A stretch of DNA of 64,000 nucleotides from Pseudotabrizicola sediminis (GTDB lineage Bacteria > Pseudomonadota > Alphaproteobacteria > Rhodobacterales > Rhodobacteraceae), in contig NZ_RPEM01000008.1 of assembly GCF_004745575.1 (NCBI RefSeq), forward strand, positions 62,329 to 126,328. Reading direction: 5' to 3'. Every line of letters starts with the position of its first letter. The first letter of the stretch is position 1. This document shows, one piece after another, positions 1-64,000 of this stretch. The translations under genes and the position numbers were made by a program. The notes beneath the pieces are model-generated. The model made no database searches. It was not told the origin of the DNA and was given only the letters and a program-made list of their open reading frames with translations.

Positions 1-265
1 TGGGAATGGACTGCAGGATCGTGCGCGACTGGTTTGTGCCGCGTCGACCATACACACCGGGTTTGCGGAACGGAAAGGTGGTGATGATTGTAGAGGCGTC
101 TCCCGAGGGCGAGCCGTAATACAGGTGATACACCGGGATGGTGCCATCAAACAGCACCGTACGCTTGACCGAATGAAGGCCGAGCGTTTTGGTGTAGAAA
201 TCAAAATCCTCCTGCGCACCGTCGGTCGACATAGTCAGGTGGTGAAAGCCGCTGATCTGGCTCAT
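1..265 (-). CDS. VOC (glyoxalase/ring-cleavage dioxygenase fold) protein, N-terminal part
   Basis: The gene runs off the left edge, so only the first 88 residues are visible. The start MSQISGFHHLTMSTD, followed by an FDFYTKTLGLHSVKRTV stretch, is the typical first beta-alpha-beta module of VOC-superfamily proteins, with the early His (FHH) in the place of the first metal ligand. The MhqO/ring-cleaving dioxygenase branch is the closest resemblance I recognise. The ATG at 265 is preceded by GGAGG, and ATGA overlaps the stop of the intradiol dioxygenase gene just upstream on the same strand, so the two are probably co-translated and act in one aromatic pathway. The exact substrate cannot be told from the fragment. 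Confidence 0.8.
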   Translation of the reverse strand, partial: MSQISGFHHLTMSTDGAQEDFDFYTKTLGLHSVKRTVLFDGTIPVYHLYYGSPSGDASTIITTFPFRKPGVYGRRGTNQSRTILQSIP

Positions 266-1164
266 GGTGTTTCCTCCGTTTCAATTCTGCTTTGCCTCAG
301 CGGACAAAGCACCAGGTTTACGTCAAGCATGCGCCCCGCGGCTGGATCTTTTGCAGAACGGAATTCTGCCAACAGTTCGGGTTTCACGCCAAAAATCGCA
401 TCTCGCCCGATGGCATCATCGGCGCGGTCAAAGATATGGGTAACCAGCGTTTCATGGCCCTTGGCCGAGACGCGAAAATGCAGGTGCGCCGGTCGTTCAA
501 GGCACAGACCGAGCGTCTCCATCAGCCGACCAACCGGCCCGTCAGAGGGCAGAACGTAGCCGCGCGGCATCACGGAACGAAAGGCAAAGCGACCCAGCGC
601 ATCGGTGCGAAACCTTCCGCGCAGATTGTGTTCTGGCTGCAGATCGGGTTCCTGATTTTCGTACTTCCCCTCGGCATTGGCGTGCCACACCTCCACCAGC
701 GCGTCCGATAGCCGCCTACCGGTCACGCTTGCGATCTTGCCGCCCACCGACAGTGGCTCTCCCCTGCCGTCCCGCGAGATATCGGAGCCAAGCGGCAGAT
801 CGGGCGCGTCAGCGCGATAGAATGGCCCGGCAACCGTGTTGGGCGTGGCACCCGCCGGGCGCAAAGCCTGCAGATCATCGAGCAGCGAAGACAGACCCAT
901 CACATCAGCCAACAGGACCCATTCCTGACGGCGGGGGTCGGCCACGTGCCCCACTTCGGTCAGAAATTCGATTCCCGCACGCAGTTCGGCGGGGGTAAGG
1001 CGCAGATTTTCGATCAGGTCATGCATGGCCAAAACGACGGCACCCAGCGTCTCGTGCAGCCGGGACGTGCCTGCGCGGGCCATCCGGTCCGCCAGCTCTG
1101 CTGAAACCCTCCTGGCCTGTGGCGGGTTTTCTCCCGCACGCAGCCTGCCATGCTGCCCTTCCAT
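262..1164 (-). CDS. Intradiol ring-cleavage dioxygenase, hydroxyquinol 1,2-dioxygenase type
   Basis: About 300 residues, normal for non-haem Fe(III) intradiol dioxygenases. An N-terminal helical dimerisation region is followed by the family signature TVAGPFYR and the catalytic core. The expected iron ligands are present: Tyr in EGKYENQ, Tyr in PRGYVLP, and two His in RPAHLHF. The order DGPVGRLMETLG, RPAHLHF, then GHETLVTHIFDRADD is typical of hydroxyquinol (1,2,4-trihydroxybenzene) dioxygenases, which yield maleylacetate; catechol dioxygenase is the alternative. The frame is open further upstream to 1275, but the ATG at 1164 has a strong GGGAGGAGG-like Shine-Dalgarno at the right distance and starts where the family starts. 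It overlaps the VOC gene by ATGA and is divergent from a LysR gene that probably controls it. Confidence 0.85.
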   Translation of the reverse strand: MEGQHGRLRAGENPPQARRVSAELADRMARAGTSRLHETLGAVVLAMHDLIENLRLTPAELRAGIEFLTEVGHVADPRRQEWVLLADVMGLSSLLDDLQALRPAGATPNTVAGPFYRADAPDLPLGSDISRDGRGEPLSVGGKIASVTGRRLSDALVEVWHANAEGKYENQEPDLQPEHNLRGRFRTDALGRFAFRSVMPRGYVLPSDGPVGRLMETLGLCLERPAHLHFRVSAKGHETLVTHIFDRADDAIGRDAIFGVKPELLAEFRSAKDPAAGRMLDVNLVLCPLRQSRIETEETP

Positions 1165-1254
1165 CCATCGGGGCCTCCCTCCCCTTGAGACAGGAATATC
1201 GTGATCCGGAAGAAATCTGATTGAGTTGTTCGCCGCACAGTATAGCACTATGGC
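1165..1254. promoter_or_regulatory. Divergent LysR / dioxygenase control region
   Basis: This 90-base spacer must hold both promoters. A short inverted repeat ATAG-CA-CTAT lies at 1242-1251, directly before the LysR start, and could be part of a LysR autoregulatory site. No clear sigma-70 boxes were identified. The dioxygenase Shine-Dalgarno lies at the low-coordinate end. Confidence 0.3.
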
Positions 1255-2223
1255 ATGAAGCTGAATGAACGACATCTGATGCAGCTGGCGGCAGTCCTTG
1301 ATGCTGGCGGGGTTTCCGAAGGGGCCGCGATGCTGGGCCTGACTCAGCCCGCCGTCAGCCGCTCACTTGCCATGCTCGAGGCACGGGTGGGCGAGCCCCT
1401 GTTTATCAAGGGCCGTCGTCCGTTGCAGGCCACGGCTTTGGGCGGCCAGCTTGCGGTGCAGGGGCGGGCGATCATATCCGCATCCCGGCGGGCGTCCGAT
1501 GTGGTGCAGGGCTTTGTGCGCGGCACAACCGGACAGGTGCGCGTGGGCGGCGTGCCATTTTTCATCGACGCAATGATCAGCCGGATGATTGGCGAGTTTC
1601 TCAATCTTGAACCCGGCATTACCGTTCAGCAGGCCTATATGAACCTGCCCGAATTAGCGGCAGGCCTGGAGGCACATCAGATCGATCTTGGTATCGTGCC
1701 GATCGGGGCGCTGGAACTCGGCTCGCGCTTTGTGTTCACCGAGATCTTGCCGGGCCGCAATATTGTGGCCTGCCGTCCGGGGCATCCGCTTATGCGCAAA
1801 CGTCCATTGGAGGCGGGCGACCTGACCCGCTATCCTTGGGTCGCCCCGCTGCCCGGATCGCCGCTGATGTCCGATCTCCAGATGATCCTGATGTCGATTG
1901 GTATGTCAGACCTGAACATCCGGTATTCCGGCGGATCGTTGATGAGTGTGGTTCATGTTCTGGCGGAAACCGATGCCTTGGCAGTCCTGCCGTTTTCGGT
2001 GGTATTCGCGCAGCGGCAAGACAATCGGATCGTAGTGCTCCCCTATGACATTCCTCAACCCAACCGCTCGCTCGGAATTCTGCGATTGACCACGGCCGCC
2101 CGCAACCCCGCAGTCGAGCGTTTTTCTGGCTACATCATTTCGGCTTTTGATGACCTCAAACATGTGATCCGTCGTCACGAACGCTCTGTGATCTGGGGTG
2201 CAGGCCCGGAGAGCGAAAGCTGA
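1255..2223 (+). CDS. LysR-family transcriptional regulator
   Basis: A 322-residue protein with an N-terminal winged helix-turn-helix (about residues 5-65, containing GLTQPAVSRSLAMLEARVG) and a C-terminal periplasmic-binding-like effector domain (about 90-300). Length and layout are standard for LysR. It is divergent from the dioxygenase/VOC pair across about 90 bases, the usual arrangement for an aromatic-responsive activator that controls its neighbour and itself. The effector is unknown; by context, an aromatic intermediate. Confidence 0.88.
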   Translation: MKLNERHLMQLAAVLDAGGVSEGAAMLGLTQPAVSRSLAMLEARVGEPLFIKGRRPLQATALGGQLAVQGRAIISASRRASDVVQGFVRGTTGQVRVGGVPFFIDAMISRMIGEFLNLEPGITVQQAYMNLPELAAGLEAHQIDLGIVPIGALELGSRFVFTEILPGRNIVACRPGHPLMRKRPLEAGDLTRYPWVAPLPGSPLMSDLQMILMSIGMSDLNIRYSGGSLMSVVHVLAETDALAVLPFSVVFAQRQDNRIVVLPYDIPQPNRSLGILRLTTAARNPAVERFSGYIISAFDDLKHVIRRHERSVIWGAGPESES

Positions 2224-2329
2224 CAAAATGCAGCGCGGCGACTGCCTACTTTACGAATACCGGCGACCAAGTTGGGCCAAATACGACCCCTTTCACCGAG
2301 CGGGCAGCGGCAAGACGAGTGATCGATCC

Positions 2330-2646
2330 TGTTCAGCGCGGAACAGCCCGCGTTTGGCACCGTCGCAGATCGCCACTATGGTCCTGACCACCACCGGTTC
2401 GATACGATAGCCAGCAGCCCCGCGTCCGCGGCAACCAGCGTGGTGACATTCCCGTCACCGGTCTCGCGCGAGAGCGGCTCATTGCGGCGAGGTTTGGCAT
2501 TGGCCCCTGCAGCCAGTCGCGCTCAATCATCGTCGTCACCACGATCTTTGCCGCTGGCCCGCCCCCCCCCTTGTCAGCGGCAGGGCGCTGTTTTGGGGGC
2601 GCTGTGCCCCGGGACCGAGGACGATGACCTGAGTTTCCTTAGCCAT
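2330..2646 (-). pseudogene. DUF3489-domain protein remnant
   Basis: Reading the minus strand from ATG at 2646 gives AKETQVIVLGPGAQRP, then ALPLTRGG, then in shifted frames AAKIVVTTMIERDWLQG, RNEPLSRETGDGNVTTLVA and ADAGLLAI. This is the order of segments in DUF3489 proteins (a winged-helix-like domain common on mobile and plasmid DNA of Rhodobacteraceae and Rhizobiales). The frame changes several times, including around a run of nine C on the plus strand near 2567, and there is no intact ORF. The C-terminal half is unrecognisable. It is probably a decayed accessory gene. The family assignment rests on recognised local similarity only. Confidence 0.5.
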
Positions 2647-2657
2647 GGCGGGTTCGT

Positions 2658-2738
2658 CTACTGGTCGAGCGTGGCAACTAAGGCAGTGATGCACGACATC
2701 AGGTCGTTGTGGTAGCGCTGGGCAGGATCACGCGACAT
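2658..2738 (-). other. 26-codon ORF between two gene remnants
   Basis: The ORF MSRDPAQRYHNDLMSCITAL... ends with TAG at 2658. Its ATG lies inside the last codons of the upstream remnant, and it is followed by the DUF3489 remnant. It may be the surviving start of a short gene that once formed an operon with its neighbours. I do not recognise it and cannot show that it is expressed. Confidence 0.25.
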
Positions 2739-2907
2739 GTTCGCCTTCCTTGAAGGCGCTGTCGGTGAACTGATGCAGGAGGCTAGCGTAGTGGTTCAGG
2801 AAGCCGACGTGGCCCCAGTCAATCTCGTGGGGGTGGGTCTCGAAATGGTCGGCTCAAAGAGCCTAAATCAGTTCCAGAATTGCGTCGGTTTGGAACTTGG
2901 TGGTCAT
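2728..2907 (-). pseudogene. Small accessory-gene remnant with two in-frame stops
   Basis: From ATG at 2907 the frame reads MTTKFQTDAILELI, a TAG, two residues, a TGA, then a stretch with normal codon use (ADHFETHPHEIDWGHVG, then FLNHYASLLHQFTDSAFKEG) to a final TGA. Both stops lie in an otherwise continuous frame of about 59 codons, so this looks like a recently broken small gene. It resembles small unnamed proteins found beside DUF3489 genes on alphaproteobacterial accessory DNA, but no function is known to me. Confidence 0.45.
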
Positions 2908-3243
2908 GAAGGCACCAAAGGCTTTGGTGTTTTCTGTCGCGCAACGAGTGGTTATGGCTTGATCGTCCTTCGGTAAGCTACATGACCCTGGTGACCAAAG
3001 TGCAATCGGCTGAATTTCATGCAATATTATCATGTTAAAGGGCGCAATCGCAACCTTGCCTGCCCTTCATGAAGACGAATAGCCGGCCGCTCTCCGGCAG
3101 GTGCGCAGCGCATTCGAAACTTTCGCGACCACGATCTGATCTGCATCAAGGCCCTGGATGTCTGCCCAGGCAATAATGGCGCATTCACGCACACCTGTTT
3201 CGGGGGTTGGCTTTCCTTGACACAGTTTTGATTGGGATGAGAC
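2908..3243. other. Intergenic stretch before ftsH
   Basis: No supported gene. It is less GC-rich around 2990-3045. It holds the FNR-like palindrome at 3136-3149 and then the ftsH leader. A second look-alike, TTGAT-TGGG-ATGAG at 3227-3240, is too close to the ftsH start to be an activator site. Confidence 0.6.
3136..3149. promoter_or_regulatory. FNR-like palindrome upstream of ftsH
   Basis: CTGAT-CTGC-ATCAA matches the FNR/ANR/FixK consensus TTGAT-N4-ATCAA at 9 of 10 positions and lies about 95 bases before the ftsH start. The CTGC spacer recurs in three other promoter regions of this window, which makes chance less likely. It is likely bound by a Crp/Fnr-family activator. Confidence 0.65.
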
Positions 3244-5166
3244 ATGGAAAATCACGTACCACCGCCAGAACCGTCAGAACGGCCGACTTTGGCACGGCTG
3301 CTGTGGCCCGTGGTTTTCATGCTGGTTGGGTTTGCGTTTCTGTCCACGCAGATGCCCTCGGGGACTTCGGCACCAACCGAGGTTTCATATAGTGAAATCA
3401 AGGCTCTCATCCGTGGCGGACAGGTGGGCCAAGCGACCCTTGAAGCGTCAGCCATCGTCGCCACCCTGCACAGCCCGACCGCCACAGGTGCCAACCGGGT
3501 GCGCGCCATCACCCCGCAGCAACCTGATGCCGGCCTGTTACCACTGCTTGAGGAAATGGGTGTGACGGTGACAGCCCAAGAGCCACGAGCACCGTCGGCT
3601 CTGATATCCCTGCTGCCGTGGCTTCTGATCATCGGCTTCTACTTCTGGCTCAGCCGTAGAATGATGGGCGGGATGGGCGGCGGTATGGGTGGCGGCCTTC
3701 CGGGGGGTATCGGGGATTTCTTGGGCGGACGGGCGGCCAAACCTGTCAAACCCACCCGCAAGGTGACCTTTGCCGATGTCGCAGGCCAGGACGAGGCCAA
3801 GCGCGAGGTGTCGGAACTGGTTGAATTCCTGCGCGATCCGGACCGGTTTTCCAAGGTTGGCGCAACCGTGCCGCATGGCGTCTTGCTGATGGGCCCGCCC
3901 GGCACCGGCAAGACGCTGCTCGCCCGCGCGCTGGCAGGCGAAGCAAATGTGCCGTTCTTCTCCACTTCCGGGTCCGAGTTCATCGAGGTGTTCGTGGGCG
4001 TCGGCGCAGGCCGGGTGCGCAAGATGTTCGAAGAGGCGCGCAAGCAATCGCCCTCGATCATCTTCATCGACGAGTTGGACAGCATCGGCCGGACGCGCGG
4101 CACCGGCCTTGGCGGTGGCCACGACGAGCGCGAACAGACGCTGAACCAGATCCTTGCCGAGCTTGACGGATTCAGCCCGCGCGAGGCGGTGGTGGTGCTG
4201 GCCGCCACCAACCGCCCCGATGTGCTGGACCCTGCATTGTTGCGCCCCGGCCGGTTCGACCGGCATGTGACGCTTGAATTGCCCGACAAGATCGCCCGGC
4301 GGGCAATCCTTGATGTGCATGTCAAGGATCTGCCGCTGTGCCATGATGTCGATCTGGATCAGGTGGCAGCAGGGACTCCGGGGTTTTCCGGGGCAGATCT
4401 CAAGAACCTCTTGAACGAGGCAGCGATCACTGCGGCCCGCCGGTCGGCGGCAGACATTACCCCCGAAGATCTGGATCAGGCGCGCGACAAGGTGATGATG
4501 GGCACGGTGCGCACACTGGCGATTCAGCCGGACGAAAAGCATCGCCTTGCCGTGCACGAGGCTGGGCATACCGCTGTGGCCTTCTACAACCCCGGTGCCG
4601 ATCCGATCTACAAGGTCACGATCATTCCGCGCGGGCGCAGCCTTGGCAGCACCCACATGCTGCCCGAACATGACCGCCACACCCTGCCCGAGGCATATTT
4701 GCAGGTGCAATTGACCACGCTTCTGGCCGGGCGGGCGGCGGAAAAGTTGCTGCTCGGCTCGGTCAGTTCGGGGGCCGATGACGATATCCGCCGCGCCACG
4801 GTGCTGGCGCGTTCAATGGTGGCGCGCTGGGGCATGGACCCCGACATCGGCCCGGTCGATCTGCGCGACAGCGAAGATCACCCGTTCCTTGGCCAGCAGA
4901 TCGCCCAGCCGCGCAGTTTTTCGGACCAGACGGCTGCGCGGGTGGATCAGGCGGTGATCTCCCTGTTGCACGCAGCCGAAGCGCAGGCATTGCTGATCAT
5001 CGAGTCGCACCGCGACCCGATCGAGCAACTTGTCGCCCGGCTGGAGGCCGATGAAACCCTCGACCTGCCAGCGATACGGGAATGCCTTGGCCCGAATGAC
5101 ACCGTCACCCCCTTCGTCAAAGGCCGGGCAGGACGCAAACAACCCGCCGCCGACCGAACCCGATAG
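3244..5166 (+). CDS. ftsH: ATP-dependent zinc metalloprotease FtsH (stress-island type)
   Basis: 640 residues. The membrane-anchored AAA protease degrades unfolded or regulatory membrane and cytosolic proteins. Visible parts: transmembrane segment 1 at about 20-38, a short periplasmic FtsH-extracellular domain, transmembrane segment 2 at about 118-138, a Gly/Met-rich linker (MMGGMGGGMGGGLPGG), the AAA module with Walker A GPPGTGKT at about 217-224 and Walker B IIFIDE near 272, an SRH region with RPGRFDRH, and the zinc-protease motif HEAGH near 438. It sits at the head of a stress island, with an FNR-like site about 95 bases upstream, rather than next to tilS/folP, so it is probably an additional FtsH specialised for membrane stress and not the housekeeping copy. 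Confidence 0.95.
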   Translation: MENHVPPPEPSERPTLARLLWPVVFMLVGFAFLSTQMPSGTSAPTEVSYSEIKALIRGGQVGQATLEASAIVATLHSPTATGANRVRAITPQQPDAGLLPLLEEMGVTVTAQEPRAPSALISLLPWLLIIGFYFWLSRRMMGGMGGGMGGGLPGGIGDFLGGRAAKPVKPTRKVTFADVAGQDEAKREVSELVEFLRDPDRFSKVGATVPHGVLLMGPPGTGKTLLARALAGEANVPFFSTSGSEFIEVFVGVGAGRVRKMFEEARKQSPSIIFIDELDSIGRTRGTGLGGGHDEREQTLNQILAELDGFSPREAVVVLAATNRPDVLDPALLRPGRFDRHVTLELPDKIARRAILDVHVKDLPLCHDVDLDQVAAGTPGFSGADLKNLLNEAAITAARRSAADITPEDLDQARDKVMMGTVRTLAIQPDEKHRLAVHEAGHTAVAFYNPGADPIYKVTIIPRGRSLGSTHMLPEHDRHTLPEAYLQVQLTTLLAGRAAEKLLLGSVSSGADDDIRRATVLARSMVARWGMDPDIGPVDLRDSEDHPFLGQQIAQPRSFSDQTAARVDQAVISLLHAAEAQALLIIESHRDPIEQLVARLEADETLDLPAIRECLGPNDTVTPFVKGRAGRKQPAADRTR

Positions 5167-5202
5167 GACTTTTGCGGACAAGAGCAGCGCAGGATGACGA
5201 CC

Positions 5203-5244
5203 ATGTCCGAGACTATCTTTCGCACCAAGGGCCTGACCAAGGTC
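5203..5244 (+). pseudogene. Possible start of an ABC-transporter ATPase gene, truncated
   Basis: Directly after ftsH, the frame from ATG 5203 (or ATG 5194) reads MSETIFRTKGLTKV, the usual first strand of MacB/LolD-type ABC ATPases. It then changes to unrelated sequence and stops after about 50 codons. No Walker A follows. If real, it is the 5' scrap of a deleted gene. The match is only 14 residues, so this is tentative. The rest of 5167-5440 shows nothing else. Confidence 0.3.
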
Positions 5245-5440
5245 TCGGTCAGTCAGCCTGTTCTTCGGAATTTCACCATGGACTACAAATACGATCCGGC
5301 ACCGTGCGCGAAGACTTTCGCCCGGTCGCATGGCTCTGTAGACGGCACGATCTGATCGGGTTGACAGGTCCGTAGCAGAAACGACGCGAGGTGTTCTCAT
5401 TCGCCTTTTCTTTACCCTTTGGGCTCAAGAAAGTTGGCGA

Positions 5441-6277
5441 TCAGTGCGCTAGAAGAACTGGCATTCTCAGATCGGTCAGAACGCCTTTGGTCGCCCCTCC
5501 AAGAATGAAGTCGCGGATCCGGGAATGGCCGAAGCCGCCCATGGCCAGAAGTTGCGCGCCCTCGGCAAGGGCCGTATCCTGAAGAGATGCTGCGATGCTT
5601 CTTCCGTCCAGCGTCAGGTCGACAGCTTTTGCCTCATAGCCTCGCAGATCAAGAGACGACACAAGGGTCTGCGCAAGGCCGGTCCGACGCAGCGTCTTTT
5701 CGTCTTGCACTGTCAGGACAGAAATCCTGCCCCCTGTCGGCAGGATTTGCAGCGCGTCACGAAGCGCCCGAGCCGCAACACGGCTCTCGTCCCAAGCGAT
5801 GGCAATATGGTCGACGGTTCCCGCTGTGGCGTTTGGAGGTACAAGAATCACGGGAAGCCCAGACCCAAAGATCATGGCTTGTGCCATTTCCTGTGTTGCA
5901 AAAGACTCTGCCGACCAAAGCACCAACGACAGATCAAAGTAGCGCCCTTCTGCCGCGGCGATTGTCGGCACCTGGCCCACCACGACGTCTTGACGGGTGA
6001 CGGAAACCTCGACGCCGGAACCGCCAGCCGTCTCGACAAGGGCTTGCAGACGTTCGCACTCTGCGCGACTGCGCGCTTCCGCTGCGCGTGACAGGCCCTC
6101 CACGTTGATGAGATACCCCCCGATCGGTGAAGGCACCGGAGGAAACTGCACCGCGAAAGTCGTGACATGCACCTTGCATCCGAGCGCGCCTGCAAAGCTG
6201 ATCGCGCCCCGGATGGCATCGTCGGAGGCGGCTTCTGGATAGGTGTTCAAGGGGATGTAGACAATGCAATCAGGCAA
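5441..6277 (-). CDS. Tandem-domain universal stress protein
   Basis: 278 residues made of two UspA folds. The first begins PDCIVYIPLNTYPEAASDDA; the second begins HIAIAWDESRVAARALRDAL and ends with the ATP-loop-like GGFGHSRIRDFILGGATKGVL and a closing beta strand MPVLLAH. Such proteins bind ATP and support survival under starvation or low oxygen. The open frame extends to 6334, but a TTG at 6277 has AAGGAG eight bases upstream and gives the natural N-terminus, so I use it. The gene follows the broken usp copy at 6335-6651 in the same direction and is probably served by the FNR-like site at 6711-6724. Confidence 0.85.
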   Translation of the reverse strand: MPDCIVYIPLNTYPEAASDDAIRGAISFAGALGCKVHVTTFAVQFPPVPSPIGGYLINVEGLSRAAEARSRAECERLQALVETAGGSGVEVSVTRQDVVVGQVPTIAAAEGRYFDLSLVLWSAESFATQEMAQAMIFGSGLPVILVPPNATAGTVDHIAIAWDESRVAARALRDALQILPTGGRISVLTVQDEKTLRRTGLAQTLVSSLDLRGYEAKAVDLTLDGRSIAASLQDTALAEGAQLLAMGGFGHSRIRDFILGGATKGVLTDLRMPVLLAH

Positions 6278-6334
6278 GTTGTGTTCTCCTTTGACAGTTG
6301 CAGTGTGGGATTCTTGCAAACGGCATAGCGCCAA

Positions 6335-6651
6335 TCAGGCCGCCTCGGGCGGAATGGTCAGGACGTCACACTTCGCGTCTTTCAGGACCTGCTGGACCAC
6401 GCTGCCCAGAACCATGCGGGCGACTGCGCCTTTACCTTGGTTCGCAACGACGATCAGGTCCGCTTTAGGCTCTTCCGCCGCCTTGAGAATTTCATTGGCG
6501 ACGGTCGTTTCATCAGGCCGGACGACCTTTTCTGCCTGTTCAATCCCCAGCCGTGCGATGAACGCCGCCAGAGACTGTCGCGCTTGACCGCACGTCTGAG
6601 CGCCCGATCAGACCTTTCCGAGAAATCGGTCGCGAACATGATCCTTTTCAT
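6335..6651 (-). pseudogene. Universal stress protein gene, frameshifted and internally deleted
   Basis: From ATG 6651 the frame gives MKRIMFATDFSERSDRALRR, a perfect Usp N-terminus. After about codon 22 the frame is lost. A second frame continues with RQSLAAFIARLGIEQAEKVV, then the Usp C-terminal half ADLIVVANQGKGAVARMVLG and the closing strand CDVLTIPPEAA before TGA at 6337-6335. The length is 317 bases, not a multiple of three, and roughly 40 residues of a normal 145-residue domain are missing. One deletion explains both changes. The remaining message may still carry translation toward the intact usp gene downstream. Confidence 0.8.
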
Positions 6652-6710
6652 GGTCTGCCCTCCTGTCCTTGGGATGAAGGCAATTCAAACACTCAGGATG
6701 GTCACATGGA

Positions 6711-6724
6711 TTGATGCAGATCAA
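6711..6724. promoter_or_regulatory. Perfect FNR-type palindrome between stress and antiporter operons
   Basis: TTGAT-GCAG-ATCAA is a perfect match to TTGAT-N4-ATCAA. On the minus strand it reads TTGATCTGCATCAA, with the same CTGC spacer as the sites at 3136, 54221 and 60469. It lies about 60 bases from both divergent starts (6651 minus, 6781 plus), so one dimer could serve both operons. Confidence 0.8.
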
Positions 6725-6780
6725 TCAAACGCGACAATCCTTCGCTATTCTTTACAAAACCGTATGGGAAGCAGAAGGCC

Positions 6781-7008
6781 ATGCCGCTTGATCAGTATCA
6801 AACCGTCAAGGAAGTCGCTGAACGCCTGAAGGTGGCCGAGGCGACCGTGCGTCACTGGATCAAAATCGGCCAGTTGCGCGCCATCGATATCGGCAAAGGC
6901 TGGCGCATTGCCAATGTCGATCTGAACGAATTCCTGCGCCTGCATCAGACTGCACCGAGGCAGCACAGCGATGAACCGAACGGTCTTGATGCAGAAGGGA
7001 AGCCTTGA
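6781..7008 (+). CDS. Small excisionase-like (HTH_17/MerR-type) DNA-binding protein
   Basis: 75 residues. The segment YQTVKEVAERLKVAEATVRH followed by WIKIGQLRAIDIGKGWRI is the winged helix of the excisionase/HTH_17 family, here as a stand-alone protein with a short polar tail. It is the first gene of the antiporter operon, and its TGA overlaps the antiporter ATG (TGATG), so translation is coupled. No integrase or attachment site is nearby, so a local regulatory role is more likely than phage excision. The target is unknown. Confidence 0.8.
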   Translation: MPLDQYQTVKEVAERLKVAEATVRHWIKIGQLRAIDIGKGWRIANVDLNEFLRLHQTAPRQHSDEPNGLDAEGKP

Positions 7009-8723
7009 TGCCGGTACTGACCTCCTTCGCCGAAGTGGCCCTGCTTCTTGTCATGGCTGCCGTGATCGGTCTTGTCGGCACGCTGGCGCGGCAACCGCTG
7101 ATCGTCAGCTTTATTGCTGTCGGGCTGATCGCGGGGCCTTCGGCGCTGGATGTGGTGCGGTCGGACGCGCAGATAGACCTGCTGTCCGAACTCGGCATTG
7201 CGGTTCTGCTGTTTCTGGTCGGCATTAAGCTGGACGTGAAGCTGATCCGGTCGTTGGGGGTGGTCTCGGTATTGACCGGGCTGGGGCAGGTCGTCTTTAC
7301 CGCGTTTTTCGGCTATCTGATCGGTCTGGCGCTAGGGCTTGGTCACATCACAAGCCTTTACGTCGCAGTCGCGCTGACGTTTTCCTCGACCATCATCATC
7401 GTCAAGCTTTTGTCCGACAAGCGCGAGATCGACGCGCTGCACGGCCAGATCGCGCTGGGGTTCCTGATCGTGCAGGACCTTGTGGTGGTGCTGGCGATGA
7501 TCGTGCTGTCGGCCATCGGCATCGGCGCCGCAGAGGGCGGGCATGGCGGCGGGTCGGTGGCGATGGTGCTGGCCTCCGGGCTGGCGCTGGTGGCGGTGGT
7601 GGTCTTGTTCGTGCGCTACGCCGCCGATCCCTTGACGGAACGGCTGGCCCGCGCGCCCGAACTTCTGGTGATCTTCGCCATTGCCCTCGCCGCAATGTTC
7701 GCCGCCGTCGGCGATTTCGTTGGTCTGGGAAAGGAGGTGGGCGGCCTGATGGCGGGCGTGGCGCTGGCCTCGACCCCCTACCGCGAGACCATCGCCGCCC
7801 GGCTGGCACCCTTGCGTGACTTCCTGCTCTTGTTCTTCTTCATCGCGCTTGGGGCCACATTGGACCTGTCGCTCTTGGGCACGCATGTCACCGGGGCGAT
7901 CCTGTTCTCGATATTCGTGCTGATCGGCAACCCGTTGATCGTGCTGGCGATCATGGGGGCGATGGGCTACCGCAAGCGCACCGGTTTTCTGGCCGGGCTG
8001 ACCGTGGCGCAGATCAGCGAGTTCTCGTTGATCTTCGTTGCCATGGGCGTGTCGATTGGCCATGTGACCGACGATGCGCTTGGTCTTGTCACCATGGTGG
8101 GCCTCGTGACCATCGCAGCCTCGACCTACATGATCACCTACTCACACCAGATCTACACGGTGTTCGAACCGCTGCTTGGCGTCTTCGAACGCAAGGGAAC
8201 TCCGCGCGAACCGTCCGACGTGGGCGCGCATGCAACGAGCGGCTACAAGGTCATCATCTTCGGTCTGGGACGGTTCGGCACCGCAATCGGGCTGCGCCTG
8301 AAGAAGCGTGGCATCCGGGTGCTGGGCGTGGACTTCAACCCGCAAGCGGTCCGTCGGTGGCGCGACCTTGGCCTTGAGGCCGACTTTGGCGATGCCAGTG
8401 ACCCCGAGTTTGTCGCAGAGTTACCGTTCCGGGGGGCAGAGTGGATGGTGTCAACGGTGCCGATCCACTCCACGGGCCTGAGCCACGAAGATACCCGCCG
8501 GACCCTCATCCAGCTGGCACGATCCGCCGGGTTCTCGGGCCGGATGGCAGCAGCCTCGCACAGTGCGGGCGACACTGAGGTGTTGTTCGGCGCGGGTGCC
8601 GATCTGGTGCTGGAGCCTTTCCAGGACGCCGCCGACCGCGCCGTAGATCTGCTATGCGGCGCCACCGAAGAACAGCGCACCGAGTTTCCCGAGATCGCCG
8701 CAGAAGGTCGCGAAGTAGGATGA
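7008..8723 (+). CDS. Kef-type cation:proton antiporter (CPA2) with TrkA-N domain
   Basis: 571 residues. About 12 membrane segments form the CPA2 fold (1-385), including the conserved TFSSTIIIVKLLSDK and FLIVQDLVVV segments typical of KefB/KefC. A cytosolic Rossmann domain follows (about 405-530, GLGRFGTAIGLRLKKRGIRV, the GxGxxG nucleotide site). Family members exchange K+ or Na+ for protons and are gated by nucleotide or thiol signals. The ATG at 7008 is chosen over the TTG three bases earlier because it overlaps the upstream stop. The gene fits a pH/ion-stress function in this island. Confidence 0.9.
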   Translation: MPVLTSFAEVALLLVMAAVIGLVGTLARQPLIVSFIAVGLIAGPSALDVVRSDAQIDLLSELGIAVLLFLVGIKLDVKLIRSLGVVSVLTGLGQVVFTAFFGYLIGLALGLGHITSLYVAVALTFSSTIIIVKLLSDKREIDALHGQIALGFLIVQDLVVVLAMIVLSAIGIGAAEGGHGGGSVAMVLASGLALVAVVVLFVRYAADPLTERLARAPELLVIFAIALAAMFAAVGDFVGLGKEVGGLMAGVALASTPYRETIAARLAPLRDFLLLFFFIALGATLDLSLLGTHVTGAILFSIFVLIGNPLIVLAIMGAMGYRKRTGFLAGLTVAQISEFSLIFVAMGVSIGHVTDDALGLVTMVGLVTIAASTYMITYSHQIYTVFEPLLGVFERKGTPREPSDVGAHATSGYKVIIFGLGRFGTAIGLRLKKRGIRVLGVDFNPQAVRRWRDLGLEADFGDASDPEFVAELPFRGAEWMVSTVPIHSTGLSHEDTRRTLIQLARSAGFSGRMAAASHSAGDTEVLFGAGADLVLEPFQDAADRAVDLLCGATEEQRTEFPEIAAEGREVG

Positions 8724-8760
8724 AGTCCAAAGCCGAATTGACAGCCAAAAGGAGAACATC

Positions 8761-9531
8761 ATGAACCGACTTGCAGACAAAACCGCCATTGTGACCGGGG
8801 GTGCCGTCGGCATCGGCCGGGCCTGTGTCATCCGCATGGCCGAAGAAGGTGCCAAGGTTGCCATCCTTGATATGCTGGAGGCCGAGGGCAAGGCGTTTGC
8901 CGCCGAGTTGACGGCTGCGGGCCACGAGGCCGCCTTTTGGCCGGTTGATGTGACGGACGAGGCCGGTATGAAAGCCGCCATCGACGCCGCAGCCGCCCGG
9001 TTCGGCGGCCTGCACGTGCTGGTGAACAACGCCGGTATTTCCGGCAGCCCAAAGCCCACCGATCAGGTGACCGAAGCCGAGTGGGACCTTGTACAGGCTG
9101 TCAACGTCAAGGGCGTTTTCTTCGGCACCAAACACGCGATCCCGCATCTGCGCGCAGCGGGAAAGGGGTCGATCATCAACCTGTCGTCGATTGCAGGTCT
9201 GATCGGCATCGGCGGCCTCGCACCGTATCATGCCTCCAAGGGCGCGGTGCGCCTGATGACAAAGAACGACGCCATCACCTATGCGTCCGAAAAGATCCGG
9301 GTGAACTCGATCCACCCAGCCTATATCTGGACGCCAATGGTCGAAAACCACCTGCGCGCCACCGCCCCTGATCTGGAGGCGGCAAAGGCGGCGGCGGGGG
9401 CCGCACATCCCATTGGCACAATGGGCGAACCTGACGACATCGCCTGGGCGGTGGTCTGGCTCGCCTCGGATGAAGCAAAGTTCGTCACCGGCACCGAAAT
9501 CGTCATCGACGGCGGTTACACGGCGCGATGA
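8761..9531 (+). CDS. Short-chain dehydrogenase/reductase
   Basis: 256 residues, classical SDR. It has the cofactor loop TGGAVGIGRA near residue 12, NNAGISG near 90, a catalytic Ser in NLSSIAG, YHASK (Tyr and Lys), and the C-terminal [14 protein letters not shown]. Asp in ILDMLE after the second strand favours NAD(H). The substrate is unknown; cyclopentanol/cyclohexanol-type dehydrogenases look most alike. Good Shine-Dalgarno (AAAAGGAG). Its stop overlaps the next ATG (ATGA), so it is translated with the P-type ATPase. Confidence 0.9.
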   Translation: MNRLADKTAIVTGGAVGIGRACVIRMAEEGAKVAILDMLEAEGKAFAAELTAAGHEAAFWPVDVTDEAGMKAAIDAAAARFGGLHVLVNNAGISGSPKPTDQVTEAEWDLVQAVNVKGVFFGTKHAIPHLRAAGKGSIINLSSIAGLIGIGGLAPYHASKGAVRLMTKNDAITYASEKIRVNSIHPAYIWTPMVENHLRATAPDLEAAKAAAGAAHPIGTMGEPDDIAWAVVWLASDEAKFVTGTEIVIDGGYTAR

Positions 9532-12134
9532 TGGGCCTGACCGACCCGCACGCCACCCCTGCCGCCGACTGCCTTGCCGGTCTTGACGCCACCCCGGATG
9601 GCCTGACTGCGCCCGAGGCCGCGCGGCGGCTGGCTGAACATGGGCCGAACCGATTGCCCGAAGTGCGGGCGCGGGGGCCAGTGGTCCGCTTCCTGCGGCA
9701 GTTCCACAATGTGCTGATCTATGTGCTGATCGGTGCTGCTGTGGTGACGGGAGCCCTGCAGCACTGGGTCGATACCGGCGTGATCCTGGCGGTGGTGCTG
9801 GCGAATGCGGTGATCGGCTTCATCCAGGAGGGCAAGGCCGAGGCGGCGATGGCGGCAATCCGGAGCATGCTGGCACCGAAGGCCGCCGTGTTGCGCGATG
9901 GGCGGCGGGTTTCCGTGGACGGGACCAATCTTGTGCCGGGCGACATCGTTCTTCTGGAAGCTGGCGACAAGGTGCCCGCTGATCTGCGGGTCATCGAGGC
10001 CCGAGGGCTGGCGGCGCAAGAGGCGATCCTGACCGGCGAATCCGTGCCGGTGGAAAAAGGCCAGACCCCGGTTGCCACCGATGCCGCCCTTGGCGACCGC
10101 CGGTCAATGCTGTGGTCGGGTACGCTGGTCACTCAAGGCACCGCGCGCGGGCTGGTGGTGGCGACAGGCGCGGGCACCGAGATCGGCCGCATTGGCGGGC
10201 TTCTGGCTGGGGTCGAACAACTGACCACCCCCCTGGTCGCACAGATCGACCATTTCGCGCGCTGGTTGTCGGTCCTGATCCTGCTGGTGGCGGGGCTATT
10301 GCTTGTGTGGGGCTACTACGTTGGCCACATGCCTTTTGCAGACCTGTTCATGGCTGTGGTCGGGGTTGCAGTGGCGGCAATCCCGGAGGGCTTGCCCGCA
10401 GTGATGACGATCACGCTGGCCATCGGCGTGCAGGCTATGGCGCGGCGGAACGCCATCGTGCGCCGGTTGCCTGCAATCGAGGCGATCGGTTCAGTCTCGG
10501 TCATCTGCACCGACAAGACCGGTACCCTGACGCGCAACGAAATGGTGGTGACCGCAGCGGAGACAGCGGACGGTGCCTTTGCCATCGATGGCGAGGGGTA
10601 TGCGCCCGAAGGCGCCATCACCCCGGCAGGGGATCTGGTTCCGCTCGCCCGCGCGGCAGCGTTATGCAACGACGCCGCCCTTCACTGCAAGGACGGGGTC
10701 TGGACGGTCGAGGGCGACCCGATGGAAGGCGCGCTGCTGGCCTTTGCAGGCAAGGTCGGCAGCGATCGTGGACAGCGGCGGCTGGATGCGATCCCGTTCG
10801 ACAGCCGCCACCGCTTCATGGCGGTGCTGACCGAAGGCGCGCAGGGCCGGTTGATCCACGTGAAGGGCGCGCCCGAGCGGGTCTTGCGGATGTGCGCAGG
10901 GCTGGATCATGCCCATTGGCACCACCGGGCCGAACAGCTGGCACGGCAGGGTTTGCGCGTTCTGGCACTGGCCGAGCGGGCCGGGACAGGGGACCGGATC
11001 GATCCCGCGACCCTCGAAGGCGGGCTGACCTTTCTTGGCCTCGTCGGCCTGATCGACCCGCCCCGCCCCGAAGCCATCGCCGCCGTTGCCGAGTGCCGGA
11101 CCGCGGGCATCCGCGTCAAGATGATCACCGGGGACCATGCCGGAACCGCCGCCGCCATTGCGGCACAGATCGGGCTGGCCAACCCGCACCGTGTGCTGAC
11201 CGGCGCTGATCTGGACAAGCTGGACGATGCCCAACTGGCGCTGGAAGTGGCGGATGTCGACATCTTTGCCCGCACCAGCCCGGAACACAAATTGCGGCTG
11301 GTGACCGCGTTGCAGGCGCATGGCCTGGCGGTTGCGATGACGGGCGACGGGGTGAATGACGCGCCCGCGCTCAAGCGGGCCGATGCGGGCATCGCCATGG
11401 GGCTGAAAGGGTCGGAAGCGGCAAAAGAGGCCGCCGATCTGGTGTTGGCGGATGACAATTTTGCCAGCATTGCCGCTGCGGTACGCGAAGGTCGAACCGT
11501 TTACGACAACCTCAAGAAGGTGATCAGCTGGACCCTGCCCACCAATGCGGGCGAGTCGATGGTGGTGGTGCTGGCGTTGCTTCTGGGCCTTGCCATGCCA
11601 ATCACGGCTGTGCAGATCTTGTGGATCAACCTGATCACCGGCATCACCCTCGGCCTCGCGCTGGCCTTCGAGCCGACCGAGGCCGGCACCATGACCCGCC
11701 CGCCGCGCCCACGACATGCGCCCATCCTGTCGGGTGAGTTGGTCTGGCACGTCGTTCTGGTTGCGCTGCTTTTTCTGACTGCGGTCTTCGGCGTGTTCAC
11801 CTATGCTATCGGCAAGGGCTATCCGCTGGCCTTGGCCCAGACGATGGCGATGAACACGCTGGTGGTGCTGGAGATCTTCCAGCTCTTCTTCATCCGCAAC
11901 ATCCACAGCACCTCGCTGACATGGGCGGCCGTGCGCGGAACACGGGTGGTCTGGACCGTGGTCGTCGCGGTGACCGCCGCGCAGTTCGGTGTCACCTACC
12001 TGTCGCCCCTGCAGGCTGTTCTGGGGACCGAAGCGGTGCCGTTCCGCGACGGCCTGCTCATCATCGGCGTCGGCGTAGCCTTCTTTGCAATAATCGAAAT
12101 CGAGAAGCAGATCAGACTGGGCTTCCGGGGATGA
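9528..12134 (+). CDS. P2-type cation-transporting ATPase (first of two)
   Basis: 868 residues with the complete P-type core: N-terminal cation-ATPase domain, TGES in the actuator loop ([11 protein letters not shown]), phosphorylation site DKTGTLT (Asp about 329), KGAPERVL in the nucleotide domain, [11 protein letters not shown] hinge, and about ten membrane segments. M4 has PEGLP and M5 has NAGE, as in Ca2+ pumps, but the M6 motif reads [11 protein letters not shown], with Gly where SERCA-type pumps have the Ca2+-binding Asp of NLVTD. The ion is therefore uncertain. It overlaps the SDR gene by ATGA. A close relative is encoded at 51453-54149. Confidence 0.92.
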
Positions 12135-12219
12135 AGAGGATGGCAGAAATCAAGAAACGATCTCTGATGTCCCGTCGGCATGACCTGCGGCGCCGGCTGG
12201 CCTGCTGCGCGGTCGATCC

Positions 12220-13794
12220 ATGACAGGGGGACTTCTGGGGTTTCTGGGCGGCATCGGGCTCTTCCTGTTCGGGATGGAGACGTTGACATCGGCCCTGCGG
12301 TCGCTTGCCGGTGAGGGGTTGCGGCGCTGGCTGCTGCGCATGACATCCACCCCCTTTCGCGGCGTCCTGACCGGGGCAGGCATTACCGCTGTCGTCCAGT
12401 CGTCAACGGCTGTCACGGTGATGACCATCGGCTTTGTCGGCGCGGGGCTGATCGGTTTTTCGCAATCGCTGGGCGTCATTTACGGCGCCAACATCGGCAC
12501 GACGATGACCGGCTGGATCATCATGCTGGTCGGGGTAAAGCTGAAGCTGGGTGTGCTTGCCCTGCCCGTCCTGTTTGCAGCGTCCCTGATGGGGGTCCTT
12601 GGCGAAGGACAGGTGGCGCGGGTGGGCTGGATGCTGGCGGGCCTGTCGCTGCTGTTCATCGGGCTGGACCTGATGCAGGCCGCCGCTGCGGGGGTGAACG
12701 CGCACATCACGCCTGACTGGCTGCCCCAAGACACCTGGACCGGACGGCTGATGATGGCGGCGATTGGACTGGTGCTCGTGGCGATCATGCAAAGTTCGTC
12801 GGCAGGAATCGCGCTGACGCTGATCCTGCTGGGGGCGGACACGCTCAGCTTTGGGCAGGCGGCGGCAATGGTGGCGGGCATGAACGTCGGCACCACCCTG
12901 ACAGGTTTCCTGGCCAGTCTGGGCGGCGGCAGCGAAATGCAGCGCGCAGCCCTTGCCAACCTGTTGTTCAATCTCGTCTCGGCCATGTTGGCGTTGCCGC
13001 TGATCGCTGTACTGGTGCCGCTGCTGCACACCCTGAACACCGGGCCGGATGATCAGACCGCGCTGGTGTTGTTCCACACGGGATTGAACCTGTTTGGGGC
13101 GGCCGTGTTCCTGCCGCTGACAAAGCCCTTCGCGGCGCTGGTGATCCGGCTGGTGCCGGACCGCCCGGTAACCCTGGCCATGGCGCTGGACCCGCAGCTT
13201 CTGGCTGACAGCGGTACCGCGCTGGATGCCGCCGCGCGCACCGCGACGGCCATCACCGAAGCCATCGGGCAGGCATTGCAGGCCGCACTTGCCCCGCAAC
13301 ACGCACGCGATCTGCGCCCGCTGGCCGCGCTGCCAGGCCAGGTAGTGCCCGCCCGCAAGGCTTTGGAAACTTGGCTTTCGCGGCTGCACGTTCCGCCAGA
13401 CCGGCCAGAGCTGTTGAGCCGGATGGCCGCACTGATGCATCTGACCGACCACATCACCCGGCTGGCCGCGCGCAGCCAAGAACATACCCGTATCGCCCAT
13501 CTGGCCGACAACCCGCGACTGGCCCGACCTGCCCGGACCATTGCCGCAGCCCTTGCCAAACCGCGCAAGGCAGGTCAGGCTGCCCGTCTGTTCGCCCACA
13601 TCCGGGGCCTTGCGCTGCGGCACCGGCGCGGGGCGCTGTTGCGCGAACATGCCGGCATGATCAGCCCGGTGGAGGTGTTTCGCGAAACCGACGCGCTGCG
13701 CTGGCTCGACCGGGTTGCCGAACATGCCGAACGGATCGAGCACTACGGCGCGCAGGCCGCAGGTCCGCAGATCAACGCAAAGCGCCCGGTTTGA
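12220..13794 (+). CDS. Na/Pi cotransporter family protein (PNaS/NptA type)
   Basis: 524 residues. The first about 310 residues are membrane-embedded and contain the two inverted family repeats, each with its QSS motif (VVQSSTAVTVMTIGFVGAG and IMQSSSAGIALTLILLG). The C-terminal about 180 residues form a helical PhoU-like domain. Members take up phosphate with sodium or regulate phosphate export. Only about 85 bases separate it from the ATPase, with no other gene between, so it probably shares the operon. Confidence 0.9.
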   Translation: MTGGLLGFLGGIGLFLFGMETLTSALRSLAGEGLRRWLLRMTSTPFRGVLTGAGITAVVQSSTAVTVMTIGFVGAGLIGFSQSLGVIYGANIGTTMTGWIIMLVGVKLKLGVLALPVLFAASLMGVLGEGQVARVGWMLAGLSLLFIGLDLMQAAAAGVNAHITPDWLPQDTWTGRLMMAAIGLVLVAIMQSSSAGIALTLILLGADTLSFGQAAAMVAGMNVGTTLTGFLASLGGGSEMQRAALANLLFNLVSAMLALPLIAVLVPLLHTLNTGPDDQTALVLFHTGLNLFGAAVFLPLTKPFAALVIRLVPDRPVTLAMALDPQLLADSGTALDAAARTATAITEAIGQALQAALAPQHARDLRPLAALPGQVVPARKALETWLSRLHVPPDRPELLSRMAALMHLTDHITRLAARSQEHTRIAHLADNPRLARPARTIAAALAKPRKAGQAARLFAHIRGLALRHRRGALLREHAGMISPVEVFRETDALRWLDRVAEHAERIEHYGAQAAGPQINAKRPV

Positions 13795-13837
13795 GGTATA
13801 CGTTGCAGACTGCGTTGCGCCGATCCGGCGGGTCTGA

Positions 13838-13851
13838 ATGACCTGAATCAA
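13838..13851. promoter_or_regulatory. Weak FNR-like site upstream of phaC
   Basis: ATGAC-CTGA-ATCAA keeps a perfect right half-site and three bases of the CTGC spacer, with two mismatches on the left. It lies in the 250-base gap between the phosphate transporter and phaC, about 190 bases before the phaC start. It is supported mainly by the stronger copies elsewhere in the island. Confidence 0.4.
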
Positions 13852-14043
13852 GGACAGAACCGAATCGACCCGTGATCATCATCGCCTAAGTCAGTGGCAG
13901 ATTACGCGTTGGTTTGTGCTTCGTTGCTCGGGCCGGTCTGGATCAGAAAAGGTATCCGGCACCGGTGAAAAAGATCACGTCCGGCACGGCCGAGCGAATT
14001 GCTCGGCTGAATGCACCTCCTGTTCACAAGGAAAGAGGTCAAG

Positions 14044-15840
14044 ATGGCTCCTCCCACTCGGAAGAAACCTCAGCCCAGCGCCCCGTTGGTGAGTGCCGGG
14101 CTTCCGGCCGTGATTGAGACTTCACAACCAGCCGACCATCCGCACCAGAACTTTGACCGCGCGGCCCGGGCCGCTGTGGCGCGGCTTTCGGGGGGTGTTT
14201 CGACCCATGCCTTCCTTGAGGCATGGAGTGACTGGGCGCAGCATCTGGCCCGCGCCCCGGGCCGTCAGATGGAACTGGCGGAACACGCACAGCGCAACCT
14301 GTTGAAGCTGATGGCGCTGGCCACGACCCCCGGCAGTGCACCGCCCTTTGAGCCAAAGCCTTATGACCACCGTTTCAAGCATGAAGGCTGGCAGAAGCCG
14401 CCGTTCCAGCTGTGGCAGCAGGGGTTTCTGGCGATGCAGGACTGGTGGGACCACGCCACCGAACCTATGCGTGGCCTGCGCCCTGAAGACGCCGAGCGCA
14501 CCCGCTTTCTGGCCCGACAGACGCTAGATGTGCTGTCGCCCTCGAACGCGCCGCATCTCAATCCCGAGATCATTGCCGAAACGGTAAAGACGGGCGGGCG
14601 CAATCTGACCGAGGGGGCGGCCCATTTTGCGCATGACGCGATGAAAACCCTGACCGGCCAACGCGATCCGGCCCCCGAAGGCTACCGGATCGGCGAAGAT
14701 CTGGCCTGCACACCCGGTCAGGTCGTCTACCGCAACGATCTGATCGAACTGATCCAGTACACACCGCAGACACCGCAGGTCCACGCCCGCCCGATCCTGA
14801 TCGTTCCGGCCTGGATCATGAAATACTACATCCTCGATCTGTCGCCCGAAAACTCGATGGTGCGCTATCTGGTTGGGCAGGGCTTCACCGTCTTCATGAT
14901 TTCGTGGATCAACCCGAAAAGCGAGCACCGCGACCTTTCGCTGGAGGATTACCGCAAGCGCGGGGTGATGGCCGCGCTGGATGCGGTGGCGACCGTCGTG
15001 CCGGAGACGCAGGTTCAGGCGGTCGGCTATTGCCTTGGCGGCACCATTCTGGCGATTGCTACGGCAACGATGGCCCGTGACCACGACACCCGGCTTGCCT
15101 CGGTCACGCTGATGGCCGCGCAGGTGGATTTCGTTGAGGCGGGTGAGCTTCTCCTGTTCCTCGATGAAAGCCAGGTGGCGTTTCTGGAAGATCTGATGTG
15201 GCAACAGGGCTATCTCGACCGCCCGCAGATGGCCCGCGCCTTTGCTGCCATCAGGGCCGAAGACCTGATCTGGACCCGCGCCGTTCAGCGCTATTTTCTT
15301 GGGCGCGAGGATGTGCCGACCGATATTGGCGTCTGGCTGTCGGACACCACGCGGATGCCTGCGCGTATGCATTCGCAATATCTGCGCGGGTTATTTCTGG
15401 AAAACAGGCTGACGGCAGGGCGTTTTGCTGTTGAAGGCCGGGTCATTGCGCTGAAGGATTTGTCGGTGCCGCTGTTCGTGATCGGCACCGAAACCGATCA
15501 CATCGCGCCATGGCGGTCGGTCTACAAGACCAAGCTGTTCACCGACAGTGATCTGACTTTTGTGCTGACCAAGGGGGGGCACAACACCGGCATCCTAAGC
15601 GAACCGGGCCACAAGGGGCGCCACTACCGCCTCTCGCACCGCCCGGCAGGGGCGCATTATATCGGCCCCGACGCCTGGCTGGCAGAAACCAAGCCAAAGT
15701 CCGGCTCTTGGTGGCCGGCTTGGGCGGACTGGCTCAAGGCGCAGGGCGGAGGTCTGGCGGATGCCCCTGCAACCGGGGCCCCGGATAGGGGTCTTGCCCC
15801 GCTTTACCCCGCCCCCGGCGGCTATGTGATGCAGCCTTGA
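14044..15840 (+). CDS. phaC: Poly(3-hydroxyalkanoate) synthase, PhaC class I type
   Basis: 598 residues, normal for class I PhaC. It polymerises (R)-3-hydroxyacyl-CoA into storage polyester granules. The N-terminal PhaC_N region contains FDRAARAAVARL and PRNDLIELIQY-like segments. The alpha/beta-hydrolase core has the lipase-like box GYCLGGT with the catalytic Cys, the Asp in GTETDHIAPW and the His in GGHNTGIL. I prefer the ATG at 14044, with AAGGAAAGAGGTC just upstream, over the ATG at 14011, which lies 33 bases earlier without a good ribosome site. It stands alone without phaA/phaB, inside a stress island; such copies probably act as redox sinks under oxygen limitation. Confidence 0.93.
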   Translation: MAPPTRKKPQPSAPLVSAGLPAVIETSQPADHPHQNFDRAARAAVARLSGGVSTHAFLEAWSDWAQHLARAPGRQMELAEHAQRNLLKLMALATTPGSAPPFEPKPYDHRFKHEGWQKPPFQLWQQGFLAMQDWWDHATEPMRGLRPEDAERTRFLARQTLDVLSPSNAPHLNPEIIAETVKTGGRNLTEGAAHFAHDAMKTLTGQRDPAPEGYRIGEDLACTPGQVVYRNDLIELIQYTPQTPQVHARPILIVPAWIMKYYILDLSPENSMVRYLVGQGFTVFMISWINPKSEHRDLSLEDYRKRGVMAALDAVATVVPETQVQAVGYCLGGTILAIATATMARDHDTRLASVTLMAAQVDFVEAGELLLFLDESQVAFLEDLMWQQGYLDRPQMARAFAAIRAEDLIWTRAVQRYFLGREDVPTDIGVWLSDTTRMPARMHSQYLRGLFLENRLTAGRFAVEGRVIALKDLSVPLFVIGTETDHIAPWRSVYKTKLFTDSDLTFVLTKGGHNTGILSEPGHKGRHYRLSHRPAGAHYIGPDAWLAETKPKSGSWWPAWADWLKAQGGGLADAPATGAPDRGLAPLYPAPGGYVMQP

Positions 15841-15867
15841 CCCTGAAACCAACAACAGGATAACGCC

Positions 15868-17469
15868 ATGCCCCACCCCCGCCTGACATTTCACGGTGCG
15901 GCCCGTTCGGTGACAGGGTCCTGTTTCCGGCTGGAAACCGATCACGGAGACATCCTGATCGACTGCGGGTTGTTTCAGGGATCAAAAACCGAAAAGGAAC
16001 TGAACTACCGTCCCTTCCCCTTTGCGCCCGAGAAGATTGCAGCTGTAATCCTCAGCCATGCGCATATCGATCATTCGGGCCTGCTGCCCAAACTGGTGAA
16101 ACATGGGTTCTCGGGGCCGATCCACGCGACGCCTGCCACAACCGATCTGGCCGGGGTGATGCTGCCCGACAGTGCGCATATTCAGGAGATCGAGGTTGAA
16201 CAGTTCAACCGCCGCGCCGCCCGACGCGATCGCGGTTCAGTTAGCCCGATCTATACCGGCGCGGATGCAGCGGCCTGTCTCGACCAGTTCTGCTCGCACC
16301 CCTACAACAGCTGGTTTGCCGTCCTGCCCGGCCTGAAGGCGCGGTTCTGGAACGCAGGGCACCTGCTGGGATCTGCATCGGTCGAGGTCGAACTGGCGCA
16401 GGCCGAGGGTGGCCCGCTGCGCATCCTTTTCTCGGCGGACATCGGACCAGACTACAAGTTGATGCACCCCGATCCCGAAGGCCCAAGCGGCGTGGACTAT
16501 CTTATCTGCGAGTCGACCTACGGCGACCGCGACCGCATCGACGCCACCGCCGACCGCCGCCGCCAAATGCTTTGCGAAGAAGTGCGCGCGGCCATGCATC
16601 CCCATGGGGCGCTGCTGATTCCGTCGTTCGCGGTAGAACGCGCGCAGGAACTGATCAGCGATCTGGGCCGCCTGATCGCCGAAGGGGCGCTGCCGCAGAT
16701 CCCGATCTATGTGGACAGCCCGCTTGCCACCAAGGCCACGCGCGTCTTCGCCAAGCATCACAAAGAGTTGGAGGAAGGCGCGGTGCTCATGCAGGGCTTG
16801 AAATCACGCCACCTGCACTTCACCGAAACGCGCGAGCAAAGCATCGCACTTGACCGGCTGCAGGATTTTCACATCGTCATCGCCGCCTCGGGTATGTGCG
16901 ACGCAGGGCGCATCCGGCACCGGCTGAAGAACTGGCTGTGGCGTGACGAGGCCACCGTTCTGTTCACCGGCTTTCAGGCGGTGGGCACGCTGGGGCGCAT
17001 CTTGCAGGACGGCGCGAAATCGGTGCGCATCCAGGGCGAGGACTTTGCCGTGCGCGCCCGGGTCCGGTCGCTTGACCTTTACTCCGGTCACGCCGACGGC
17101 ACTGAATTGCGCGACTGGATCAAGGAGCGGCTGCCGATCCGGCATCAGATGTTTCTTGTTCATGGCGAAGAGCCCGCGATGGCAGGGCTTGCGGCGCGAC
17201 TGGATGGAATTGTCGCGGTGGACAGTGTCTTGCAGCCGAAGTTGGATGAGGGCTTTGTGCTGACGCCAGACGGCGCTCAAAGCCTTGCGTCGGCGACTCC
17301 ACCGCGACTTTCGCCTGAAAAAGTTGCGCACCTTGATTGGCACAACGACGTCTCGCGTCTTCTGCTGGAGATCAATGAGGGCCTTCTGGCCAGCCCGGAC
17401 GAAAAGACCCGCGCCGCCCTGATCCGCCGGTTGCAGCGCGCGCTTAAGGAGGCTGAGCGCCAAACCTGA
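15868..17469 (+). CDS. MBL-fold/beta-CASP RNA-processing exonuclease-like protein
   Basis: 533 residues. Metallo-beta-lactamase domain with the zinc motif SHAHIDHSG near residue 59, then a beta-CASP domain (SPLATKATRVFAKH, SGMCDAGRIRHRLKNWLW) and the late SGHADGTEL motif with a third metal His. This is the layout of bacterial CPSF/Ysh1-like RNases. An unusual C-terminal tail of about 70 residues (DWHNDVSRLLLEINEGLLAS onwards) follows the catalytic part. It starts 28 bases after phaC with a recognisable ribosome site, so it is probably in one transcript with phaC. Its RNA target is unknown. Confidence 0.88.
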   Translation: MPHPRLTFHGAARSVTGSCFRLETDHGDILIDCGLFQGSKTEKELNYRPFPFAPEKIAAVILSHAHIDHSGLLPKLVKHGFSGPIHATPATTDLAGVMLPDSAHIQEIEVEQFNRRAARRDRGSVSPIYTGADAAACLDQFCSHPYNSWFAVLPGLKARFWNAGHLLGSASVEVELAQAEGGPLRILFSADIGPDYKLMHPDPEGPSGVDYLICESTYGDRDRIDATADRRRQMLCEEVRAAMHPHGALLIPSFAVERAQELISDLGRLIAEGALPQIPIYVDSPLATKATRVFAKHHKELEEGAVLMQGLKSRHLHFTETREQSIALDRLQDFHIVIAASGMCDAGRIRHRLKNWLWRDEATVLFTGFQAVGTLGRILQDGAKSVRIQGEDFAVRARVRSLDLYSGHADGTELRDWIKERLPIRHQMFLVHGEEPAMAGLAARLDGIVAVDSVLQPKLDEGFVLTPDGAQSLASATPPRLSPEKVAHLDWHNDVSRLLLEINEGLLASPDEKTRAALIRRLQRALKEAERQT

Positions 17470-17492
17470 TGACGCGGCTGCTGCGCATGTGA

Positions 17493-17506
17493 TTGATCCT
17501 TGTCAA
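17493..17506. promoter_or_regulatory. FNR-like site upstream of single-domain usp
   Basis: TTGAT-CCTT-GTCAA matches the FNR consensus at 9 of 10 positions, with a spacer unlike the CTGC group. It starts about 70 bases before the usp ATG, the usual distance for activation. Confidence 0.6.
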
Positions 17507-17561
17507 TGCGCGGCTGGCTTCGATCTGGAAAACTGCACAAAGTGACACTTGGGAGGATGAA

Positions 17562-17969
17562 ATGTATCAACATATTCTGGTTGCCGTGGCCTTTGACACG
17601 GATGATGCGCCGGAACGGTCTTTGCAGGCCACAAAGTTGCTGTTGTCGCCCGCCGGCAAGGTGACGGTATTGCATGTGAAGGAGATGATCCCGAGCTACG
17701 CGCTGTCATACATTCCTGAGGACTATGACGCCACTCTGAGAGTGGCCATCCGTGAACGGTTGGAAGGGGTGGCCGCGCGGTTTGAAAACGGCGTGGGCGT
17801 TCTGATCGACGGGCATTCGGGGCAAACGATTCTGGAATATGCAGAAGCCAATCAGGTGGATTGCATTGTCATGATGTCGCACCGACCGGGATTGCAGGAT
17901 TATTTTCTGGGCAGCACGGCCGGCAGGGTCGTGCGCCACGCGCAATGTTCGGTCCATGTGATCCGCTGA
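17562..17969 (+). CDS. Single-domain universal stress protein
   Basis: 135 residues, one UspA fold: YQHILVAVAFDTDDAPERSL at the start, a variable middle, VDCIVMMSHRP and the nucleotide-loop region GLQDYFLGSTAGRVVRHAQC, then the final strand SVHVIR. The start at 17562 has GGGAGG six bases upstream; the longer open frame to 17493 runs through the FNR-like site and is not credible. It has its own promoter signal and is the last intact gene of the first stress block. Confidence 0.88.
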   Translation: MYQHILVAVAFDTDDAPERSLQATKLLLSPAGKVTVLHVKEMIPSYALSYIPEDYDATLRVAIRERLEGVAARFENGVGVLIDGHSGQTILEYAEANQVDCIVMMSHRPGLQDYFLGSTAGRVVRHAQCSVHVIR

Positions 17970-17996
17970 CCTGGCGTCTGTTGGCTTGCCCCGGCC

Positions 17997-18125
17997 TCAC
18001 CCCGTGAGTGCCTGATTCGGGCAGGCCAGGAACTGAGCGCCGCGGCGGTCGTCGCTGACCCGGTGGTCAGCGGCCAGGCTGTCAGTCACGGCTAGGCACG
18101 GCTGTATGGTGCCGTCGTGGATCAT
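17997..18125 (-). pseudogene. C-terminal scrap of a 2-oxoacid dehydrogenase E2 (acyltransferase) gene
   Basis: The minus-strand frame ends ...IHDGTIQPCLAVTDS then LAADHRVSDDRRGAQFL then ACPNQALTG and stop. DHRV-D-x-x-GAxFL near the protein end is the catalytic and trimer signature of dihydrolipoamide acyltransferases (AceF/AcoC). Nothing recognisable of the remaining about 350 residues lies upstream in 18126-18333. It is therefore a 43-codon relic of a pyruvate- or acetoin-dehydrogenase gene. The rest of 17970-18333 shows no gene. Confidence 0.55.
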
Positions 18126-18333
18126 TGGCCTTATGGGTGCGCAGACTTGGCGGTCTTTAGGGGTGTAGGGTGTCCGGAAGTTGCAATCACGTGTGTCAGC
18201 ATACCACCCGGCGGTGTTGAAGGTCTAGGTATGCTTGTTTCCGACGACAGGAAAACCCGGGGGCACCCGCGGAAAATGCCTGCTGCCGGTGCCACTTGAA
18301 GACCATGGGGTCGCGCGCAGAACGGGCGGGCGT

Positions 18334-19128
18334 TCAGGGCAGGTCATCGCGCGGAGGCAGGGCCAGACACCGGGGATGCACTGCAAAACTGCCGCCCTCC
18401 CGGCGGTGATGCATCCACCATGCGTAGGGGCCGTCGGTCAGCGCAGGCTCTGCGTCTTGGTCAAAGCCAAAGCCATACTGGAACGCCGGACTGCCCCCGA
18501 CGGACGCATAGCACCCGGCCCATTGCGTGTGAAAGGGTTGATGCACATGCCCGCACAGCAGGCGCACTGGCGCAGGACTGGCCTGCAGGATCTGGCCCAG
18601 CCTCTCTCCCCCGTCGCGCAGGGCAGATGCATCCCAATGCGCATTTCCGGTGGGAAACGGCGGATGATGCAGCATCAGGAACACCGGGTCGGTGCCGGTG
18701 GCCAGACGCTCTTGCAGCCAGTCAAGCTGTGCGGCGTCCAGCCTGCCTTCAACCCGGCCCGGCACCAAACTGTCCAGCCCGATGATGCGCACGCCGGGCA
18801 GCTGTGCCTCAAACTGCAGAGTATCCGGCGCGGCATAAGGGACCGTGGTGCCAAAGGCCGCCCGCATCGGGCCGCGCTGGTCGTGGTTGCCCGGCACCAC
18901 GAAAACCGGCATCGGCAATGGCGCAAGGATCTGCCGCACCAAAGCGTAATCGGCCTCAGATCCGCCATCCGCAACATCGCCGGTGATCAGCACGGCATCG
19001 GGGCGCTGCGGCAGCGCCATGAGATCGGCCACGACCAGCCGGGCCATATCGGGCGCATCGCGCCGCACCGGGGCGGTTTCGGGCGGGCCTGCGGAAATGT
19101 GCAGGTCGGAAAGATGTGCGATCAGCAT
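18334..19128 (-). CDS. Calcineurin-like phosphodiesterase (CpdA/GpdQ class III type)
   Basis: 264 residues. All metal motifs of the class III cyclic-nucleotide/glycerophospho-diesterases are present: SDLHIS, ITGDVADGG, VPGNHD, LHHPPF and CGHVHQ. The last gene of an ABC importer operon: the permease stop lies just upstream. A GTG at 19137 would overlap that stop, but the ATG at 19128 has GGAAGG at a better distance, so I use it. Placement after an importer suggests that it cleaves an imported phosphodiester (for example a glycerophosphodiester) rather than housekeeping cAMP; this is inference. Confidence 0.85.
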   Translation of the reverse strand: MLIAHLSDLHISAGPPETAPVRRDAPDMARLVVADLMALPQRPDAVLITGDVADGGSEADYALVRQILAPLPMPVFVVPGNHDQRGPMRAAFGTTVPYAAPDTLQFEAQLPGVRIIGLDSLVPGRVEGRLDAAQLDWLQERLATGTDPVFLMLHHPPFPTGNAHWDASALRDGGERLGQILQASPAPVRLLCGHVHQPFHTQWAGCYASVGGSPAFQYGFGFDQDAEPALTDGPYAWWMHHRREGGSFAVHPRCLALPPRDDLP

Positions 19129-19133
19129 GTCGG

Positions 19134-19958
19134 TCACCTTCCTATCCGCGACAACACGTCGGCTTTCAGGAACCGCTCGATCACCAGCATGAAGCCGATG
19201 GACGGCACCAGCAGGATCAGCGCGGTGATCGAGGCGATCTGGTAGTTGCCGCCCATGGATGCATTGAACATCAGGATCGGCAGCGTTGATATGTCGGGCG
19301 TGCCGACAAAGAATGTGCCGGTGAATTCGTCGATGCTGTCCAGAAACACGAAGATCGACGCCGCGACCAGACCGGGAAACGCCTGCGGCAGGGTGATGTC
19401 CCGGAAGGTGCGCATCGGCCCCGCGCCAAGGTTTCGGGCGGCTTCTTCCATCGTGCGGTCCACGGCACCAAAGGCGGCGGTGGCGATCCAGACCGCATAG
19501 ACCAGCCCGGGCAGCGAATGCACCAGAACCACCCCGGTATAGGTGCCGTTCAGCCCCAGACCGTAGAACATGTGGGCGATGTTCACAAAGATCGGCAGGC
19601 TGGGGAAGGCCTGAGGCAACAGAAAGATCAGCATGATGAAGGCCCGCGCCGGAAGCATCAGCCGCGCCAGCGCGTAGCCCGCAGGCACGGCCAGCGCCAT
19701 CGACAGCCCCACCGTCGCCAGCGCGATCCAGACCGAATTGAACAGCGAGGTCCAGGCCCCCGCGCGGGGCCGGAACACGCGTTGCCAGAAATCAAAGCCG
19801 TACTCGGTCGGATAGCGGGCCGGAAAGAACCACTTTTCGGCAAAGGCCCAGAGGAACAGGTTGGTCAGCGGGCCAAACACCACAAAGGCGCAGAGGCCGA
19901 TCATCACGGCGGGCAGCAGATTTGCGGCTCCGCGCCGGGCAAGGGTTGCGAGTGCCAT
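19134..19958 (-). CDS. ABC transporter permease (PotC-like)
   Basis: 274 residues with six predicted membrane segments and the EAA loop AARNLGAGPMRTFRDITLPQ, which docks to the ATPase. It belongs to the polyamine/iron/phosphonate-type permease family and pairs with the next gene as a heterodimer. It starts one base after the neighbour permease stop, in the order ATPase - binding protein - permease - permease - phosphodiesterase. Confidence 0.9.
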   Translation of the reverse strand: MALATLARRGAANLLPAVMIGLCAFVVFGPLTNLFLWAFAEKWFFPARYPTEYGFDFWQRVFRPRAGAWTSLFNSVWIALATVGLSMALAVPAGYALARLMLPARAFIMLIFLLPQAFPSLPIFVNIAHMFYGLGLNGTYTGVVLVHSLPGLVYAVWIATAAFGAVDRTMEEAARNLGAGPMRTFRDITLPQAFPGLVAASIFVFLDSIDEFTGTFFVGTPDISTLPILMFNASMGGNYQIASITALILLVPSIGFMLVIERFLKADVLSRIGR

Positions 19959-19959
19959 C

Positions 19960-20826
19960 TTAGCGTGCCCCTTCTGTATGCTGGGTCAGGGTCATCCGCA
20001 GATAGGCGTAGGCCGCCACGGCAGTGATCAGATATGAAAACAGCCCCAGGGCATTGGCCACAGCATAATCACCGTAATAGGTCACCCGATGCGCCATCAT
20101 TGACGTCATCATCGTGGGGTTTCCGGCAATGATCATCATCGGCACCGACAGCACCGACATGATGGTCACCAGCGACAGGATCAGCCCCACCAGCAGCGTG
20201 CCGCGCACCTGCGGCAGCACAATCTCGATCAGGCAACGAAAGCGCCCTGCCCCCATGTTGCGCGCGGCCTCGATGGTGGACCGGTCAATCGAGGCCATGG
20301 CCCCGGCCAGCAGCAGGGTGACGAACGGCACCTGTTTCCATGCGAAGGTCAGCACCAGCCCGCGCCAGTCCAGCAGGCTTTGCGCCATCGCAGGGTCCAT
20401 CAGCCCGGAATCGATCAGCAGGCCGTTCATCAGCCCGTTACGCGCCAGAAAGCTGCGCGCGGTCTGCCCCGCCACGATGAACGGAATGAACAAGGGCCAG
20501 CGATACAACCAGCGCAGCGCCGTCACCGCCCAAGGGGTGGCACCCAGCGTCAGGTATCCGGCAATGGCAATCGACACGACAGAGATCAGGATCAGCGAGG
20601 CCAGCGCCACCAGCACCGTGAACACGACATCGCGGCCATAAAGCTCGACTGCGGTGCGCAGATGCGCCGTGGTCAGCCCGCCGCCCTCATCCACAAAGGC
20701 AAAAATCACCGATCGGGCCAATGGCACCACATACAAAAGCGCAATCGCCAAAAGCGCAGGGGCAATCAGCAACAAACCGGGAAGCATTCCGCGCAATGCG
20801 GGTGGTGAGGCATCAGCTGTGGACAT
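19960..20826 (-). CDS. ABC transporter permease (PotB-like)
   Basis: 288 residues, six membrane segments, EAA loop with AARNMGAGRFRCLIEIVLPQ. Partner of the PotC-like permease directly downstream. A 78-base gap separates it from the binding-protein gene; no terminator is evident there. Confidence 0.9.
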   Translation of the reverse strand: MSTADASPPALRGMLPGLLLIAPALLAIALLYVVPLARSVIFAFVDEGGGLTTAHLRTAVELYGRDVVFTVLVALASLILISVVSIAIAGYLTLGATPWAVTALRWLYRWPLFIPFIVAGQTARSFLARNGLMNGLLIDSGLMDPAMAQSLLDWRGLVLTFAWKQVPFVTLLLAGAMASIDRSTIEAARNMGAGRFRCLIEIVLPQVRGTLLVGLILSLVTIMSVLSVPMMIIAGNPTMMTSMMAHRVTYYGDYAVANALGLFSYLITAVAAYAYLRMTLTQHTEGAR

Positions 20827-20904
20827 CAGGCGCAGACTTTCGGCAAAAACAGAAAGGGCCGGGGCGACGGTATGGCCGCGCCCCGGTCGATGATCAGCTA
20901 TCGG

Positions 20905-22035
20905 TCAGTTGGCGACCTGCCGTTCATAGGTTTCAAGGATCGCACGGAAGTAGTCGGCCTGCGGCATCGACAGACCCCGTTCGGCCAGCACATCGGGCGA
21001 GACGTCGGTGAACAGAGCGTCCCACTCCTCGGTCGTCAGGTTTTCCTTGACCGCATTGGCGTCAATGCCCGGCAACCAGTTGAAACGCCGCACGATGCCT
21101 TCCGCCTGCACTTCGGGCGAGGTGGCCAATTCGATGAACTTCACCGCCAGCTCGGCCTCTGCGGCCTTTTCCGGCACGACGTAGTACATCGGCTGACCGG
21201 GCATGCCCGGCGCGGGGATCAGAAGTTTCAGGTCCGGGTTCAGGCGGCCATCGGCAACCCAGGTGTAGAACATGTCCATCCAGACCGGACCCATGGCGAT
21301 TTCGCCGCGGTTCATCGCATCCAGCGTGCCCGCATTGCCCGCAGTGATGGTGGCGACCGCGTTGAACGCTTTCAGGCTTTCCAGCGCCGGACCCCATGTT
21401 TCCGTTGCAGCGGCGTCAAACGGGCCGTTGCGCAGCGTCTCGGACATGTCGGAAAACGCATACATCCAGCCAAAGACAAAGCCCACGCCCGCCATACCGC
21501 CGGTGATGCCGTTATAGCCGAACTGGCCGGGGTTGGCCTGTGCCCAGTCCACCAGATCAGCATAGCTTTGCGGTGGCGTGGTGACCAGCGCCGGGTTGTA
21601 GGCGATGGCGATCTGGCTTTGGAACATCGGCATCACATAGCCGCCCACGTTCATGCCCAGCGCATTTTCGGCATTGCCCGACGTGACCAGAGCGCTGGTT
21701 GCGGTCTTGTCGCGGTAAGATTGCAACATGCCTTCGGCCACCATCTGCCCGGCCATGCGCTGATGAACGACGCCGACATCGACATCCCAGACATCATTGC
21801 CCTTTTGCGCGGACAGCTTTTCATACAGCGCCTGAGAGCCGCCATCGCCGGGGCCGGTACCCAGCGCGCGCACGGTCACGCCGGGGTTCTGCGCCTCGAA
21901 CAAGGGGCCAAGGTAGTCGTTGATGTAATCCACCATATTGGTGTCGCCCGCGGTGACCACATTCAGGGTCTGGGCAGCAACGGGAAGGCTCAGGACGGCA
22001 CAAAAGGCCGCTCCCAGAACAATTGATCGTTTCAT
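20905..22035 (-). CDS. ABC transporter periplasmic substrate-binding protein
   Basis: 376 residues with a Sec signal peptide (MKRSIVLGAAFCAVLSLPVA, cleavage near AAQ-TLNV), followed by a family-1/YnjB-like solute-binding fold. The ATG at 22035 overlaps the ATPase stop (ATGA), so longer readings are rejected. The ligand cannot be read from the sequence. The associated phosphodiesterase and LacI regulator suggest a phosphorylated or sugar-like organic compound. Confidence 0.88.
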   Translation of the reverse strand: MKRSIVLGAAFCAVLSLPVAAQTLNVVTAGDTNMVDYINDYLGPLFEAQNPGVTVRALGTGPGDGGSQALYEKLSAQKGNDVWDVDVGVVHQRMAGQMVAEGMLQSYRDKTATSALVTSGNAENALGMNVGGYVMPMFQSQIAIAYNPALVTTPPQSYADLVDWAQANPGQFGYNGITGGMAGVGFVFGWMYAFSDMSETLRNGPFDAAATETWGPALESLKAFNAVATITAGNAGTLDAMNRGEIAMGPVWMDMFYTWVADGRLNPDLKLLIPAPGMPGQPMYYVVPEKAAEAELAVKFIELATSPEVQAEGIVRRFNWLPGIDANAVKENLTTEEWDALFTDVSPDVLAERGLSMPQADYFRAILETYERQVAN

Positions 22036-23069
22036 TGGACAGTCTCCGCTATGGGTGGGGATCCGTTCGGCAGCAACATCTGGTCCGCCCCGAACGCCAT
22101 AAGCGATGCGGTCGGCACAGCGACACACACCTGCGATCCCGGCGTGACTGGCACGCCGGAGACCGCTGAAATCACCTCGGCTCCGCTTTGCAGCTGAAGG
22201 TGATAGCCCCCGCCGGTATAGGCACAGTCCAGAACCGTGCCATGCCGGACAAGGGCGTCTTGCGGGGCCGTGGCATGGATGCGCGCATCCATGCTGCGAA
22301 ACCCCAGCGTTGCCGCCGCCACCGGATCATCGGGGCGGCCGGCAAGCATATTGTCCACGCCCAGAAACCGACCGGCATCCAGATCGGCGGGGCGGGCATA
22401 AAGGTCTTGCGGGGCGGCGACCTGCACCACGCGGCCCGCGCGCATCAGCACGATGGTATCGGCCATGGCGAGGGCTTCTTCCTGATCATGCGTCACCATG
22501 ATCGTGGTGATTCCCAGCCGCTGCTGCAGGCGGCGCAATTCGCCGCGCAAATTGCGGCGGATCGCGGCATCAAGGTTCGACAGCGGCTCGTCCAGCAAAA
22601 GGATCGGCGGATCAATGATCAGCGCCCGGCCCAGCGCCACCCGCTGGCGCTGGCCGCCCGACAGGCTGCCCACCTTGCGCGCACCGAAGCCCGACAGACC
22701 CAGTATGTCCAGCAACGCCTCGGCCCGCGCGTCCCGCTCGGCGCGGACAATGCCGCGCAGCTTCAGCGGATAGGTCAGGTTGCCCGCCACCGTCATATGC
22801 GGCCACAGCGCGTAGGACTGGAACACCATCGCCGTGCCACGCTTTTCCGGCGGCAGATCGGCAATGGACCGCGCGCCCAAGCGGATATCGCCCGATGCAG
22901 GCGGCGCAAAACCGGCGATGGATCGCAGTAACGTGGTCTTGCCACAGCCTGACGGACCCAGCAGGCAGGTAAAGCTGCCCGCTGGCACATTCAGGGTGAC
23001 ATCATGCAGGATCTGCGCCCCGCCCAAGCGAATGGACAGGCCATGCAGCGCCAGCGCCTCAACTCCCAT
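22032..23069 (-). CDS. ABC transporter ATP-binding protein (PotA/UgpC-like)
   Basis: 345 residues. Walker A GPSGCGKT, Q-loop FQSYALWPHMTV, signature [10 protein letters not shown], Walker B ILLLDEP, His switch VTHDQEEA, then a C-terminal TOBE/OB domain. The open frame reaches 23111, but the ATG at 23069 has GGGGAGGA five bases upstream and fits the family start. First gene of the operon, divergent from the LacI gene. Confidence 0.92.
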   Translation of the reverse strand: MGVEALALHGLSIRLGGAQILHDVTLNVPAGSFTCLLGPSGCGKTTLLRSIAGFAPPASGDIRLGARSIADLPPEKRGTAMVFQSYALWPHMTVAGNLTYPLKLRGIVRAERDARAEALLDILGLSGFGARKVGSLSGGQRQRVALGRALIIDPPILLLDEPLSNLDAAIRRNLRGELRRLQQRLGITTIMVTHDQEEALAMADTIVLMRAGRVVQVAAPQDLYARPADLDAGRFLGVDNMLAGRPDDPVAAATLGFRSMDARIHATAPQDALVRHGTVLDCAYTGGGYHLQLQSGAEVISAVSGVPVTPGSQVCVAVPTASLMAFGADQMLLPNGSPPIAETVQ

Positions 23070-23154
23070 ATCGTCCTCCCCCGACGCGGTTTTGAAAGCG
23101 TGTGCATTCATGATTTGTCATCTTCATCCTTTGTGTCAAGGCTAATTAGACTTG

Positions 23155-23171
23155 ATATGTAACAAGCATAT
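23155..23171. promoter_or_regulatory. Candidate operator between ABC operon and lacI-type gene
   Basis: An inverted repeat ATATG-N7-CATAT lies in the AT-rich spacer between the divergent starts at 23069 and 23218. It is a reasonable place for the LacI-family regulator to bind. The same stretch also happens to contain TTGATATGTAACAA, one mismatch from an FNR box, without the CTGC spacer. Confidence 0.35.
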
Positions 23172-23217
23172 GTCTATGTTGAAATCGCGTTCAAAGTTCA
23201 TTTCACTCGGGGGCGGC

Positions 23218-24201
23218 ATGCGGGTGACGGCAGATGATGTGGCGGCCAGGGCGGGCGTTTCCCGCTCTGCCGTGTCGCGGGCCTTTACCGAAGGGGCCAG
23301 TATCCAGCCTGACAAACGTGCCCATATCCTCGCGGTGGCAGATGATCTGGGGTATCGGCCCAACCTGATGGCACGCAGCCTGACCGGGGGGGCCACCGGG
23401 CTGATTGCCGTGGTGGTCGGGTCGCTTTCAAGCCCTTACGAAAGCTGGTTTCTGGATATCCTGTCGCAAGGCATCCGCAGCCGGGGCCTGTGGCCACTCC
23501 TGGTGCCGGTGTCGCCGGGGCAAGAGATTGAACCGGCGCTGGATCATGCGCTGGCCTATCAGGTCGATGGTGCCGTGATCGCCGCCGGATCGGTGAACCA
23601 GAAGCTGGCCGAACGCTGCACGGCCAATGGCGCGCCGATCGTGGTTGTCGGCCGGGTGCTGGATGGTGGCGGGGCAGATTCGGTCTGTTGCGACAACAGG
23701 GCCGGAATGGCCATGGTCGCGGACCGGTTGGTTGCCACCGGCCGCAGCCGCATTGCCTGGATCGGCGGGCGGGCGGATACGTTTTCCAATGTCGAGCGCT
23801 TTGACGGGCTGACGGCGGCATTGGCGGGGCATGGACGGTCGCTGACCGAAATGCGCTCCGGCGATTACAGCACCGACAGCGGCATGGTGCAGGCACTGGC
23901 CCTGTTGACCGGGCCGGATCGCCCCGATGCGATCGTCTGCGGCAACGACGCCATGGCCATCGGGGCCGTTGCCGCCGCCCGCCGCCTTGGCCTGCGTGTG
24001 CCCGAAGACGTGGGCATCTGCGGGTTCGACGACATTCCGGCAGCGGCGTGGGAGCCCTTCAGCCTGACGACGGTTGCCAACCCGGTGGTTGAGACTGTCC
24101 GCGCGTCGTTGGATCTTCTGACCCGCCGGATCGCGGGCGAAACCGCAGCGTCCTTCACAATCCGGCTGCCCCCGACCCTGCGCATCCGCCAAAGCCTGTA
24201 A
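23218..24201 (+). CDS. LacI-family transcriptional regulator
   Basis: 327 residues. The N-terminal LacI helix-turn-helix (VTADDVAARAGVSRSAVSRA) is followed by the hinge region GYRPNLMARSL and a periplasmic-binding-like effector domain to residue 320. The ATG at 23218, after GGGGGCGGC, puts the HTH at the very N-terminus as is normal; starts at 23152-23170 would add residues encoded in the operator region. Divergent from the ABC/phosphodiesterase operon, which it probably represses until the imported ligand appears. Confidence 0.88.
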   Translation: MRVTADDVAARAGVSRSAVSRAFTEGASIQPDKRAHILAVADDLGYRPNLMARSLTGGATGLIAVVVGSLSSPYESWFLDILSQGIRSRGLWPLLVPVSPGQEIEPALDHALAYQVDGAVIAAGSVNQKLAERCTANGAPIVVVGRVLDGGGADSVCCDNRAGMAMVADRLVATGRSRIAWIGGRADTFSNVERFDGLTAALAGHGRSLTEMRSGDYSTDSGMVQALALLTGPDRPDAIVCGNDAMAIGAVAAARRLGLRVPEDVGICGFDDIPAAAWEPFSLTTVANPVVETVRASLDLLTRRIAGETAASFTIRLPPTLRIRQSL

Positions 24202-24233
24202 GGCCTGTCACCCCGCCGTGCGGCCCCAACCGA

Positions 24234-25280
24234 TCACCGGCGTTTTGTCGGCAGTTTTGTGGTCCGGTTGCCACGCGGGCCGGACTGAACCGGGGTGTTC
24301 GCGCAGTTTTCGTCCTGCAGTTTGCGCCAACGCTCCAACCGCGCCGGGTCCAGCGTGCCGGCAGCGATGGCGGCCTGCACGGCACAACCGGGTTCATGCG
24401 CATGGGTACAGTCGCGAAAGCGGCAAGCGGGGGCCAGCTCGGTGATCTCGGCAAACAATCGGTCCAGCCCGAAAGCGGTGTCGCTGATGTGCAGCGTCCG
24501 CATGCCCGGCGTGTCGATCACCCAGCCGCCGCCCGTGATCGGATGCAGCGACCGCGCCGTGGTGGTGTGCCGCCCCTTGGCATCGGACAGGCGGACGCTG
24601 CCGGTTTCCTGCGCGTCCTCGCCGGATTTCCCGGCCAGTGTGTTCAGCAGCGATGACTTCCCCACCCCGGATGAGCCGACAAGGGCAACGGTCTGGCCCG
24701 GCGTGCACCACGGCGCAAGCAGGTCGGCGGCCTGTGCGGACTGGGCGTTCAACGCCACAACCGCAAGCCCGCGCTGTAACCCCGCCACCTGTGCGATGTA
24801 GGGGGCCGCATCAGGCACCTGATCCACCTTGGTCAGCACGATCACCGGGTTGGTTCCGGCCTCGTTCGCGAAGGCCAGATAGCGTTCCAGCCGGGCAGGG
24901 TTCAGATCTTCGTTGCACGAGGTGACGATGAACAGCGTGTCGACATTGGCGGCAATCAGCTGCGGCGCGCGCGCGCCTTCGGTATGGCGCTGCAGCACCG
25001 ACCTGCGGTCCAGCCGCCGCAGCAAAAGCCGGGTCTGCGGGTCAACCAGCACCCAGTCGCCGACCGCATAATCGGCCGTGCTGGCCTGCGCCGACATCGA
25101 CAGCCGCACCGGGTCGCCATCAGATACTGCCGTCACCCGGGCACGGTGAACCGTGGCGATGCGCATGCGTTCAAGGCTTTGCTCCCCGGCGCTCAGCTGA
25201 TCGTCAAAAAAGGCAGACCATCCGAGGGCGGGCGGCGAGATGGGCGCGGAATCTGGGTTTTGGGTCATGTCTGACTGCAT
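24234..25280 (-). CDS. rsgA: Ribosome small-subunit-dependent GTPase A
   Basis: 348 residues. Circularly permuted GTPase: the OB-fold first (about 40-110), then TKVD (G4), SSGVGKSS (G1, Walker A), the G2 region with GRHTTTARSLH, DTPG (G3), and a C-terminal zinc motif CRF-DCTHxHEPGC. It acts in late 30S assembly by checking the decoding centre. Annotated from ATG 25280; ATG 25268 is possible. It is convergent with the LacI gene and downstream of the amidohydrolase gene, probably chance neighbours. Confidence 0.93.
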   Translation of the reverse strand: MQSDMTQNPDSAPISPPALGWSAFFDDQLSAGEQSLERMRIATVHRARVTAVSDGDPVRLSMSAQASTADYAVGDWVLVDPQTRLLLRRLDRRSVLQRHTEGARAPQLIAANVDTLFIVTSCNEDLNPARLERYLAFANEAGTNPVIVLTKVDQVPDAAPYIAQVAGLQRGLAVVALNAQSAQAADLLAPWCTPGQTVALVGSSGVGKSSLLNTLAGKSGEDAQETGSVRLSDAKGRHTTTARSLHPITGGGWVIDTPGMRTLHISDTAFGLDRLFAEITELAPACRFRDCTHAHEPGCAVQAAIAAGTLDPARLERWRKLQDENCANTPVQSGPRGNRTTKLPTKRR

Positions 25281-25344
25281 GATCGCGACTTCGCTGCAAT
25301 GCAAGAGGTTGTCACCTGCCTTGGAAGACAGCCTGCCGCAGCCG

Positions 25345-26199
25345 TCACGCCGACAGCCTGTCCCGCTGCGCGATATCCCAGATCTTGCAGGCGTTCGCGT
25401 GCAGGATCGCACTCCGCTCGGCAACCGTCAGCTCTGCCAGCAGCGCCTGACTGGTGGCAACCCATTCGGCAAGGCCGGAATGCAGGGTGCAGACCGGGCT
25501 GTCAGAGCCCCAGACCATGCGGTCGGGGCCGAACTGGTCCAGCACATGGTCAACCCACGGGCGCAAACCGGCCAGCGTCCAACTGCCGCCGGTATAGGCA
25601 GTGATGCCCGACAGTTTCAGGATCACATTCGGGCGGCGGGCCAGTCCGGCAATGGCAGCGGCCCAAGCGTCGAACGCCCCGCCCGCAATGTCGGGCACGC
25701 CGCAGTGGTCGAGCACGAAGACAGTGTCGGGGCAGGCATCGGCAAGATTGACAGCAAGCGGCAGTTGCCGCGCCAGCATTACGATGTCAAACGGCAGTCC
25801 GGCCTTGCCCAGACGCGCGATGTTGTCGCGAAACAGCGGGGTTTGTGACACCGCATCAGGCACCACATGCAGCACCCGGCGTACGCCCTTGACCACAGTC
25901 AGGTCTGCCCGCTCCAGCCAGTCGGCAAACCCGGCAGATTCGGGCCGGGCCGCAGCGATGGCCCCGCGGATCAGGCTGCCCGGCCGCCGCATCAGCTCGG
26001 CCACAAAGGCGGTTTCCGCCTCGATATCGGCCTCGGCCACATCCACCTCCATATGCAGCACATCGGTAATGCCGATGCGGCGGGCGGTGACCTCATAATC
26101 CTCATAGTTCCAGTCGCGATCCAGCGCCGGGGCGCCCGTCAGCCAAGGGTAGGACAACCGGCTGCGGTCCACGAGATGCAGATGCGTGTCAAAGATCAT
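25345..26199 (-). CDS. Amidohydrolase family (amidohydrolase-2/TIM-barrel) protein
   Basis: 284 residues. IFDTHLHLVD at the N-terminus is the HxH metal motif; VFVLDHCGVPD supplies the later His, and VWGSDSPVC the catalytic Asp. This is the family of L-fuconolactonase, 2-pyrone-4,6-dicarboxylate hydrolase and relatives, so a lactonase or carboxylate hydrolase is likely. ATG 26199 has AAAAAGGA at good distance; ATG 26217 is the alternative. The stretch 26200-26446 upstream holds its promoter and no gene. Confidence 0.85.
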   Translation of the reverse strand: MIFDTHLHLVDRSRLSYPWLTGAPALDRDWNYEDYEVTARRIGITDVLHMEVDVAEADIEAETAFVAELMRRPGSLIRGAIAAARPESAGFADWLERADLTVVKGVRRVLHVVPDAVSQTPLFRDNIARLGKAGLPFDIVMLARQLPLAVNLADACPDTVFVLDHCGVPDIAGGAFDAWAAAIAGLARRPNVILKLSGITAYTGGSWTLAGLRPWVDHVLDQFGPDRMVWGSDSPVCTLHSGLAEWVATSQALLAELTVAERSAILHANACKIWDIAQRDRLSA

Positions 26200-26446
26200 T
26201 GGCGGGTCCTTTTTCATCGCGGCAGCCTCGGTGCCAGCTCTTTGCCCCGGTGTATGGGACTTGGCGATACATGTCACCTGTGCAGGTGGCTGAAGCAAGG
26301 TATGGCCGGCCCTCGCGCAGCGCCCTTTCGGCGGCGGCCCTTCTGGCCTGCGGCTGGCGCGCTGCTGCAATACATGCAAGTGCATGTTCGACGAGAGACG
26401 TATTGTTGACTAAATTAGTTTTGACCTGCGAATGAATTGCCCCGGA

Positions 26447-27217
26447 TCACACCATCGGCGCGCCCAGTGACGCAATCGCCTCAACCAGCGCAGGCTTGCC
26501 GATCACATAGCGCAGCTTTGCGTCCAGCGGGGTCTGGTGCCAGTCCAGCGTGGATGTCGCGCCAAGCGCCAAAAGGATCGGCCAGGCCGCCATGACATCC
26601 CACGCGCTTTCGCCACAGCCGACATGGCCGTCCACCTCGCCGGTCGCCAGCTCCAGCAGGGCGATGGTGGAGGCATTGCAGCAACGGAACAGCACCCCGG
26701 CATCCCCGGCCAGATAGCGCAGCGTGCCGATGCGCCCGGCCACCGGCATGGCGCGACCCAGGGCCACACCCACCACCGCCCGGTCTGGCTGATAGGTGGT
26801 CAGCGGGGGCAGGACGCGGCCATTCAGCGTGGGCGCATGGTCAGCACCGCCCGCCAGCGTCAGGCCCAGCGCCGGGGCGTGGATGATGCCCGCCACCGGC
26901 ACCCCCGCCTGCCACAGCCCGATCGACACCGCCCATTGCCTGCCACCCCGGACAAAGTTGAACGTGCCGTCAATCGGGTCGATCACCCAGATCCGGTCGG
27001 ACGTGCCCGGCAGCATCCCACCCTCTTCGCCCAAGATACCATCTTGCGGAAAGGCCGCGCGCAGCCCGGCGACGATCAAGGCCTCGACCGCACGGTCAGC
27101 TTCAGTGACCAAATCCAGCGGTCCCTTGGCGCTGATGGCCGCTTGCGACAGGTTGCCAAAGTGGCTCAGGGCAAGATCACCCGCCGCATGGGCGAGCGGG
27201 GTCAGAACGTCAAACAT
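26447..27217 (-). CDS. Inositol monophosphatase-family phosphatase
   Basis: 256 residues with the lithium-sensitive phosphatase signatures: GEEGG (metal Glu), WVIDPIDGTFNFV (metal Asp cluster) and WDVMAAWPILLALGA near the C-terminus. Members remove phosphate from myo-inositol-1-phosphate, histidinol phosphate or similar. Neighbours give no firm clue to the substrate. A small hairpin separates it from the antiporter gene upstream. Confidence 0.88.
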   Translation of the reverse strand: MFDVLTPLAHAAGDLALSHFGNLSQAAISAKGPLDLVTEADRAVEALIVAGLRAAFPQDGILGEEGGMLPGTSDRIWVIDPIDGTFNFVRGGRQWAVSIGLWQAGVPVAGIIHAPALGLTLAGGADHAPTLNGRVLPPLTTYQPDRAVVGVALGRAMPVAGRIGTLRYLAGDAGVLFRCCNASTIALLELATGEVDGHVGCGESAWDVMAAWPILLALGATSTLDWHQTPLDAKLRYVIGKPALVEAIASLGAPMV

Positions 27218-27248
27218 GGAAACATCCGCAAGATGTGATGGCCGGCGG

Positions 27249-27272
27249 CCCCGATCCTATGCCGGATCGGGG
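27249..27272 (-). terminator. Hairpin after the Ca/Na antiporter gene
   Basis: Perfect 9-bp inverted repeat CCCCGATCC / GGATCGGGG with a six-base loop, lying 22 bases beyond the antiporter stop. No T-run follows, so termination is likely but not certain. Confidence 0.5.
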
Positions 27273-27293
27273 ACGGGCAACAAGATCGGACCG

Positions 27294-28211
27294 CTATTGC
27301 GCAGCGACCACATAGGCGACATATCCCGCCAGCATCGCCACGCCAAAGCCACGCCCGATCACCGGGCGGGTCAGCAGCAGCGCGGTCAGAACCACCGACA
27401 CGCCGATCATCACCGGCAGATCAAAGGTCAGAAATCGCGACGCCACCGGAATCGGCGCGATCAGCGCGGTCACCCCCAGAATGCCCAGCACGTTGAAGAT
27501 GTTGGACCCCACGATATTGCCGATGGCAATTTCAGACTGACGCCGGAACGCGGCGATCAGCGAGGTTGCAAGTTCGGGCAGTGACGTGCCGACGGCCACG
27601 ATGGTCAGGCCGATGAACGCTTCTGAAATGCCATAGCCCCGCGCGATGGATACCGCGCCATCCACCAAGAACCGCGCCCCCACCATGAGGGCGACCAGCC
27701 CTGCCAGAACCCATAGAAGGGAAACCAGTGTCGATGCGGGCAGCGGCCCGTCCGCGTCTTCGGCCACCGCCTCACCGGGCTGGCGGTAGGCCCAGACCAG
27801 ATAGGCGGCAAGGCCCGCCACCAGCACCAGCCCCGACAGTCGCCCCATCTGCGCAAAAGCGAAGATCGGCACCAGCACCAGCGCGGCCCCGATCATTACT
27901 GCCGTATCACGCTTCAGGGTCGCACCGGTGACCCGGATCGGCCAGACCAGCGCGGTCAGACCACCGATCAGCAGGATGTTGGCGATGTTGGACCCGATGA
28001 CATTGCCAAGCGCAATGTCCGGCACCCCGCGCAGCGCCGCATCGACCGACACCAGAAGCTCGGGCGTCGAGGTGCCAAAGCCCACCACGGTCAGGCCAAT
28101 GAGCAAGGGCGGGATCGCCATGCGCCGGGCGATGCCGACACTGCCGCGCACCAGCGCCTCGCCGCCGAAAAACAGGCCGATCAGGCCGATGACAAGATAA
28201 ACATAGTCCAC
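27294..28211 (-). CDS. Calcium/sodium antiporter (CaCA family, YrbG type)
   Basis: 305 residues, about ten membrane segments in two inverted repeats. Both alpha motifs are visible: GFGTSTPELLVSVDAA with GNVIGSNIANILLIGG in the first half, and AVGTSLPELATSLIAA with GNIVGSNIFNVLGILG in the second. They supply the cation-binding residues. The GTG at 28211 follows GGGAGCGG and is preferred; upstream reading to 28253 is unlikely. Confidence 0.92.
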   Translation of the reverse strand: MDYVYLVIGLIGLFFGGEALVRGSVGIARRMAIPPLLIGLTVVGFGTSTPELLVSVDAALRGVPDIALGNVIGSNIANILLIGGLTALVWPIRVTGATLKRDTAVMIGAALVLVPIFAFAQMGRLSGLVLVAGLAAYLVWAYRQPGEAVAEDADGPLPASTLVSLLWVLAGLVALMVGARFLVDGAVSIARGYGISEAFIGLTIVAVGTSLPELATSLIAAFRRQSEIAIGNIVGSNIFNVLGILGVTALIAPIPVASRFLTFDLPVMIGVSVVLTALLLTRPVIGRGFGVAMLAGYVAYVVAAQ

Positions 28212-28356
28212 GTCCAACCGCTCCCACAGGCAGGTGATCTGCCCTGCTCGCAAAGCTGTGTGTCCGGAGGATCACGCGCAAGGTGGAGCCGGAATTAAAC
28301 TTTCCGTTTGCGCAGGTAGCACAGAGGGGCCTGCGCGCTGTTTCGCGACCCGCCCC

Positions 28357-28983
28357 TTACCCCACGCGCACCCCAAGCGAGGCCAGCACCCAGGCCGACA
28401 GGTCTTTCAGCATGATCTGCGTGGCCGAATTGAAGCCTTCGACCAGATCAATCGTTTCCGTGCTGGCCACCGGAAACGACACGTTGAAGGTGCGCGCCGA
28501 CAGCACCGACGCATCGCTTTCACGCACCAGCCGGGCGGTCAGGCGGACGCGGACAGTCGCCCCGTCACCCTGTTGCGCCGCCTCGGCCTGCAAGTCGGTC
28601 AACTCAGAGATCAGCACGTAATCGCCAAAGCTGCCCAGCGGGCGGCGCCCGACATAGCGAAAGCCGTTGCTGTCTTCCAGCGTGCGCACCATCAGCGTCT
28701 GGATCATCAAGGGGGCCTCTGCCGACCATTGGCCATCGGTCAGATATTGCGCCTGCAACGGGCGCGGACGGATCATGATCCGTTCCGTCATCAGCCCGCC
28801 GGGGGCCGAGGGCACCTCGACCACCAGCTGCCGCGCCAGACTGCTGCGCGCCACCGGCCCGTCGGCGGGGGCCTGCAGGTCATAGCTTTCCAGCGGCGTC
28901 GCCGCCCCGCTCAGCGCCGAAATCGCCGCGCACCCGGACAGAAACGCCGTTGCGGCAAGGAGGGTCAGGATGGGCCGAAGCAT
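28357..28983 (-). CDS. ABC-type transport auxiliary lipoprotein (PqiC/LptE-like)
   Basis: 208 residues. Lipoprotein signal peptide with lipobox LSGC (Cys about 18), then the PqiC/ABC_trans_aux domain (ESYDLQAP, VEVPSAPGGLMTERIMIRP). Anchored in the envelope, it is the terminal component of MCE-type lipid transporters. It starts 31 bases after the MCE gene stop and completes the operon permease - ATPase - MCE protein - lipoprotein. Confidence 0.88.
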   Translation of the reverse strand: MLRPILTLLAATAFLSGCAAISALSGAATPLESYDLQAPADGPVARSSLARQLVVEVPSAPGGLMTERIMIRPRPLQAQYLTDGQWSAEAPLMIQTLMVRTLEDSNGFRYVGRRPLGSFGDYVLISELTDLQAEAAQQGDGATVRVRLTARLVRESDASVLSARTFNVSFPVASTETIDLVEGFNSATQIMLKDLSAWVLASLGVRVG

Positions 28984-29014
28984 GGCAGGGCTCTTTCGTT
29001 AAGGGCGATGGACA

Positions 29015-30736
29015 TTACTGGCGATAGGCGGGCGTGTTGGTGCCCCCCAGGAAGAACCGCGCCGGATCGCGCTGGATCTGGCGGGTCAGCTGGTCAAGAT
29101 TGTTGATCAGGTCACGCATCTCGCGCCCCAGCCGGGTGAACTGCGGCAGGGCATTGGTCGAAAAGTCGCGCACCGGCCCGCCGGACGCGGCCACCGTGGC
29201 CGCCACTTCGTCAAAGGCCCGGCGCGCCGATTCACTTGCCGCCTTCAGGTCTGCCGTGACACCCGGAATATCCGCCGACACCTGCGCAATTGCCTGATCC
29301 AGCGAGTCGATGGTCTTGCGCAGATCGGCGGTGATCGCCGCGACGTCGGTGTTGATCACCCGGTCCGCACCGTCAAACGTGCGCTCTGCAGCAGACAAGG
29401 TACGCTCCCCCACTTCCAGCGCCGAATTGATCGACCCCAGCGTGACATTGGCATTGGCAAAGGTGTCGGTCACGGTCGTCAATGTCGTATTGGCAGTGTC
29501 GACCAGCCCGTCAACCCTGCCGCTGGCACTGGTCAGGCTTTGCCCCACTTCGGCAATCGTACGGTTGGCGGTTTCCACGGCAGAGCGGATATCCGCGACC
29601 ACAGCCGGCAGATCGGCATTGGCCGCCTCTGAAATCGGGCGGATCGCGGCGCGGGCCTCGGCCACCAGTGCCGCGCCATCGACCGTGATCAGCGAGTCGA
29701 AATTGTCTGCAGCCGTACTGACCGACTCCAATGTGGCAGTCAGATCGGCAATCATCGCATCAGTCGCCTCGATCGTGGCTTCCGCCTCGGTCAGGCGCGC
29801 GGTGGCGGCCACGCCCGTGCGGCGGAATTCAGCCACGGTTTCGCGCGCCTCTGCCCCGATCTGGTCAATCTGCACCCGGATCTCGGCAATGCCCGCCCGC
29901 AGCTCTTCAGTGGTCCGGCGCAGCTCGTCCTGAATGTAGCTGTCTGCCGATGACAGGGTTGTCGTGGCCTGATCCAGTGTCGCCGTGCCGCTGGTCACCG
30001 TCGTGCGCGTGTCAGCCATCAAGGCATCAAGGTTGGTCAGCGTGTTTTCTGCCGTTGCAAACAGGCTTTCCGCCTGCCCCGTCAAGCCTTCGACCGTGGT
30101 ACTGAAAGTAGAGATATTGTCGGCAAAATCGGCAACCGCCTCTGCCACCACCGAAAAATCCTCCAGCGCCTTGGACAGACCGGCCGAGGCCGTCTCGGCA
30201 TTGGCCAGAATGTTGTTGACCCGTTCAATATTCTCGGTGCTGGCAAGCTGGGTCAGATCCTCCATCACCGCCACGGCCTGTTCCACCAGCCGCGGCGCAT
30301 CTTCGGACAGGCTTTGCAAAATCGACCGCCCCGCTTCGATTTCCGGCACATCGCCGACACCGGATCCGCGCAGCAGCGGATCTTCCGGTTCACCCGGGCT
30401 GATCCCGACAAAGGACACGCCCGTCACGCCCTGCGATTCAATCGTGGCGACCGAACTGGTGCGCACCGGCACCTCCGCCCCGATTTCCAGCCGGACCCGC
30501 ACCGTGCCATCGCCATCGGGCGACAGCCGCACATCCACCACCTGCCCCACCGGCAGACCGGCAAAGCGCACATCCGACGCCCCGGCCAGACCAGAGACCG
30601 ACGTGAACCGCACCTCGTAATAGCTGAACTGCCGGTCCAGCTGCACCTGCGCGAACCACAGGAAAAACCCGAGAATTCCCAGAAGCCCGGCCAGCGTGAA
30701 GGCACCGATCAGAATATAGTTTGCCTTGGTCTCCAA
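29015..30736 (-). CDS. mlaD: MCE-domain lipid-transport protein, long coiled MlaD type
   Basis: 573 residues, against about 180 for E. coli MlaD. One N-terminal membrane anchor (YILIGAFTLAGLLGILGFFL), one MCE domain (about 38-115, with RFAGLPVGQVVDV), then about 430 residues of Ala/Thr/Asp-rich helical coil with many seven-residue-spaced Val and Ile, and a QFTRLGREMRDLINNLDQLT end. The long coil probably forms a periplasm-spanning tube, as in PqiB/YebT or mycobacterial Mce proteins. Four bases separate it from the ATPase gene. Confidence 0.88.
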   Translation of the reverse strand: METKANYILIGAFTLAGLLGILGFFLWFAQVQLDRQFSYYEVRFTSVSGLAGASDVRFAGLPVGQVVDVRLSPDGDGTVRVRLEIGAEVPVRTSSVATIESQGVTGVSFVGISPGEPEDPLLRGSGVGDVPEIEAGRSILQSLSEDAPRLVEQAVAVMEDLTQLASTENIERVNNILANAETASAGLSKALEDFSVVAEAVADFADNISTFSTTVEGLTGQAESLFATAENTLTNLDALMADTRTTVTSGTATLDQATTTLSSADSYIQDELRRTTEELRAGIAEIRVQIDQIGAEARETVAEFRRTGVAATARLTEAEATIEATDAMIADLTATLESVSTAADNFDSLITVDGAALVAEARAAIRPISEAANADLPAVVADIRSAVETANRTIAEVGQSLTSASGRVDGLVDTANTTLTTVTDTFANANVTLGSINSALEVGERTLSAAERTFDGADRVINTDVAAITADLRKTIDSLDQAIAQVSADIPGVTADLKAASESARRAFDEVAATVAASGGPVRDFSTNALPQFTRLGREMRDLINNLDQLTRQIQRDPARFFLGGTNTPAYRQ

Positions 30737-30740
30737 CGAA

Positions 30741-31538
30741 TCAACCTTCTTTCTGGGCGTCTTTTGCAGCCAGCGCCGCGCGGGCGCGCGGCCCGTGGAA
30801 ATAATCGTGAACCCAAGGGTGATCGACTTTCAGCATCTCGTCCATGGTTCCCGTGACCAGCACCTTCTTTTCGGCAAGGACCGCAATCCGGTCGCAGATC
30901 GCGTGCAGCGTGTCCAGATCATGCGTGACCAGAAACACGGTCAGCCCCATGGTATCGCTCAGCTGCCGGATCAGCGTGTCGAAATCAGCAGCCCCGATCG
31001 GGTCAAGCCCGGCCGTCGGTTCATCCAGAAACACAATCTCGGGGTCCAGCGCCAGCGCCCGCGCCAGACCCGCACGCTTGCGCATGCCGCCCGACAGTTC
31101 TGACGGATATTTGTCGCCCGCCAGATACGGCAAGCCCGACATCGAGATTTTCAGATCTGCCATCGCGCGCCGCAAGGCAGGGTCCAGCCCTTCTACCGCG
31201 CGCATAGGCACTTCGACATTCTCGCGCACATTCAACGATGAAAACAACGCGCCATCCTGAAACATCACGCCCCAACGCCGTTCCAGCGCGGCGCGCTCTG
31301 CCTCACCCGCTTCGCGCACGTTGGTGCCCAGCACCTCGATCTCGCCCTCTGCCGGGCGCAGCAGACCGGCAATCGCGCGCAGCAGCACCGATTTCCCGGT
31401 GCCCGATCCGCCGACTACGCCCAGAATCTCGCCGCGATACACATCCAGGTCCAGCCCGTCATGCACCACATGGCTGCCGAACTGGGTGCGGATGCCGCGC
31501 AAACGGATCACGGGGTCTTGTTCTGGCGCGACCGTCAT
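30741..31538 (-). CDS. mlaF: MlaF-like ABC transporter ATPase
   Basis: 265 residues. Walker A GGSGTGKSV, signature LSGGMRKRAGLARAL (the GGMRKR form is typical of Mce/Mla ATPases), Walker B IVFLDEPTAGLDPIGA and His switch VTHDLDT. It powers phospholipid transport with the permease and MCE protein. Its ATG overlaps the permease stop by ATGA. Confidence 0.92.
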   Translation of the reverse strand: MTVAPEQDPVIRLRGIRTQFGSHVVHDGLDLDVYRGEILGVVGGSGTGKSVLLRAIAGLLRPAEGEIEVLGTNVREAGEAERAALERRWGVMFQDGALFSSLNVRENVEVPMRAVEGLDPALRRAMADLKISMSGLPYLAGDKYPSELSGGMRKRAGLARALALDPEIVFLDEPTAGLDPIGAADFDTLIRQLSDTMGLTVFLVTHDLDTLHAICDRIAVLAEKKVLVTGTMDEMLKVDHPWVHDYFHGPRARAALAAKDAQKEG

Positions 31539-32653
31539 ATGCCAACCTGCGCAAAGAAGATGGAAAACAGCGCGTCGATCACGATCACTGAAAAGATTGC
31601 CGTGACCACCGCGGATGAGGTTTGGCGCCCCAGCGATTCGGCGTTGTTGCCCACCTGCATCCCGGCATGGCAGCCCACGATGCCGATGACGATGGCAAAG
31701 AAGGGTGCCTTGATCATCCCCACCATCAGATGTGACACGCCGGTGTTTTCCACCAGCCGCGAGACGAACAGCGCAGGTGAAATCCCAAGCTCGATCCAGC
31801 TCATCAGCCCGCCGCCCAGGAGGCCCGCCGCATTGGCAATCATGCCCAGAATCGGCAGCATCAACAGCAGAGCCAGCACGCGCGGCACGATCAGTGCCGT
31901 GGCCGGGTCGATCCCCAGCGTGCGCATGGCATCAATCTCTTCGCGCATCTTCATTGACCCGATGGCGGCGGTGAAGGCCGACGCCGTCCGCCCCGCTACG
32001 ATGATGGCGGTCAAAAGGATGCCAAGTTCGCGCAGGATCGACACCGCGATCAGATCCACGACAAACACCTCGGCCCCGAATTGGCGCAGCTGTGCCGCGC
32101 CCTGAAACGCCAGCACGACCCCAATCAGAAAGGCCATCAAGGCCACAATCGGCACGGCCTTCAGCCCCACTTCCTGACAATGGTGCACCAGCGATGTCAG
32201 GCGGAATTCCGACGGATGCAGCAAAGACCGGCCCAGCCGCGCGATGAACACCCCCAGAATGCCCAGAAGCTGCCCCAGAAACACCCCACCCGCCGCGACC
32301 GACCTGCCAAAGCCATCCAGCCACACCATCAGCGAGAACGCTGGGGTGGCCTGCTGGTCCGGGTCTGGCAGCGCCGCGCGTACCGTGTCGATCAGGGCGG
32401 CGGCACCCTCGGTGGCGCCCACAAGGCGCAGCGAATGCCCGGCTGCTTGCGCTGTCTTTTCCGCCTCGGCAATGGCCCAGGCCGCCGCCGTATCCAGCCG
32501 CGTCACCTCGGTCAGATCCACCGTCACCGGCCCCAAAGCCGCCGCCTGCATCAGCGTGGCATGCAGCCCCGTCAGGTCGGCAAGCGAAAACCCGCCGCCA
32601 AGCCGCAGCAAGCTGCCGTCATCGGTCTGATCTGTGGTGACAGTTGCTGGCAT
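31535..32653 (-). CDS. mlaE: MlaE-type permease with N-terminal STAS (MlaB-like) domain
   Basis: 372 residues. Residues about 10-95 resemble a STAS domain (VTVDLTEVTRLDTAAAWAIA), the job done by separate MlaB in E. coli; the rest is the MlaE permease fold with FQGAAQLRQFGAEVFVVDL and GRTASAFTAAIGSMKMREEI. The fusion places regulator and permease in one chain. ATG 32653 is used; a TTG at 32668 is possible. First gene of the Mla-type operon. Confidence 0.9.
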   Translation of the reverse strand: MPATVTTDQTDDGSLLRLGGGFSLADLTGLHATLMQAAALGPVTVDLTEVTRLDTAAAWAIAEAEKTAQAAGHSLRLVGATEGAAALIDTVRAALPDPDQQATPAFSLMVWLDGFGRSVAAGGVFLGQLLGILGVFIARLGRSLLHPSEFRLTSLVHHCQEVGLKAVPIVALMAFLIGVVLAFQGAAQLRQFGAEVFVVDLIAVSILRELGILLTAIIVAGRTASAFTAAIGSMKMREEIDAMRTLGIDPATALIVPRVLALLLMLPILGMIANAAGLLGGGLMSWIELGISPALFVSRLVENTGVSHLMVGMIKAPFFAIVIGIVGCHAGMQVGNNAESLGRQTSSAVVTAIFSVIVIDALFSIFFAQVGI

Positions 32654-32933
32654 ATTCCGGCGGTCCAAGACCCTGACTTACCCCACAGTTGAGCGTTCAG
32701 GGCTATCATCATCCCGGAACCAAGGAAAGCGCAGCCATCGCGCTTTCACGCGCACGTTGTCAGTTGGGCTATGGTTATTGCCAAGGCCCCAATTTTCTCA
32801 AATGAAATCAATAGCGCAATGTGTCCTGTGTGCAAAGGTTTTTGCTATTCAGGGCAAAGGTTTGGTGGCGCTCCAGGTGTCTGATGCCACGGTTTGATGG
32901 TGCGATCCTTGCCAAGGAATGGAAGGAAGCACC
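32654..32933. other. Spacer upstream of the Mla operon
   Basis: No gene seen. It carries the Mla promoter side and, towards 32878-32933, sequence that looks like the leader of an IS481-type element. Confidence 0.5.
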
Positions 32934-33048
32934 ATGGGACAAGGTCGTCACGAGAGCGCCACGACCACGCACGCCGTCAGAGCAGCAATAATAAGGGCTG
33001 GCCCGCCATTGGTCCGAGGGCCGGCCTGCATGATCGCAAGCTTCGCGC
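32934..33048 (+). mobile_element. IS481-family transposase relic (N-terminal)
   Basis: ATG 32934 begins MGQGRHESATTTHAVRAAI, the characteristic N-terminus of IS481-type transposases. About 45 unrelated bases then interrupt it, after which GCAAGCTTCGCGCGC (33036-33050) again resembles the next codons of that transposase (SQAS). No catalytic DDE domain remains. An IS481 copy was evidently broken here. Confidence 0.6.
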
Positions 33049-33049
33049 G

Positions 33050-33115
33050 CGCAGATGCCCGAAGGTCTTCCTCTCCGCCATCGCCCGCGCCGCAGCCGTC
33101 ATGCTCTGGCTGTGA
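33050..33115 (+). mobile_element. IS5-family transposase relic (C-terminal end)
   Basis: The frame ending with TGA at 33115 reads CPKVFLSAIARAAAVMLWL, the conserved tail of IS5-family (IS1031/IS427-like) transposases. The following AAACGAGAACGAGG-CCCGACCC resembles an IS5-type right end. It is fused directly to the IS481 relic, so the two elements recombined or inserted into each other before decaying. Confidence 0.6.
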
Positions 33116-33238
33116 AACGAGAACGAGGCCCGACCCAGGTCCACTTTGCCCGAATTTGATGAACAGTGTCATCCGAAGCACCCAAAATTTGGGCAGTTGC
33201 AGAAAAGATTGGAATATTGCCATTTTTGTTTGACTGGA

Positions 33239-33250
33239 TGAAACGTTTCA
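33239..33250. promoter_or_regulatory. Perfect 12-bp palindrome before the class V aminotransferase operon
   Basis: TGAAACGTTTCA lies 67 bases upstream of the ATG at 33317. Flanking it symmetrically are GGAATATT at 33211-33218 and AATATTCC at 33272-33279. It is a likely operator for the amino-acid/hydantoin operon; the RpiR regulator at 38752 is the nearest candidate binder. Confidence 0.45.
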
Positions 33251-33279
33251 ATCAGACCTATTCCAAAGCGAAATATTCC

Positions 33280-33294
33280 CTCCAAACTTTGGAG
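33280..33294. promoter_or_regulatory. 15-bp inverted repeat before the class V aminotransferase gene
   Basis: CTCCAAA-C-TTTGGAG is a perfect inverted repeat in the probable leader or promoter, ending 22 bases before the start codon. It could be an operator or a short leader hairpin. Confidence 0.35.
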
Positions 33295-33316
33295 CAAACG
33301 AGAGAGTGTGGCGACA

Positions 33317-34558
33317 ATGGCGGCGATTGAGCAGGACTTCATCCATGAAAATTTCCCTTCGCTGACCAAAGGGGCCGTCTTTCTGGACAACGCAGGCGGC
33401 AGCCAGGTTGCGCGCCCGGTGGCAGAGCGGATTACGGAATATCTGCTGGGCCGCAATGTGCAACTTGGTGCAAGCTACGGTGCCTCGGTGGAGGCAGGGG
33501 AGCAGGTGGCACAAGGCCGCGCCGCTTTGGCGCTGTTGATGAACGCGGCCCGTCCCGAAGAGGTGGTGATGGGTGCCACCACCACGCAATTGTTTGACCA
33601 ACTTGCGCGCGCCTTGGTTCAGCACTGGCAGCCCGGCGACGAGGTGATTGTGACCGGCTTTGACCACGAAGCCAACATTGGCCCATGGCGCAGGCTGGAA
33701 GCGCAGGGCATTGTCATTCGCGAATGGCGGTTGCCGGAAGGTGAGTTCGAGCCGAAGCTCAGCGACCTGCAGGCGCTGATGAACGACCGGACTCGACTGG
33801 TTGCGGTCACGCATGCGTCGAATATCTTCGGTTCCATTCTGCCAGTGCGCGACATCGCAGACGCCGTTCACGCAGCCGGCGCACTGATTTGCGTGGATGG
33901 CGTCGCCTATGCGCCCCACCGTGCAATCGATGTGCAGGCACTCGATGCCGACTTTTACGGGTTTTCGGTCTACAAAGTTTATGGCCCGCATCATGCGGCT
34001 TTGTACGGGAAATACGACCTGTTGCGGCACAAGGCAGGCAACGTAAACCACTATTTCTATGGCGAAGACAAAGTGCCGGGCAAGCTGGAGCCTGGGAATG
34101 CCAATTACGAATTGGCGTACGGCTGTTTGGGCGTAATTGACTATCTTGAAGCCTTTGCTGCCGCGCATGGGGCAAATGCAAAGGGCAGGCCAGCGGTCGA
34201 AGCAGCGTTCGAAATCTTTGCCGAGCACGAAGCCGCACTGTCGGCGCGGTTGCTGGACTATCTGAATGCCCGCGCCGACGTGACGGTGATCGGAGATACT
34301 TCTGCCGACAAGCATCGCCGCGTTCCCACCATCTCTTTCACCATCGACGGCCTGACCGCCGAACAGGTGGTACGCGCCATCGACCCCTCGGGCATCGGCA
34401 TCCGGCATGGCGATTTCCATTCCAAGCGGCTGGTGGAAAGCCTGCACTTGCCCGGCGGCAATGCGGTGATCCGCGCCTCTGCCGTCCATTACAACACAAT
34501 CGACGAAATCGATCGGTTGATCACCCTTCTTGAAGGCCTGCGCAGACAGGCCGCCTGA
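33317..34558 (+). CDS. Class V PLP-dependent aminotransferase (cysteine-desulfurase-like)
   Basis: 413 residues, fold-type I PLP enzyme. FLDNAGGSQV at the N-terminus, GFDHEANIGPW with the PLP-stacking His, VDGVAYAPH with the Asp that binds the pyridine nitrogen, and FYGFSVYKVYGPHHAALYG with the Schiff-base Lys. It resembles the stand-alone SufS/IscS-like proteins used in amino-acid catabolism rather than Fe-S assembly; no suf or isc genes are near. ATG 33317 is used; GTG 33308 is in frame. It heads an operon with an amino-acid importer 37 bases downstream, so its substrate is probably the imported compound. Confidence 0.85.
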   Translation: MAAIEQDFIHENFPSLTKGAVFLDNAGGSQVARPVAERITEYLLGRNVQLGASYGASVEAGEQVAQGRAALALLMNAARPEEVVMGATTTQLFDQLARALVQHWQPGDEVIVTGFDHEANIGPWRRLEAQGIVIREWRLPEGEFEPKLSDLQALMNDRTRLVAVTHASNIFGSILPVRDIADAVHAAGALICVDGVAYAPHRAIDVQALDADFYGFSVYKVYGPHHAALYGKYDLLRHKAGNVNHYFYGEDKVPGKLEPGNANYELAYGCLGVIDYLEAFAAAHGANAKGRPAVEAAFEIFAEHEAALSARLLDYLNARADVTVIGDTSADKHRRVPTISFTIDGLTAEQVVRAIDPSGIGIRHGDFHSKRLVESLHLPGGNAVIRASAVHYNTIDEIDRLITLLEGLRRQAA

Positions 34559-34595
34559 ACCTCCCCCCACATCCAACCAACAGGGATACCAGACC

Positions 34596-35609
34596 ATGAT
34601 GAAACTGCTGACTGCGTCCACCGCCATAACCTTGGCCGGAACCGGCTTTGCCCTTGCCGGCACAATGGATGACATCAAGGCCCGTGGCCACATCCAGTGC
34701 GGCGTGACACAAGGCGTGCCCGGGTTCTCGAACCCGAATGATGCCGGAGACTGGACCGGCTTTGACGTGGATATCTGCCGCGCCGTGGCTGCCGCTGTCC
34801 TGAGCGATGCCGATGCGGTGCGCTACACCCCGCTGTCCAACACCGAACGCTTTACGGCGCTGCAATCGGGCGAGGTCGACATTCTGTCGCGCACCACAAC
34901 GCGGACGCTGAACCGCGATACCGCACTGGGCCTGAACTTTGCGCCGGTGGTGTTCTATGATGGTCAGGGTTTCATGGTTCGCGAAAGCTCGGGCATCACA
35001 TCAGCTATGGAACTGGATGGCACGACCGTCTGCGTGTCTGCAGGATCGACCAGCGAGCTGAACGTGGCTGACTATTTCACCGCCAACAACATGACCTATG
35101 AACCGGTCCGCTTTGAAAAGGCTGATGAAGTTCTGGCGGCCTATGATGCCGGTCGCTGCGACGTCTACACATCAGATCTGTCCGGCCTTGCCGCACGCCG
35201 CCTTGTGATGCAGAACCCGGCCGAGCATGTGATGCTAAAGGAAACCATCTCGAAAGAGCCATTGGCTCCGGCTGTCCGGCACGGTGATGATGCCTGGTTC
35301 GATATCGTAACATGGACCGTTTACGCGCTGATTGCGGCCGAAGAACTTGGTGTGACTGCGGCCAATATCGATCAGATGAAGGCCGAAGGCAGCCCGGACG
35401 TCCAGCGTTTGCTGGGATCAAGCGAAACCGGCACCGGCGAGTGGGTCGGGCTCGACAATGATTGGGCCACACGCGCCATTGCCGCAGGCGGCAACTATGG
35501 GGAGCTGTGGGCCCGTCACCTTGGGCCAGATACCCCGCTGAAGCTCGCGCGCGGGCTGAACGAGCTCTACACCAACGGCGGCATCCAGTACGCCATGCCG
35601 ATCAAGTAA
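34596..35609 (+). CDS. General amino-acid ABC transporter, substrate-binding protein (AapJ-like)
   Basis: 337 residues. Signal peptide (KLLTASTAITLAGTGFALAG) and the family-3 binding fold: GHIQCGVTQGVPGFS, WTGFDVDICRAVAAA, YTPLSNTERFTALQSGEVDI and GRCDVYTSDLSGL. These are the hallmarks of AapJ/BztA proteins that bind a broad range of L-amino acids. Two adjacent ATGs (34596, 34599) are possible starts after AGGGA. Confidence 0.92.
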   Translation: MMKLLTASTAITLAGTGFALAGTMDDIKARGHIQCGVTQGVPGFSNPNDAGDWTGFDVDICRAVAAAVLSDADAVRYTPLSNTERFTALQSGEVDILSRTTTRTLNRDTALGLNFAPVVFYDGQGFMVRESSGITSAMELDGTTVCVSAGSTSELNVADYFTANNMTYEPVRFEKADEVLAAYDAGRCDVYTSDLSGLAARRLVMQNPAEHVMLKETISKEPLAPAVRHGDDAWFDIVTWTVYALIAAEELGVTAANIDQMKAEGSPDVQRLLGSSETGTGEWVGLDNDWATRAIAAGGNYGELWARHLGPDTPLKLARGLNELYTNGGIQYAMPIK

Positions 35610-35734
35610 GACAGGCATTCAGACGGGGGCGGTGCCGGTGGCCCGCCCCTTCCCGCGGCTCTGTGATCTCACTCCCCTCTTGTGCGCGCGCACCCTGCGT
35701 GTTGCGCTACGTCTCTCATATTTTCGAGCGCCCC

Positions 35735-36913
35735 ATGACCGCACCTGTGTTACCTCCGCGCCAGATATTCTGGACCCGCCGCCGCGTGAAGTCGCTGGTG
35801 GTGCAGGCGGTGTTTCTGGGTGGGTTGGCCTGGCTTTTTTACTTTCTGTTTGCCAATACCACGGCCAACCTGCAGAGGCAGGGCATCGCTTCGGGCTTTG
35901 GCTTTCTGTCGCAACGGGCTGGGTTTGACGTTTCCCTGTCCTTCCTGCCGTTCACCAGTGATTCAAGCTATGGCCGGGCATTCTGGGTGGCCGTGGTCAA
36001 CGCCTTGGTGCTGTCGGCTTTGGGGATTGTGCTGGCCACGGTGCTGGGGTTCGGGCTTGGGCTGGCGCGGGTGTCAAAAAACTGGCTGATTGCCCGGCTG
36101 GCAACCGTTTACATCGAGATCTTCCGCAATATCCCGCTGCTGCTGCAACTGTTCTTCTGGTATTTTGCCATCCTGCGCCAATTGCCGGGGCCGAAGGAAA
36201 GCTTGGTTCTGGCCGATCTGGTCATTCTGAACAATCGTGGGCTGTACATGCCGCGCCCCCAGGTCGATCAGAGCGGCTGGGTGATTATGGTGTGCTTCGC
36301 GGCTGGTTTATGTATGGCTTTGGTCATGACGTTGCGTGCCAGACAGCAGCGGCTGAAAACCGGCCATGGCCCGAAATGCTGGTTCTGGTGGCCCATCGGA
36401 CTGTTCGCCCTTCCCCTCACCGCGTACGTGCTCAGCGGTGCCAGCCTGTCCTTTGTCATTCCCGAATTGCGCGGCTTTAACTACCGCGGCGGCATGCTGA
36501 TGCTGCCGGAAATGCTGGCGGCCCTGTTGGGACTTGGGTTCTATATCTCGGCGGCGATCGGCGAGATCGTGCGCTCGGGCATTCAGGGCGTGGACAGGGG
36601 GCAGGTCGAGGCGGCATCGGCGCTGGGGCTTGGCCGGCGAGATATTATGCGGTTGGTGGTCTTGCCGCAGGCCATGCGCATCATCATTCCACCTTTGGCC
36701 ACGCAGTATCTGTCGCTGGCCAAGAACACCTCGCTGGCTGCCGCAATCGCCTTTCCGGAAATCATCTCTATCGTCGCAGGCACCACGCTGACCCAGACCG
36801 GGCAGGCGCTGGAGGCGATCACGCTGGCCATGCTGTTTTACATGAGCGTCAGCCTGTCGATTGCCGCTGTCATGAACTTCCTCAACTACCGGGTGCTGCG
36901 CCATGGCAACTGA
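35735..36913 (+). CDS. Amino-acid ABC transporter permease (AapQ-like)
   Basis: 392 residues, about eight membrane segments and the EAA motif EAASALGLGRRDIMRLVVLPQ-type loop. The long insertion between the first segments and the EAA domain is typical of AapQ/BztB. The ATG at 35735 starts after a weak GAGCG; earlier in-frame starts would overlap the binding-protein gene. It overlaps the next permease gene by 11 bases. Confidence 0.9.
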   Translation: MTAPVLPPRQIFWTRRRVKSLVVQAVFLGGLAWLFYFLFANTTANLQRQGIASGFGFLSQRAGFDVSLSFLPFTSDSSYGRAFWVAVVNALVLSALGIVLATVLGFGLGLARVSKNWLIARLATVYIEIFRNIPLLLQLFFWYFAILRQLPGPKESLVLADLVILNNRGLYMPRPQVDQSGWVIMVCFAAGLCMALVMTLRARQQRLKTGHGPKCWFWWPIGLFALPLTAYVLSGASLSFVIPELRGFNYRGGMLMLPEMLAALLGLGFYISAAIGEIVRSGIQGVDRGQVEAASALGLGRRDIMRLVVLPQAMRIIIPPLATQYLSLAKNTSLAAAIAFPEIISIVAGTTLTQTGQALEAITLAMLFYMSVSLSIAAVMNFLNYRVLRHGN

Positions 36914-38003
36914 CCACACCGCCTTTCTGCCACCGCCTGTTGTATCGGCCGGGCCGCTGGCGTGGATGCGGCGCAACCTGTTTACAGATTGGCGGCAGAC
37001 GGCTTTGACGCTGATCGTGCTTTATGCGGTCATAAGGGGTGTGCCCCCGTTGCTGGGCTGGCTGTTTGTGGATGCCACATGGCAAGGTACGCGCGATGAC
37101 TGCGTCGCCAACGGCGGTGCCTGCTGGGCGTTCGTTTCGGCACGCTGGGGCCAGTTCATCTATGGGTTTTACCCGGCTGACGAACGTTGGCGCGTCAATG
37201 TCACATTCGCGATGCTGGCGCTGTCGGTAGTACCGCTGGTCTTGCCGATGGTGCGGGGCAAGGGCTGGATCATCGGCTTTCTGCTGACGCTGTATCCCGT
37301 GCTGGCCTTTTGTCTGCTTTATGGCGGGGTCTTCGGCCTGCCGGTGGTGGAAACCGCCAGATGGGGCGGCTTCATGCTGACGCTGGTGGTCGCGATCACG
37401 GGAATTGTCGGCTCGCTGCCGATTGGAATTCTGCTGGCGCTTGGGCGTCGGTCGAACATGCCTGCGATCCGCACGTTCTGCACCCTGTTCATCGAATTGT
37501 TCCGCGCCGTACCGCTGATCACCGTGCTGTTCATGGCCTCGGTCATGCTGCCCCTGTTCCTGCCCACCGGCTTCAGTCTGGACAAGCTGTTGCGCGCCCT
37601 GATCGGGGTGGCGGTCTTCAATGGTGCGCTGATGGCCGAAGTGGTGCGCGGTGGCTTGCAGGCCATTCCCAAAGGCCAGTATGAGGCGGCAACAGCGGCA
37701 GGCATGGGCTATTGGCGGATGATGGGATTTGTCATCCTGCCGCAGGCGCTGCGTCTGGTGATACCAGGGTTGGTCAACACCTGGGTTGCCATCATCAAGG
37801 ACACCACCCTTGTGCTGATCATCGGTCTGTTTGATCTGTTGGGCATTGTTCAGGCTGGAGTTGCCGATGCGAACTGGTTGTCGGCATCGGTCACAAAAAC
37901 CGGCTATGTCTTTGCGGCCATGGGGTTCTGGATCCTGTGCTTCTCGCTCTCGCGCTATTCAATGTATCTTGAGCGGCGGCTTGGACTGGGGGCGTCACGA
38001 TGA
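36903..38003 (+). CDS. Amino-acid ABC transporter permease (AapM-like)
   Basis: 366 residues with the AapM layout: a Cys-containing periplasmic loop ([20 protein letters not shown]) before the EAA domain ([22 protein letters not shown] region). It forms the heterodimer with the previous permease. Its TGA overlaps the ATPase ATG (ATGA). Confidence 0.9.
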
Positions 38004-38740
38004 GCACCGACATGATTGCCATGCGGGGCGTAAACAAATGGTTTGGCCAGATGCGCGTGCTGGCCGATATCAACCTGACCGTTGCCGAGGGCGAAAAGCT
38101 GGTCATCTGCGGCCCATCGGGGTCTGGCAAATCGACCCTGATCCGCTGTATCAATCAGTTGGAACATCACCAGATGGGCGACATCGTGGTGAACGGGATC
38201 AAGGTGGACGCCGAGCTGAAAACGCTCGATCTGGTGCGGCGCGATATCGGCATGGTCTTCCAGTCCTTCAATCTTTATCCGCACATGACCGTTTTGCAGA
38301 ACCTGATGCTGGCACAGGTCTGGGTTCAGGGCCGCAAGCGCCGCGATGCCGAAGAGGTGGCGCGCCACTATCTCGACCGGGTGCATATTCCCGAACAAGC
38401 CGACAAATTCCCGGCTCAGCTTTCGGGCGGTCAGCAGCAACGGGTAGCGATTGCCCGCGCGCTGTGCACCAAACCAAAGATCATGCTGTTTGATGAACCC
38501 ACCAGCGCGCTTGATCCGGAAATGATCAAGGAAGTGCTGGATGTGATGACCGAGCTGGCGACAGAAGGCATGACCATGATCTGCGTGACGCATGAAATGG
38601 GGTTTGCCCGCAATGTCGCCAATCGCGTGATCTTCATGGATGCCGGGCGAATCGTGGAACAGGGCCCCCCCGCCGAATTCTTTTCCAATCCGCAGAGTGA
38701 CAGGGCAAAGCTGTTCTTGTCGCAGGTCAGGTTGAATTGA
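38000..38740 (+). CDS. Amino-acid ABC transporter ATPase (AapP/GlnQ-like)
   Basis: 246 residues. Walker [10 protein letters not shown], signature [15 protein letters not shown], Walker [15 protein letters not shown] and switch VTHEMGFA, the standard polar amino-acid ATPase. Last component of the four-gene importer; the RpiR gene follows closely. Confidence 0.93.
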
Positions 38741-38751
38741 GGATTGCTTTT

Positions 38752-39648
38752 GTGAGAGATGCCCAGAAATCAGAGGCTCACAAGCCGCGCAAACCGGCAT
38801 CGGCCTCAGAGTTTCAGAACCTGCTGATGCAGGAACGGGACCGCTTTACTCCCAAGATGCTGGAGGCGGGCGGATATGTCATCGACAACCCCAAAGAGGT
38901 CGCCTTCAGCCCGGTATCCCAGCTTTCGGCGCGGTCGGGCCTTGCAAGCGCCAACTTTGTGCGGCTGGCCCAGTCCATGGGTTTTGCAGGCTTTACCGAA
39001 ATGCAGGCCCTGTTCCGCGATCCGTTGCGCGAAGCCTACCCCGCCTCGCTCGAGGAACGGATCCGCCATTCGCAGGGGGAACAGGTCATCCCCAACCCGA
39101 ACGATGTGGTGGCAATAGGCTTGTCTTTTGCGCAGGCCAATATTGCATCGCTGACCCATCTGGCCGAAAAACTTGACCGCATGCCGCTGGAGGCCGCGAT
39201 CAATCTGGTCCTTGGCGCGCGGGTTGTGCATGTGATCGGGGCAGACCGGTCCTTTGCCGCTGCGTCCTATCTGTCTTACGCACTGAACCGGGCGGGTGTG
39301 CAATGTGTGCAGATTGCGGGCCTGGGCAGTTCGGTGGCCGATCAGGCCAATGTCATGGCACCCGGCGATCTGTTGGTTGCCATCAGCTTTCCGCCCTATG
39401 CCGATGACACAGTGACGGTTGCAGGTGTGGCGCTTGCGCGCGGAAATCCGGTTCTGGCCATCACCAACAGCACGATCAGCCCGATCACCGAAGGGGCGGC
39501 AGAAGTGCTTTTGGTGGACGATGCCGAGTTGCACGGATTTCGGTCGCTGACCGCCCTGTTGTCGCTGGTGCAGACGCTGATGATGGGCATTGCCTATCGC
39601 AAGCGCGGTGAGCGAGACGATTTCGATATCGACGATATAAACGCGTAA
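38752..39648 (+). CDS. RpiR/MurR-family regulator (first of two)
   Basis: 298 residues. N-terminal HTH_6 domain (QLSARSGLASANFVRLAQSM with FAGFTEMQALFRD) and a C-terminal SIS sugar-isomerase-like domain (VVHVIGADRSFAAASYLSYA). GTG 38752 has GAGGA eight bases before it and is chosen; a TTG at 38737 overlapping the ATPase stop is possible. Operon context indicates control of the amino-acid importer and dihydropyrimidinase. The ligand is probably not a sugar phosphate, despite the SIS fold. Confidence 0.87.
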   Translation: MRDAQKSEAHKPRKPASASEFQNLLMQERDRFTPKMLEAGGYVIDNPKEVAFSPVSQLSARSGLASANFVRLAQSMGFAGFTEMQALFRDPLREAYPASLEERIRHSQGEQVIPNPNDVVAIGLSFAQANIASLTHLAEKLDRMPLEAAINLVLGARVVHVIGADRSFAAASYLSYALNRAGVQCVQIAGLGSSVADQANVMAPGDLLVAISFPPYADDTVTVAGVALARGNPVLAITNSTISPITEGAAEVLLVDDAELHGFRSLTALLSLVQTLMMGIAYRKRGERDDFDIDDINA

Positions 39649-39661
39649 GGACACACGACGA

Positions 39662-41062
39662 ATGGCATTCGATCTGATCATCCGGGGCGGCACCCTGGCC
39701 ACAGCCGCCGATGTGTACAAAGCCGACATTGCCATTCGCGACGGACGCATTGTGCAGATCGGCCTTGATCTGGGTGAGGCCGCCCGTGTGATTGATGCCA
39801 GCGGAAAGTATGTTCTGCCCGGCGGCATCGACAGCCATGTGCATATTGCCCAAGCCTCAGGCGATGGCATCCAGATGGCGGATGATTTTGCCTCTGGCAC
39901 GCTATCGGCCCTGTTTGGCGGCAACACGATGGTTTTGCCGTTTTGCCTGCCTGCCAAGGGCCAGTCGCTGCGCGCCGCGTTGCAGGAATATCATAATCTG
40001 GCCGAAGGGGCCTGTTACACCGATGTCAGCTTTCATGTGATCATTCCCGATACGACAGATCAGATCCTGGGGCAGGAAATCCCCGCGTTGGTGGCCGACG
40101 GCTATACCTCGTTCAAGGTGTTCATGACCTATGAGGGGTTGCGTCTGAACGACGCGCAGATCCTGGCGACCATGGACGCCGCACAGGGGGCCGGGGCGCT
40201 GATCATGGTCCATTGCGAAAATGAGGATGTCATCCGGTTTCTGGTCGACAGGGCGGAACGCAATGGTGATCTGGTGCCCGCCGCACATGCCCGAACCCGC
40301 CCGGTATCGGCAGAGCGCGAAGCCACCCATCGCGCCATGGCACTGGCAGAGGTGGCAGATGTGCCGGTCGTCATCGTCCACGTCTCAAACCGCGAGGCGA
40401 TGGAGGAAATCTCCCGCGCCCGTGCCCGCGGCAGCCGAGTGGTAGGCGAAACTTGCCCGCAATACCTTGTGCTGACAGCCGATGATCTGGAAGCCATGGA
40501 CTGGAGCGGGGCAAAGTTCGTCTGCTCGCCCCCGCCCAGAACCACGGCCGATCAGGAGGCGTGCTGGGAAGGCATCCGCATGGGCATCTTCGACCTGGTC
40601 TCGTCCGATCATTGCCCATTTGTTTATGACGACCCGAAGGGCAAACTAAATCCCAAGGGCCGAACATCCTTTCGGCATGTCCCCAATGGCATACCCGGCG
40701 TGGAAACCCGCCTTCCGATCCTGTTCTCGGAAGGGGTGTCAAAAGGGCGGATCGACCTGTCCCGCTTTGTCGCGCTGACCGCGACCAATCAGGCAAAAAC
40801 CTATGGGCTTTACCCCCGGAAGGGGACCATCGCCATCGGCTCGGATGCCGACCTCACAATCTGGGATCCTGAGGCCGAGCGGATCATCCGCCATGCGGAC
40901 CTGCATGACGGATCAGATTATTCGCCCTATGAAGGCTTTGCCGTCACGGGCTGGCCGGTTACCGTCATTTTGCGCGGCACCGTCATGGTCGAAAACGAAC
41001 AACTTTGCGGGGCGCAAGGGGCTGGGGCCTATGTGTCCCGAGGGCTGCCCAGGATCGGCTGA
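39662..41062 (+). CDS. hydA: Dihydropyrimidinase / hydantoinase
   Basis: 466 residues, cyclic amidohydrolase. Metal motif GIDSHVHI near residue 57, carboxylated Lys in YTSFKVFMTY, His in VHCENED and VIVHVSNREA, catalytic Asp in VSSDHCPF. It opens the ring of dihydrouracil, dihydrothymine or hydantoins to N-carbamoyl-amino acids. No carbamoylase or dihydropyrimidine dehydrogenase is seen nearby. It lies 13 bases after the RpiR gene. The pairing with an amino-acid importer and class V PLP enzyme suggests use of a cyclic amide/amino-acid derivative from outside; this is inference. Confidence 0.92.
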   Translation: MAFDLIIRGGTLATAADVYKADIAIRDGRIVQIGLDLGEAARVIDASGKYVLPGGIDSHVHIAQASGDGIQMADDFASGTLSALFGGNTMVLPFCLPAKGQSLRAALQEYHNLAEGACYTDVSFHVIIPDTTDQILGQEIPALVADGYTSFKVFMTYEGLRLNDAQILATMDAAQGAGALIMVHCENEDVIRFLVDRAERNGDLVPAAHARTRPVSAEREATHRAMALAEVADVPVVIVHVSNREAMEEISRARARGSRVVGETCPQYLVLTADDLEAMDWSGAKFVCSPPPRTTADQEACWEGIRMGIFDLVSSDHCPFVYDDPKGKLNPKGRTSFRHVPNGIPGVETRLPILFSEGVSKGRIDLSRFVALTATNQAKTYGLYPRKGTIAIGSDADLTIWDPEAERIIRHADLHDGSDYSPYEGFAVTGWPVTVILRGTVMVENEQLCGAQGAGAYVSRGLPRIG

Positions 41063-41136
41063 CCACGGGCCAAGCCGGCCGTTCACCGGCTGTAGACGCG
41101 ACGGCAAGGCGTCTGCCTTACCGAATGCGCTGCGCC

Positions 41137-41530
41137 TCAGGCTGCTATGCGCCATCCCCACTTTTTCGCCAGCGCCAAGGACTCGGCCACCGGCAACACC
41201 GCATCGGTTGTGCCAAGACTGCGAAGCGAGACGGCAGCGGCGGCGTGGCCCAGCCTTACGGTGTCTTCCATCGGCCAGTTCTGGTGCAGGCCGTAGATCA
41301 CGCCTGCAGCAAAAGCATCCCCTGCCCCGTTTGCCCCGATGACTTTTTCCGGAGGAACGTCTACCGAAGGGATGAACGTAGCCTCACCGCCGCGCGGCAG
41401 CACGACCGCGCCTTCGGGGAAGTACGCCACCAGCAGCTTCATGCTGCCCATCGACAGCACGGTCTTTGCCGACGCAATGACCCGGAGGATATCGGCCGCC
41501 TCTGCCGCGACCGTCGGGTTTCTCCGGGCG
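41137..41530 (-). pseudogene. PfkB-family sugar kinase, C-terminal fragment
   Basis: About 130 residues match the second half of a ribokinase/fructokinase: [40 protein letters not shown] (the anion hole and catalytic Asp), AFAAGVIYGLHQNWPMED. The first about 180 residues, including the substrate lid and the start codon, are missing. At about 41530 the sequence passes directly into the C-terminal coding region of the ABC ATPase, in a different frame. This is the 3' half of a deletion scar; the kinase cannot be made as a working enzyme. Confidence 0.8.
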
Positions 41531-42379
41531 GATGCCGTAGACCACCGCCTGCCCCACGGTGCCGTTTGCTTCGGGTTCCAACGGCAGGCGCAGCCCGGCC
41601 TCGGTCTGCACAAAGCGGCCGTCTGCATCCTGCGCGATGGTGCCGGGGATCAGGTTCATCGCCGGCGAGCCCAGAAATTCCGCCACAAACAGGTTGGCCG
41701 GGCGATCATAGATGGCCAGCGGTTCGCCCACCTGTTCGATCCGGTCGTCATGCATCACCACAACCAGATCGGCCATGGTCATCGCCTCGATCTGATCATG
41801 CGTCACGTAGATCGTCGTGGTCTTCAGGCGCTGGTGCAATGCCTTGATTTCGGCCCGCATTTCCACCCGAAGCTTGGCGTCCAGGTTGGACAGCGGTTCG
41901 TCGAACAGGAACACCTCCGGCTCACGCGTCAGGGCGCGGCCCATGGCCACGCGCTGGCGTTGCCCGCCCGACAGTTGCGATGGCAGGCGGTCCAGCATGG
42001 GCCCAAGTTTAAGGATCGCCGCCGCGCGCTTGATCCGGTCGGTGATCAGGTGCAGCGGTGTTTTGCGCATCTTCAGGCCAAAGGACATGTTGTCTTCGAC
42101 GCTCATGTGCGGATAAAGCGCGTAAGACTGGAACACCATGGCAATGCCGCGGTTCTTGGCATGCACGTTGTTGACCATGCGCCCGGCAATGTTGATCTCG
42201 CCGCTGGTCACATCCTCCAGCCCCGCCGTCATCCGCAACAGCGTCGATTTCCCGCAGCCTGATGGTCCGACAAGCACGGCAAAGGCACCTTCCGGGATGG
42301 TCAGGTCAACGCCATGCAGGATTTCCAGCCCGCCAAAGCTTTTGCGCAGATTGCGATACTCGACATAGCCCTCTGCCAT
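41384..42379 (-). CDS. Sugar ABC transporter ATPase (UgpC/MsmK-like), C-terminus replaced by deletion
   Basis: 331 residues as read. Residues 1 to about 284 are normal: Walker [58 protein letters not shown] and the first part of the TOBE domain to VVYGIRPE. From there the frame enters the neighbouring kinase gene out of frame ([14 protein letters not shown]) and stops 48 codons later. The last about 60-70 residues of the regulatory OB domain are lost. The nucleotide-binding domain is intact, so activity is possible but regulation is probably lost. ATG 42379 follows AAGGA; ATG 42409 overlaps the permease stop and is the alternative. Confidence 0.8.
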
Positions 42380-42405
42380 TTTCTGTCCTTCCGATACTTG
42401 CGTTG

Positions 42406-43269
42406 TCATGATTTGACCGCCCCCGATACGATGCTGTCCACGACCTTTCGTTCCAGCAGCAGATAGACCAGCAAGAGCGGCAGCACGGTCAGGATGGTAA
42501 AGGCGTTGTAGACGGCGTAATCCTGTATCCCCATGGAATCCTTGAGCATATAGAGCTGATAGGGCAGCGTTCGCATATCGGTCTGGTTCACCAGGGCCAG
42601 CACGAATGAAAACTCGTTCCAGGCTTCGCGCAGGCACAGCACCGCCGCCGTCACCACACCCGGCCAGGCCATCGGCAGCATCACATGGCGCAGGCGGTTC
42701 CACATATTGGCGCCGTCCAGCGTGGCGCTTTCCTCGATCTCTTTCGGGATCGACCCGAAAAAGCCCACCAGAATCCATGTCGCCAAGGGCACCGCACTGG
42801 CAATGTAGGTGATGAACAGCACGGAATAGGTGTTGATCAGGCCCAGATCGCTCATCAGGTCATTCAGCGGCACGATCAGGCTGACACGCGGGATGATGCG
42901 CGGGATCAGATACAAGAGCAGCAGCACGTGGCGGAATTTGAACGCATAGCGGGCAAAGCCATAGGCCGCCAGAATGGCAAGGATCAGCGGCACGATCGTT
43001 GCCACCACCGTCACGATGACGCTGTTCATCAGCCATGTGCTGAACCCCGGCATGCTGAGCACCTTGCGGTAGGCATCCAGCCGCCAGACTTCGGGCAACA
43101 GGCTTTTGCTCTCATAGATTTCAAGCGGGTCTTTGAAGGACGACAGGATCGCCCAGATGATCGGGGTTGCTGTCCAGATCACCAGAAAGGTCAGGGTGAA
43201 CCAGATCAGCACCTTGGGACCAAGGCGTTGGAACAGCAGCGCCATCGGGCCGGACTCTTGCACTCTCAT
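42406..43269 (-). CDS. Sugar ABC transporter permease (MalG/UgpE-like)
   Basis: 287 residues, six membrane segments, EAA loop [21 protein letters not shown], which is standard for carbohydrate-uptake-1 permeases. It starts by ATGA overlap with the partner permease. It appears intact, unlike the binding-protein and ATPase genes of the operon. Confidence 0.9.
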
Positions 43270-44192
43270 TTGCCTGCCTCCGAATGGCGGCGGTCACCCA
43301 TCACGAAGATCTTGATATAGATCAGGCTGAGCACCGTGTTGAACACCAGCAGAACCACCATCAGCACCGCGCCCTGACCGAAGTTCAGTTGCCGGAACGC
43401 CAGTTCATACATGTAGATCGACACCAGCTCAGTTGCTTTGAGCGGCCCGCCGGAGGTGAGGGCCAGCACGATATCGAAGGTGGAAAAGCTGATATACGAC
43501 ACCCAGATCAGGCTGACCCCCAGCATGGGTTTGATCAGCGGCAGGGTGATGCGGAAGAAAATCTGGATCGGGTTCGCCCCGTCAATCGCGGCCGCGTCAT
43601 ACAGATCCTTGTCGATGGTCTGTATCCCGCCCAGCAGGATCAGCGAGGCAAAGGGCACCATGAACCAGCAATTGGCCATGATCGCCACCACAAAGGCCAA
43701 AGTCGGATCGCCCAGCCAGGATTGCGCCGGCAGACCCAGTTGCGCCAGCACCGTGTTCACGAAACCGCCGCTGGTGGTGAAGATGAAGCGGAACATGACG
43801 GCAGTGGCGATGCCCGACACGAAATACGGCACAAGGCTGAGGCCGCGAAAAAACCGCCGCCCACGCACCACTTTGTAAAGCACCAGCGCAAAGCTCATGG
43901 ACATGAAGATGCCCAGCACGATGCTGATCACCACAAAGCTCAGCGTGCGGAGCATTGCGGCCTGAAACCGGGGGTCGGCAAAGACATCGATGTAATTTTT
44001 GAGGCCAACGAATGTCTTGTTCATGAACATGTCGGTTTCGTTCAGAGACAAGATGATACCGCCCACAACGGCATAGCCCAGAACGCCCATCACAAAGAGC
44101 AGTCCCGGCAAGACAAGCAGATAGGGAACAAACGGTTTCAGGCGGTCGGCACCTGTTGGTCCGTCTTCAACCATGGGCGTGGTATGTGACAT
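43266..44192 (-). CDS. Sugar ABC transporter permease (MalF/UgpA-like)
   Basis: 308 residues, six membrane segments with EAA loop DAAAIDGANPIQIFFRITLP. ATG 44192 has AGAGG six bases upstream; reading to 44246 is not needed. It appears intact. Confidence 0.9.
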   Translation of the reverse strand: MSHTTPMVEDGPTGADRLKPFVPYLLVLPGLLFVMGVLGYAVVGGIILSLNETDMFMNKTFVGLKNYIDVFADPRFQAAMLRTLSFVVISIVLGIFMSMSFALVLYKVVRGRRFFRGLSLVPYFVSGIATAVMFRFIFTTSGGFVNTVLAQLGLPAQSWLGDPTLAFVVAIMANCWFMVPFASLILLGGIQTIDKDLYDAAAIDGANPIQIFFRITLPLIKPMLGVSLIWVSYISFSTFDIVLALTSGGPLKATELVSIYMYELAFRQLNFGQGAVLMVVLLVFNTVLSLIYIKIFVMGDRRHSEAGK

Positions 44193-44276
44193 ACGGGCCT
44201 CTGACGTTAAGCGTGGGTGAAAAGGGCGGTACGGATAAATCCGCACCGCAGTTGCTTGGGAGCAAAAGTTGGTTGG

Positions 44277-45533
44277 TCAGAGACCCGCGGCCTTGTTCAC
44301 CAGATCCTGGTATTCTTTGGCCAGATCGGCAGCCGGGGTCGTGGTGTCGGCGACAGACCGATCCCGCAGTTGGGTCAGCACGTCATAGATCTGGATCACC
44401 CGTGTCGGGTGGGTCGGCAAAGGTACCAGCGATGCGGCCAAAGGTGCGATATCCTGCGCCCATGGCTTTGCCGCCAGATATTCCGGGTCGTTCGAGACCG
44501 CCGAATTGGTGGTCGGCTGATACCGGATGGCGACCTGCTTGGCAAAATCAGGGCGGGCCAGATATTCCAGCGCACGGACAACCGCATCATCATCATCCGC
44601 TGCCGTGGTCACGACAAAGGGAAAAGCAAAGCCCGACTGCACATGCGGCTCTGTCTGACCCGGACGGGTTGGCAGACGCTCGAACGTCCACTTGCCCTCG
44701 GCATAGGGCATGGTCTTTTCAATCTCGACGTAAATATGCTCGCCTTCGTGCATCACGCCGGCGCGCCCGCCGACAAAGGCTGCGCGCATCTGGCCGGAAT
44801 CCCAGCTTGCAGAATCCGGGCTGGCCGATTTATCGCGCATCAGGGTCTGGTAGAACTCGATCCATTCGATGCCGACGTCACTGTCGATCTGCGGCACGCC
44901 GTCGATGAACTGCCCGCCCATGGCAAGAAACAGCGGCAGTTCCCATGTCGGCGCGACACAGCAGCCAATCAGGCTGAACCCAAGCATGTCGCCCCCACCT
45001 GGAATGGTGCTGACTGCCTTTGCCGCAGCAAGGACCTTGTCAGTGGTTTCCAGCGGCATCGCAATACCCGCAGCTTCCAGCAGGTCTTTGCGGTAGGTCA
45101 GGTAGATCGACTGCACAAACAGCGCCACGCCATAAAGCTTGCCATCGGCACTTGAGGCCCCTTCCCATGCGATGGGGGAAAGCTGGTTATAGGTGTCGGG
45201 AAACTGCTCTTTGAAGGTTTCGATCTGCGCGTCGAATTCTTTGAGCATGCCGCCCAGCGCAAGCTGGGTGATGTCGCGTGCCTGAATTTGCACGATATCG
45301 GGGGCATTGCCGGACCTTGTGGCCAGCACAAGCTGCGCGCTGACGTCTTCGAGCCGGATCACTTCGAACTCAACCGCGATATCGGGGTTCTCGGCCTTGA
45401 ACTGTGCGAACTGATCTTCGGGGATAAACTGATCCCGCCCGAACCAGACCTTGAGCGTGCGCTCTTGCGCCGCCAGTTGGCTGGACAGTCCGGAAAGCGC
45501 GGTCGTTTCCAGTGCCAGTGCCGCTGTCAGCAT
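44277..45533 (-). CDS. Sugar ABC transporter binding protein with nonsense codon in the signal peptide
   Basis: 418 residues from ATG 45533: a family-1 extracellular binding protein (LKVWFGRDQFIPEDQFAQFK, IQARDITQLALGGMLKEFDA). The natural start is clearly 30 bases earlier: ATG 45563 has GGAGG six bases upstream and is in the same frame, giving MKF-stop-RRTTTFMLTAAL. Codon 4 is TGA (45554-45552). The positively charged n-region (K, RR) needed for export is therefore cut off, and reinitiation at 45533 lacks a good ribosome site. One base change (for example CGA to TGA) explains it. The protein is probably absent or poorly exported. The rest of the gene is undamaged, so the lesion is young or a read error. 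Confidence 0.75.
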   Translation of the reverse strand: MLTAALALETTALSGLSSQLAAQERTLKVWFGRDQFIPEDQFAQFKAENPDIAVEFEVIRLEDVSAQLVLATRSGNAPDIVQIQARDITQLALGGMLKEFDAQIETFKEQFPDTYNQLSPIAWEGASSADGKLYGVALFVQSIYLTYRKDLLEAAGIAMPLETTDKVLAAAKAVSTIPGGGDMLGFSLIGCCVAPTWELPLFLAMGGQFIDGVPQIDSDVGIEWIEFYQTLMRDKSASPDSASWDSGQMRAAFVGGRAGVMHEGEHIYVEIEKTMPYAEGKWTFERLPTRPGQTEPHVQSGFAFPFVVTTAADDDDAVVRALEYLARPDFAKQVAIRYQPTTNSAVSNDPEYLAAKPWAQDIAPLAASLVPLPTHPTRVIQIYDVLTQLRDRSVADTTTPAADLAKEYQDLVNKAAGL

Positions 45534-45775
45534 GAACGTTGTCGTTCTGCGTCAAAATTTCATTGTTTTCCTCCCTGGTTGCTTTTGTCCTGCGGTCTCT
45601 CTGGCTGTCAAAGCCAAAGTTCCGTTGCGACACGTCCTCCAAAACGGGTCGAAACTCTGCTATCGCTACCCTCCTGCCACCAGTAACCCGTAAATTCGCA
45701 AACCTGTCAACGATTGAATTTTCATTCTGAAAGCAGTATTGGAATTTTTGAACCGCAGATCGAAAGGGCCTCATT
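45534..45775. promoter_or_regulatory. Divergent control region, sugar ABC operon / RpiR gene
   Basis: The 242-base region holds the true start context of the binding-protein gene (ATG 45563) and AT-rich repeats near the RpiR start: GAATTTTCATTC at 45716-45727 and ATTGGAATTTTTGAA at about 45738-45752. The ATTGGAATWTT word also occurs upstream of the class V aminotransferase gene near 33208-33218, the other RpiR-linked operon. These are candidate RpiR operators. Confidence 0.4.
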
Positions 45776-46612
45776 TTGGGGAATATCGCCGAAACCGAGA
45801 CGAACGGGGCCTTTGCCAGCTTGCGGGACCGTATTGCCCGCGCTTATCCGGAACTGAGTCCGCAGTTGCGGGCCATCGCCGAGTTTTCGATCCAGAACGC
45901 CGATACCGTTGCGGTGGAAACCGCGCAGCAGCTTGCCAAACGAATCGGTGTGCCGCCTTCCAGTATGGTGCGCTTTGCACAGACCCTTGGCTATGCCGGG
46001 TTCAACGAGCTGAAACGCGACTTCCGGGACAACCTTGTGTACCGGATGGGCGAAATCCGAGAGCGTGAGGCGATCAGCGCCCATCCCGCCAGCGGGGCCA
46101 TCGCGGTTGCAGACGCGCTGGTGAGCGAGGCACGCCGCGATCTGGACCGGCTGTTCAAGGAACTGGACCGCAAGCAATTCGACCGCGCCGTGATCGAACT
46201 GGTGCGGGCGGACCGCATCCACGTTCTGGCGCAGCAAACGTCGTTTGCGCTTGGCAGCATCTTTCACGCCACCGCGCTCAGCCTTGGCACGCCCACCAAC
46301 ATGCTGGATGAGGCGGGGTCATTCTTTGGCCGCCAGATCGAGCTTCTGGGGGTGGAGGATGCCATTCTGGCCATCAGTTTTGCCCCCTATCAGACCTCGG
46401 TTGTGCGCGGGGCAAAGCTGCATGCCGCGCGGGGCGGCATTGTGGTTGCAGTGACGGACAATGTGCTCAGCCCGCTGGCTGCACTCGCCAGAGTGACGAT
46501 CGAGACCCCCCAGCGCAGCCCGATTGCCTCGCATCCGCTGGTGATCGGAACCTGCGTGTTGCAGGCCCTTGCCATTGCCGTCAACGAAACCCGGCCAAGG
46601 GAAAACCGCTAG
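45776..46612 (+). CDS. RpiR/MurR-family regulator (second)
   Basis: 278 residues starting with TTG. HTH_6 domain (ETAQQLAKRIGVPPSSMVRF with LGYAGFNELKRDFRDN) and SIS domain (ILAISFAPYQTSVVRGAKLH). Divergent from the decaying sugar ABC operon, which is its likely target, and 45 bases ahead of the four-carbon acid-sugar kinase gene on the same strand. It may respond to a sugar-acid phosphate. Confidence 0.85.
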   Translation: MGNIAETETNGAFASLRDRIARAYPELSPQLRAIAEFSIQNADTVAVETAQQLAKRIGVPPSSMVRFAQTLGYAGFNELKRDFRDNLVYRMGEIREREAISAHPASGAIAVADALVSEARRDLDRLFKELDRKQFDRAVIELVRADRIHVLAQQTSFALGSIFHATALSLGTPTNMLDEAGSFFGRQIELLGVEDAILAISFAPYQTSVVRGAKLHAARGGIVVAVTDNVLSPLAALARVTIETPQRSPIASHPLVIGTCVLQALAIAVNETRPRENR

Positions 46613-46657
46613 GATGCGCCCTGTCGGAATATGTCGGTTGTGCGGTCAGGCCAACGC

Positions 46658-47701
46658 ATGACCCTTGGGCCAAAGGTAATCATCATTGCCGATGATCTGA
46701 CTGGCGCGCTGGACAGCTCTGTCGCCTTTGCTGCGCGTGGCATGGCGGTGATCTGTGCCACCTCGACCGATCATCTTGACGCTGCCCTGCACAGCGGGGC
46801 GCAGGTGATCGCGGTCTCGACCGGATCGCGCGACGATACGCAGGACGCCGCTGTCGCCCGCATTGTGCAGGTGCGGGCGGCTGTGAAAGGCGACCCGTTG
46901 GCCCGAACTGCTATAGTTTTCAAAAAAATCGACAGCCGGATGAAGGGGCACATCGCCGCCGAGCTTCAGGCGCTTTGCAGCCCGGGCCAGCCTGTGCTGG
47001 TCTGCCCGGCCATCCCACGGCTGGGCCGGTTTGTCGAGGCTGGCCATGTCACAGGCATGGGCATTGAGCATGCCATACCCGTGGCTGCGCGCGCCGGGGT
47101 TGACGTGTCTGCCGTGCTGAATGCCCGGACTGAGGCGCAGATTGACGCCGGGCTTGCAGCGGCGCCTGACACTGCCGTGCTGGTGGGCGCTGCCGGGCTG
47201 GCAGAAGCTCTGGCGCGGCGGTTGACCGGCAGCGCCCCGCCAGCCGCCCATCTGGGGCTGGCGTCCCCTGCCCTGTTTGCAATCGGATCGCGTGATCCGA
47301 TCACGCTGGCGCAACTGGCAGGTTTCAATGTTGCCCCGGCACCCGATGGCGCTGTGCCCCCGCCACCGGCGGCGTCAGACCCTGTGATGATCTTGCAGAT
47401 GCAACCCGGCCGCTCTGAAGCATCGCCCCTTCAGGCAGCGGCCCGGTTTGCCACGGGCGTCGCCTTATGGGTCAAAGCCACACAGCCCGCCGCAGTTTTG
47501 GCCTGTGGCGGTTCCACGGCCGAAGCGGTCCTGTCCGAGCTTGGCATCGGGTTGCTTGAGGTGCGGGGAGAGGTGCTGCCGGGACTGCCGGTTTCAACCG
47601 CACTGACAGGATGGCCCGGGCTTCAGATCGTCACCAAATCCGGTGGTTTTGGCGCGCCGGATACGGTGGCGCGGCTGATCGCCTGCGCCGCGCCGCGCTG
47701 A
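46658..47701 (+). CDS. Four-carbon acid-sugar kinase family protein (DUF1537, DtnK/OtnK-like)
   Basis: 347 residues, shorter than the usual about 410-430. N-terminal DUF1537 domain with IIADDLTGALDSSVAFA and VFKKIDSRMKGHIAAEL, and the C-terminal nucleotide-binding half with VLACGGSTAEAVLSELG and IVTKSGGFGAPDTV. Family members phosphorylate D-threonate, L-threonate or D-erythronate. ATG 46658 is used; ATG 46631 would add nine residues. PdxA2 is encoded 1 kb away, its usual pathway partner, so D-threonate kinase is the best specific guess. Confidence 0.85.
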   Translation: MTLGPKVIIIADDLTGALDSSVAFAARGMAVICATSTDHLDAALHSGAQVIAVSTGSRDDTQDAAVARIVQVRAAVKGDPLARTAIVFKKIDSRMKGHIAAELQALCSPGQPVLVCPAIPRLGRFVEAGHVTGMGIEHAIPVAARAGVDVSAVLNARTEAQIDAGLAAAPDTAVLVGAAGLAEALARRLTGSAPPAAHLGLASPALFAIGSRDPITLAQLAGFNVAPAPDGAVPPPPAASDPVMILQMQPGRSEASPLQAAARFATGVALWVKATQPAAVLACGGSTAEAVLSELGIGLLEVRGEVLPGLPVSTALTGWPGLQIVTKSGGFGAPDTVARLIACAAPR

Positions 47702-47708
47702 TCAGATC

Positions 47709-48488
47709 TCACGGTGCGACATCAACCATCCGCAGCTCAACGCCCCGGTCTTTGAAAGCGGAAATCGCATCCGCGCTGATCCGGCTGTCGGTCAGCAACA
47801 GATCAACGGCAGAGGTTTCGCCAAAGGCACAGAACGCCCGGTTGAAAAACTTGCTGCTGTCCACCAGCAGGATCACCCGGTCTGCCGCTGCCAGAAACCG
47901 GCGCTTCAGGTCCGCCAGTTCCAACGACGTATCTGACAGCACCTCTGGCGTGATTGCATGGGTGCCGACAAAGGCGATATCGGCCCGCAGCCGCGCCACA
48001 GAGTTCACCGCATCCGCCCCCAGCAATGTGGTGGTCCCGGCGCGGATGGTCCCGCCTGTCACACTGGTCTGCACCAGCGCATTCTGCGACAGGCAGGACG
48101 CGATCTGCACATCATTCGTCATGGCGGTGAAGGGAATATTCAGGCTGGCAGCCGCCTTGGCCGCCGCTGCCGTTGTGGTCCCGCTGTCAAACAACACCGA
48201 CTGCCCCGGCTGAATAAGCTGGGCGGCAGCGGCACCGATGGCCACCTTTGCCGCACTTTCGAAGGCCGAGGCGATGGCCGCTTCGGGCTCAAACGTGGTG
48301 GAGGCCCGCGCGGTGGAAATCGCGCCACCATGGGTGCGGGCCAGATACCCGGCATCTTCCAGATAATCGACATCGCGGCGCACCGTCGATATCGAGATGC
48401 CCAAGGCTTCCGACAGGTCTTTCAAAGACACCATCTGTTCGGCGCGCAGCACCTCCAGTATCCGGGCCTGTCTTTTTGCTGGTAGCAT
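47709..48488 (-). CDS. DeoR-family transcriptional regulator
   Basis: 259 residues. N-terminal DeoR HTH (RQARILEVLRAEQMVSLKDL, GISISTVRRDVDYLEDAGYL) and a sugar-phosphate-sensing domain with DSGTTT (FDSGTTTAAAAKAA). ATG 48488 is chosen because it places the HTH at the N-terminus. It lies between the kinase gene (convergent, 7 bases) and pdxA2 (divergent), and so probably represses the acid-sugar genes. Confidence 0.88.
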   Translation of the reverse strand: MLPAKRQARILEVLRAEQMVSLKDLSEALGISISTVRRDVDYLEDAGYLARTHGGAISTARASTTFEPEAAIASAFESAAKVAIGAAAAQLIQPGQSVLFDSGTTTAAAAKAAASLNIPFTAMTNDVQIASCLSQNALVQTSVTGGTIRAGTTTLLGADAVNSVARLRADIAFVGTHAITPEVLSDTSLELADLKRRFLAAADRVILLVDSSKFFNRAFCAFGETSAVDLLLTDSRISADAISAFKDRGVELRMVDVAP

Positions 48489-48659
48489 ATGCGCCCTGTT
48501 GATCGCTGACTTGCCTGCACAGTCTGGCACAAAACCGCAAAAATATTCCAGCCCGCTCTCACACATTCGCAAGAAACTACCAAAATAGTTCATTATGCGC
48601 CATAAATGGTCATAATCTGCTGCGAATCGCTGCAGTCACCGGAAAGGGTGCTTCAAAAG

Positions 48660-49703
48660 ATGCCAACACCTGTTCTGGCCATCTCGATCGGTGACCCTGC
48701 CGGGATCGGCCCCGAAATCGCGCTGAAGGCGTGCCATGCCCTGTCGGACAGGCTGTCTGCACAGGACATGGCGCTTGTCCTGATCGGCGATGCAGCAACC
48801 CTGCAGCGCACCGCGGGCAGCCTTGGCCTGCCCTGCCCACCCTTCATTGCGCAGGGTGACGTGCGCAGCCTGTGCGGCGTAGCAATTTTGCCGACGGTTC
48901 CGCCTGCGGGTCCGATCCTGCCCGGCACCGTGTCCGCCGGTGCGGGCGATCAGGCCTATCGTGCGGTGGTGCAGGCAACCACGCTTGCTATGACCGGGGC
49001 CGCGGATGCCATCGTGACCGGCCCCCTGAACAAAGAGGCGCTGCATCTGGCAGGCCATGCCTACGCGGGCCACACCGAATTGCTGGCCGATCTGACCGGG
49101 GCAAAGGGCAGCGTGATGATGCTGGCCCATGGGGCGTTTCGCGTGTCACATGTTACGACGCATTGCGCGCTGGAAGAAGTGCCAGCCCGGGCCACCACCG
49201 CACGCATCCGGCACGTTGTCACCCTGACCCACACCGCGCTGTGCAGGTTGGGCATTGCCACCCCCCGCATCGCGATTGCCGCCCTTAACCCCCACGCGGG
49301 CGAAGGCGGCATCTTCGGGCGGCAGGATATCGACGTGACCGAACCTCTGGTGGCACAACTGCGCAGCGAAGGGTTGAACATCACCGGCCCGGTGCCCGGC
49401 GATACGGTTTTTGTAAAGATGCGCGGCGGGGCTTTTGATGCGGTGGTCGCGATGTATCACGATCAGGGGCATATTCCGGTCAAGCTGCTTGGCTTTACCG
49501 TTGATCCGGCAACCGGCCGCTGGGTGGGGCTCAGTGGGGTGAATGTCACCCTTGGCCTGCCGATCATCCGCACCTCTGTCGATCATGGCACCGCCTTCGA
49601 CATCGCGGGTCAGGGCATTGCCGAGGCGACAAGCCTGATCGAGGCCATCGACTACGCCCTGGCACTGGTAAGCAGCAAGGCTGGCAACACCATCACGGAA
49701 TAA
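48660..49703 (+). CDS. pdxA2: PdxA2-type 4-phospho-D-threonate/erythronate 3-dehydrogenase
   Basis: 347 residues of the PdxA family. IGDPAGIGPEIALKA at the N-terminus, GPLNKEAL, HAYAGHTELLADL with a metal His, and MYHDQGHIPVKLLGF. The QGHIPVK wording and the link to a DUF1537 kinase mark the PdxA2 branch, which oxidises and decarboxylates the phosphorylated acid sugar to DHAP, rather than pyridoxine synthesis. Start at ATG 48660 after GGAAAGGG. Divergent from the DeoR gene; the aldehyde dehydrogenase gene follows at 20 bases. Confidence 0.87.
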   Translation: MPTPVLAISIGDPAGIGPEIALKACHALSDRLSAQDMALVLIGDAATLQRTAGSLGLPCPPFIAQGDVRSLCGVAILPTVPPAGPILPGTVSAGAGDQAYRAVVQATTLAMTGAADAIVTGPLNKEALHLAGHAYAGHTELLADLTGAKGSVMMLAHGAFRVSHVTTHCALEEVPARATTARIRHVVTLTHTALCRLGIATPRIAIAALNPHAGEGGIFGRQDIDVTEPLVAQLRSEGLNITGPVPGDTVFVKMRGGAFDAVVAMYHDQGHIPVKLLGFTVDPATGRWVGLSGVNVTLGLPIIRTSVDHGTAFDIAGQGIAEATSLIEAIDYALALVSSKAGNTITE

Positions 49704-49723
49704 GATCTTTGGGAGGAGACAGG

Positions 49724-51205
49724 ATGCAAAGCGACGATCACAGCAGCATGTGGATTGGCGGGCACTGGGAACAGGGGGCCGAAGGCACCCGCCCCGTCAT
49801 CAATCCTTCCACCGGAGAGGCGTTTGCCAATGCCCCCGAAGCCAGCGCGGCACAGGCCTTGCAGGCCATCGACGCAGCCCGCGCCGCACAACCCGCCTGG
49901 GCGCGGCTGTCGCCTTTGCAACGCGGGGTCTATATGCACAAGATCGCGGGGCTGATCCGCGACCATGCCGAACCACTTGCGCGGCTGGTCGTGCGCGAAC
50001 AGGGCAAGCCCATCACCGAAGCGCGTGGCGAAGTGGGGGGTGCGGCCGAGTTCTTCACCTATTTCGCTGAATTTGCCCGCCGCATTCAGGGCGAGATCCT
50101 GCCCTCTGACGCGCCCGGCGAACAGATCTGGATTCAGCGCGTGCCGGTCGGCGTCGTCGTCGGCATCATTCCGTGGAACTATCCCGCCGCCCTTGTCAGC
50201 CGCAAAGTGGCCCCTGCCCTTATTGCCGGGAACACGATCGTCCTCAAACCCCATGAAGAAACGCCGCTTTCGGCGCTGTACATGGCGCGGCTGTTTGAAC
50301 AGGCGGGTCTGCCTGCCGGGGTGGTGAACATTGTCACCGGCGCGGGGGACACCGTGGGGGCCGCTCTGACCACGCACCCGGACGTTGATCTGGTGACGAT
50401 GACCGGCGGTGTGCCGACCGGCAAGCGCATCATGGCCGCCGCCGCCCCGAACCTCGTGCCCGTCTCGCTGGAACTGGGCGGCAAGGCCCCGCTGATCGTG
50501 ATGGAGGATGCCGATCTGGATCTCGCCGTGGCCTCGGCGGTCACCTCGCGCTTCATGAACTGCGGGCAGGTCTGCATTTGCAACGAACGGATGCTGGTGC
50601 ACGAAAAGGTCTACGATGCCTTTGTCGCCCGCTTCGTGCAGGCCACCAAGGCGCTGCGGCTGGGCGACCCGATGCTGGACACCACCGATCTTGGCCCCAA
50701 AGTCTCGCAGCCGGAACTGGAGAAGGTAGAGGCCATTCTTGCCGCCGCTCTGACCTCCGGTGCGGAACCGCTGCTGCTTGGCGGGCGTCCAGACACCCCG
50801 CCGGTTGCCGGGGGGTATTGGATGACCCCCACGGTTCTGGGCGGGGTGACTGCCGATATGGCCATCATGCAGGACGAAATTTTTGGCCCTGTCATTCCGG
50901 TGATGAAAGTATCGGGCTTCGACGAGGCGATGGCTGTGGCAAACGACAGCCGCTATGGCCTGTCCGCCTATCTGTTTACGCAAGATTACCGGCGCATCAT
51001 GCAGGCGGTGGCCGACATCCGCTTTGGCGAGATCTATGTGAACCGCATCGGGCCAGAGGCGCTGCAGGGCTATCACACCGGCTATCGCAATTCCGGTCCC
51101 GGCGGCGATGACGGCATTCACGGTCTGGAATCCTATCTGCGCAAGAAGACCGTCTATGTGAACTGGTCCGGGTCTTCGCCCGTGCCACTTATGCCCTACG
51201 CCTGA
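49724..51205 (+). CDS. NAD(P)-dependent aldehyde dehydrogenase (AldA/lactaldehyde type)
   Basis: 493 residues, complete ALDH fold. PWNYPAAL and KPHEETPLSA in the cofactor domain, general-base Glu in SLELGGKAP, catalytic Cys in FMNCGQVCICNER, and EIFGPVIPV. It resembles AldA-type lactaldehyde/glycolaldehyde dehydrogenases. ATG 49724 follows GGGAGGAG. Co-transcribed with pdxA2; it may oxidise glycolaldehyde or glyceraldehyde arising in acid-sugar or deoxysugar breakdown. Confidence 0.92.
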   Translation: MQSDDHSSMWIGGHWEQGAEGTRPVINPSTGEAFANAPEASAAQALQAIDAARAAQPAWARLSPLQRGVYMHKIAGLIRDHAEPLARLVVREQGKPITEARGEVGGAAEFFTYFAEFARRIQGEILPSDAPGEQIWIQRVPVGVVVGIIPWNYPAALVSRKVAPALIAGNTIVLKPHEETPLSALYMARLFEQAGLPAGVVNIVTGAGDTVGAALTTHPDVDLVTMTGGVPTGKRIMAAAAPNLVPVSLELGGKAPLIVMEDADLDLAVASAVTSRFMNCGQVCICNERMLVHEKVYDAFVARFVQATKALRLGDPMLDTTDLGPKVSQPELEKVEAILAAALTSGAEPLLLGGRPDTPPVAGGYWMTPTVLGGVTADMAIMQDEIFGPVIPVMKVSGFDEAMAVANDSRYGLSAYLFTQDYRRIMQAVADIRFGEIYVNRIGPEALQGYHTGYRNSGPGGDDGIHGLESYLRKKTVYVNWSGSSPVPLMPYA

Positions 51206-51232
51206 TGGCCTGAATCCATCCCGACACTGCCC

Positions 51233-51269
51233 GGGGTCACGCGCATCGCGTGCATTTGCGCATGACCCC
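51233..51269 (+). terminator. Hairpin after the aldehyde dehydrogenase gene
   Basis: A 13-bp stem with one mismatch: GGGGTCACGCGCA at 51233-51245 against TGCGCATGACCCC at 51257-51269, about 28 bases after the stop. No T-run; probably a transcript-end structure. The rest of 51270-51452 shows no gene. Confidence 0.45.
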
Positions 51270-51452
51270 ATTCACAGGATGCTGGCACTGACAAAGGTGC
51301 CCGGGCGTGGCACGGCAGGGGAATACGGCTTCGCGGTCATCTTCTTTGATGTCGGCTCCATAACGGGCAATTCCCCGAGAGTTCTGCCCTCGGGTAAACC
51401 CGGGCCGGTTCAGATTGCCTCGCTCCTCACCGGCTTTGTCGCCAGGGTTCGA

Positions 51453-54149
51453 TCATCCATTGTCGTCGGTGATTGCCGACAGGTCTTCCGGAGGAGCAAG
51501 ACCGAGGCGGATCTGTTTTTCGACCTCGACTATCGCAAAGAACACGGCACCGATCCCGACAATCAAGAGACCATCGGACAATGATACCGAATTTGTCCCA
51601 AGAATTCCCTGAGCCAGCGGCAGGTAGGTCACGACAACTTGCGCCGGTACGACAATGGCGAGGCTGATCCACACCGCTTTGGTACCGCGGGTCGCGGCCC
51701 ATGTCAGCGACGTGCTGCGGAGATTGCGAACGAAAAAAAGATAGATGATCTGCAGCACCACGATCATGTTCATGGCGAGCGTCTGGGCAAGCGCGAGGTC
51801 ATGCCCCTTATTGAAAGCATAGGAAAAAATCCCGAAAATTGCCGCAACGAACAGGACGGAAATGAAAGCCACCTGCCACAGCAGGGCTCCGGTCAGCAAC
51901 GGCGACGGGCGCGCACGGGGGGGACGGCGCATCGTATTGGCTTCGGTCGGCTCAAAAGCCAGCGCCAGCCCAAGCGTCGTGCCGGTGATCAAATTGACCC
52001 AAAGTATCTGGATCGGCGAGATCGGCAGTGTCATGCCAAGCAGCAGCGCGATGATGATCGTACCGGCTTCGCCTGCGTTGGTGGGCAATGTCCAGGAAAT
52101 GACCTTGCGAATGTTGTCGTAGACTGTGCGGCCTTCACGTACGGCGGCCGCAATTGACGCGAAATTATCGTCAGCCAAGACCAGATCTGCGGCCTCCTTG
52201 GCCGCTTCGGAGCCCTTTACCCCCATGGCAATGCCGACATCGGCGCGCTTCAACGCGGGGGCATCATTCACTCCGTCGCCAGTCATCGCAACGGTCAACC
52301 CTTTGGCCTGCAATGCCATGACAAGGCGCAGCTTGTGCGCGGGCGACGTGCGGGCGAAAATGTTGGTCTTGGTCACCGCGAACGTCAGATCGGCATCGCC
52401 CAGTTTTTCGATGTCGGCACCGGTCAGCACCGATCCAGGGTTTCGCAGCCCGATTTTGCGCCCGATCGCTGCGGCGGTTCCGGCATGATCGCCGGTGATC
52501 ATCTTGACCGCGATACCGGCAGCGTGACAGTCGGCCACCGCTTCGATGGCCTCCTGACGCGGCGGATCGATCAATCCGACCAAAGCAGCCAAAGTCAGTT
52601 TTCCGTCAAGATTGGCGGCGTTCAACTCTCCCTCCGGGGCCTCGCACAGGGCCAGCCCCAACAGCCGCTGGCCTTCCGCAGCCACGCGCTCGGCCTCGTC
52701 GTTCCAGAATGCGGTATCGAGCGGCTCAGGCCCTTCCGGCCCTTTCTGATCGCGGCACATGGCAAGAACGCGCTCCGGCGCGCCCTTGACCAGAACCAGA
52801 CGCTGGCCTTCCGGCCCTTCGACCAATACCGCCATGAACCGATGAGCTGCGTCGAAGGGTATCTCGTCCTGCCGGGTCCAGCCCGCGGCATCGGCCCCAG
52901 CCTTTGCGGCAAACGCCAAGAGCGCGCCTTCCATCGGGTCGCCCGCAACCTGCCAGCCATCATCCTTTTGCGACAGCTCTGCATCGTTGCACAAAAGCGC
53001 CACCAGTCCCGCGTCACCCAGCGAGCCCACGCCGTCGTTAGGGCTGATTTCGCCCTCGGGGGCATAGCCGATCCCGTCGATGGTCACGCTGCCCGAAGAC
53101 AGTACGGCGCTGGCCACCATCATTTCGTTGCGGGTCAGCGTGCCGGTCTTGTCGGTGCAGATCACCGAAACCGCGCCGATCGTTTCGATCGCGGGCAAGC
53201 GGCGCACGATCGCGTTGCGGCGCGCCATGGCCTGAACGCCGACCGAAAGCGTGATGGTCATTACAGCGGGCAAGCCTTCGGGAATTGCCGCGACCGCCAG
53301 ACCAACGACGGCCATGAACTGATCGGCGAAATCGATACCCCGGACGAAATAGCCGTACAGCAGCAGGATCGCTGCAATCAGCACGATCAGCACCGTCAGC
53401 CACCGGGCAAAGCGGTCCATCTGTTCGACCATAGGCGTTGTCAAAACCTCGACCGTGCCAAGCATGTCACTGATCTGGCCAATCTGGGTTGCGGCCCCGG
53501 TGGCAATCACCACGCCGCGCCCGGTTCCGGCGGCAATCAGGGTGCCACTGAAGGCCACGCCGGTTTGATCGCCCAGTGCGGCATCGGTCGCCACCGCATC
53601 TGTCGTCTTTTCCACCGCCATCGACTCGCCGGTGAGGATTGCCTCCTGCACCTGCAAGCCCCTGACCTCTGTCAGGCGCAGGTCTGCGGGCACCTTGTCC
53701 CCCGGCTCAAGCAGCACAAGGTCGCCCGGAACCAGATCGGCGGCTTCAACATCGATGCGTCGTCCGTCGCGCATCACCGAGGCATTCGGCGCCAGCATCG
53801 AGCGGATCGCCGCCATCGCCGTTTCAGCGCGACCTTCCTGCACGAAACCGATCGTTGCGTTGACCAGGACAACGGCAATGATCACGCCGGTATCGACCCA
53901 ATGCGACAGCGCCGCCGTCACCACGGCAGCCCCGATCAGGACATAGATCAAGACATTGTGGAAATGCGCCAAAAAACGCAGCACCGCCCATTGCCTAGGC
54001 TCCTCGGGCAACCGGTTGGGGCCGTGCGCTTTCAGCCTTACCTCCGCTTCGGCTGACGACAGGCCGTCGGCCGTTGCCGAAAGCGCCTGGAGCACACCAT
54101 CGACAGCCTGCGCGTGCCAAGCTTGGGTTTGTTCAGTCCGGTCCTTCAT
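51453..54149 (-). CDS. P2-type cation-transporting ATPase (second)
   Basis: 898 residues, same architecture as the pump at 9528-12134 and clearly paralogous: [45 protein letters not shown]. It shares M4 PEGLP and M5 NAGE and again has Gly in M6 (NLITGTTLGLA) where SERCA has Asp. The C-terminus is about 20 residues longer. Good Shine-Dalgarno (GGGAGAC). Divergent from the arginine deiminase operon across an FNR-like site, so both are probably induced together when oxygen is scarce. Confidence 0.92.
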   Translation of the reverse strand: MKDRTEQTQAWHAQAVDGVLQALSATADGLSSAEAEVRLKAHGPNRLPEEPRQWAVLRFLAHFHNVLIYVLIGAAVVTAALSHWVDTGVIIAVVLVNATIGFVQEGRAETAMAAIRSMLAPNASVMRDGRRIDVEAADLVPGDLVLLEPGDKVPADLRLTEVRGLQVQEAILTGESMAVEKTTDAVATDAALGDQTGVAFSGTLIAAGTGRGVVIATGAATQIGQISDMLGTVEVLTTPMVEQMDRFARWLTVLIVLIAAILLLYGYFVRGIDFADQFMAVVGLAVAAIPEGLPAVMTITLSVGVQAMARRNAIVRRLPAIETIGAVSVICTDKTGTLTRNEMMVASAVLSSGSVTIDGIGYAPEGEISPNDGVGSLGDAGLVALLCNDAELSQKDDGWQVAGDPMEGALLAFAAKAGADAAGWTRQDEIPFDAAHRFMAVLVEGPEGQRLVLVKGAPERVLAMCRDQKGPEGPEPLDTAFWNDEAERVAAEGQRLLGLALCEAPEGELNAANLDGKLTLAALVGLIDPPRQEAIEAVADCHAAGIAVKMITGDHAGTAAAIGRKIGLRNPGSVLTGADIEKLGDADLTFAVTKTNIFARTSPAHKLRLVMALQAKGLTVAMTGDGVNDAPALKRADVGIAMGVKGSEAAKEAADLVLADDNFASIAAAVREGRTVYDNIRKVISWTLPTNAGEAGTIIIALLLGMTLPISPIQILWVNLITGTTLGLALAFEPTEANTMRRPPRARPSPLLTGALLWQVAFISVLFVAAIFGIFSYAFNKGHDLALAQTLAMNMIVVLQIIYLFFVRNLRSTSLTWAATRGTKAVWISLAIVVPAQVVVTYLPLAQGILGTNSVSLSDGLLIVGIGAVFFAIVEVEKQIRLGLAPPEDLSAITDDNG

Positions 54150-54220
54150 CGCTGTCTCCCGACCCGGTCAAACACTGCGTTCCCCGTGCGGCAGCCTATT
54201 CTGCGCTTTGCCGTGATGTC

Positions 54221-54234
54221 CTGATCTGCATTAG
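54221..54234. promoter_or_regulatory. FNR-like site between P-type ATPase and arginine deiminase operons
   Basis: CTGAT-CTGC-ATTAG, 7 of 10 matches to the FNR consensus and the identical CTGC spacer, with the trailing TTC shared with the site at 60469. It lies about 60-70 bases from both divergent starts. Arginine deiminase operons are classic ANR/FNR targets. Confidence 0.55.
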
Positions 54235-54294
54235 TTCGGGCGCGTCCCATACCAGCTAGCCTGATCTCGTCACCTCACCTCCGGGAGCAGCCTC

Positions 54295-55740
54295 ATGCCA
54301 GCCACCGAAAAACCGGATGCGAAACGTGGGTTCCGATTCCCTTCGGCCTTTACGATCCTCTTTGCTCTAATCATCCTTGTCGCGATCCTGACCTGGATTA
54401 TCCCCGCAGGACAGTACGAACGCGTGGCCTCCGAGGCGCTTGGCAAGGACGTGCCCATCGCAGGCACCTATGCGCCCACGGAAGCTACCCCGCAGGGCGT
54501 CTTCGATGTCATCCTCGCCCCGATCGCCGGGTTCTACGATCCCGTGGACTATGTGGCCCGCGCCATCGACGTGTCGCTGTTCGTACTGATCATCGGCGGG
54601 TTCATCGGGGTCGTAACCGCCTCGGGCGCCATTGATGCCGGAATCGCCCGCGCCATGGTCCGCCTTAAGGGGCGCGAGAACTGGATGATCCCGATCCTGA
54701 TGGCGCTGTTTGCCCTCGGCGGCACCACCTACGGCATGGCCGAGGAAACACTGGCCTTCTATGTCCTTCTGATCCCGGTGATGATCGCGGCCAAATATGA
54801 TGCGCTGACTGCGGTAGCCGTGATCCTGCTGGGTGCAGGCGTGGGCGTTCTCGGGTCTACGGTCAACGCGTTTTCAACCGTCATCGCCTCGGACGCCGCG
54901 GGGATCAGTTTTGCCGATGGCCTTGTGCTGCGGCTGGCCATTCTGGCGGTAGCTTGGGTGGTCACGGTAGCTTTCGTGATGCGCTATGCCGCAAAGGTCA
55001 GGGCCGATCCGACGAAATCGCTGGTCTTTGACATGCAGGCCGCAAATGAGGCGCATTTTCTGGCCGAGACCCCATCCGAGAATGTCGAATTTACCGGTTT
55101 GCACAAGATAGTTCTGATTCTGTTCGCGCTGACCTTCGGCGCGATGATCTGGGGTGTATCGATCGGCGGCTGGTGGATGGCGGAAATGAGCGGGCTGTTT
55201 CTGGCCGCCGCCATCGTCATCGGCATCATCGCCCGACTGGGCGAGGGCAAGCTGGTTGAAAGCTTCGTGAACGGCGCGCGCGATCTGCTGGGCGTGGCGC
55301 TGATCATCGGCCTGGCGCGCGGGATCGTCGTGATCATGGATGCCGGGATGATTACCGACACCATCCTGCACGCGGCGGAAACCAGTGTGACGGGCCTGTC
55401 GCAGACGGCCTTCATCCTCGTGGTCTACTGGGTTCAGGTCGGGTTGTCGTTCTTCGTGCCCTCCACGTCGGGGCTGGCCGTCCTGTCGATGCCGATCCTC
55501 GCCCCCGTCGCCGATTTTGCGAACGTAAAGCGCGAACTGGTTGTTACTGCCTTTGCCACTGCCAGCGGCATGGTCAATCTGATCACCCCCACGTCCGCCG
55601 TCGTGATGGGCGGCCTCGCCATCGGCCGCGTCCCTTATGAGCGCTGGCTGCGCTTTGTCTGGCCGCTTCTGGTCATCCTTACCCTTATCGTCATGGCAGC
55701 GCTTGCCTTGGCCACAATGCTGGAAGGCACCCCGACATGA
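54295..55740 (+). CDS. YfcC-family transporter, probable arginine/ornithine exchanger
   Basis: 481 residues, about 12 membrane segments, of the YfcC/DcuC-like (C4-dicarboxylate anaerobic carrier) family: [20 protein letters not shown] at the start, [35 protein letters not shown]. It is not the APC-type ArcD, but it occupies the arcD position: its stop overlaps the arcA start (ATGA). Exchange of arginine for ornithine is inferred from this coupling. Confidence 0.85.
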
Positions 55741-56960
55741 CCCTCACCTATGGCGTTCATTCCGAAGCGGGCCAGTTACGCCGCGTGATGCTGCACCGGC
55801 CCGGGCCGGAAATGGCGCGGCTGACGCCGGACAATGCCGAAAGCCTGCTGTTCGATGATGTGCTGTGGGTCAAACAGGCGCGCGTCGATCACATGGCCTT
55901 TGTCGATGTGCTGCGCGAACGCGGCGTCGAGGTGGTGCTCTTGCGCGAGATGCTGGAGGAGGTTGTCACCAACCCCGAGGCACGCCGCTGGCTGCTGGAT
56001 GCCCGCATCAACGAAAACTCGGTGGGGGTCGGCCTTGCCGCTGACCTGCACGCCTGCTTGATGGAAATCCCTGCCGAGGCGCTGACCCATATCCTGATCG
56101 GCGGGATGAGCCGGGCGGAATTGCCGATCCCCGTGGCGGGCGTCGTCGCGCCGATGCTGCGGGACGAGGATTTCCTGCTGCCCCCCATGCCCAACCAGAT
56201 CTTCACCCGCGACTCGTCGGCCTGGATTTACGGCGGTGTCACCCTGAACCCGATGTTCTGGCCCGCGCGGCGGTTGGAAACCCTGAACCTTGCCGCAATT
56301 TACAAGTTCCACCCCGATTTCAAGGATGCCGGTTTCCCGATCTGGTTCGGCGACCCGATGGTCGATCACGGGATGGCAGCGCTGGAAGGTGGCGATGTCG
56401 CCCCCATCGGCAATGGTGTTGTCCTGGTCGGCATGGGCGAACGCACCTCTCCGCAGGCGGTTGGCCAGTTGGCCCGCGCGCTGTTCGCGGGGGGCGGTGC
56501 GACACGGGTGATCGCCGGCCAGTTCCCGCGTGCCCGGTCGTCGATGCACCTCGATACCGTCTTCACCTTTTGCGACCGCGATCTGGTGACTGTCTTTGCC
56601 GAGGTGGCCGAAGCCATCGTCACCTATTCGCTGCGCCCCGATGACAAGGGCGGTGTGACGGTAACCACGGAAACTGCGCCCTTCCTTGATGTGGTGGCGC
56701 AGGCGATGGGTCTGAAAAAACTGCGCACGGTGCCGACCGGCGGTAATGCGTATCAAAGCCAGCGCGAGCAATGGGATGACGCCAACAACCTTTTATGCAT
56801 CAGCCCCGGCGTGGTGGTGGGATATGAGCGCAACGAACACTCCAACACCCTGCTGCGCAAGGCGGGGGTCGAGGTCATCACCATTTCAGGCGCTGAACTG
56901 GGGCGCGGGCGCGGCGGATCGCATTGCATGTCCTGTCCGCTGATCCGCGATGCCATCTGA
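55737..56960 (+). CDS. arcA: Arginine deiminase
   Basis: 407 residues. Converts L-arginine to citrulline and ammonia. The catalytic set is visible: FTRDSS, LEGGDV (Asp and Glu), HLDTVFTF (His) and the nucleophile Cys in SHCMSCPL near the C-terminus. First enzyme of the ATP-yielding arginine fermentation; translated with the transporter. Confidence 0.95.
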
Positions 56961-56990
56961 CACGCCCGACATTTCTGAAAGGACCACCCC

Positions 56991-57992
56991 ATGCCGCAAA
57001 ACCTACACGGTCGCAGTTTTCTGAAGCTGCTGGACTTTTCGTCGGACGAGGTGAGGTTTCTCCTTCGCCTCGGGGCCAGCCTGAAAGAGGCGAAAGCCAA
57101 CGGCACCGAAAAACAGCTTCTGAAGGGCAAGAACATCGCCCTCATCTTTGAAAAAGACAGCACACGCACGCGCAGCGCCTTTGAGGTCGCGGCCTTCGAT
57201 CAGGGCGCGCATGTCACTTATCTGGGGCCGTCGGGCAGCCATATTGGCACCAAAGAAACAATGAAAGACACTGCCCGCGTTCTGGGCAGATTTTATGACG
57301 CCATCGAATACCGCGGTTTTGGTCAGGCCGAGGCGGAAGTGTTGGCGAAGTTTGCCGGGGTGCCGGTTTACAACGGGCTAACGGACGAATTTCATCCGAC
57401 GCAAATCCTCGCCGATCTCATGACAATGCGCGAATACACCCACAAACACCTGTCAGACATCGCTTTCTGTTTCGTTGGCGATACTGGCAGCAACATGGGA
57501 TCGTCCCTAATGGTTGGCGCGGCATTGATCGGGATGGATATCCGGCTTTGCGGGCCGCAAAGCCTGTGGCCAGAAACGGCGCTGGTCGATCAATGCCGCA
57601 AACTTGCTGAAGCCAGCGGCGCGCAGATCACCCGGACCGAAGAACTTGCTGAGGGCATGGAGGGCTGCGACTACATCTACACCGATGTCTGGGTGTCGAT
57701 GGGCGAGCCGGAAGACGTCTGGGCCGAGCGCATTGCGCTGCTCTCGCCCTATTCCGTAACGCAAGAAGTGATGGATCTGACCGGCAACCCGCACACCAAG
57801 TTTCTGCACTGCCTCCCCGCCTTCCACAACCGTGAAACCAAGACAGGTGAGAAGATCTTTCAGACCTATGGCATCGACTGCATGGAGGTAACGGACGAGG
57901 TGTTCGAATCCCCCGCTTCGGTGGTGTTCGAGCAGGCTGAGAACCGGCTGCATTCCATCAAGGCGGTTCTTGTCGCCACGATGGGGGCGTAA
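56991..57992 (+). CDS. arcB: Ornithine carbamoyltransferase, catabolic
   Basis: 333 residues. Carbamoyl-phosphate site [14 protein letters not shown], ornithine site [13 protein letters not shown], and [14 protein letters not shown]. The length and position between arcA and arcC indicate the catabolic enzyme, which phosphorolyses citrulline to ornithine and carbamoyl phosphate. Preceded by GAAAGGA. Confidence 0.94.
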
Positions 57993-57993
57993 G

Positions 57994-58992
57994 ATGCGGA
58001 TCGTGGTCGCTCTGGGCGGCAATGCCTTGCTGAAACGCGGAGAGCCGATGACGGCCGAGGCGCAGCACACCAACGTCCGCATCGCAGCCGCCGCCTTGGC
58101 CGACCTGGCGCGCGATCATCAGATCATCGTGGCGCATGGCAACGGCCCTCAGGTTGGGCTGATGGCGCTGCGCTCTGCCGCCTATGCCCCCGACAATCCC
58201 TGGCCGCTGGATATCCTAGGCGCCGAGACCGAAGGCATGATCGGCTATCTTATCGAGCAAGAACTGATGAACGCCCTGCCGAAGGGCACCGATTGTGCCA
58301 CGCTGCTGACGCGGGTGGAGGTTGATCCCCAAGACCCTGCCTTTGATCGCCCGACAAAACCCATCGGTCCGGTATACTCGGCCGAAGAGGCGGAACAGGC
58401 TCGCACCAAAAACAATTGGTCAATGGTCGAAGAAACCAAAGGCGGTCTGCGACGTGTCGTCCCGTCCCCATTGCCGATCGCCATTTTGGGTATCAAGCCG
58501 ATCCGCCTGCTTGTGGAGGCCGGCGTCTGTGTGGTCTGCGCAGGCGGCGGCGGCATCCCGGTGGTGCGCGGGGCAGACGGCAACATGGAGGGCGTCGAGG
58601 CGGTGATCGACAAGGATCGCACCTCGGCCTTGCTGGCTGAGGCCTTGCAGGCTGACGTGCTGCTGATGCTGACCGACGTGGAAGCGGTGTTCCGCGATTG
58701 GGGCGGGCCGGATCAGGCCGCGATCGGATGTGTCACGCCGGATGCGCTGGACGCCATGAGCTTCGCGGCAGGCTCCATGGGGCCAAAGATCACTGCCGCC
58801 TGCGATTTTGTGCGGGCAGGCGGCACGATGGCGGGTATCGGGCGGTTGCAGGACGCGCGCGCAATCGTCGAAGGGCGCGCCGGCACGCAGGTGCGCATGG
58901 ACGCAATGGCAGCCGAAAATCGCTTGTCGGGCGAGAAAAATTCCGCCCGTGTGGCGAAACACCAACCTGAAGCAGTGCAGGGTTTATCCTGA
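57994..58992 (+). CDS. arcC: Carbamate kinase
   Basis: 332 residues. ALGGNALLKRGEP at the N-terminus, HGNGPQVGLMAL, GGGGIPV and IDKDRTSALLAEAL, the amino-acid-kinase fold of ArcC. It makes ATP from carbamoyl phosphate and ADP. ATG 57994 lies one base after the arcB stop; earlier starts fall inside arcB. About 20 extra C-terminal residues (EKNSARVAKHQPEAVQG) exceed the usual length of about 310. Confidence 0.94.
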   Translation: MRIVVALGGNALLKRGEPMTAEAQHTNVRIAAAALADLARDHQIIVAHGNGPQVGLMALRSAAYAPDNPWPLDILGAETEGMIGYLIEQELMNALPKGTDCATLLTRVEVDPQDPAFDRPTKPIGPVYSAEEAEQARTKNNWSMVEETKGGLRRVVPSPLPIAILGIKPIRLLVEAGVCVVCAGGGGIPVVRGADGNMEGVEAVIDKDRTSALLAEALQADVLLMLTDVEAVFRDWGGPDQAAIGCVTPDALDAMSFAAGSMGPKITAACDFVRAGGTMAGIGRLQDARAIVEGRAGTQVRMDAMAAENRLSGEKNSARVAKHQPEAVQGLS

Positions 58993-59174
58993 CGGTCCAT
59001 GGTAAGGAACGACCTGGCGGCGGACCTCCCCCCCCCGATGCCGCCGCCGGGACACGACCCGTTCCATCCGATGCGCCTCTTCCCCTCGTTCCGTGCATCG
59101 GGTGGACGGCCCTACACTCTGCGCTGTGATGCAGACGACGGTTGGCAGAACAAGGCTGGAAGATCACCCACTTC
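58993..59174. other. Intergenic stretch after arcC
   Basis: No gene seen. Contains a C-run (CCTCCCCCCCC, about 59027-59037). Confidence 0.5.
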
Positions 59175-59655
59175 ATGACCTGCAAGATCGCCCTCATGAC
59201 CAGCGCGGCTGGTGCGATCGCCACAGCCACCGCCAGACTGCTGGCCTCCCGGGGGTGAAGCCATCGCCGCTGCAGATATCGTTGGCGCGGAGTCCGCCCG
59301 TTGTGCGAGGTCATCGCGGATGAGGGGTGCCTGTGCGCCTAAGTCACCAGCAAGCACGCCGTTCTTGGCCTGACGCGGGCAACGGCGGTGAATTGGGGGG
59401 AGAAGGGCATCCGTGTGAACGGCGTCAAGCCCGGCCCGACCGAGAGCCGAATGATGACATCGATCAAGAAAGGAGCTCCGCTGCCGCGTCCGCCGTGCAT
59501 GACAGTTGTGCCGTCACGATCCCGATGAAGCGTTCCGGCACCCCGGACGAGGTGGCCGGAGTCGTCTCGTTTCTGGCATCCGATGATGCCGCCCGGGTCA
59601 ACGGGGCCGCCTATACCGTCGCTTGCGGTATGACGGCCGCCAGATCACTTGAGCA
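59175..59655 (+). pseudogene. Short-chain dehydrogenase gene with deletions and frameshifts
   Basis: ATG 59175 gives MTCKIALMTSAAGAIATATA with ARLLASRG, an SDR N-terminus with a damaged glycine motif. After a frameshift comes GEAIAAADIVGAE; about 100 residues are then missing, followed by VTSKHAVLGLTRATAVNW and GIRVNGVKPGPTESRMM (the region after the catalytic Tyr), and after another shift IPMKRSGTPDEVAGVVSFLA and VNGAAYTVACGMTA, the SDR C-terminus. At least two frame changes and one large deletion. Its end overlaps the 3' end of the convergent Crp/Fnr gene. Confidence 0.75.
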
Positions 59656-60376
59656 GCGGTCCGTCGTGATCAAGATAGGTCTTGTCGAAATCTGCCAACA
59701 GCACCAGGCCATCAAGGTCATCGAACTCAACCTGCCCATGCTGAAATGTGACCAGACCCTCCTCACGCAGTTCCCGCAATACTCGGTTCACATGGATAGC
59801 GCTGAGGCCCATCGCGTCTGCCAGCAGGTATTGCGACAGCGGACATGCATATCCCGATGTGGACCCCAAACCGACCAGCTTCAACCTTGCGCCCAGTTCC
59901 AGCAGGAAATGCGCCATGCGTTCTTTCGCATTCCGTCGTCCGATGCCGACCAGATGCTCGACCACCATTGCCTCGTCCCGAGACGCCGCCCAGAGGACGG
60001 CGGTCGCGAGGCGCGGCGTTTTGCTAAATGTTTCCAGAAGGTCCTTGGCCAGAACCTCCGACGCTTCGACGCGCGTCACGGGCTCGACGTTGTGGTCCGA
60101 GGTGCGGAACAGAACAGACCGCAGGCCCAGAAAATCACCTGGTATCTGGAAATCAACGATCTGCCGTGACCCGCCCGAAAGCAGTTTGTAAGAGCAGACC
60201 CATCCCGACGCGAGAATATAGGCCGACTGATCGGTCTGTCCTTGATGCACCATGTCGCGACCGGCGGGGAACGCCTTTCGACGCCCATAAAGACTGTCCA
60301 GCGCTGACAACTCTTCTTCAGACAGCGCCACGAAAGCCCCGAGTTTGCGCGCAAATGGGCTTTGAAGAGCTGTCAA
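59645..60376 (-). CDS. Crp/Fnr-family transcriptional regulator
   Basis: 243 residues. N-terminal cyclic-nucleotide-like sensor domain (about 20-135), dimerisation helix, and C-terminal HTH (about 170-220) with LADAMGLSAIHVNRVLRELR. The first 30 residues contain no Cys, so there is no FNR-type iron-sulfur cluster; only two Cys occur in the protein (WVCSYK, YACPLS). The recognition helix reads SAIHVNR, whereas FNR and FixK have VETISR-like residues (Glu and Ser lost, Arg kept). The start is TTG 60376 with AGGAG eight bases upstream. Divergent from a small gene, with an FNR-like site between them. Confidence 0.88.
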   Translation of the reverse strand: MTALQSPFARKLGAFVALSEEELSALDSLYGRRKAFPAGRDMVHQGQTDQSAYILASGWVCSYKLLSGGSRQIVDFQIPGDFLGLRSVLFRTSDHNVEPVTRVEASEVLAKDLLETFSKTPRLATAVLWAASRDEAMVVEHLVGIGRRNAKERMAHFLLELGARLKLVGLGSTSGYACPLSQYLLADAMGLSAIHVNRVLRELREEGLVTFQHGQVEFDDLDGLVLLADFDKTYLDHDGPLLK

Positions 60377-60468
60377 TGCTGTAGCTCCTGAGAATGCATG
60401 CGTGTTGAGACATAGTGTCGACTAGAGAAGCGCCCAAACGACGTTTCGTTCCTGTCGCGGCCAAAACG

Positions 60469-60482
60469 CTGATCTGCCTCAG
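60469..60482. promoter_or_regulatory. FNR-like palindrome between crp/fnr-type gene and small gene
   Basis: CTGAT-CTGC-CTCAG is symmetric at its outer bases (CTGA/TCAG) and shares CTGATCTGC with the sites at 3136 and 54221. It lies 86 bases from the small gene start and 92 from the regulator start, so it may autoregulate the regulator. Confidence 0.5.
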
Positions 60483-60567
60483 TTCAGACTACTGCAGTCC
60501 TGCTATACTGATCTTCAGCCGGAGACATTCCGGCTGCTCTTTCACCCGCTTGCAGAAGGAATGCCCG

Positions 60568-60804
60568 ATGCCCGAGGTTCCAGACATTGCCGGAACGGCA
60601 GCTCTGGCGATTTGCGAGTCGCTGCTACTCGCGCTGAACGACCGCAACGTTCTGCCAGAAAAGGAAATCGTCGGGATATTGCGTGATGCCGCTGCGGCGC
60701 ATGCGAACGATGCAGGCGATGATGGCAAGTCAGAGCTTCACACTGCCGTTGCGGACCTCATTGACGGCATCCTTGCAGGTGGCAACTCGGTACGTCGCAG
60801 GTGA
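60568..60804 (+). CDS. Small acidic protein of unknown function
   Basis: 78 residues: PEVPDIAGTAALAICESLLL, then a helical stretch with VLPEKEIVGILRDAAAAHAN and an end DLIDGILAGGNSVRRR. ATG 60568 has AAGGA seven bases upstream. It appears to be two or three helices with no signal peptide or membrane segment. I do not recognise a named family. The shared control region suggests a part in the same stress response. Confidence 0.65.
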   Translation: MPEVPDIAGTAALAICESLLLALNDRNVLPEKEIVGILRDAAAAHANDAGDDGKSELHTAVADLIDGILAGGNSVRRR

Positions 60805-60816
60805 CGGCACCCATTG

Positions 60817-61043
60817 CATTCGCTGCGCAACCGTTGCGCGCCTTTCTCTGTGCCGGGTATTCCACCCCATTGCATCACGTAATCTGCGTTCTCGGGCCCT
60901 TTGGGATAAACCGCGCTTGGTGCCTCTGAGCAACCATCGCCATACGCCTGTCGGACAGTTCCAAGGCCGATAGAAGGTGGGTTGCCGATGAGGGATTCCG
61001 CCTCGGGCCAGTTCGCAGGCGGGGGTTTCAGATAGTCCGGCAT
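60817..61043 (-). pseudogene. Fragment of an MmeI-like DNA methyltransferase gene
   Basis: The minus strand from 61043 reads YLKPPPANWPEAESLIGNPP then IGLGTVRQAYGDGCSEA and PENADYVMQW. This is the motif-IV neighbourhood (NPPF, here NPPS) of the large fused MmeI/type IIL restriction-methylase family. After VMQW the frame shifts, and RKARNGCAANAMGAV seems to continue the domain. Only about 75 of the roughly 900 residues remain, so it is a relic of a lost restriction-modification system. The remainder of 60805-61190 has no gene. Confidence 0.55.
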
Positions 61044-61142
61044 TTGAACCTAACGGGTCTGGGTCACTGCCAAGGCCTTGCAGGAAAGTGTATTCCTACT
61101 ATGGCTTTTGGGTGAGCTGCTTCGGGCTTCTGTGGTCTTGCA

Positions 61143-61172
61143 GGGCCTCTGCCGTCCAAGCGGCAGAGGCCC
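61143..61172 (-). terminator. Strong hairpin after the autotransporter gene
   Basis: Perfect 12-bp stem GGGCCTCTGCCG / CGGCAGAGGCCC with a six-base loop, 19 bases beyond the autotransporter stop. No T-run follows on either strand. Confidence 0.6.
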
Positions 61173-61190
61173 TGATCAGATTGCGGACCC

Positions 61191-63146
61191 CTACCAGCGG
61201 TAGCCCATCTTAATTGACCCGCCATAGTCGCGCGCATTGCTGGCGTATTCTGCAGTCAGGCCGCCGTCGATCGTGAGGCCATTTGCAGTGGCAACACCCA
61301 TGTTTGCTGAGAGCGTAACCGAGTCCCGGCTTTGGGTTGCGCCCGTTACGGCAAACGATGCACCCGACACAGATGCGAAAGACGGCCTGTTTGTGGGGTC
61401 AGAGGCGAATTCGTGGCCCCAGGCGGCCCGGATCCCAAAAGATGTCGCGCTGTTTCGGCCAAGGGCTTGTGACCACTGCATGTCCACCCCCAACTCGGAC
61501 CGCACCGACGTCGTCGTGGCTGCTTCATATGCCAAAGCGTAGCTGTCACTGCCCGACACTGCACTCTCGGCATAGGCAGCGGTCTTAAAAGACTGCGCCC
61601 TCAAGCCGACGAAGGGGGTGAAAACCCCCATTTGATAGCCAGCCTCGACATGCGCGGCCAAGGCATTGCCCGTCGTCTCGGCCCCCAACCGGTCGAAGGC
61701 CGCGATGGTGACGGTGCGATCCGTGCGGATGTCACCCCGCCCGAAGGCGATGGCACCCTCCAGATATCCAAGCTCTGAAACGGTGCGTCCCCGAAGGCCC
61801 AGAAAAAGCGTGTCACTGGTGCCAGAGCCCATGGCATCGTTCAGCAGGAAGTCTGCCTTGCTCCAAGCCAGGGCAACGCCAAAATTCGTCGCATCGCTGG
61901 GCGCGAAGGTCAGGCCGACAGCGACCCCCTTGTTGGTGGTTGTTCGCGCTGCTTGACCCAGACTCAGGTCACCATCGGTTGTGCTGCGGGACCCATAGCC
62001 CGAAACCCACATGGTCCAATCAGGAGACGGGGCCGCCATGCTGTCGGCATCGTAAAGCGTTGCCGCCCCACTTGTCGGGTCCAGGCCGTATTTCCCGGTA
62101 TAGGCCGTGTTGATCTTTTCACGCACAAGCCCGACCGGAACCCCGTCGTTGCGCAAGGGTTTGGGTGTGGAATATGACGTGCGGCCGCTGCGCAGGAACG
62201 CATCAAGAAAGTCATCCGTTGCCTGTATCCCCATCGGGGCCACACCCGTCGACACCTGGCCCGACAGTTGTGAAAGGCTGATGGCCAGTTCTGCGGGAGT
62301 TTGTGTTACCCCAAGGATTAAAAACCCGAGCGGCAGGGTGCCGCCCCCTGCGACAAACTTTCGCAGACCATCAAACACTGCCCTCTCATTGCCGGTCAAT
62401 GTGGAATCGGTGATCACGTCATTGAACACCGGCGCAGCAAGGGTACAAATCCGGATCGTGTTGGTGTCCAGCGTAACTGACCCGTTGCGGGCAAAAACAG
62501 CGCCGCAATTGACCGACGCCGATGTGTTCATCGTAATGCTTGTCAGGGCGACGATCTGACCCTCAAGCACCGACGACGTATGCAGCGTTGCCGAACTGCC
62601 CACCCGGTAGAATACATTGCCCCCTTGGGCCCCTTTCACAAGCTGCACGCTTGACTCGCTTTCGGTGATCAACGTCGACCCGATGTTGAAGATGAAAACG
62701 GTGTCCGGGTTGCCGCCTCCGTCCAGTGTCAGCGTCTGACCGGTCGCAATGCTTGCGGAACCGTCAAAATTATAGACGCCTCCCATCAAGATCATTCCGC
62801 CCAGATCCTTTCCAGTCAGATCACCGCCGCTTGACGTTGGGCGGCCGGCCAGGACCGCGTATAGGGTTGTTAGGTCGTTCTGAACCCTTATGGCCACCGG
62901 ATCGGCAAGATGCGTTGATCCTGTATGGGTGACGCTGCCATCCCCGGTATAGGCTGTGCCCGGACTTATGGCGATGTTCCCCACGATGGTTGTCGGACCG
63001 GTGTTGGTCACCGTCTGACCGGCAATAACACCGAAACTTTGCAGGTCCTGGGCTTTGCCCTGGGTGCTAGAGAAGACACCCAAGGGAATCGCCACAAAAA
63101 AAGTGCAGACGGTTGAGATAAAAATTTTGGCCACTTTGCTACCCAC
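61191..63146 (-). CDS. Autotransporter with DUF3494 (ice-binding-type) passenger
   Basis: 651 residues starting with GTG 63146. Signal peptide (KIFISTVCTFFVAIPLGVFS, cleavage near GKAQ). Residues about 35-235 form a DUF3494 domain: FGVIAGQTVTNTGPTTIVGN, ISPGTAYTGDG, GGVYNFDGSASIATGQTLTL, VFIFNIGSTLITES, GNVFYRVGSSATL, SVNCGAVFARNGSVTLDT, the beta-solenoid of ice-binding proteins. A helical linker (about 240-330, LSQLSGQVSTGVAPMGIQAT) is typical of autotransporter junctions. Residues about 380-651 are the beta-barrel, ending KMGYRW with the aromatic terminal residue required by BamA. It should therefore display or release the DUF3494 domain at the cell surface. Ice binding or adhesion are both possible roles. 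Confidence 0.85.
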   Translation of the reverse strand: MGSKVAKIFISTVCTFFVAIPLGVFSSTQGKAQDLQSFGVIAGQTVTNTGPTTIVGNIAISPGTAYTGDGSVTHTGSTHLADPVAIRVQNDLTTLYAVLAGRPTSSGGDLTGKDLGGMILMGGVYNFDGSASIATGQTLTLDGGGNPDTVFIFNIGSTLITESESSVQLVKGAQGGNVFYRVGSSATLHTSSVLEGQIVALTSITMNTSASVNCGAVFARNGSVTLDTNTIRICTLAAPVFNDVITDSTLTGNERAVFDGLRKFVAGGGTLPLGFLILGVTQTPAELAISLSQLSGQVSTGVAPMGIQATDDFLDAFLRSGRTSYSTPKPLRNDGVPVGLVREKINTAYTGKYGLDPTSGAATLYDADSMAAPSPDWTMWVSGYGSRSTTDGDLSLGQAARTTTNKGVAVGLTFAPSDATNFGVALAWSKADFLLNDAMGSGTSDTLFLGLRGRTVSELGYLEGAIAFGRGDIRTDRTVTIAAFDRLGAETTGNALAAHVEAGYQMGVFTPFVGLRAQSFKTAAYAESAVSGSDSYALAYEAATTTSVRSELGVDMQWSQALGRNSATSFGIRAAWGHEFASDPTNRPSFASVSGASFAVTGATQSRDSVTLSANMGVATANGLTIDGGLTAEYASNARDYGGSIKMGYRW

Positions 63147-63903
63147 TTGTCAGGATGATCATAATTATCACATGCGCTTCGGCAAAGAATATTGCGCCGA
63201 ACATTTAGGAGGCTGCCAAAACGACACAGCTGTCAATACCATGCGCACAATTAATTCTGAGCTTTTAGGTGACGCAAAGGTAATGCACGTTTCTTTAGAA
63301 AGATGGTCGTTGACGCCTCGGTGGTAAAGCCATCCCCTGATAGCAAAAGATGTGCCACGACACATTGTTGATTTGTTTCCGTACCAGAAACTTCCGAGCG
63401 TGACCGTTTGATCAGCCATTCCGTTGAAATTGCTTAAATAAAGTAAGGTCTATCCGAAAATTTGTGTCGCACGCCCGCTTCCATTTCCGTCTGCGTGCCG
63501 TTTAGTTTTGAGCCGGGATGCGACAGTAGATTTACCCACCGTTATATTTGACCTATGGCAGGGATTTACACGAAGAAACCCGACAAAAATTGCATGGGGC
63601 ACCGTGAAAAAATCGACAATGACCCTGCATTTGCGTCCTTTGATGATCGATAGGTCTGGCAAAAATGCATCTCGGCCAACAGTAACCAAAACGTGAAAAT
63701 CCATGCTGTGTGAATCAACGCTGACTATTTTAATCTTCTTCACGGCAGCGTCATTTTGGCGGATGATTCAATGTGCAATTATTTGGTGAAATTATCCTTC
63801 GACCCAGCACACCCTTATTGCCGAACCAGCCGTTCAATGGGCAGACGCATGAAAAAGGCGGCCCCTGTCCGGGACCGCCTGATCTTTTGACCTGCGCGCG
63901 TTC
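63147..63903. other. AT-richer intergenic region upstream of the autotransporter gene
   Basis: About 750 bases with visibly lower GC than the rest of the window. Short ORFs occur on both strands (63450-63743 minus, 63508-63696 plus), but none has a ribosome site or a recognised domain. It ends with the terminator of the gene at the right edge. The autotransporter promoter must be here; the composition suggests transferred or fast-changing DNA. Confidence 0.5.
63852..63879 (-). terminator. Rho-independent terminator of the right-edge gene
   Basis: On the minus strand GGCGGTCCC / GGGGCCGCC forms a stem with a short loop and is followed by TTTTT, about 25 bases beyond the stop at 63904. Confidence 0.75.
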
Positions 63904-64000
63904 TTAGCGAACGATATAAACGATCTGACGCTTCTCGCGCTCGACAATCACCGGAACGCCATTGACGTAGGCGTAGGAGTATTCGCTGTCCGGCACTTCT
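63904..64000 (-). CDS. DUF1236-like protein, C-terminal end
   Basis: The gene enters from the right edge; the last 31 residues are visible: EVPDSEYSYAYVNGVPVIVE then REKRQIVYIVR and TAA. The pattern PDS-Y-Y-YVNG-PVIVE-RQIVYI is that of the DUF1236 repeat at the end of many small exported alphaproteobacterial proteins. Function unknown. Confidence 0.65.
   Translation of the reverse strand, partial: EVPDSEYSYAYVNGVPVIVEREKRQIVYIVR

Follow-up and report, generated by a model that had tools for sequence, protein, structure and literature searches.

The window, by which we mean the whole 64-kb stretch of DNA analysed here, encodes an FtsH-family protease, an antiporter unit, phaC, a usp gene, a P-type cation ATPase divergent from an arginine deiminase operon, and the Crp/Fnr-family regulator P0001, whose gene (crp) is divergent from that of a conserved 78-aa protein (Table 1). 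Four palindromes with a central CTGC, which a sequence-only reading had placed in promoter regions, are all present and, by our own gene calls, all intergenic.

Table 1. Palindromic sites and the genes beside them in the window
Feature	Position	Strand	Details
Site 3136	3136-3149	+	CTGATCTGCATCAA; intergenic, upstream of ftsH; outer C...A
FtsH-family membrane protease	3244..5166	+	TIGR01241, 683.9 bits vs cut-off 600
Site 6711	6711-6724		TTGATCTGCATCAA on the - strand, listed unstranded as TTGATGCAGATCAA; intergenic; outer T...A
75-aa excisionase-like HTH protein	6781..7008	+	First gene of antiporter unit; TIGR01764, E 4e-11
Weak site before phaC	13838..13851	+	ATGACCTGAATCAA; 173 bp before phaC; 2 mismatches to TTGAT-N4-ATCAA; spacer CTGA
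Weak site before usp	17493..17506	+	TTGATCCTTGTCAA; 69 bp before usp gene; 1 mismatch to TTGAT-N4-ATCAA; spacer CCTT
P-type cation ATPase	51453..54149	-	Divergent from arcD; Pfam E1-E2_ATPase, Cation_ATPase_N/C
Site 54221	54221-54234	+	CTGATCTGCATTAG; intergenic, between P-type ATPase and arcD; outer C...G
Arginine deiminase operon	54295..58992	+	arcD-like carrier, arcA, OTCase, carbamate kinase; Pfam DcuC, ADI, OTCace, AA_kinase
P0001 (crp), Crp/Fnr-family regulator	59645..60376	-	243 aa, likely TTG start; PF00027 + PF13545
Site 60469	60469-60482	+	CTGATCTGCCTCAG; candidate shared operator of divergent crp and 78-aa genes; outer C...G
Conserved 78-aa protein of no known family	60568..60804	+	Divergent from crp

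The exact pattern YTGATCTGCMTYAR occurs four times in the window versus 0.02 expected (none of 100 shuffles reached four), a figure that flatters the sites because the pattern was drawn from those very sites. The 4.04-Mb genome holds only six exact matches, four of them inside the window; the fifth (C12:298353) lies 17 nt upstream of the fnrL start codon (ATG), and the sixth (C14:1415) precedes the probable ATG start of a gene for a membrane protein, both starts being assigned by reading of the sequence. A longest-ORF rule placed three of the six (L001, L002, and L004) within ORFs that we judged over-extended; with the starts re-read, the CTGC form is not as frequent inside genes as in promoters across these matches. 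The claim that the spacer is CTGC each time holds for the selected sites only. Seven YTGAY-N4-RTCAR sites are present in the window, and two of them (3136 and 6711) have a CTGC/GCAG spacer; among the rest are 6788 (CAGT, at the start of a gene), 43312 (ATAG, within a gene), and 17493 (CCTT), while 54221 and 60469, with one imperfect half-site each, fall outside this pattern. The reported weaker sites before phaC and usp do exist, with spacers other than CTGC, and the former has no clear -10 at +35/+36. A single fixed orientation is ruled out by 6711, where the best -10 (TATTCT, box+35) is on the plus strand and the spacer on that strand reads GCAG.

The site at 60469 is a conserved block amid otherwise diverged promoters. 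An upstream box scoring at least 8/10 to CTGAT-N4-ATCAG was recovered from 75 of 80 orthologous crp loci, many of which are related to one another, and the box lies upstream of crp in 72 of the 77 loci whose upstream sequence extends to 1.2 kb versus 3 of 77 in an interval ~1 kb further upstream. When the outer bases were left free, 57 of the 80 loci had a single best site of at least 7/8 (15 weaker and 8 tied loci were set aside), and its outer pair was C...G in 56 of these 57. In an alignment of crp promoters for which 22 loci were picked for already having a site, CTGAGGCAGATCAG recurs in 15/23 and CTGA-N5-ATCAG in 23/23. In the direction of the 78-aa gene, an extended -10 (TGC-TATACT) starts 35 bases from the start of the 60469 box; the crp side showed no clear -10. 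The 78-aa protein has a tblastn match in 74/80 loci, and in 73/80 it is encoded divergently from crp at a distance of at most 300 bp. Aligning 20 of the sequences left 27 columns invariant, and neither Pfam nor NCBIfam gave a match at E<=10.

The arginine deiminase operon falls inside the fetched crp flank in 16/80 loci, and one of the loci (L113) shares the ATPase/arcD arrangement seen here, box included. The box at 54221 lies 74 bp before the arcD ATG, with TAnnnT at +36 both ways. Of the 16 arcD promoters, 13 carry a site within three mismatches of CTGATCTGCATCAG at -65 to -75; the spacer is CTGC in 10/16, and the outer pair of the 13 boxes is C...G in nine and C...A in four. Based on this conservation, 54221 is a probable P0001 box.

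Across the neighborhoods of crp orthologues, CTRAY-N4-RTYAG, a motif chosen after the boxes had been seen, occurs 88 times between genes (62 distinct contexts) and 10 times in coding DNA as assigned by our own simple gene caller (31.7 vs 0.88 per 100 kb, ~36-fold), plus 33 times at crp itself. The genes behind these sites include arcD, P-type ATPases, Usp, CsbD, and similar stress-type genes, and a -10-like hexamer is found at box+35/36 among the boxes. Changing the outer bases gave intergenic versus coding counts of 9 vs 2 (T...A), 2 vs 9 (A...T), and 2 vs 17 (G...C), and changing the spacing gave 0 vs 6 (N3) and 2 vs 14 (N5). Near crp, T...A sites likewise favour intergenic over coding DNA (3.2 vs 0.18 per 100 kb), a bias that FnrL sites would be expected to show, and their intergenic density is about one-tenth that of C...G. 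No CTRAY-N4-RTYAG site was found in 32 control loci without a P0001 relative (139 kb, 30 kb intergenic). Overall, the four sites look like genuine promoter elements linked to stress genes, a claim of the sequence-only reading that the orthologous-locus comparison and the intergenic enrichment support.

P0001 is a member of the Crp/Fnr superfamily (PF00027, 48.5 bits; PF13545, 52.0 bits; both above cut-off), and its best PDB match is FixK2 (4i2o, E 2e-17). It scores below all NCBIfam cut-offs, including that for FnrL (51.9 vs 300), and falls outside the FNR/FnrL subfamily, which carries four cysteines for a [4Fe-4S] cluster: none of the 81 proteins in the P0001 set has two or more cysteines in the first 45 residues, and each has at most three in total. 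Specificity is attributed to Glu and Arg (E209 and R213 of E. coli FNR) together with S212 in the recognition helix (PMC2908626). The host genome's FnrL has the helix ETVSR, and alignment by eye against it shows that P0001 departs from this FNR/FixK/DNR rule, with valine or isoleucine in place of the Glu, asparagine in place of the Ser, and the Arg retained in 81/81 proteins. The helix of the set is [VI]H[VI]NR, HVNR-like rather than the E..SR of FNR/FixK (81/81), and residues H195, N197, and R198 are invariant throughout (81/81).

The remaining two sites differ from this pattern. Site 6711 (TTGATGCAGATCAA) has the outer T...A pair, TGAT/ATCA halves, and 4-bp centre of an FNR site (TTGAT-N4-ATCAA), whereas 60469 and 54221 both lack the outer T...A. 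The aligned counterpart of 6711 in the one syntenic relative, L301, is TTGATCTGGATCAA and has the same -10, outer T...A, and spacer CTGG. Among antiporter promoters from eight loci (seven relatives and one paralogue in the same genome), a TTGA-type site is aligned in L301 only; looser sites are present in L302 and L304 and a C...A site in L307, and no site lies near the equivalent position in L303, L305, L306, or L308. By its sequence, 6711 is an ordinary FNR/FixK-type site whose reader is most likely the genomic FnrL. Site 3136, 108 bp before the ftsH ATG with AATAAT at +36, is an FNR-like site that could serve P0001 or FnrL; no orthologous ftsH promoter was recovered in the fetched 12-17 kb stretches of relatives. 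In those stretches, the antiporter/ATPase block (L301, L302, L304) and the arc/crp block (L311, L313) never occur together. The supposed split regulon, described as one unit cut in two, looks instead like neighbouring modules.

Several explanations of the four sites can be weighed against these data. Chance palindromes without function are extremely unlikely: the motif is short and the pattern was made after the fact, but four matches were observed against 0.02 expected, phylogenetic footprints mark 60469 and 54221, and the spacing and outer-base controls do not behave like the box. The sequence-only reading invoked a single regulator that reads the centre of the site and requires CTGC at all four. 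CTGC is indeed the commonest spacer, although not a fixed one, among intergenic boxes near P0001 orthologues (31/88; 19/62 distinct contexts), it is kept with the box in the 15 crp and 10 arcD promoters noted above, and in FixK2 the thymine at position 8 contacts L195 (PMC9104804). Many orthologous crp promoters nevertheless use other spacers (CTGC in only 23 of 75 boxes and GCAG in 3, alongside TTCG, CCAG, GTGG, and others), and the pre-antiporter sites of relatives have CTGG, GCAG, or CTGT. Nor does CTGC set the sites apart from FNR sites, since CTGC/GCAG is common in published sites of FnrL (ChIP-chip, 6/28), FixK2 (6/26), and R. capsulatus (3/21), although found in 0/10 of the R. sphaeroides sites whose prediction was purely sequence-based. 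On both grounds we ruled out the spacer as the specificity determinant, and a centre-reading regulator is very improbable.

Alternatively, all four could be ordinary FnrL (or FixK-like) sites, with P0001 itself one more FnrL target. The published CTGC/GCAG spacers fit this view, as do the FnrL with an E..SR helix encoded in the genome and the presence of YTGATCTGNRTCAR in 145/149 family genomes when P0001 relatives (E<=1e-50) occur in just 32/149. The genome-wide counts, which pool coding and promoter sites and disallow CTAAC halves, do not support exclusivity: CTGATCTGNRTCAG averages 0.97 in the 32 genomes with P0001 vs 0.79 in the 117 without (P 0.13), and YTGATCTGNRTCAR differs only slightly (7.50 vs 6.35; P 0.047). 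Such genome-wide co-occurrence of CTGATCTGN forms with P0001 is weak, and we counted it against the P0001 reading given below. Within the genome itself, CTRAYCTGNNTYAG has five matches; the three outside the window (C34, C56, C67) lie within long open frames and were dropped as targets, and P0001 may therefore control few genes in this genome. Against an FnrL-only origin, the outer C...G pair appears in none of the published sites (FnrL ChIP-chip 0/28, FixK2 0/26, R. capsulatus 0/21) but in nearly all unambiguous crp promoters, and between genes near P0001 it outnumbers T...A. We consider this alternative unlikely.

Two overlapping Crp/Fnr circuits are the probable arrangement, one of P0001 with C...G boxes at 60469 and 54221 and the other FNR/FixK-type at 6711, with 3136 a candidate for either. 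Judged by sequence, the new box is distinguished from FNR sites by its outermost base pair, C...G for T...A. We infer that P0001 binds CTRAY-N4-RTYAG at its own divergent promoter and before the arginine deiminase operon and P-type ATPase, where it would probably act as a class II activator whose site is centred about -41 in the promoters of the 78-aa gene, arcD, and the ATPase, in response to a signal that we likewise infer. P0001 is a likely reader for these two sites; a single regulator at all four is not supported. More tentatively, P0001 might represent an unrecognised Crp/Fnr subfamily whose specificity has moved by one base pair (outer T...A to C...G; E..SR to HVNR) and which runs a separate, partly mobile stress and energy regulon insulated from FnrL, with the 78-aa protein, whose location varies little more than that of the regulator, as signal partner or anti-regulator. 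In the genomes of alphaproteobacteria, FNR-like palindromes are easily ascribed to FnrL or FixK. If the C...G boxes serve another regulator, part of the apparent oxygen regulon (arginine deiminase, cation ATPases, small stress proteins) obeys a different signal; the locus would also offer a clean natural example of paralogous Crp/Fnr proteins insulated from each other by one base pair, and the family-less 78-residue protein would gain a testable role.

Finally, P0001 is a little-studied regulator that, going by its helix and boxes, probably uses a slightly altered oxygen-response site, and its gene lies beside stress genes in related bacteria. In the open-access literature, the exact strings CTGATNNNNATCAG, CTGAT-N4-ATCAG, CTGATN4ATCAG, CTGATCTGCATCAG, CTGATCTGGATCAG, and CTGATCTGCATCAA had no matches, and TTGATCTGCATCAA appears in FixK2 work among its matches; we found no account there of a C...G box or a P0001-type regulator, which is not proof of absence. 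FnrL of Rhodobacter (TTGAT-N4-ATCAA) shares the Crp/Fnr fold, the 14-bp palindrome with its 4-bp centre, and, in published work, usp and oxidase genes among its targets and CTGC/GCAG as a common spacer; it differs in its [4Fe-4S] cluster, E..SR helix, and mostly T...A sites. FixK2 of Bradyrhizobium diazoefficiens is the closest solved structure by sequence; phaC2, a usp gene, and chaperones are among its tabulated targets, and some of its boxes contain CTGC, but the box is TTGA/C-N6-T/GCAA with no outer C...G among those tabulated (PMC9104804). CrpK of R. sphaeroides (RSP_2572) is a Crp/Fnr protein without cysteines and has a regulon overlapping that of FnrL; its authors suggest spacer or flanking bases as possible discriminators between the two (PMC4263372). 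In a promoter test CrpK shared FnrL's binding determinants. ArcR/FlpS-type activators of Gram-positives are also Crp/Fnr regulators of the arginine deiminase operon, although in distant hosts and likened here by their published description. The alphaproteobacterial Crp/Fnr groups A, B, C, G, and NnrR (Dufour et al. 2010) are said to have "related but non-identical" sites inferred, as here, from autoregulated promoters (PMC2908626), and P0001 may be a member of one of these groups.

The box CTRAY-N4-RTYAG, a 14-bp palindrome with an outermost C...G pair, is concentrated between genes in the neighborhood of relatives of P0001, the Crp/Fnr-family protein encoded by crp (Table). Across 80 crp-orthologue loci (1.41 Mb, crp promoters excluded), there are 88 intergenic sites (31.7 per 100 kb) against 10 within genes (0.88 per 100 kb); these loci are not mutually independent, the motif was defined after the boxes had been seen, and the split relies on a simple gene caller written for this analysis. 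The outer T...A form is enriched too (9 intergenic vs 2 in genes; 3.2 vs 0.18 per 100 kb), though at about a tenth of the frequency. The corresponding counts are 2 vs 9 for outer A...T, 2 vs 17 for outer G...C, 0 vs 6 for a 3-bp center, and 2 vs 14 for a 5-bp center. No CTRAY-N4-RTYAG was present in 32 control loci lacking a P0001 relative (139 kb).

The genes behind these boxes agree in flavor with the sequence-only reading, which had grouped the window's sites into a stress regulon. They encode ArcD (9 proteins, one family), P-type cation ATPases (3), and three small-protein families without a Pfam match (12, 12, and 8 members). GalU, a second Crp protein, Usp, CsbD, DUF3309, DUF883, cupin, and OmpA/glycine-zipper proteins are encoded too, most of them behind boxes at no more than one or two loci; ten representatives were scanned, and GalU was named from sequence, unscanned. 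The putative regulon thus appears to be of stress type. A 65-aa Cys/His-rich protein with no Pfam family (L111, 8218-8415, and relatives) lies behind such boxes repeatedly (12 proteins, 11 loci).

Features of the window
Position (strand)	Feature	Palindrome	-10-like hexamer (gene)
3136	CTGC palindrome	outer C...A	AATAAT (ftsH), at +36
6351-6652 (-)	by eye, short Usp-type gene with broken frame (stop in frame tried), beside 6711
6711	CTGC palindrome	TTGAT...ATCAA	TATTCT (HTH gene)
6788-6801	overlaps start of excisionase-like HTH gene, 77 bp from 6711	TTGAT-CAGT-ATCAA, perfect
15868-17469 (+)	beta-CASP metallo-hydrolase directly after phaC, ahead of usp; similar, below cut-off, to aCPSF1 and type VII Cas14 models
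17493	FNR-like palindrome	CCTT spacer
43312	FNR-like palindrome	ATAG spacer
54221	candidate box, arcD/ATPase divergent promoter		TAGCCT (arcD); TAGGCT (ATPase)
59645-60376 (-)	crp (P0001)
60469	candidate box, crp/78-aa divergent promoter		TATACT, TGC in front (78-aa gene)
60568-60804 (+)	78-aa gene
61191-63146 (-)	Ice_binding-like domain (PF11999) fused to autotransporter beta-domain (PF03797), adjoins crp/78-aa pair

In crp promoters, exact CTGATCTGCCTCAG was found at 15/80 loci, 94-116 bp upstream of where the gene match begins, and its orientation is that seen in the window; some of the remaining promoters carry CTGAT-N4-ATCAG-like sites of different center, and some have no site within 3 mismatches. 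When the window was aligned with 22 promoters selected for having a site, CTGA-N5-ATCAG stood out as a conserved block between differing flanks. With the outer base ignored in scoring, the outer pair is C...G in 56 of 57 loci with a single strong site (a further 15 loci had weaker sites and 8 had ties, and these were left out), and in none of the FnrL/FixK2 sites taken from three published tables (0/28, PMC2908626; 0/26, PMC9104804; 0/21, PMC4634722).

P0001 was assigned to Crp/Fnr but lacks the FNR cysteine cluster; its nearest PDB entry by sequence is FixK2, and it scored under every cut-off of the NCBIfam models. The recognition helix reads [VI]H[VI]NR in all 81 proteins (P0001 and the best 80 of 470 relatives among genome contigs, by titles mostly Rhodobacterales), whereas the resident FnrL has ETVSR. 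Loss of the Glu common to FNR, FixK, and DNR (PMC2908626, section 8) fits a changed DNA target, and we infer that this helix may read the new outer pair. Binding of P0001 to the box is predicted from sequence. Against this tie, whole-genome counts for forms of CTGATCTGN hardly separate 32 P0001 genomes from 117 without it, and the three extra CTRAYCTGNNTYAG matches in the own genome lie inside long open frames. Exact-string and word searches of open-access literature found no description of the box, which may already be drawn in figure logos for Crp/Fnr group A, B, C, or G.

The 78-aa gene has relatives in 74/80 loci, divergent from crp and no more than 300 bp away in 73 of them; the exception, L161, has it ~3.3 kb away, and in L108 the printed frame is broken up. 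Its product matched nothing in Pfam or NCBIfam, even at E 10, and from gene position we guess at a partner or anti-regulator of P0001. Because crp orthologues of 81-89% identity (L107-L125) occur on contigs titled Salipiger, Roseibium, Devosia (MAG), Hoeflea (MAG), Aureimonas, and Rhodovulum, the data suggest horizontal spread of the crp/78-aa module; for some of these, misbinned MAG contigs are an alternative.

Each -10-like hexamer starts at an offset of 35 or 36 bases, counted from the beginning of the box; from 60469 toward crp and from 6711 toward usp, no clear hexamer is seen. Toward the 78-aa gene, 62 distinct crp/78-aa promoters favor T at +32 (47/62), G at +33 (49/62), A at +36 (56/62), and T at +40 (52/62). 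A box center near -41 is the class II position, and the box would be centered there if the hexamer serves as -10, consistent with a class II mechanism. In arcD promoters near crp orthologues, the box lies at -65 to -75 in 13/16, with CTGC in 10, often as CTAACCTGCGTCAG. Site 6711 is of FNR/FixK type given its half-sites and its aligned counterpart TTGATCTGGATCAA, with identical -10, in the antiporter-syntenic relative L301. The neighboring 6788-6801 palindrome is possibly a second operator, or chance. No promoter orthologous to 3136 was recovered from relatives.

All four CTGC palindromes first described (3136, 6711, 54221, and 60469) were confirmed in the window and are intergenic. Exact YTGATCTGCMTYAR has 4 matches in the window vs 0.02 expected, and 6 across the 4.04-Mb genome; of the two outside, one (TTGATGCAGATCAA) lies 17 nt before the ATG of fnrL (G000:C12:298353, L001/L309) and the other ahead of a membrane protein's likely ATG. 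On our own reading of those two starts, 6/6 are promoter-like (a longest-ORF rule had put 3/6 inside ORFs). Two further FNR-like sites lie ~1.8 kb farther on from the fnrL site.

A CTGC spacer is not unusual, nor is it universal among the window's FNR-like palindromes, those at 6788, 17493, and 43312 having other spacers. CTGC/GCAG is the commonest spacer of the CTRAY-N4-RTYAG sites (31/88; 19/62 with distinct contexts) and occurs in 2 of 9 TTGAT-N4-ATCAA sites in the own genome, one at fnrL. Among published tables, it appears in 6/28 R. sphaeroides FnrL ChIP-chip sequences (PMC2908626, Table 2) and 0/10 additional sites predicted only from sequence, 6/26 FixK2 boxes (PMC9104804), and 3/21 in an R. 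capsulatus excerpt (PMC4634722). For the three sets backed by binding or expression (6/28, 6/26, and 3/21), a rough binomial assuming 62% G+C gives 6e-7, 4e-7, and 2e-3, respectively. By these figures, CTGC is a spacer favored by alphaproteobacterial FNR/FixK sites generally.
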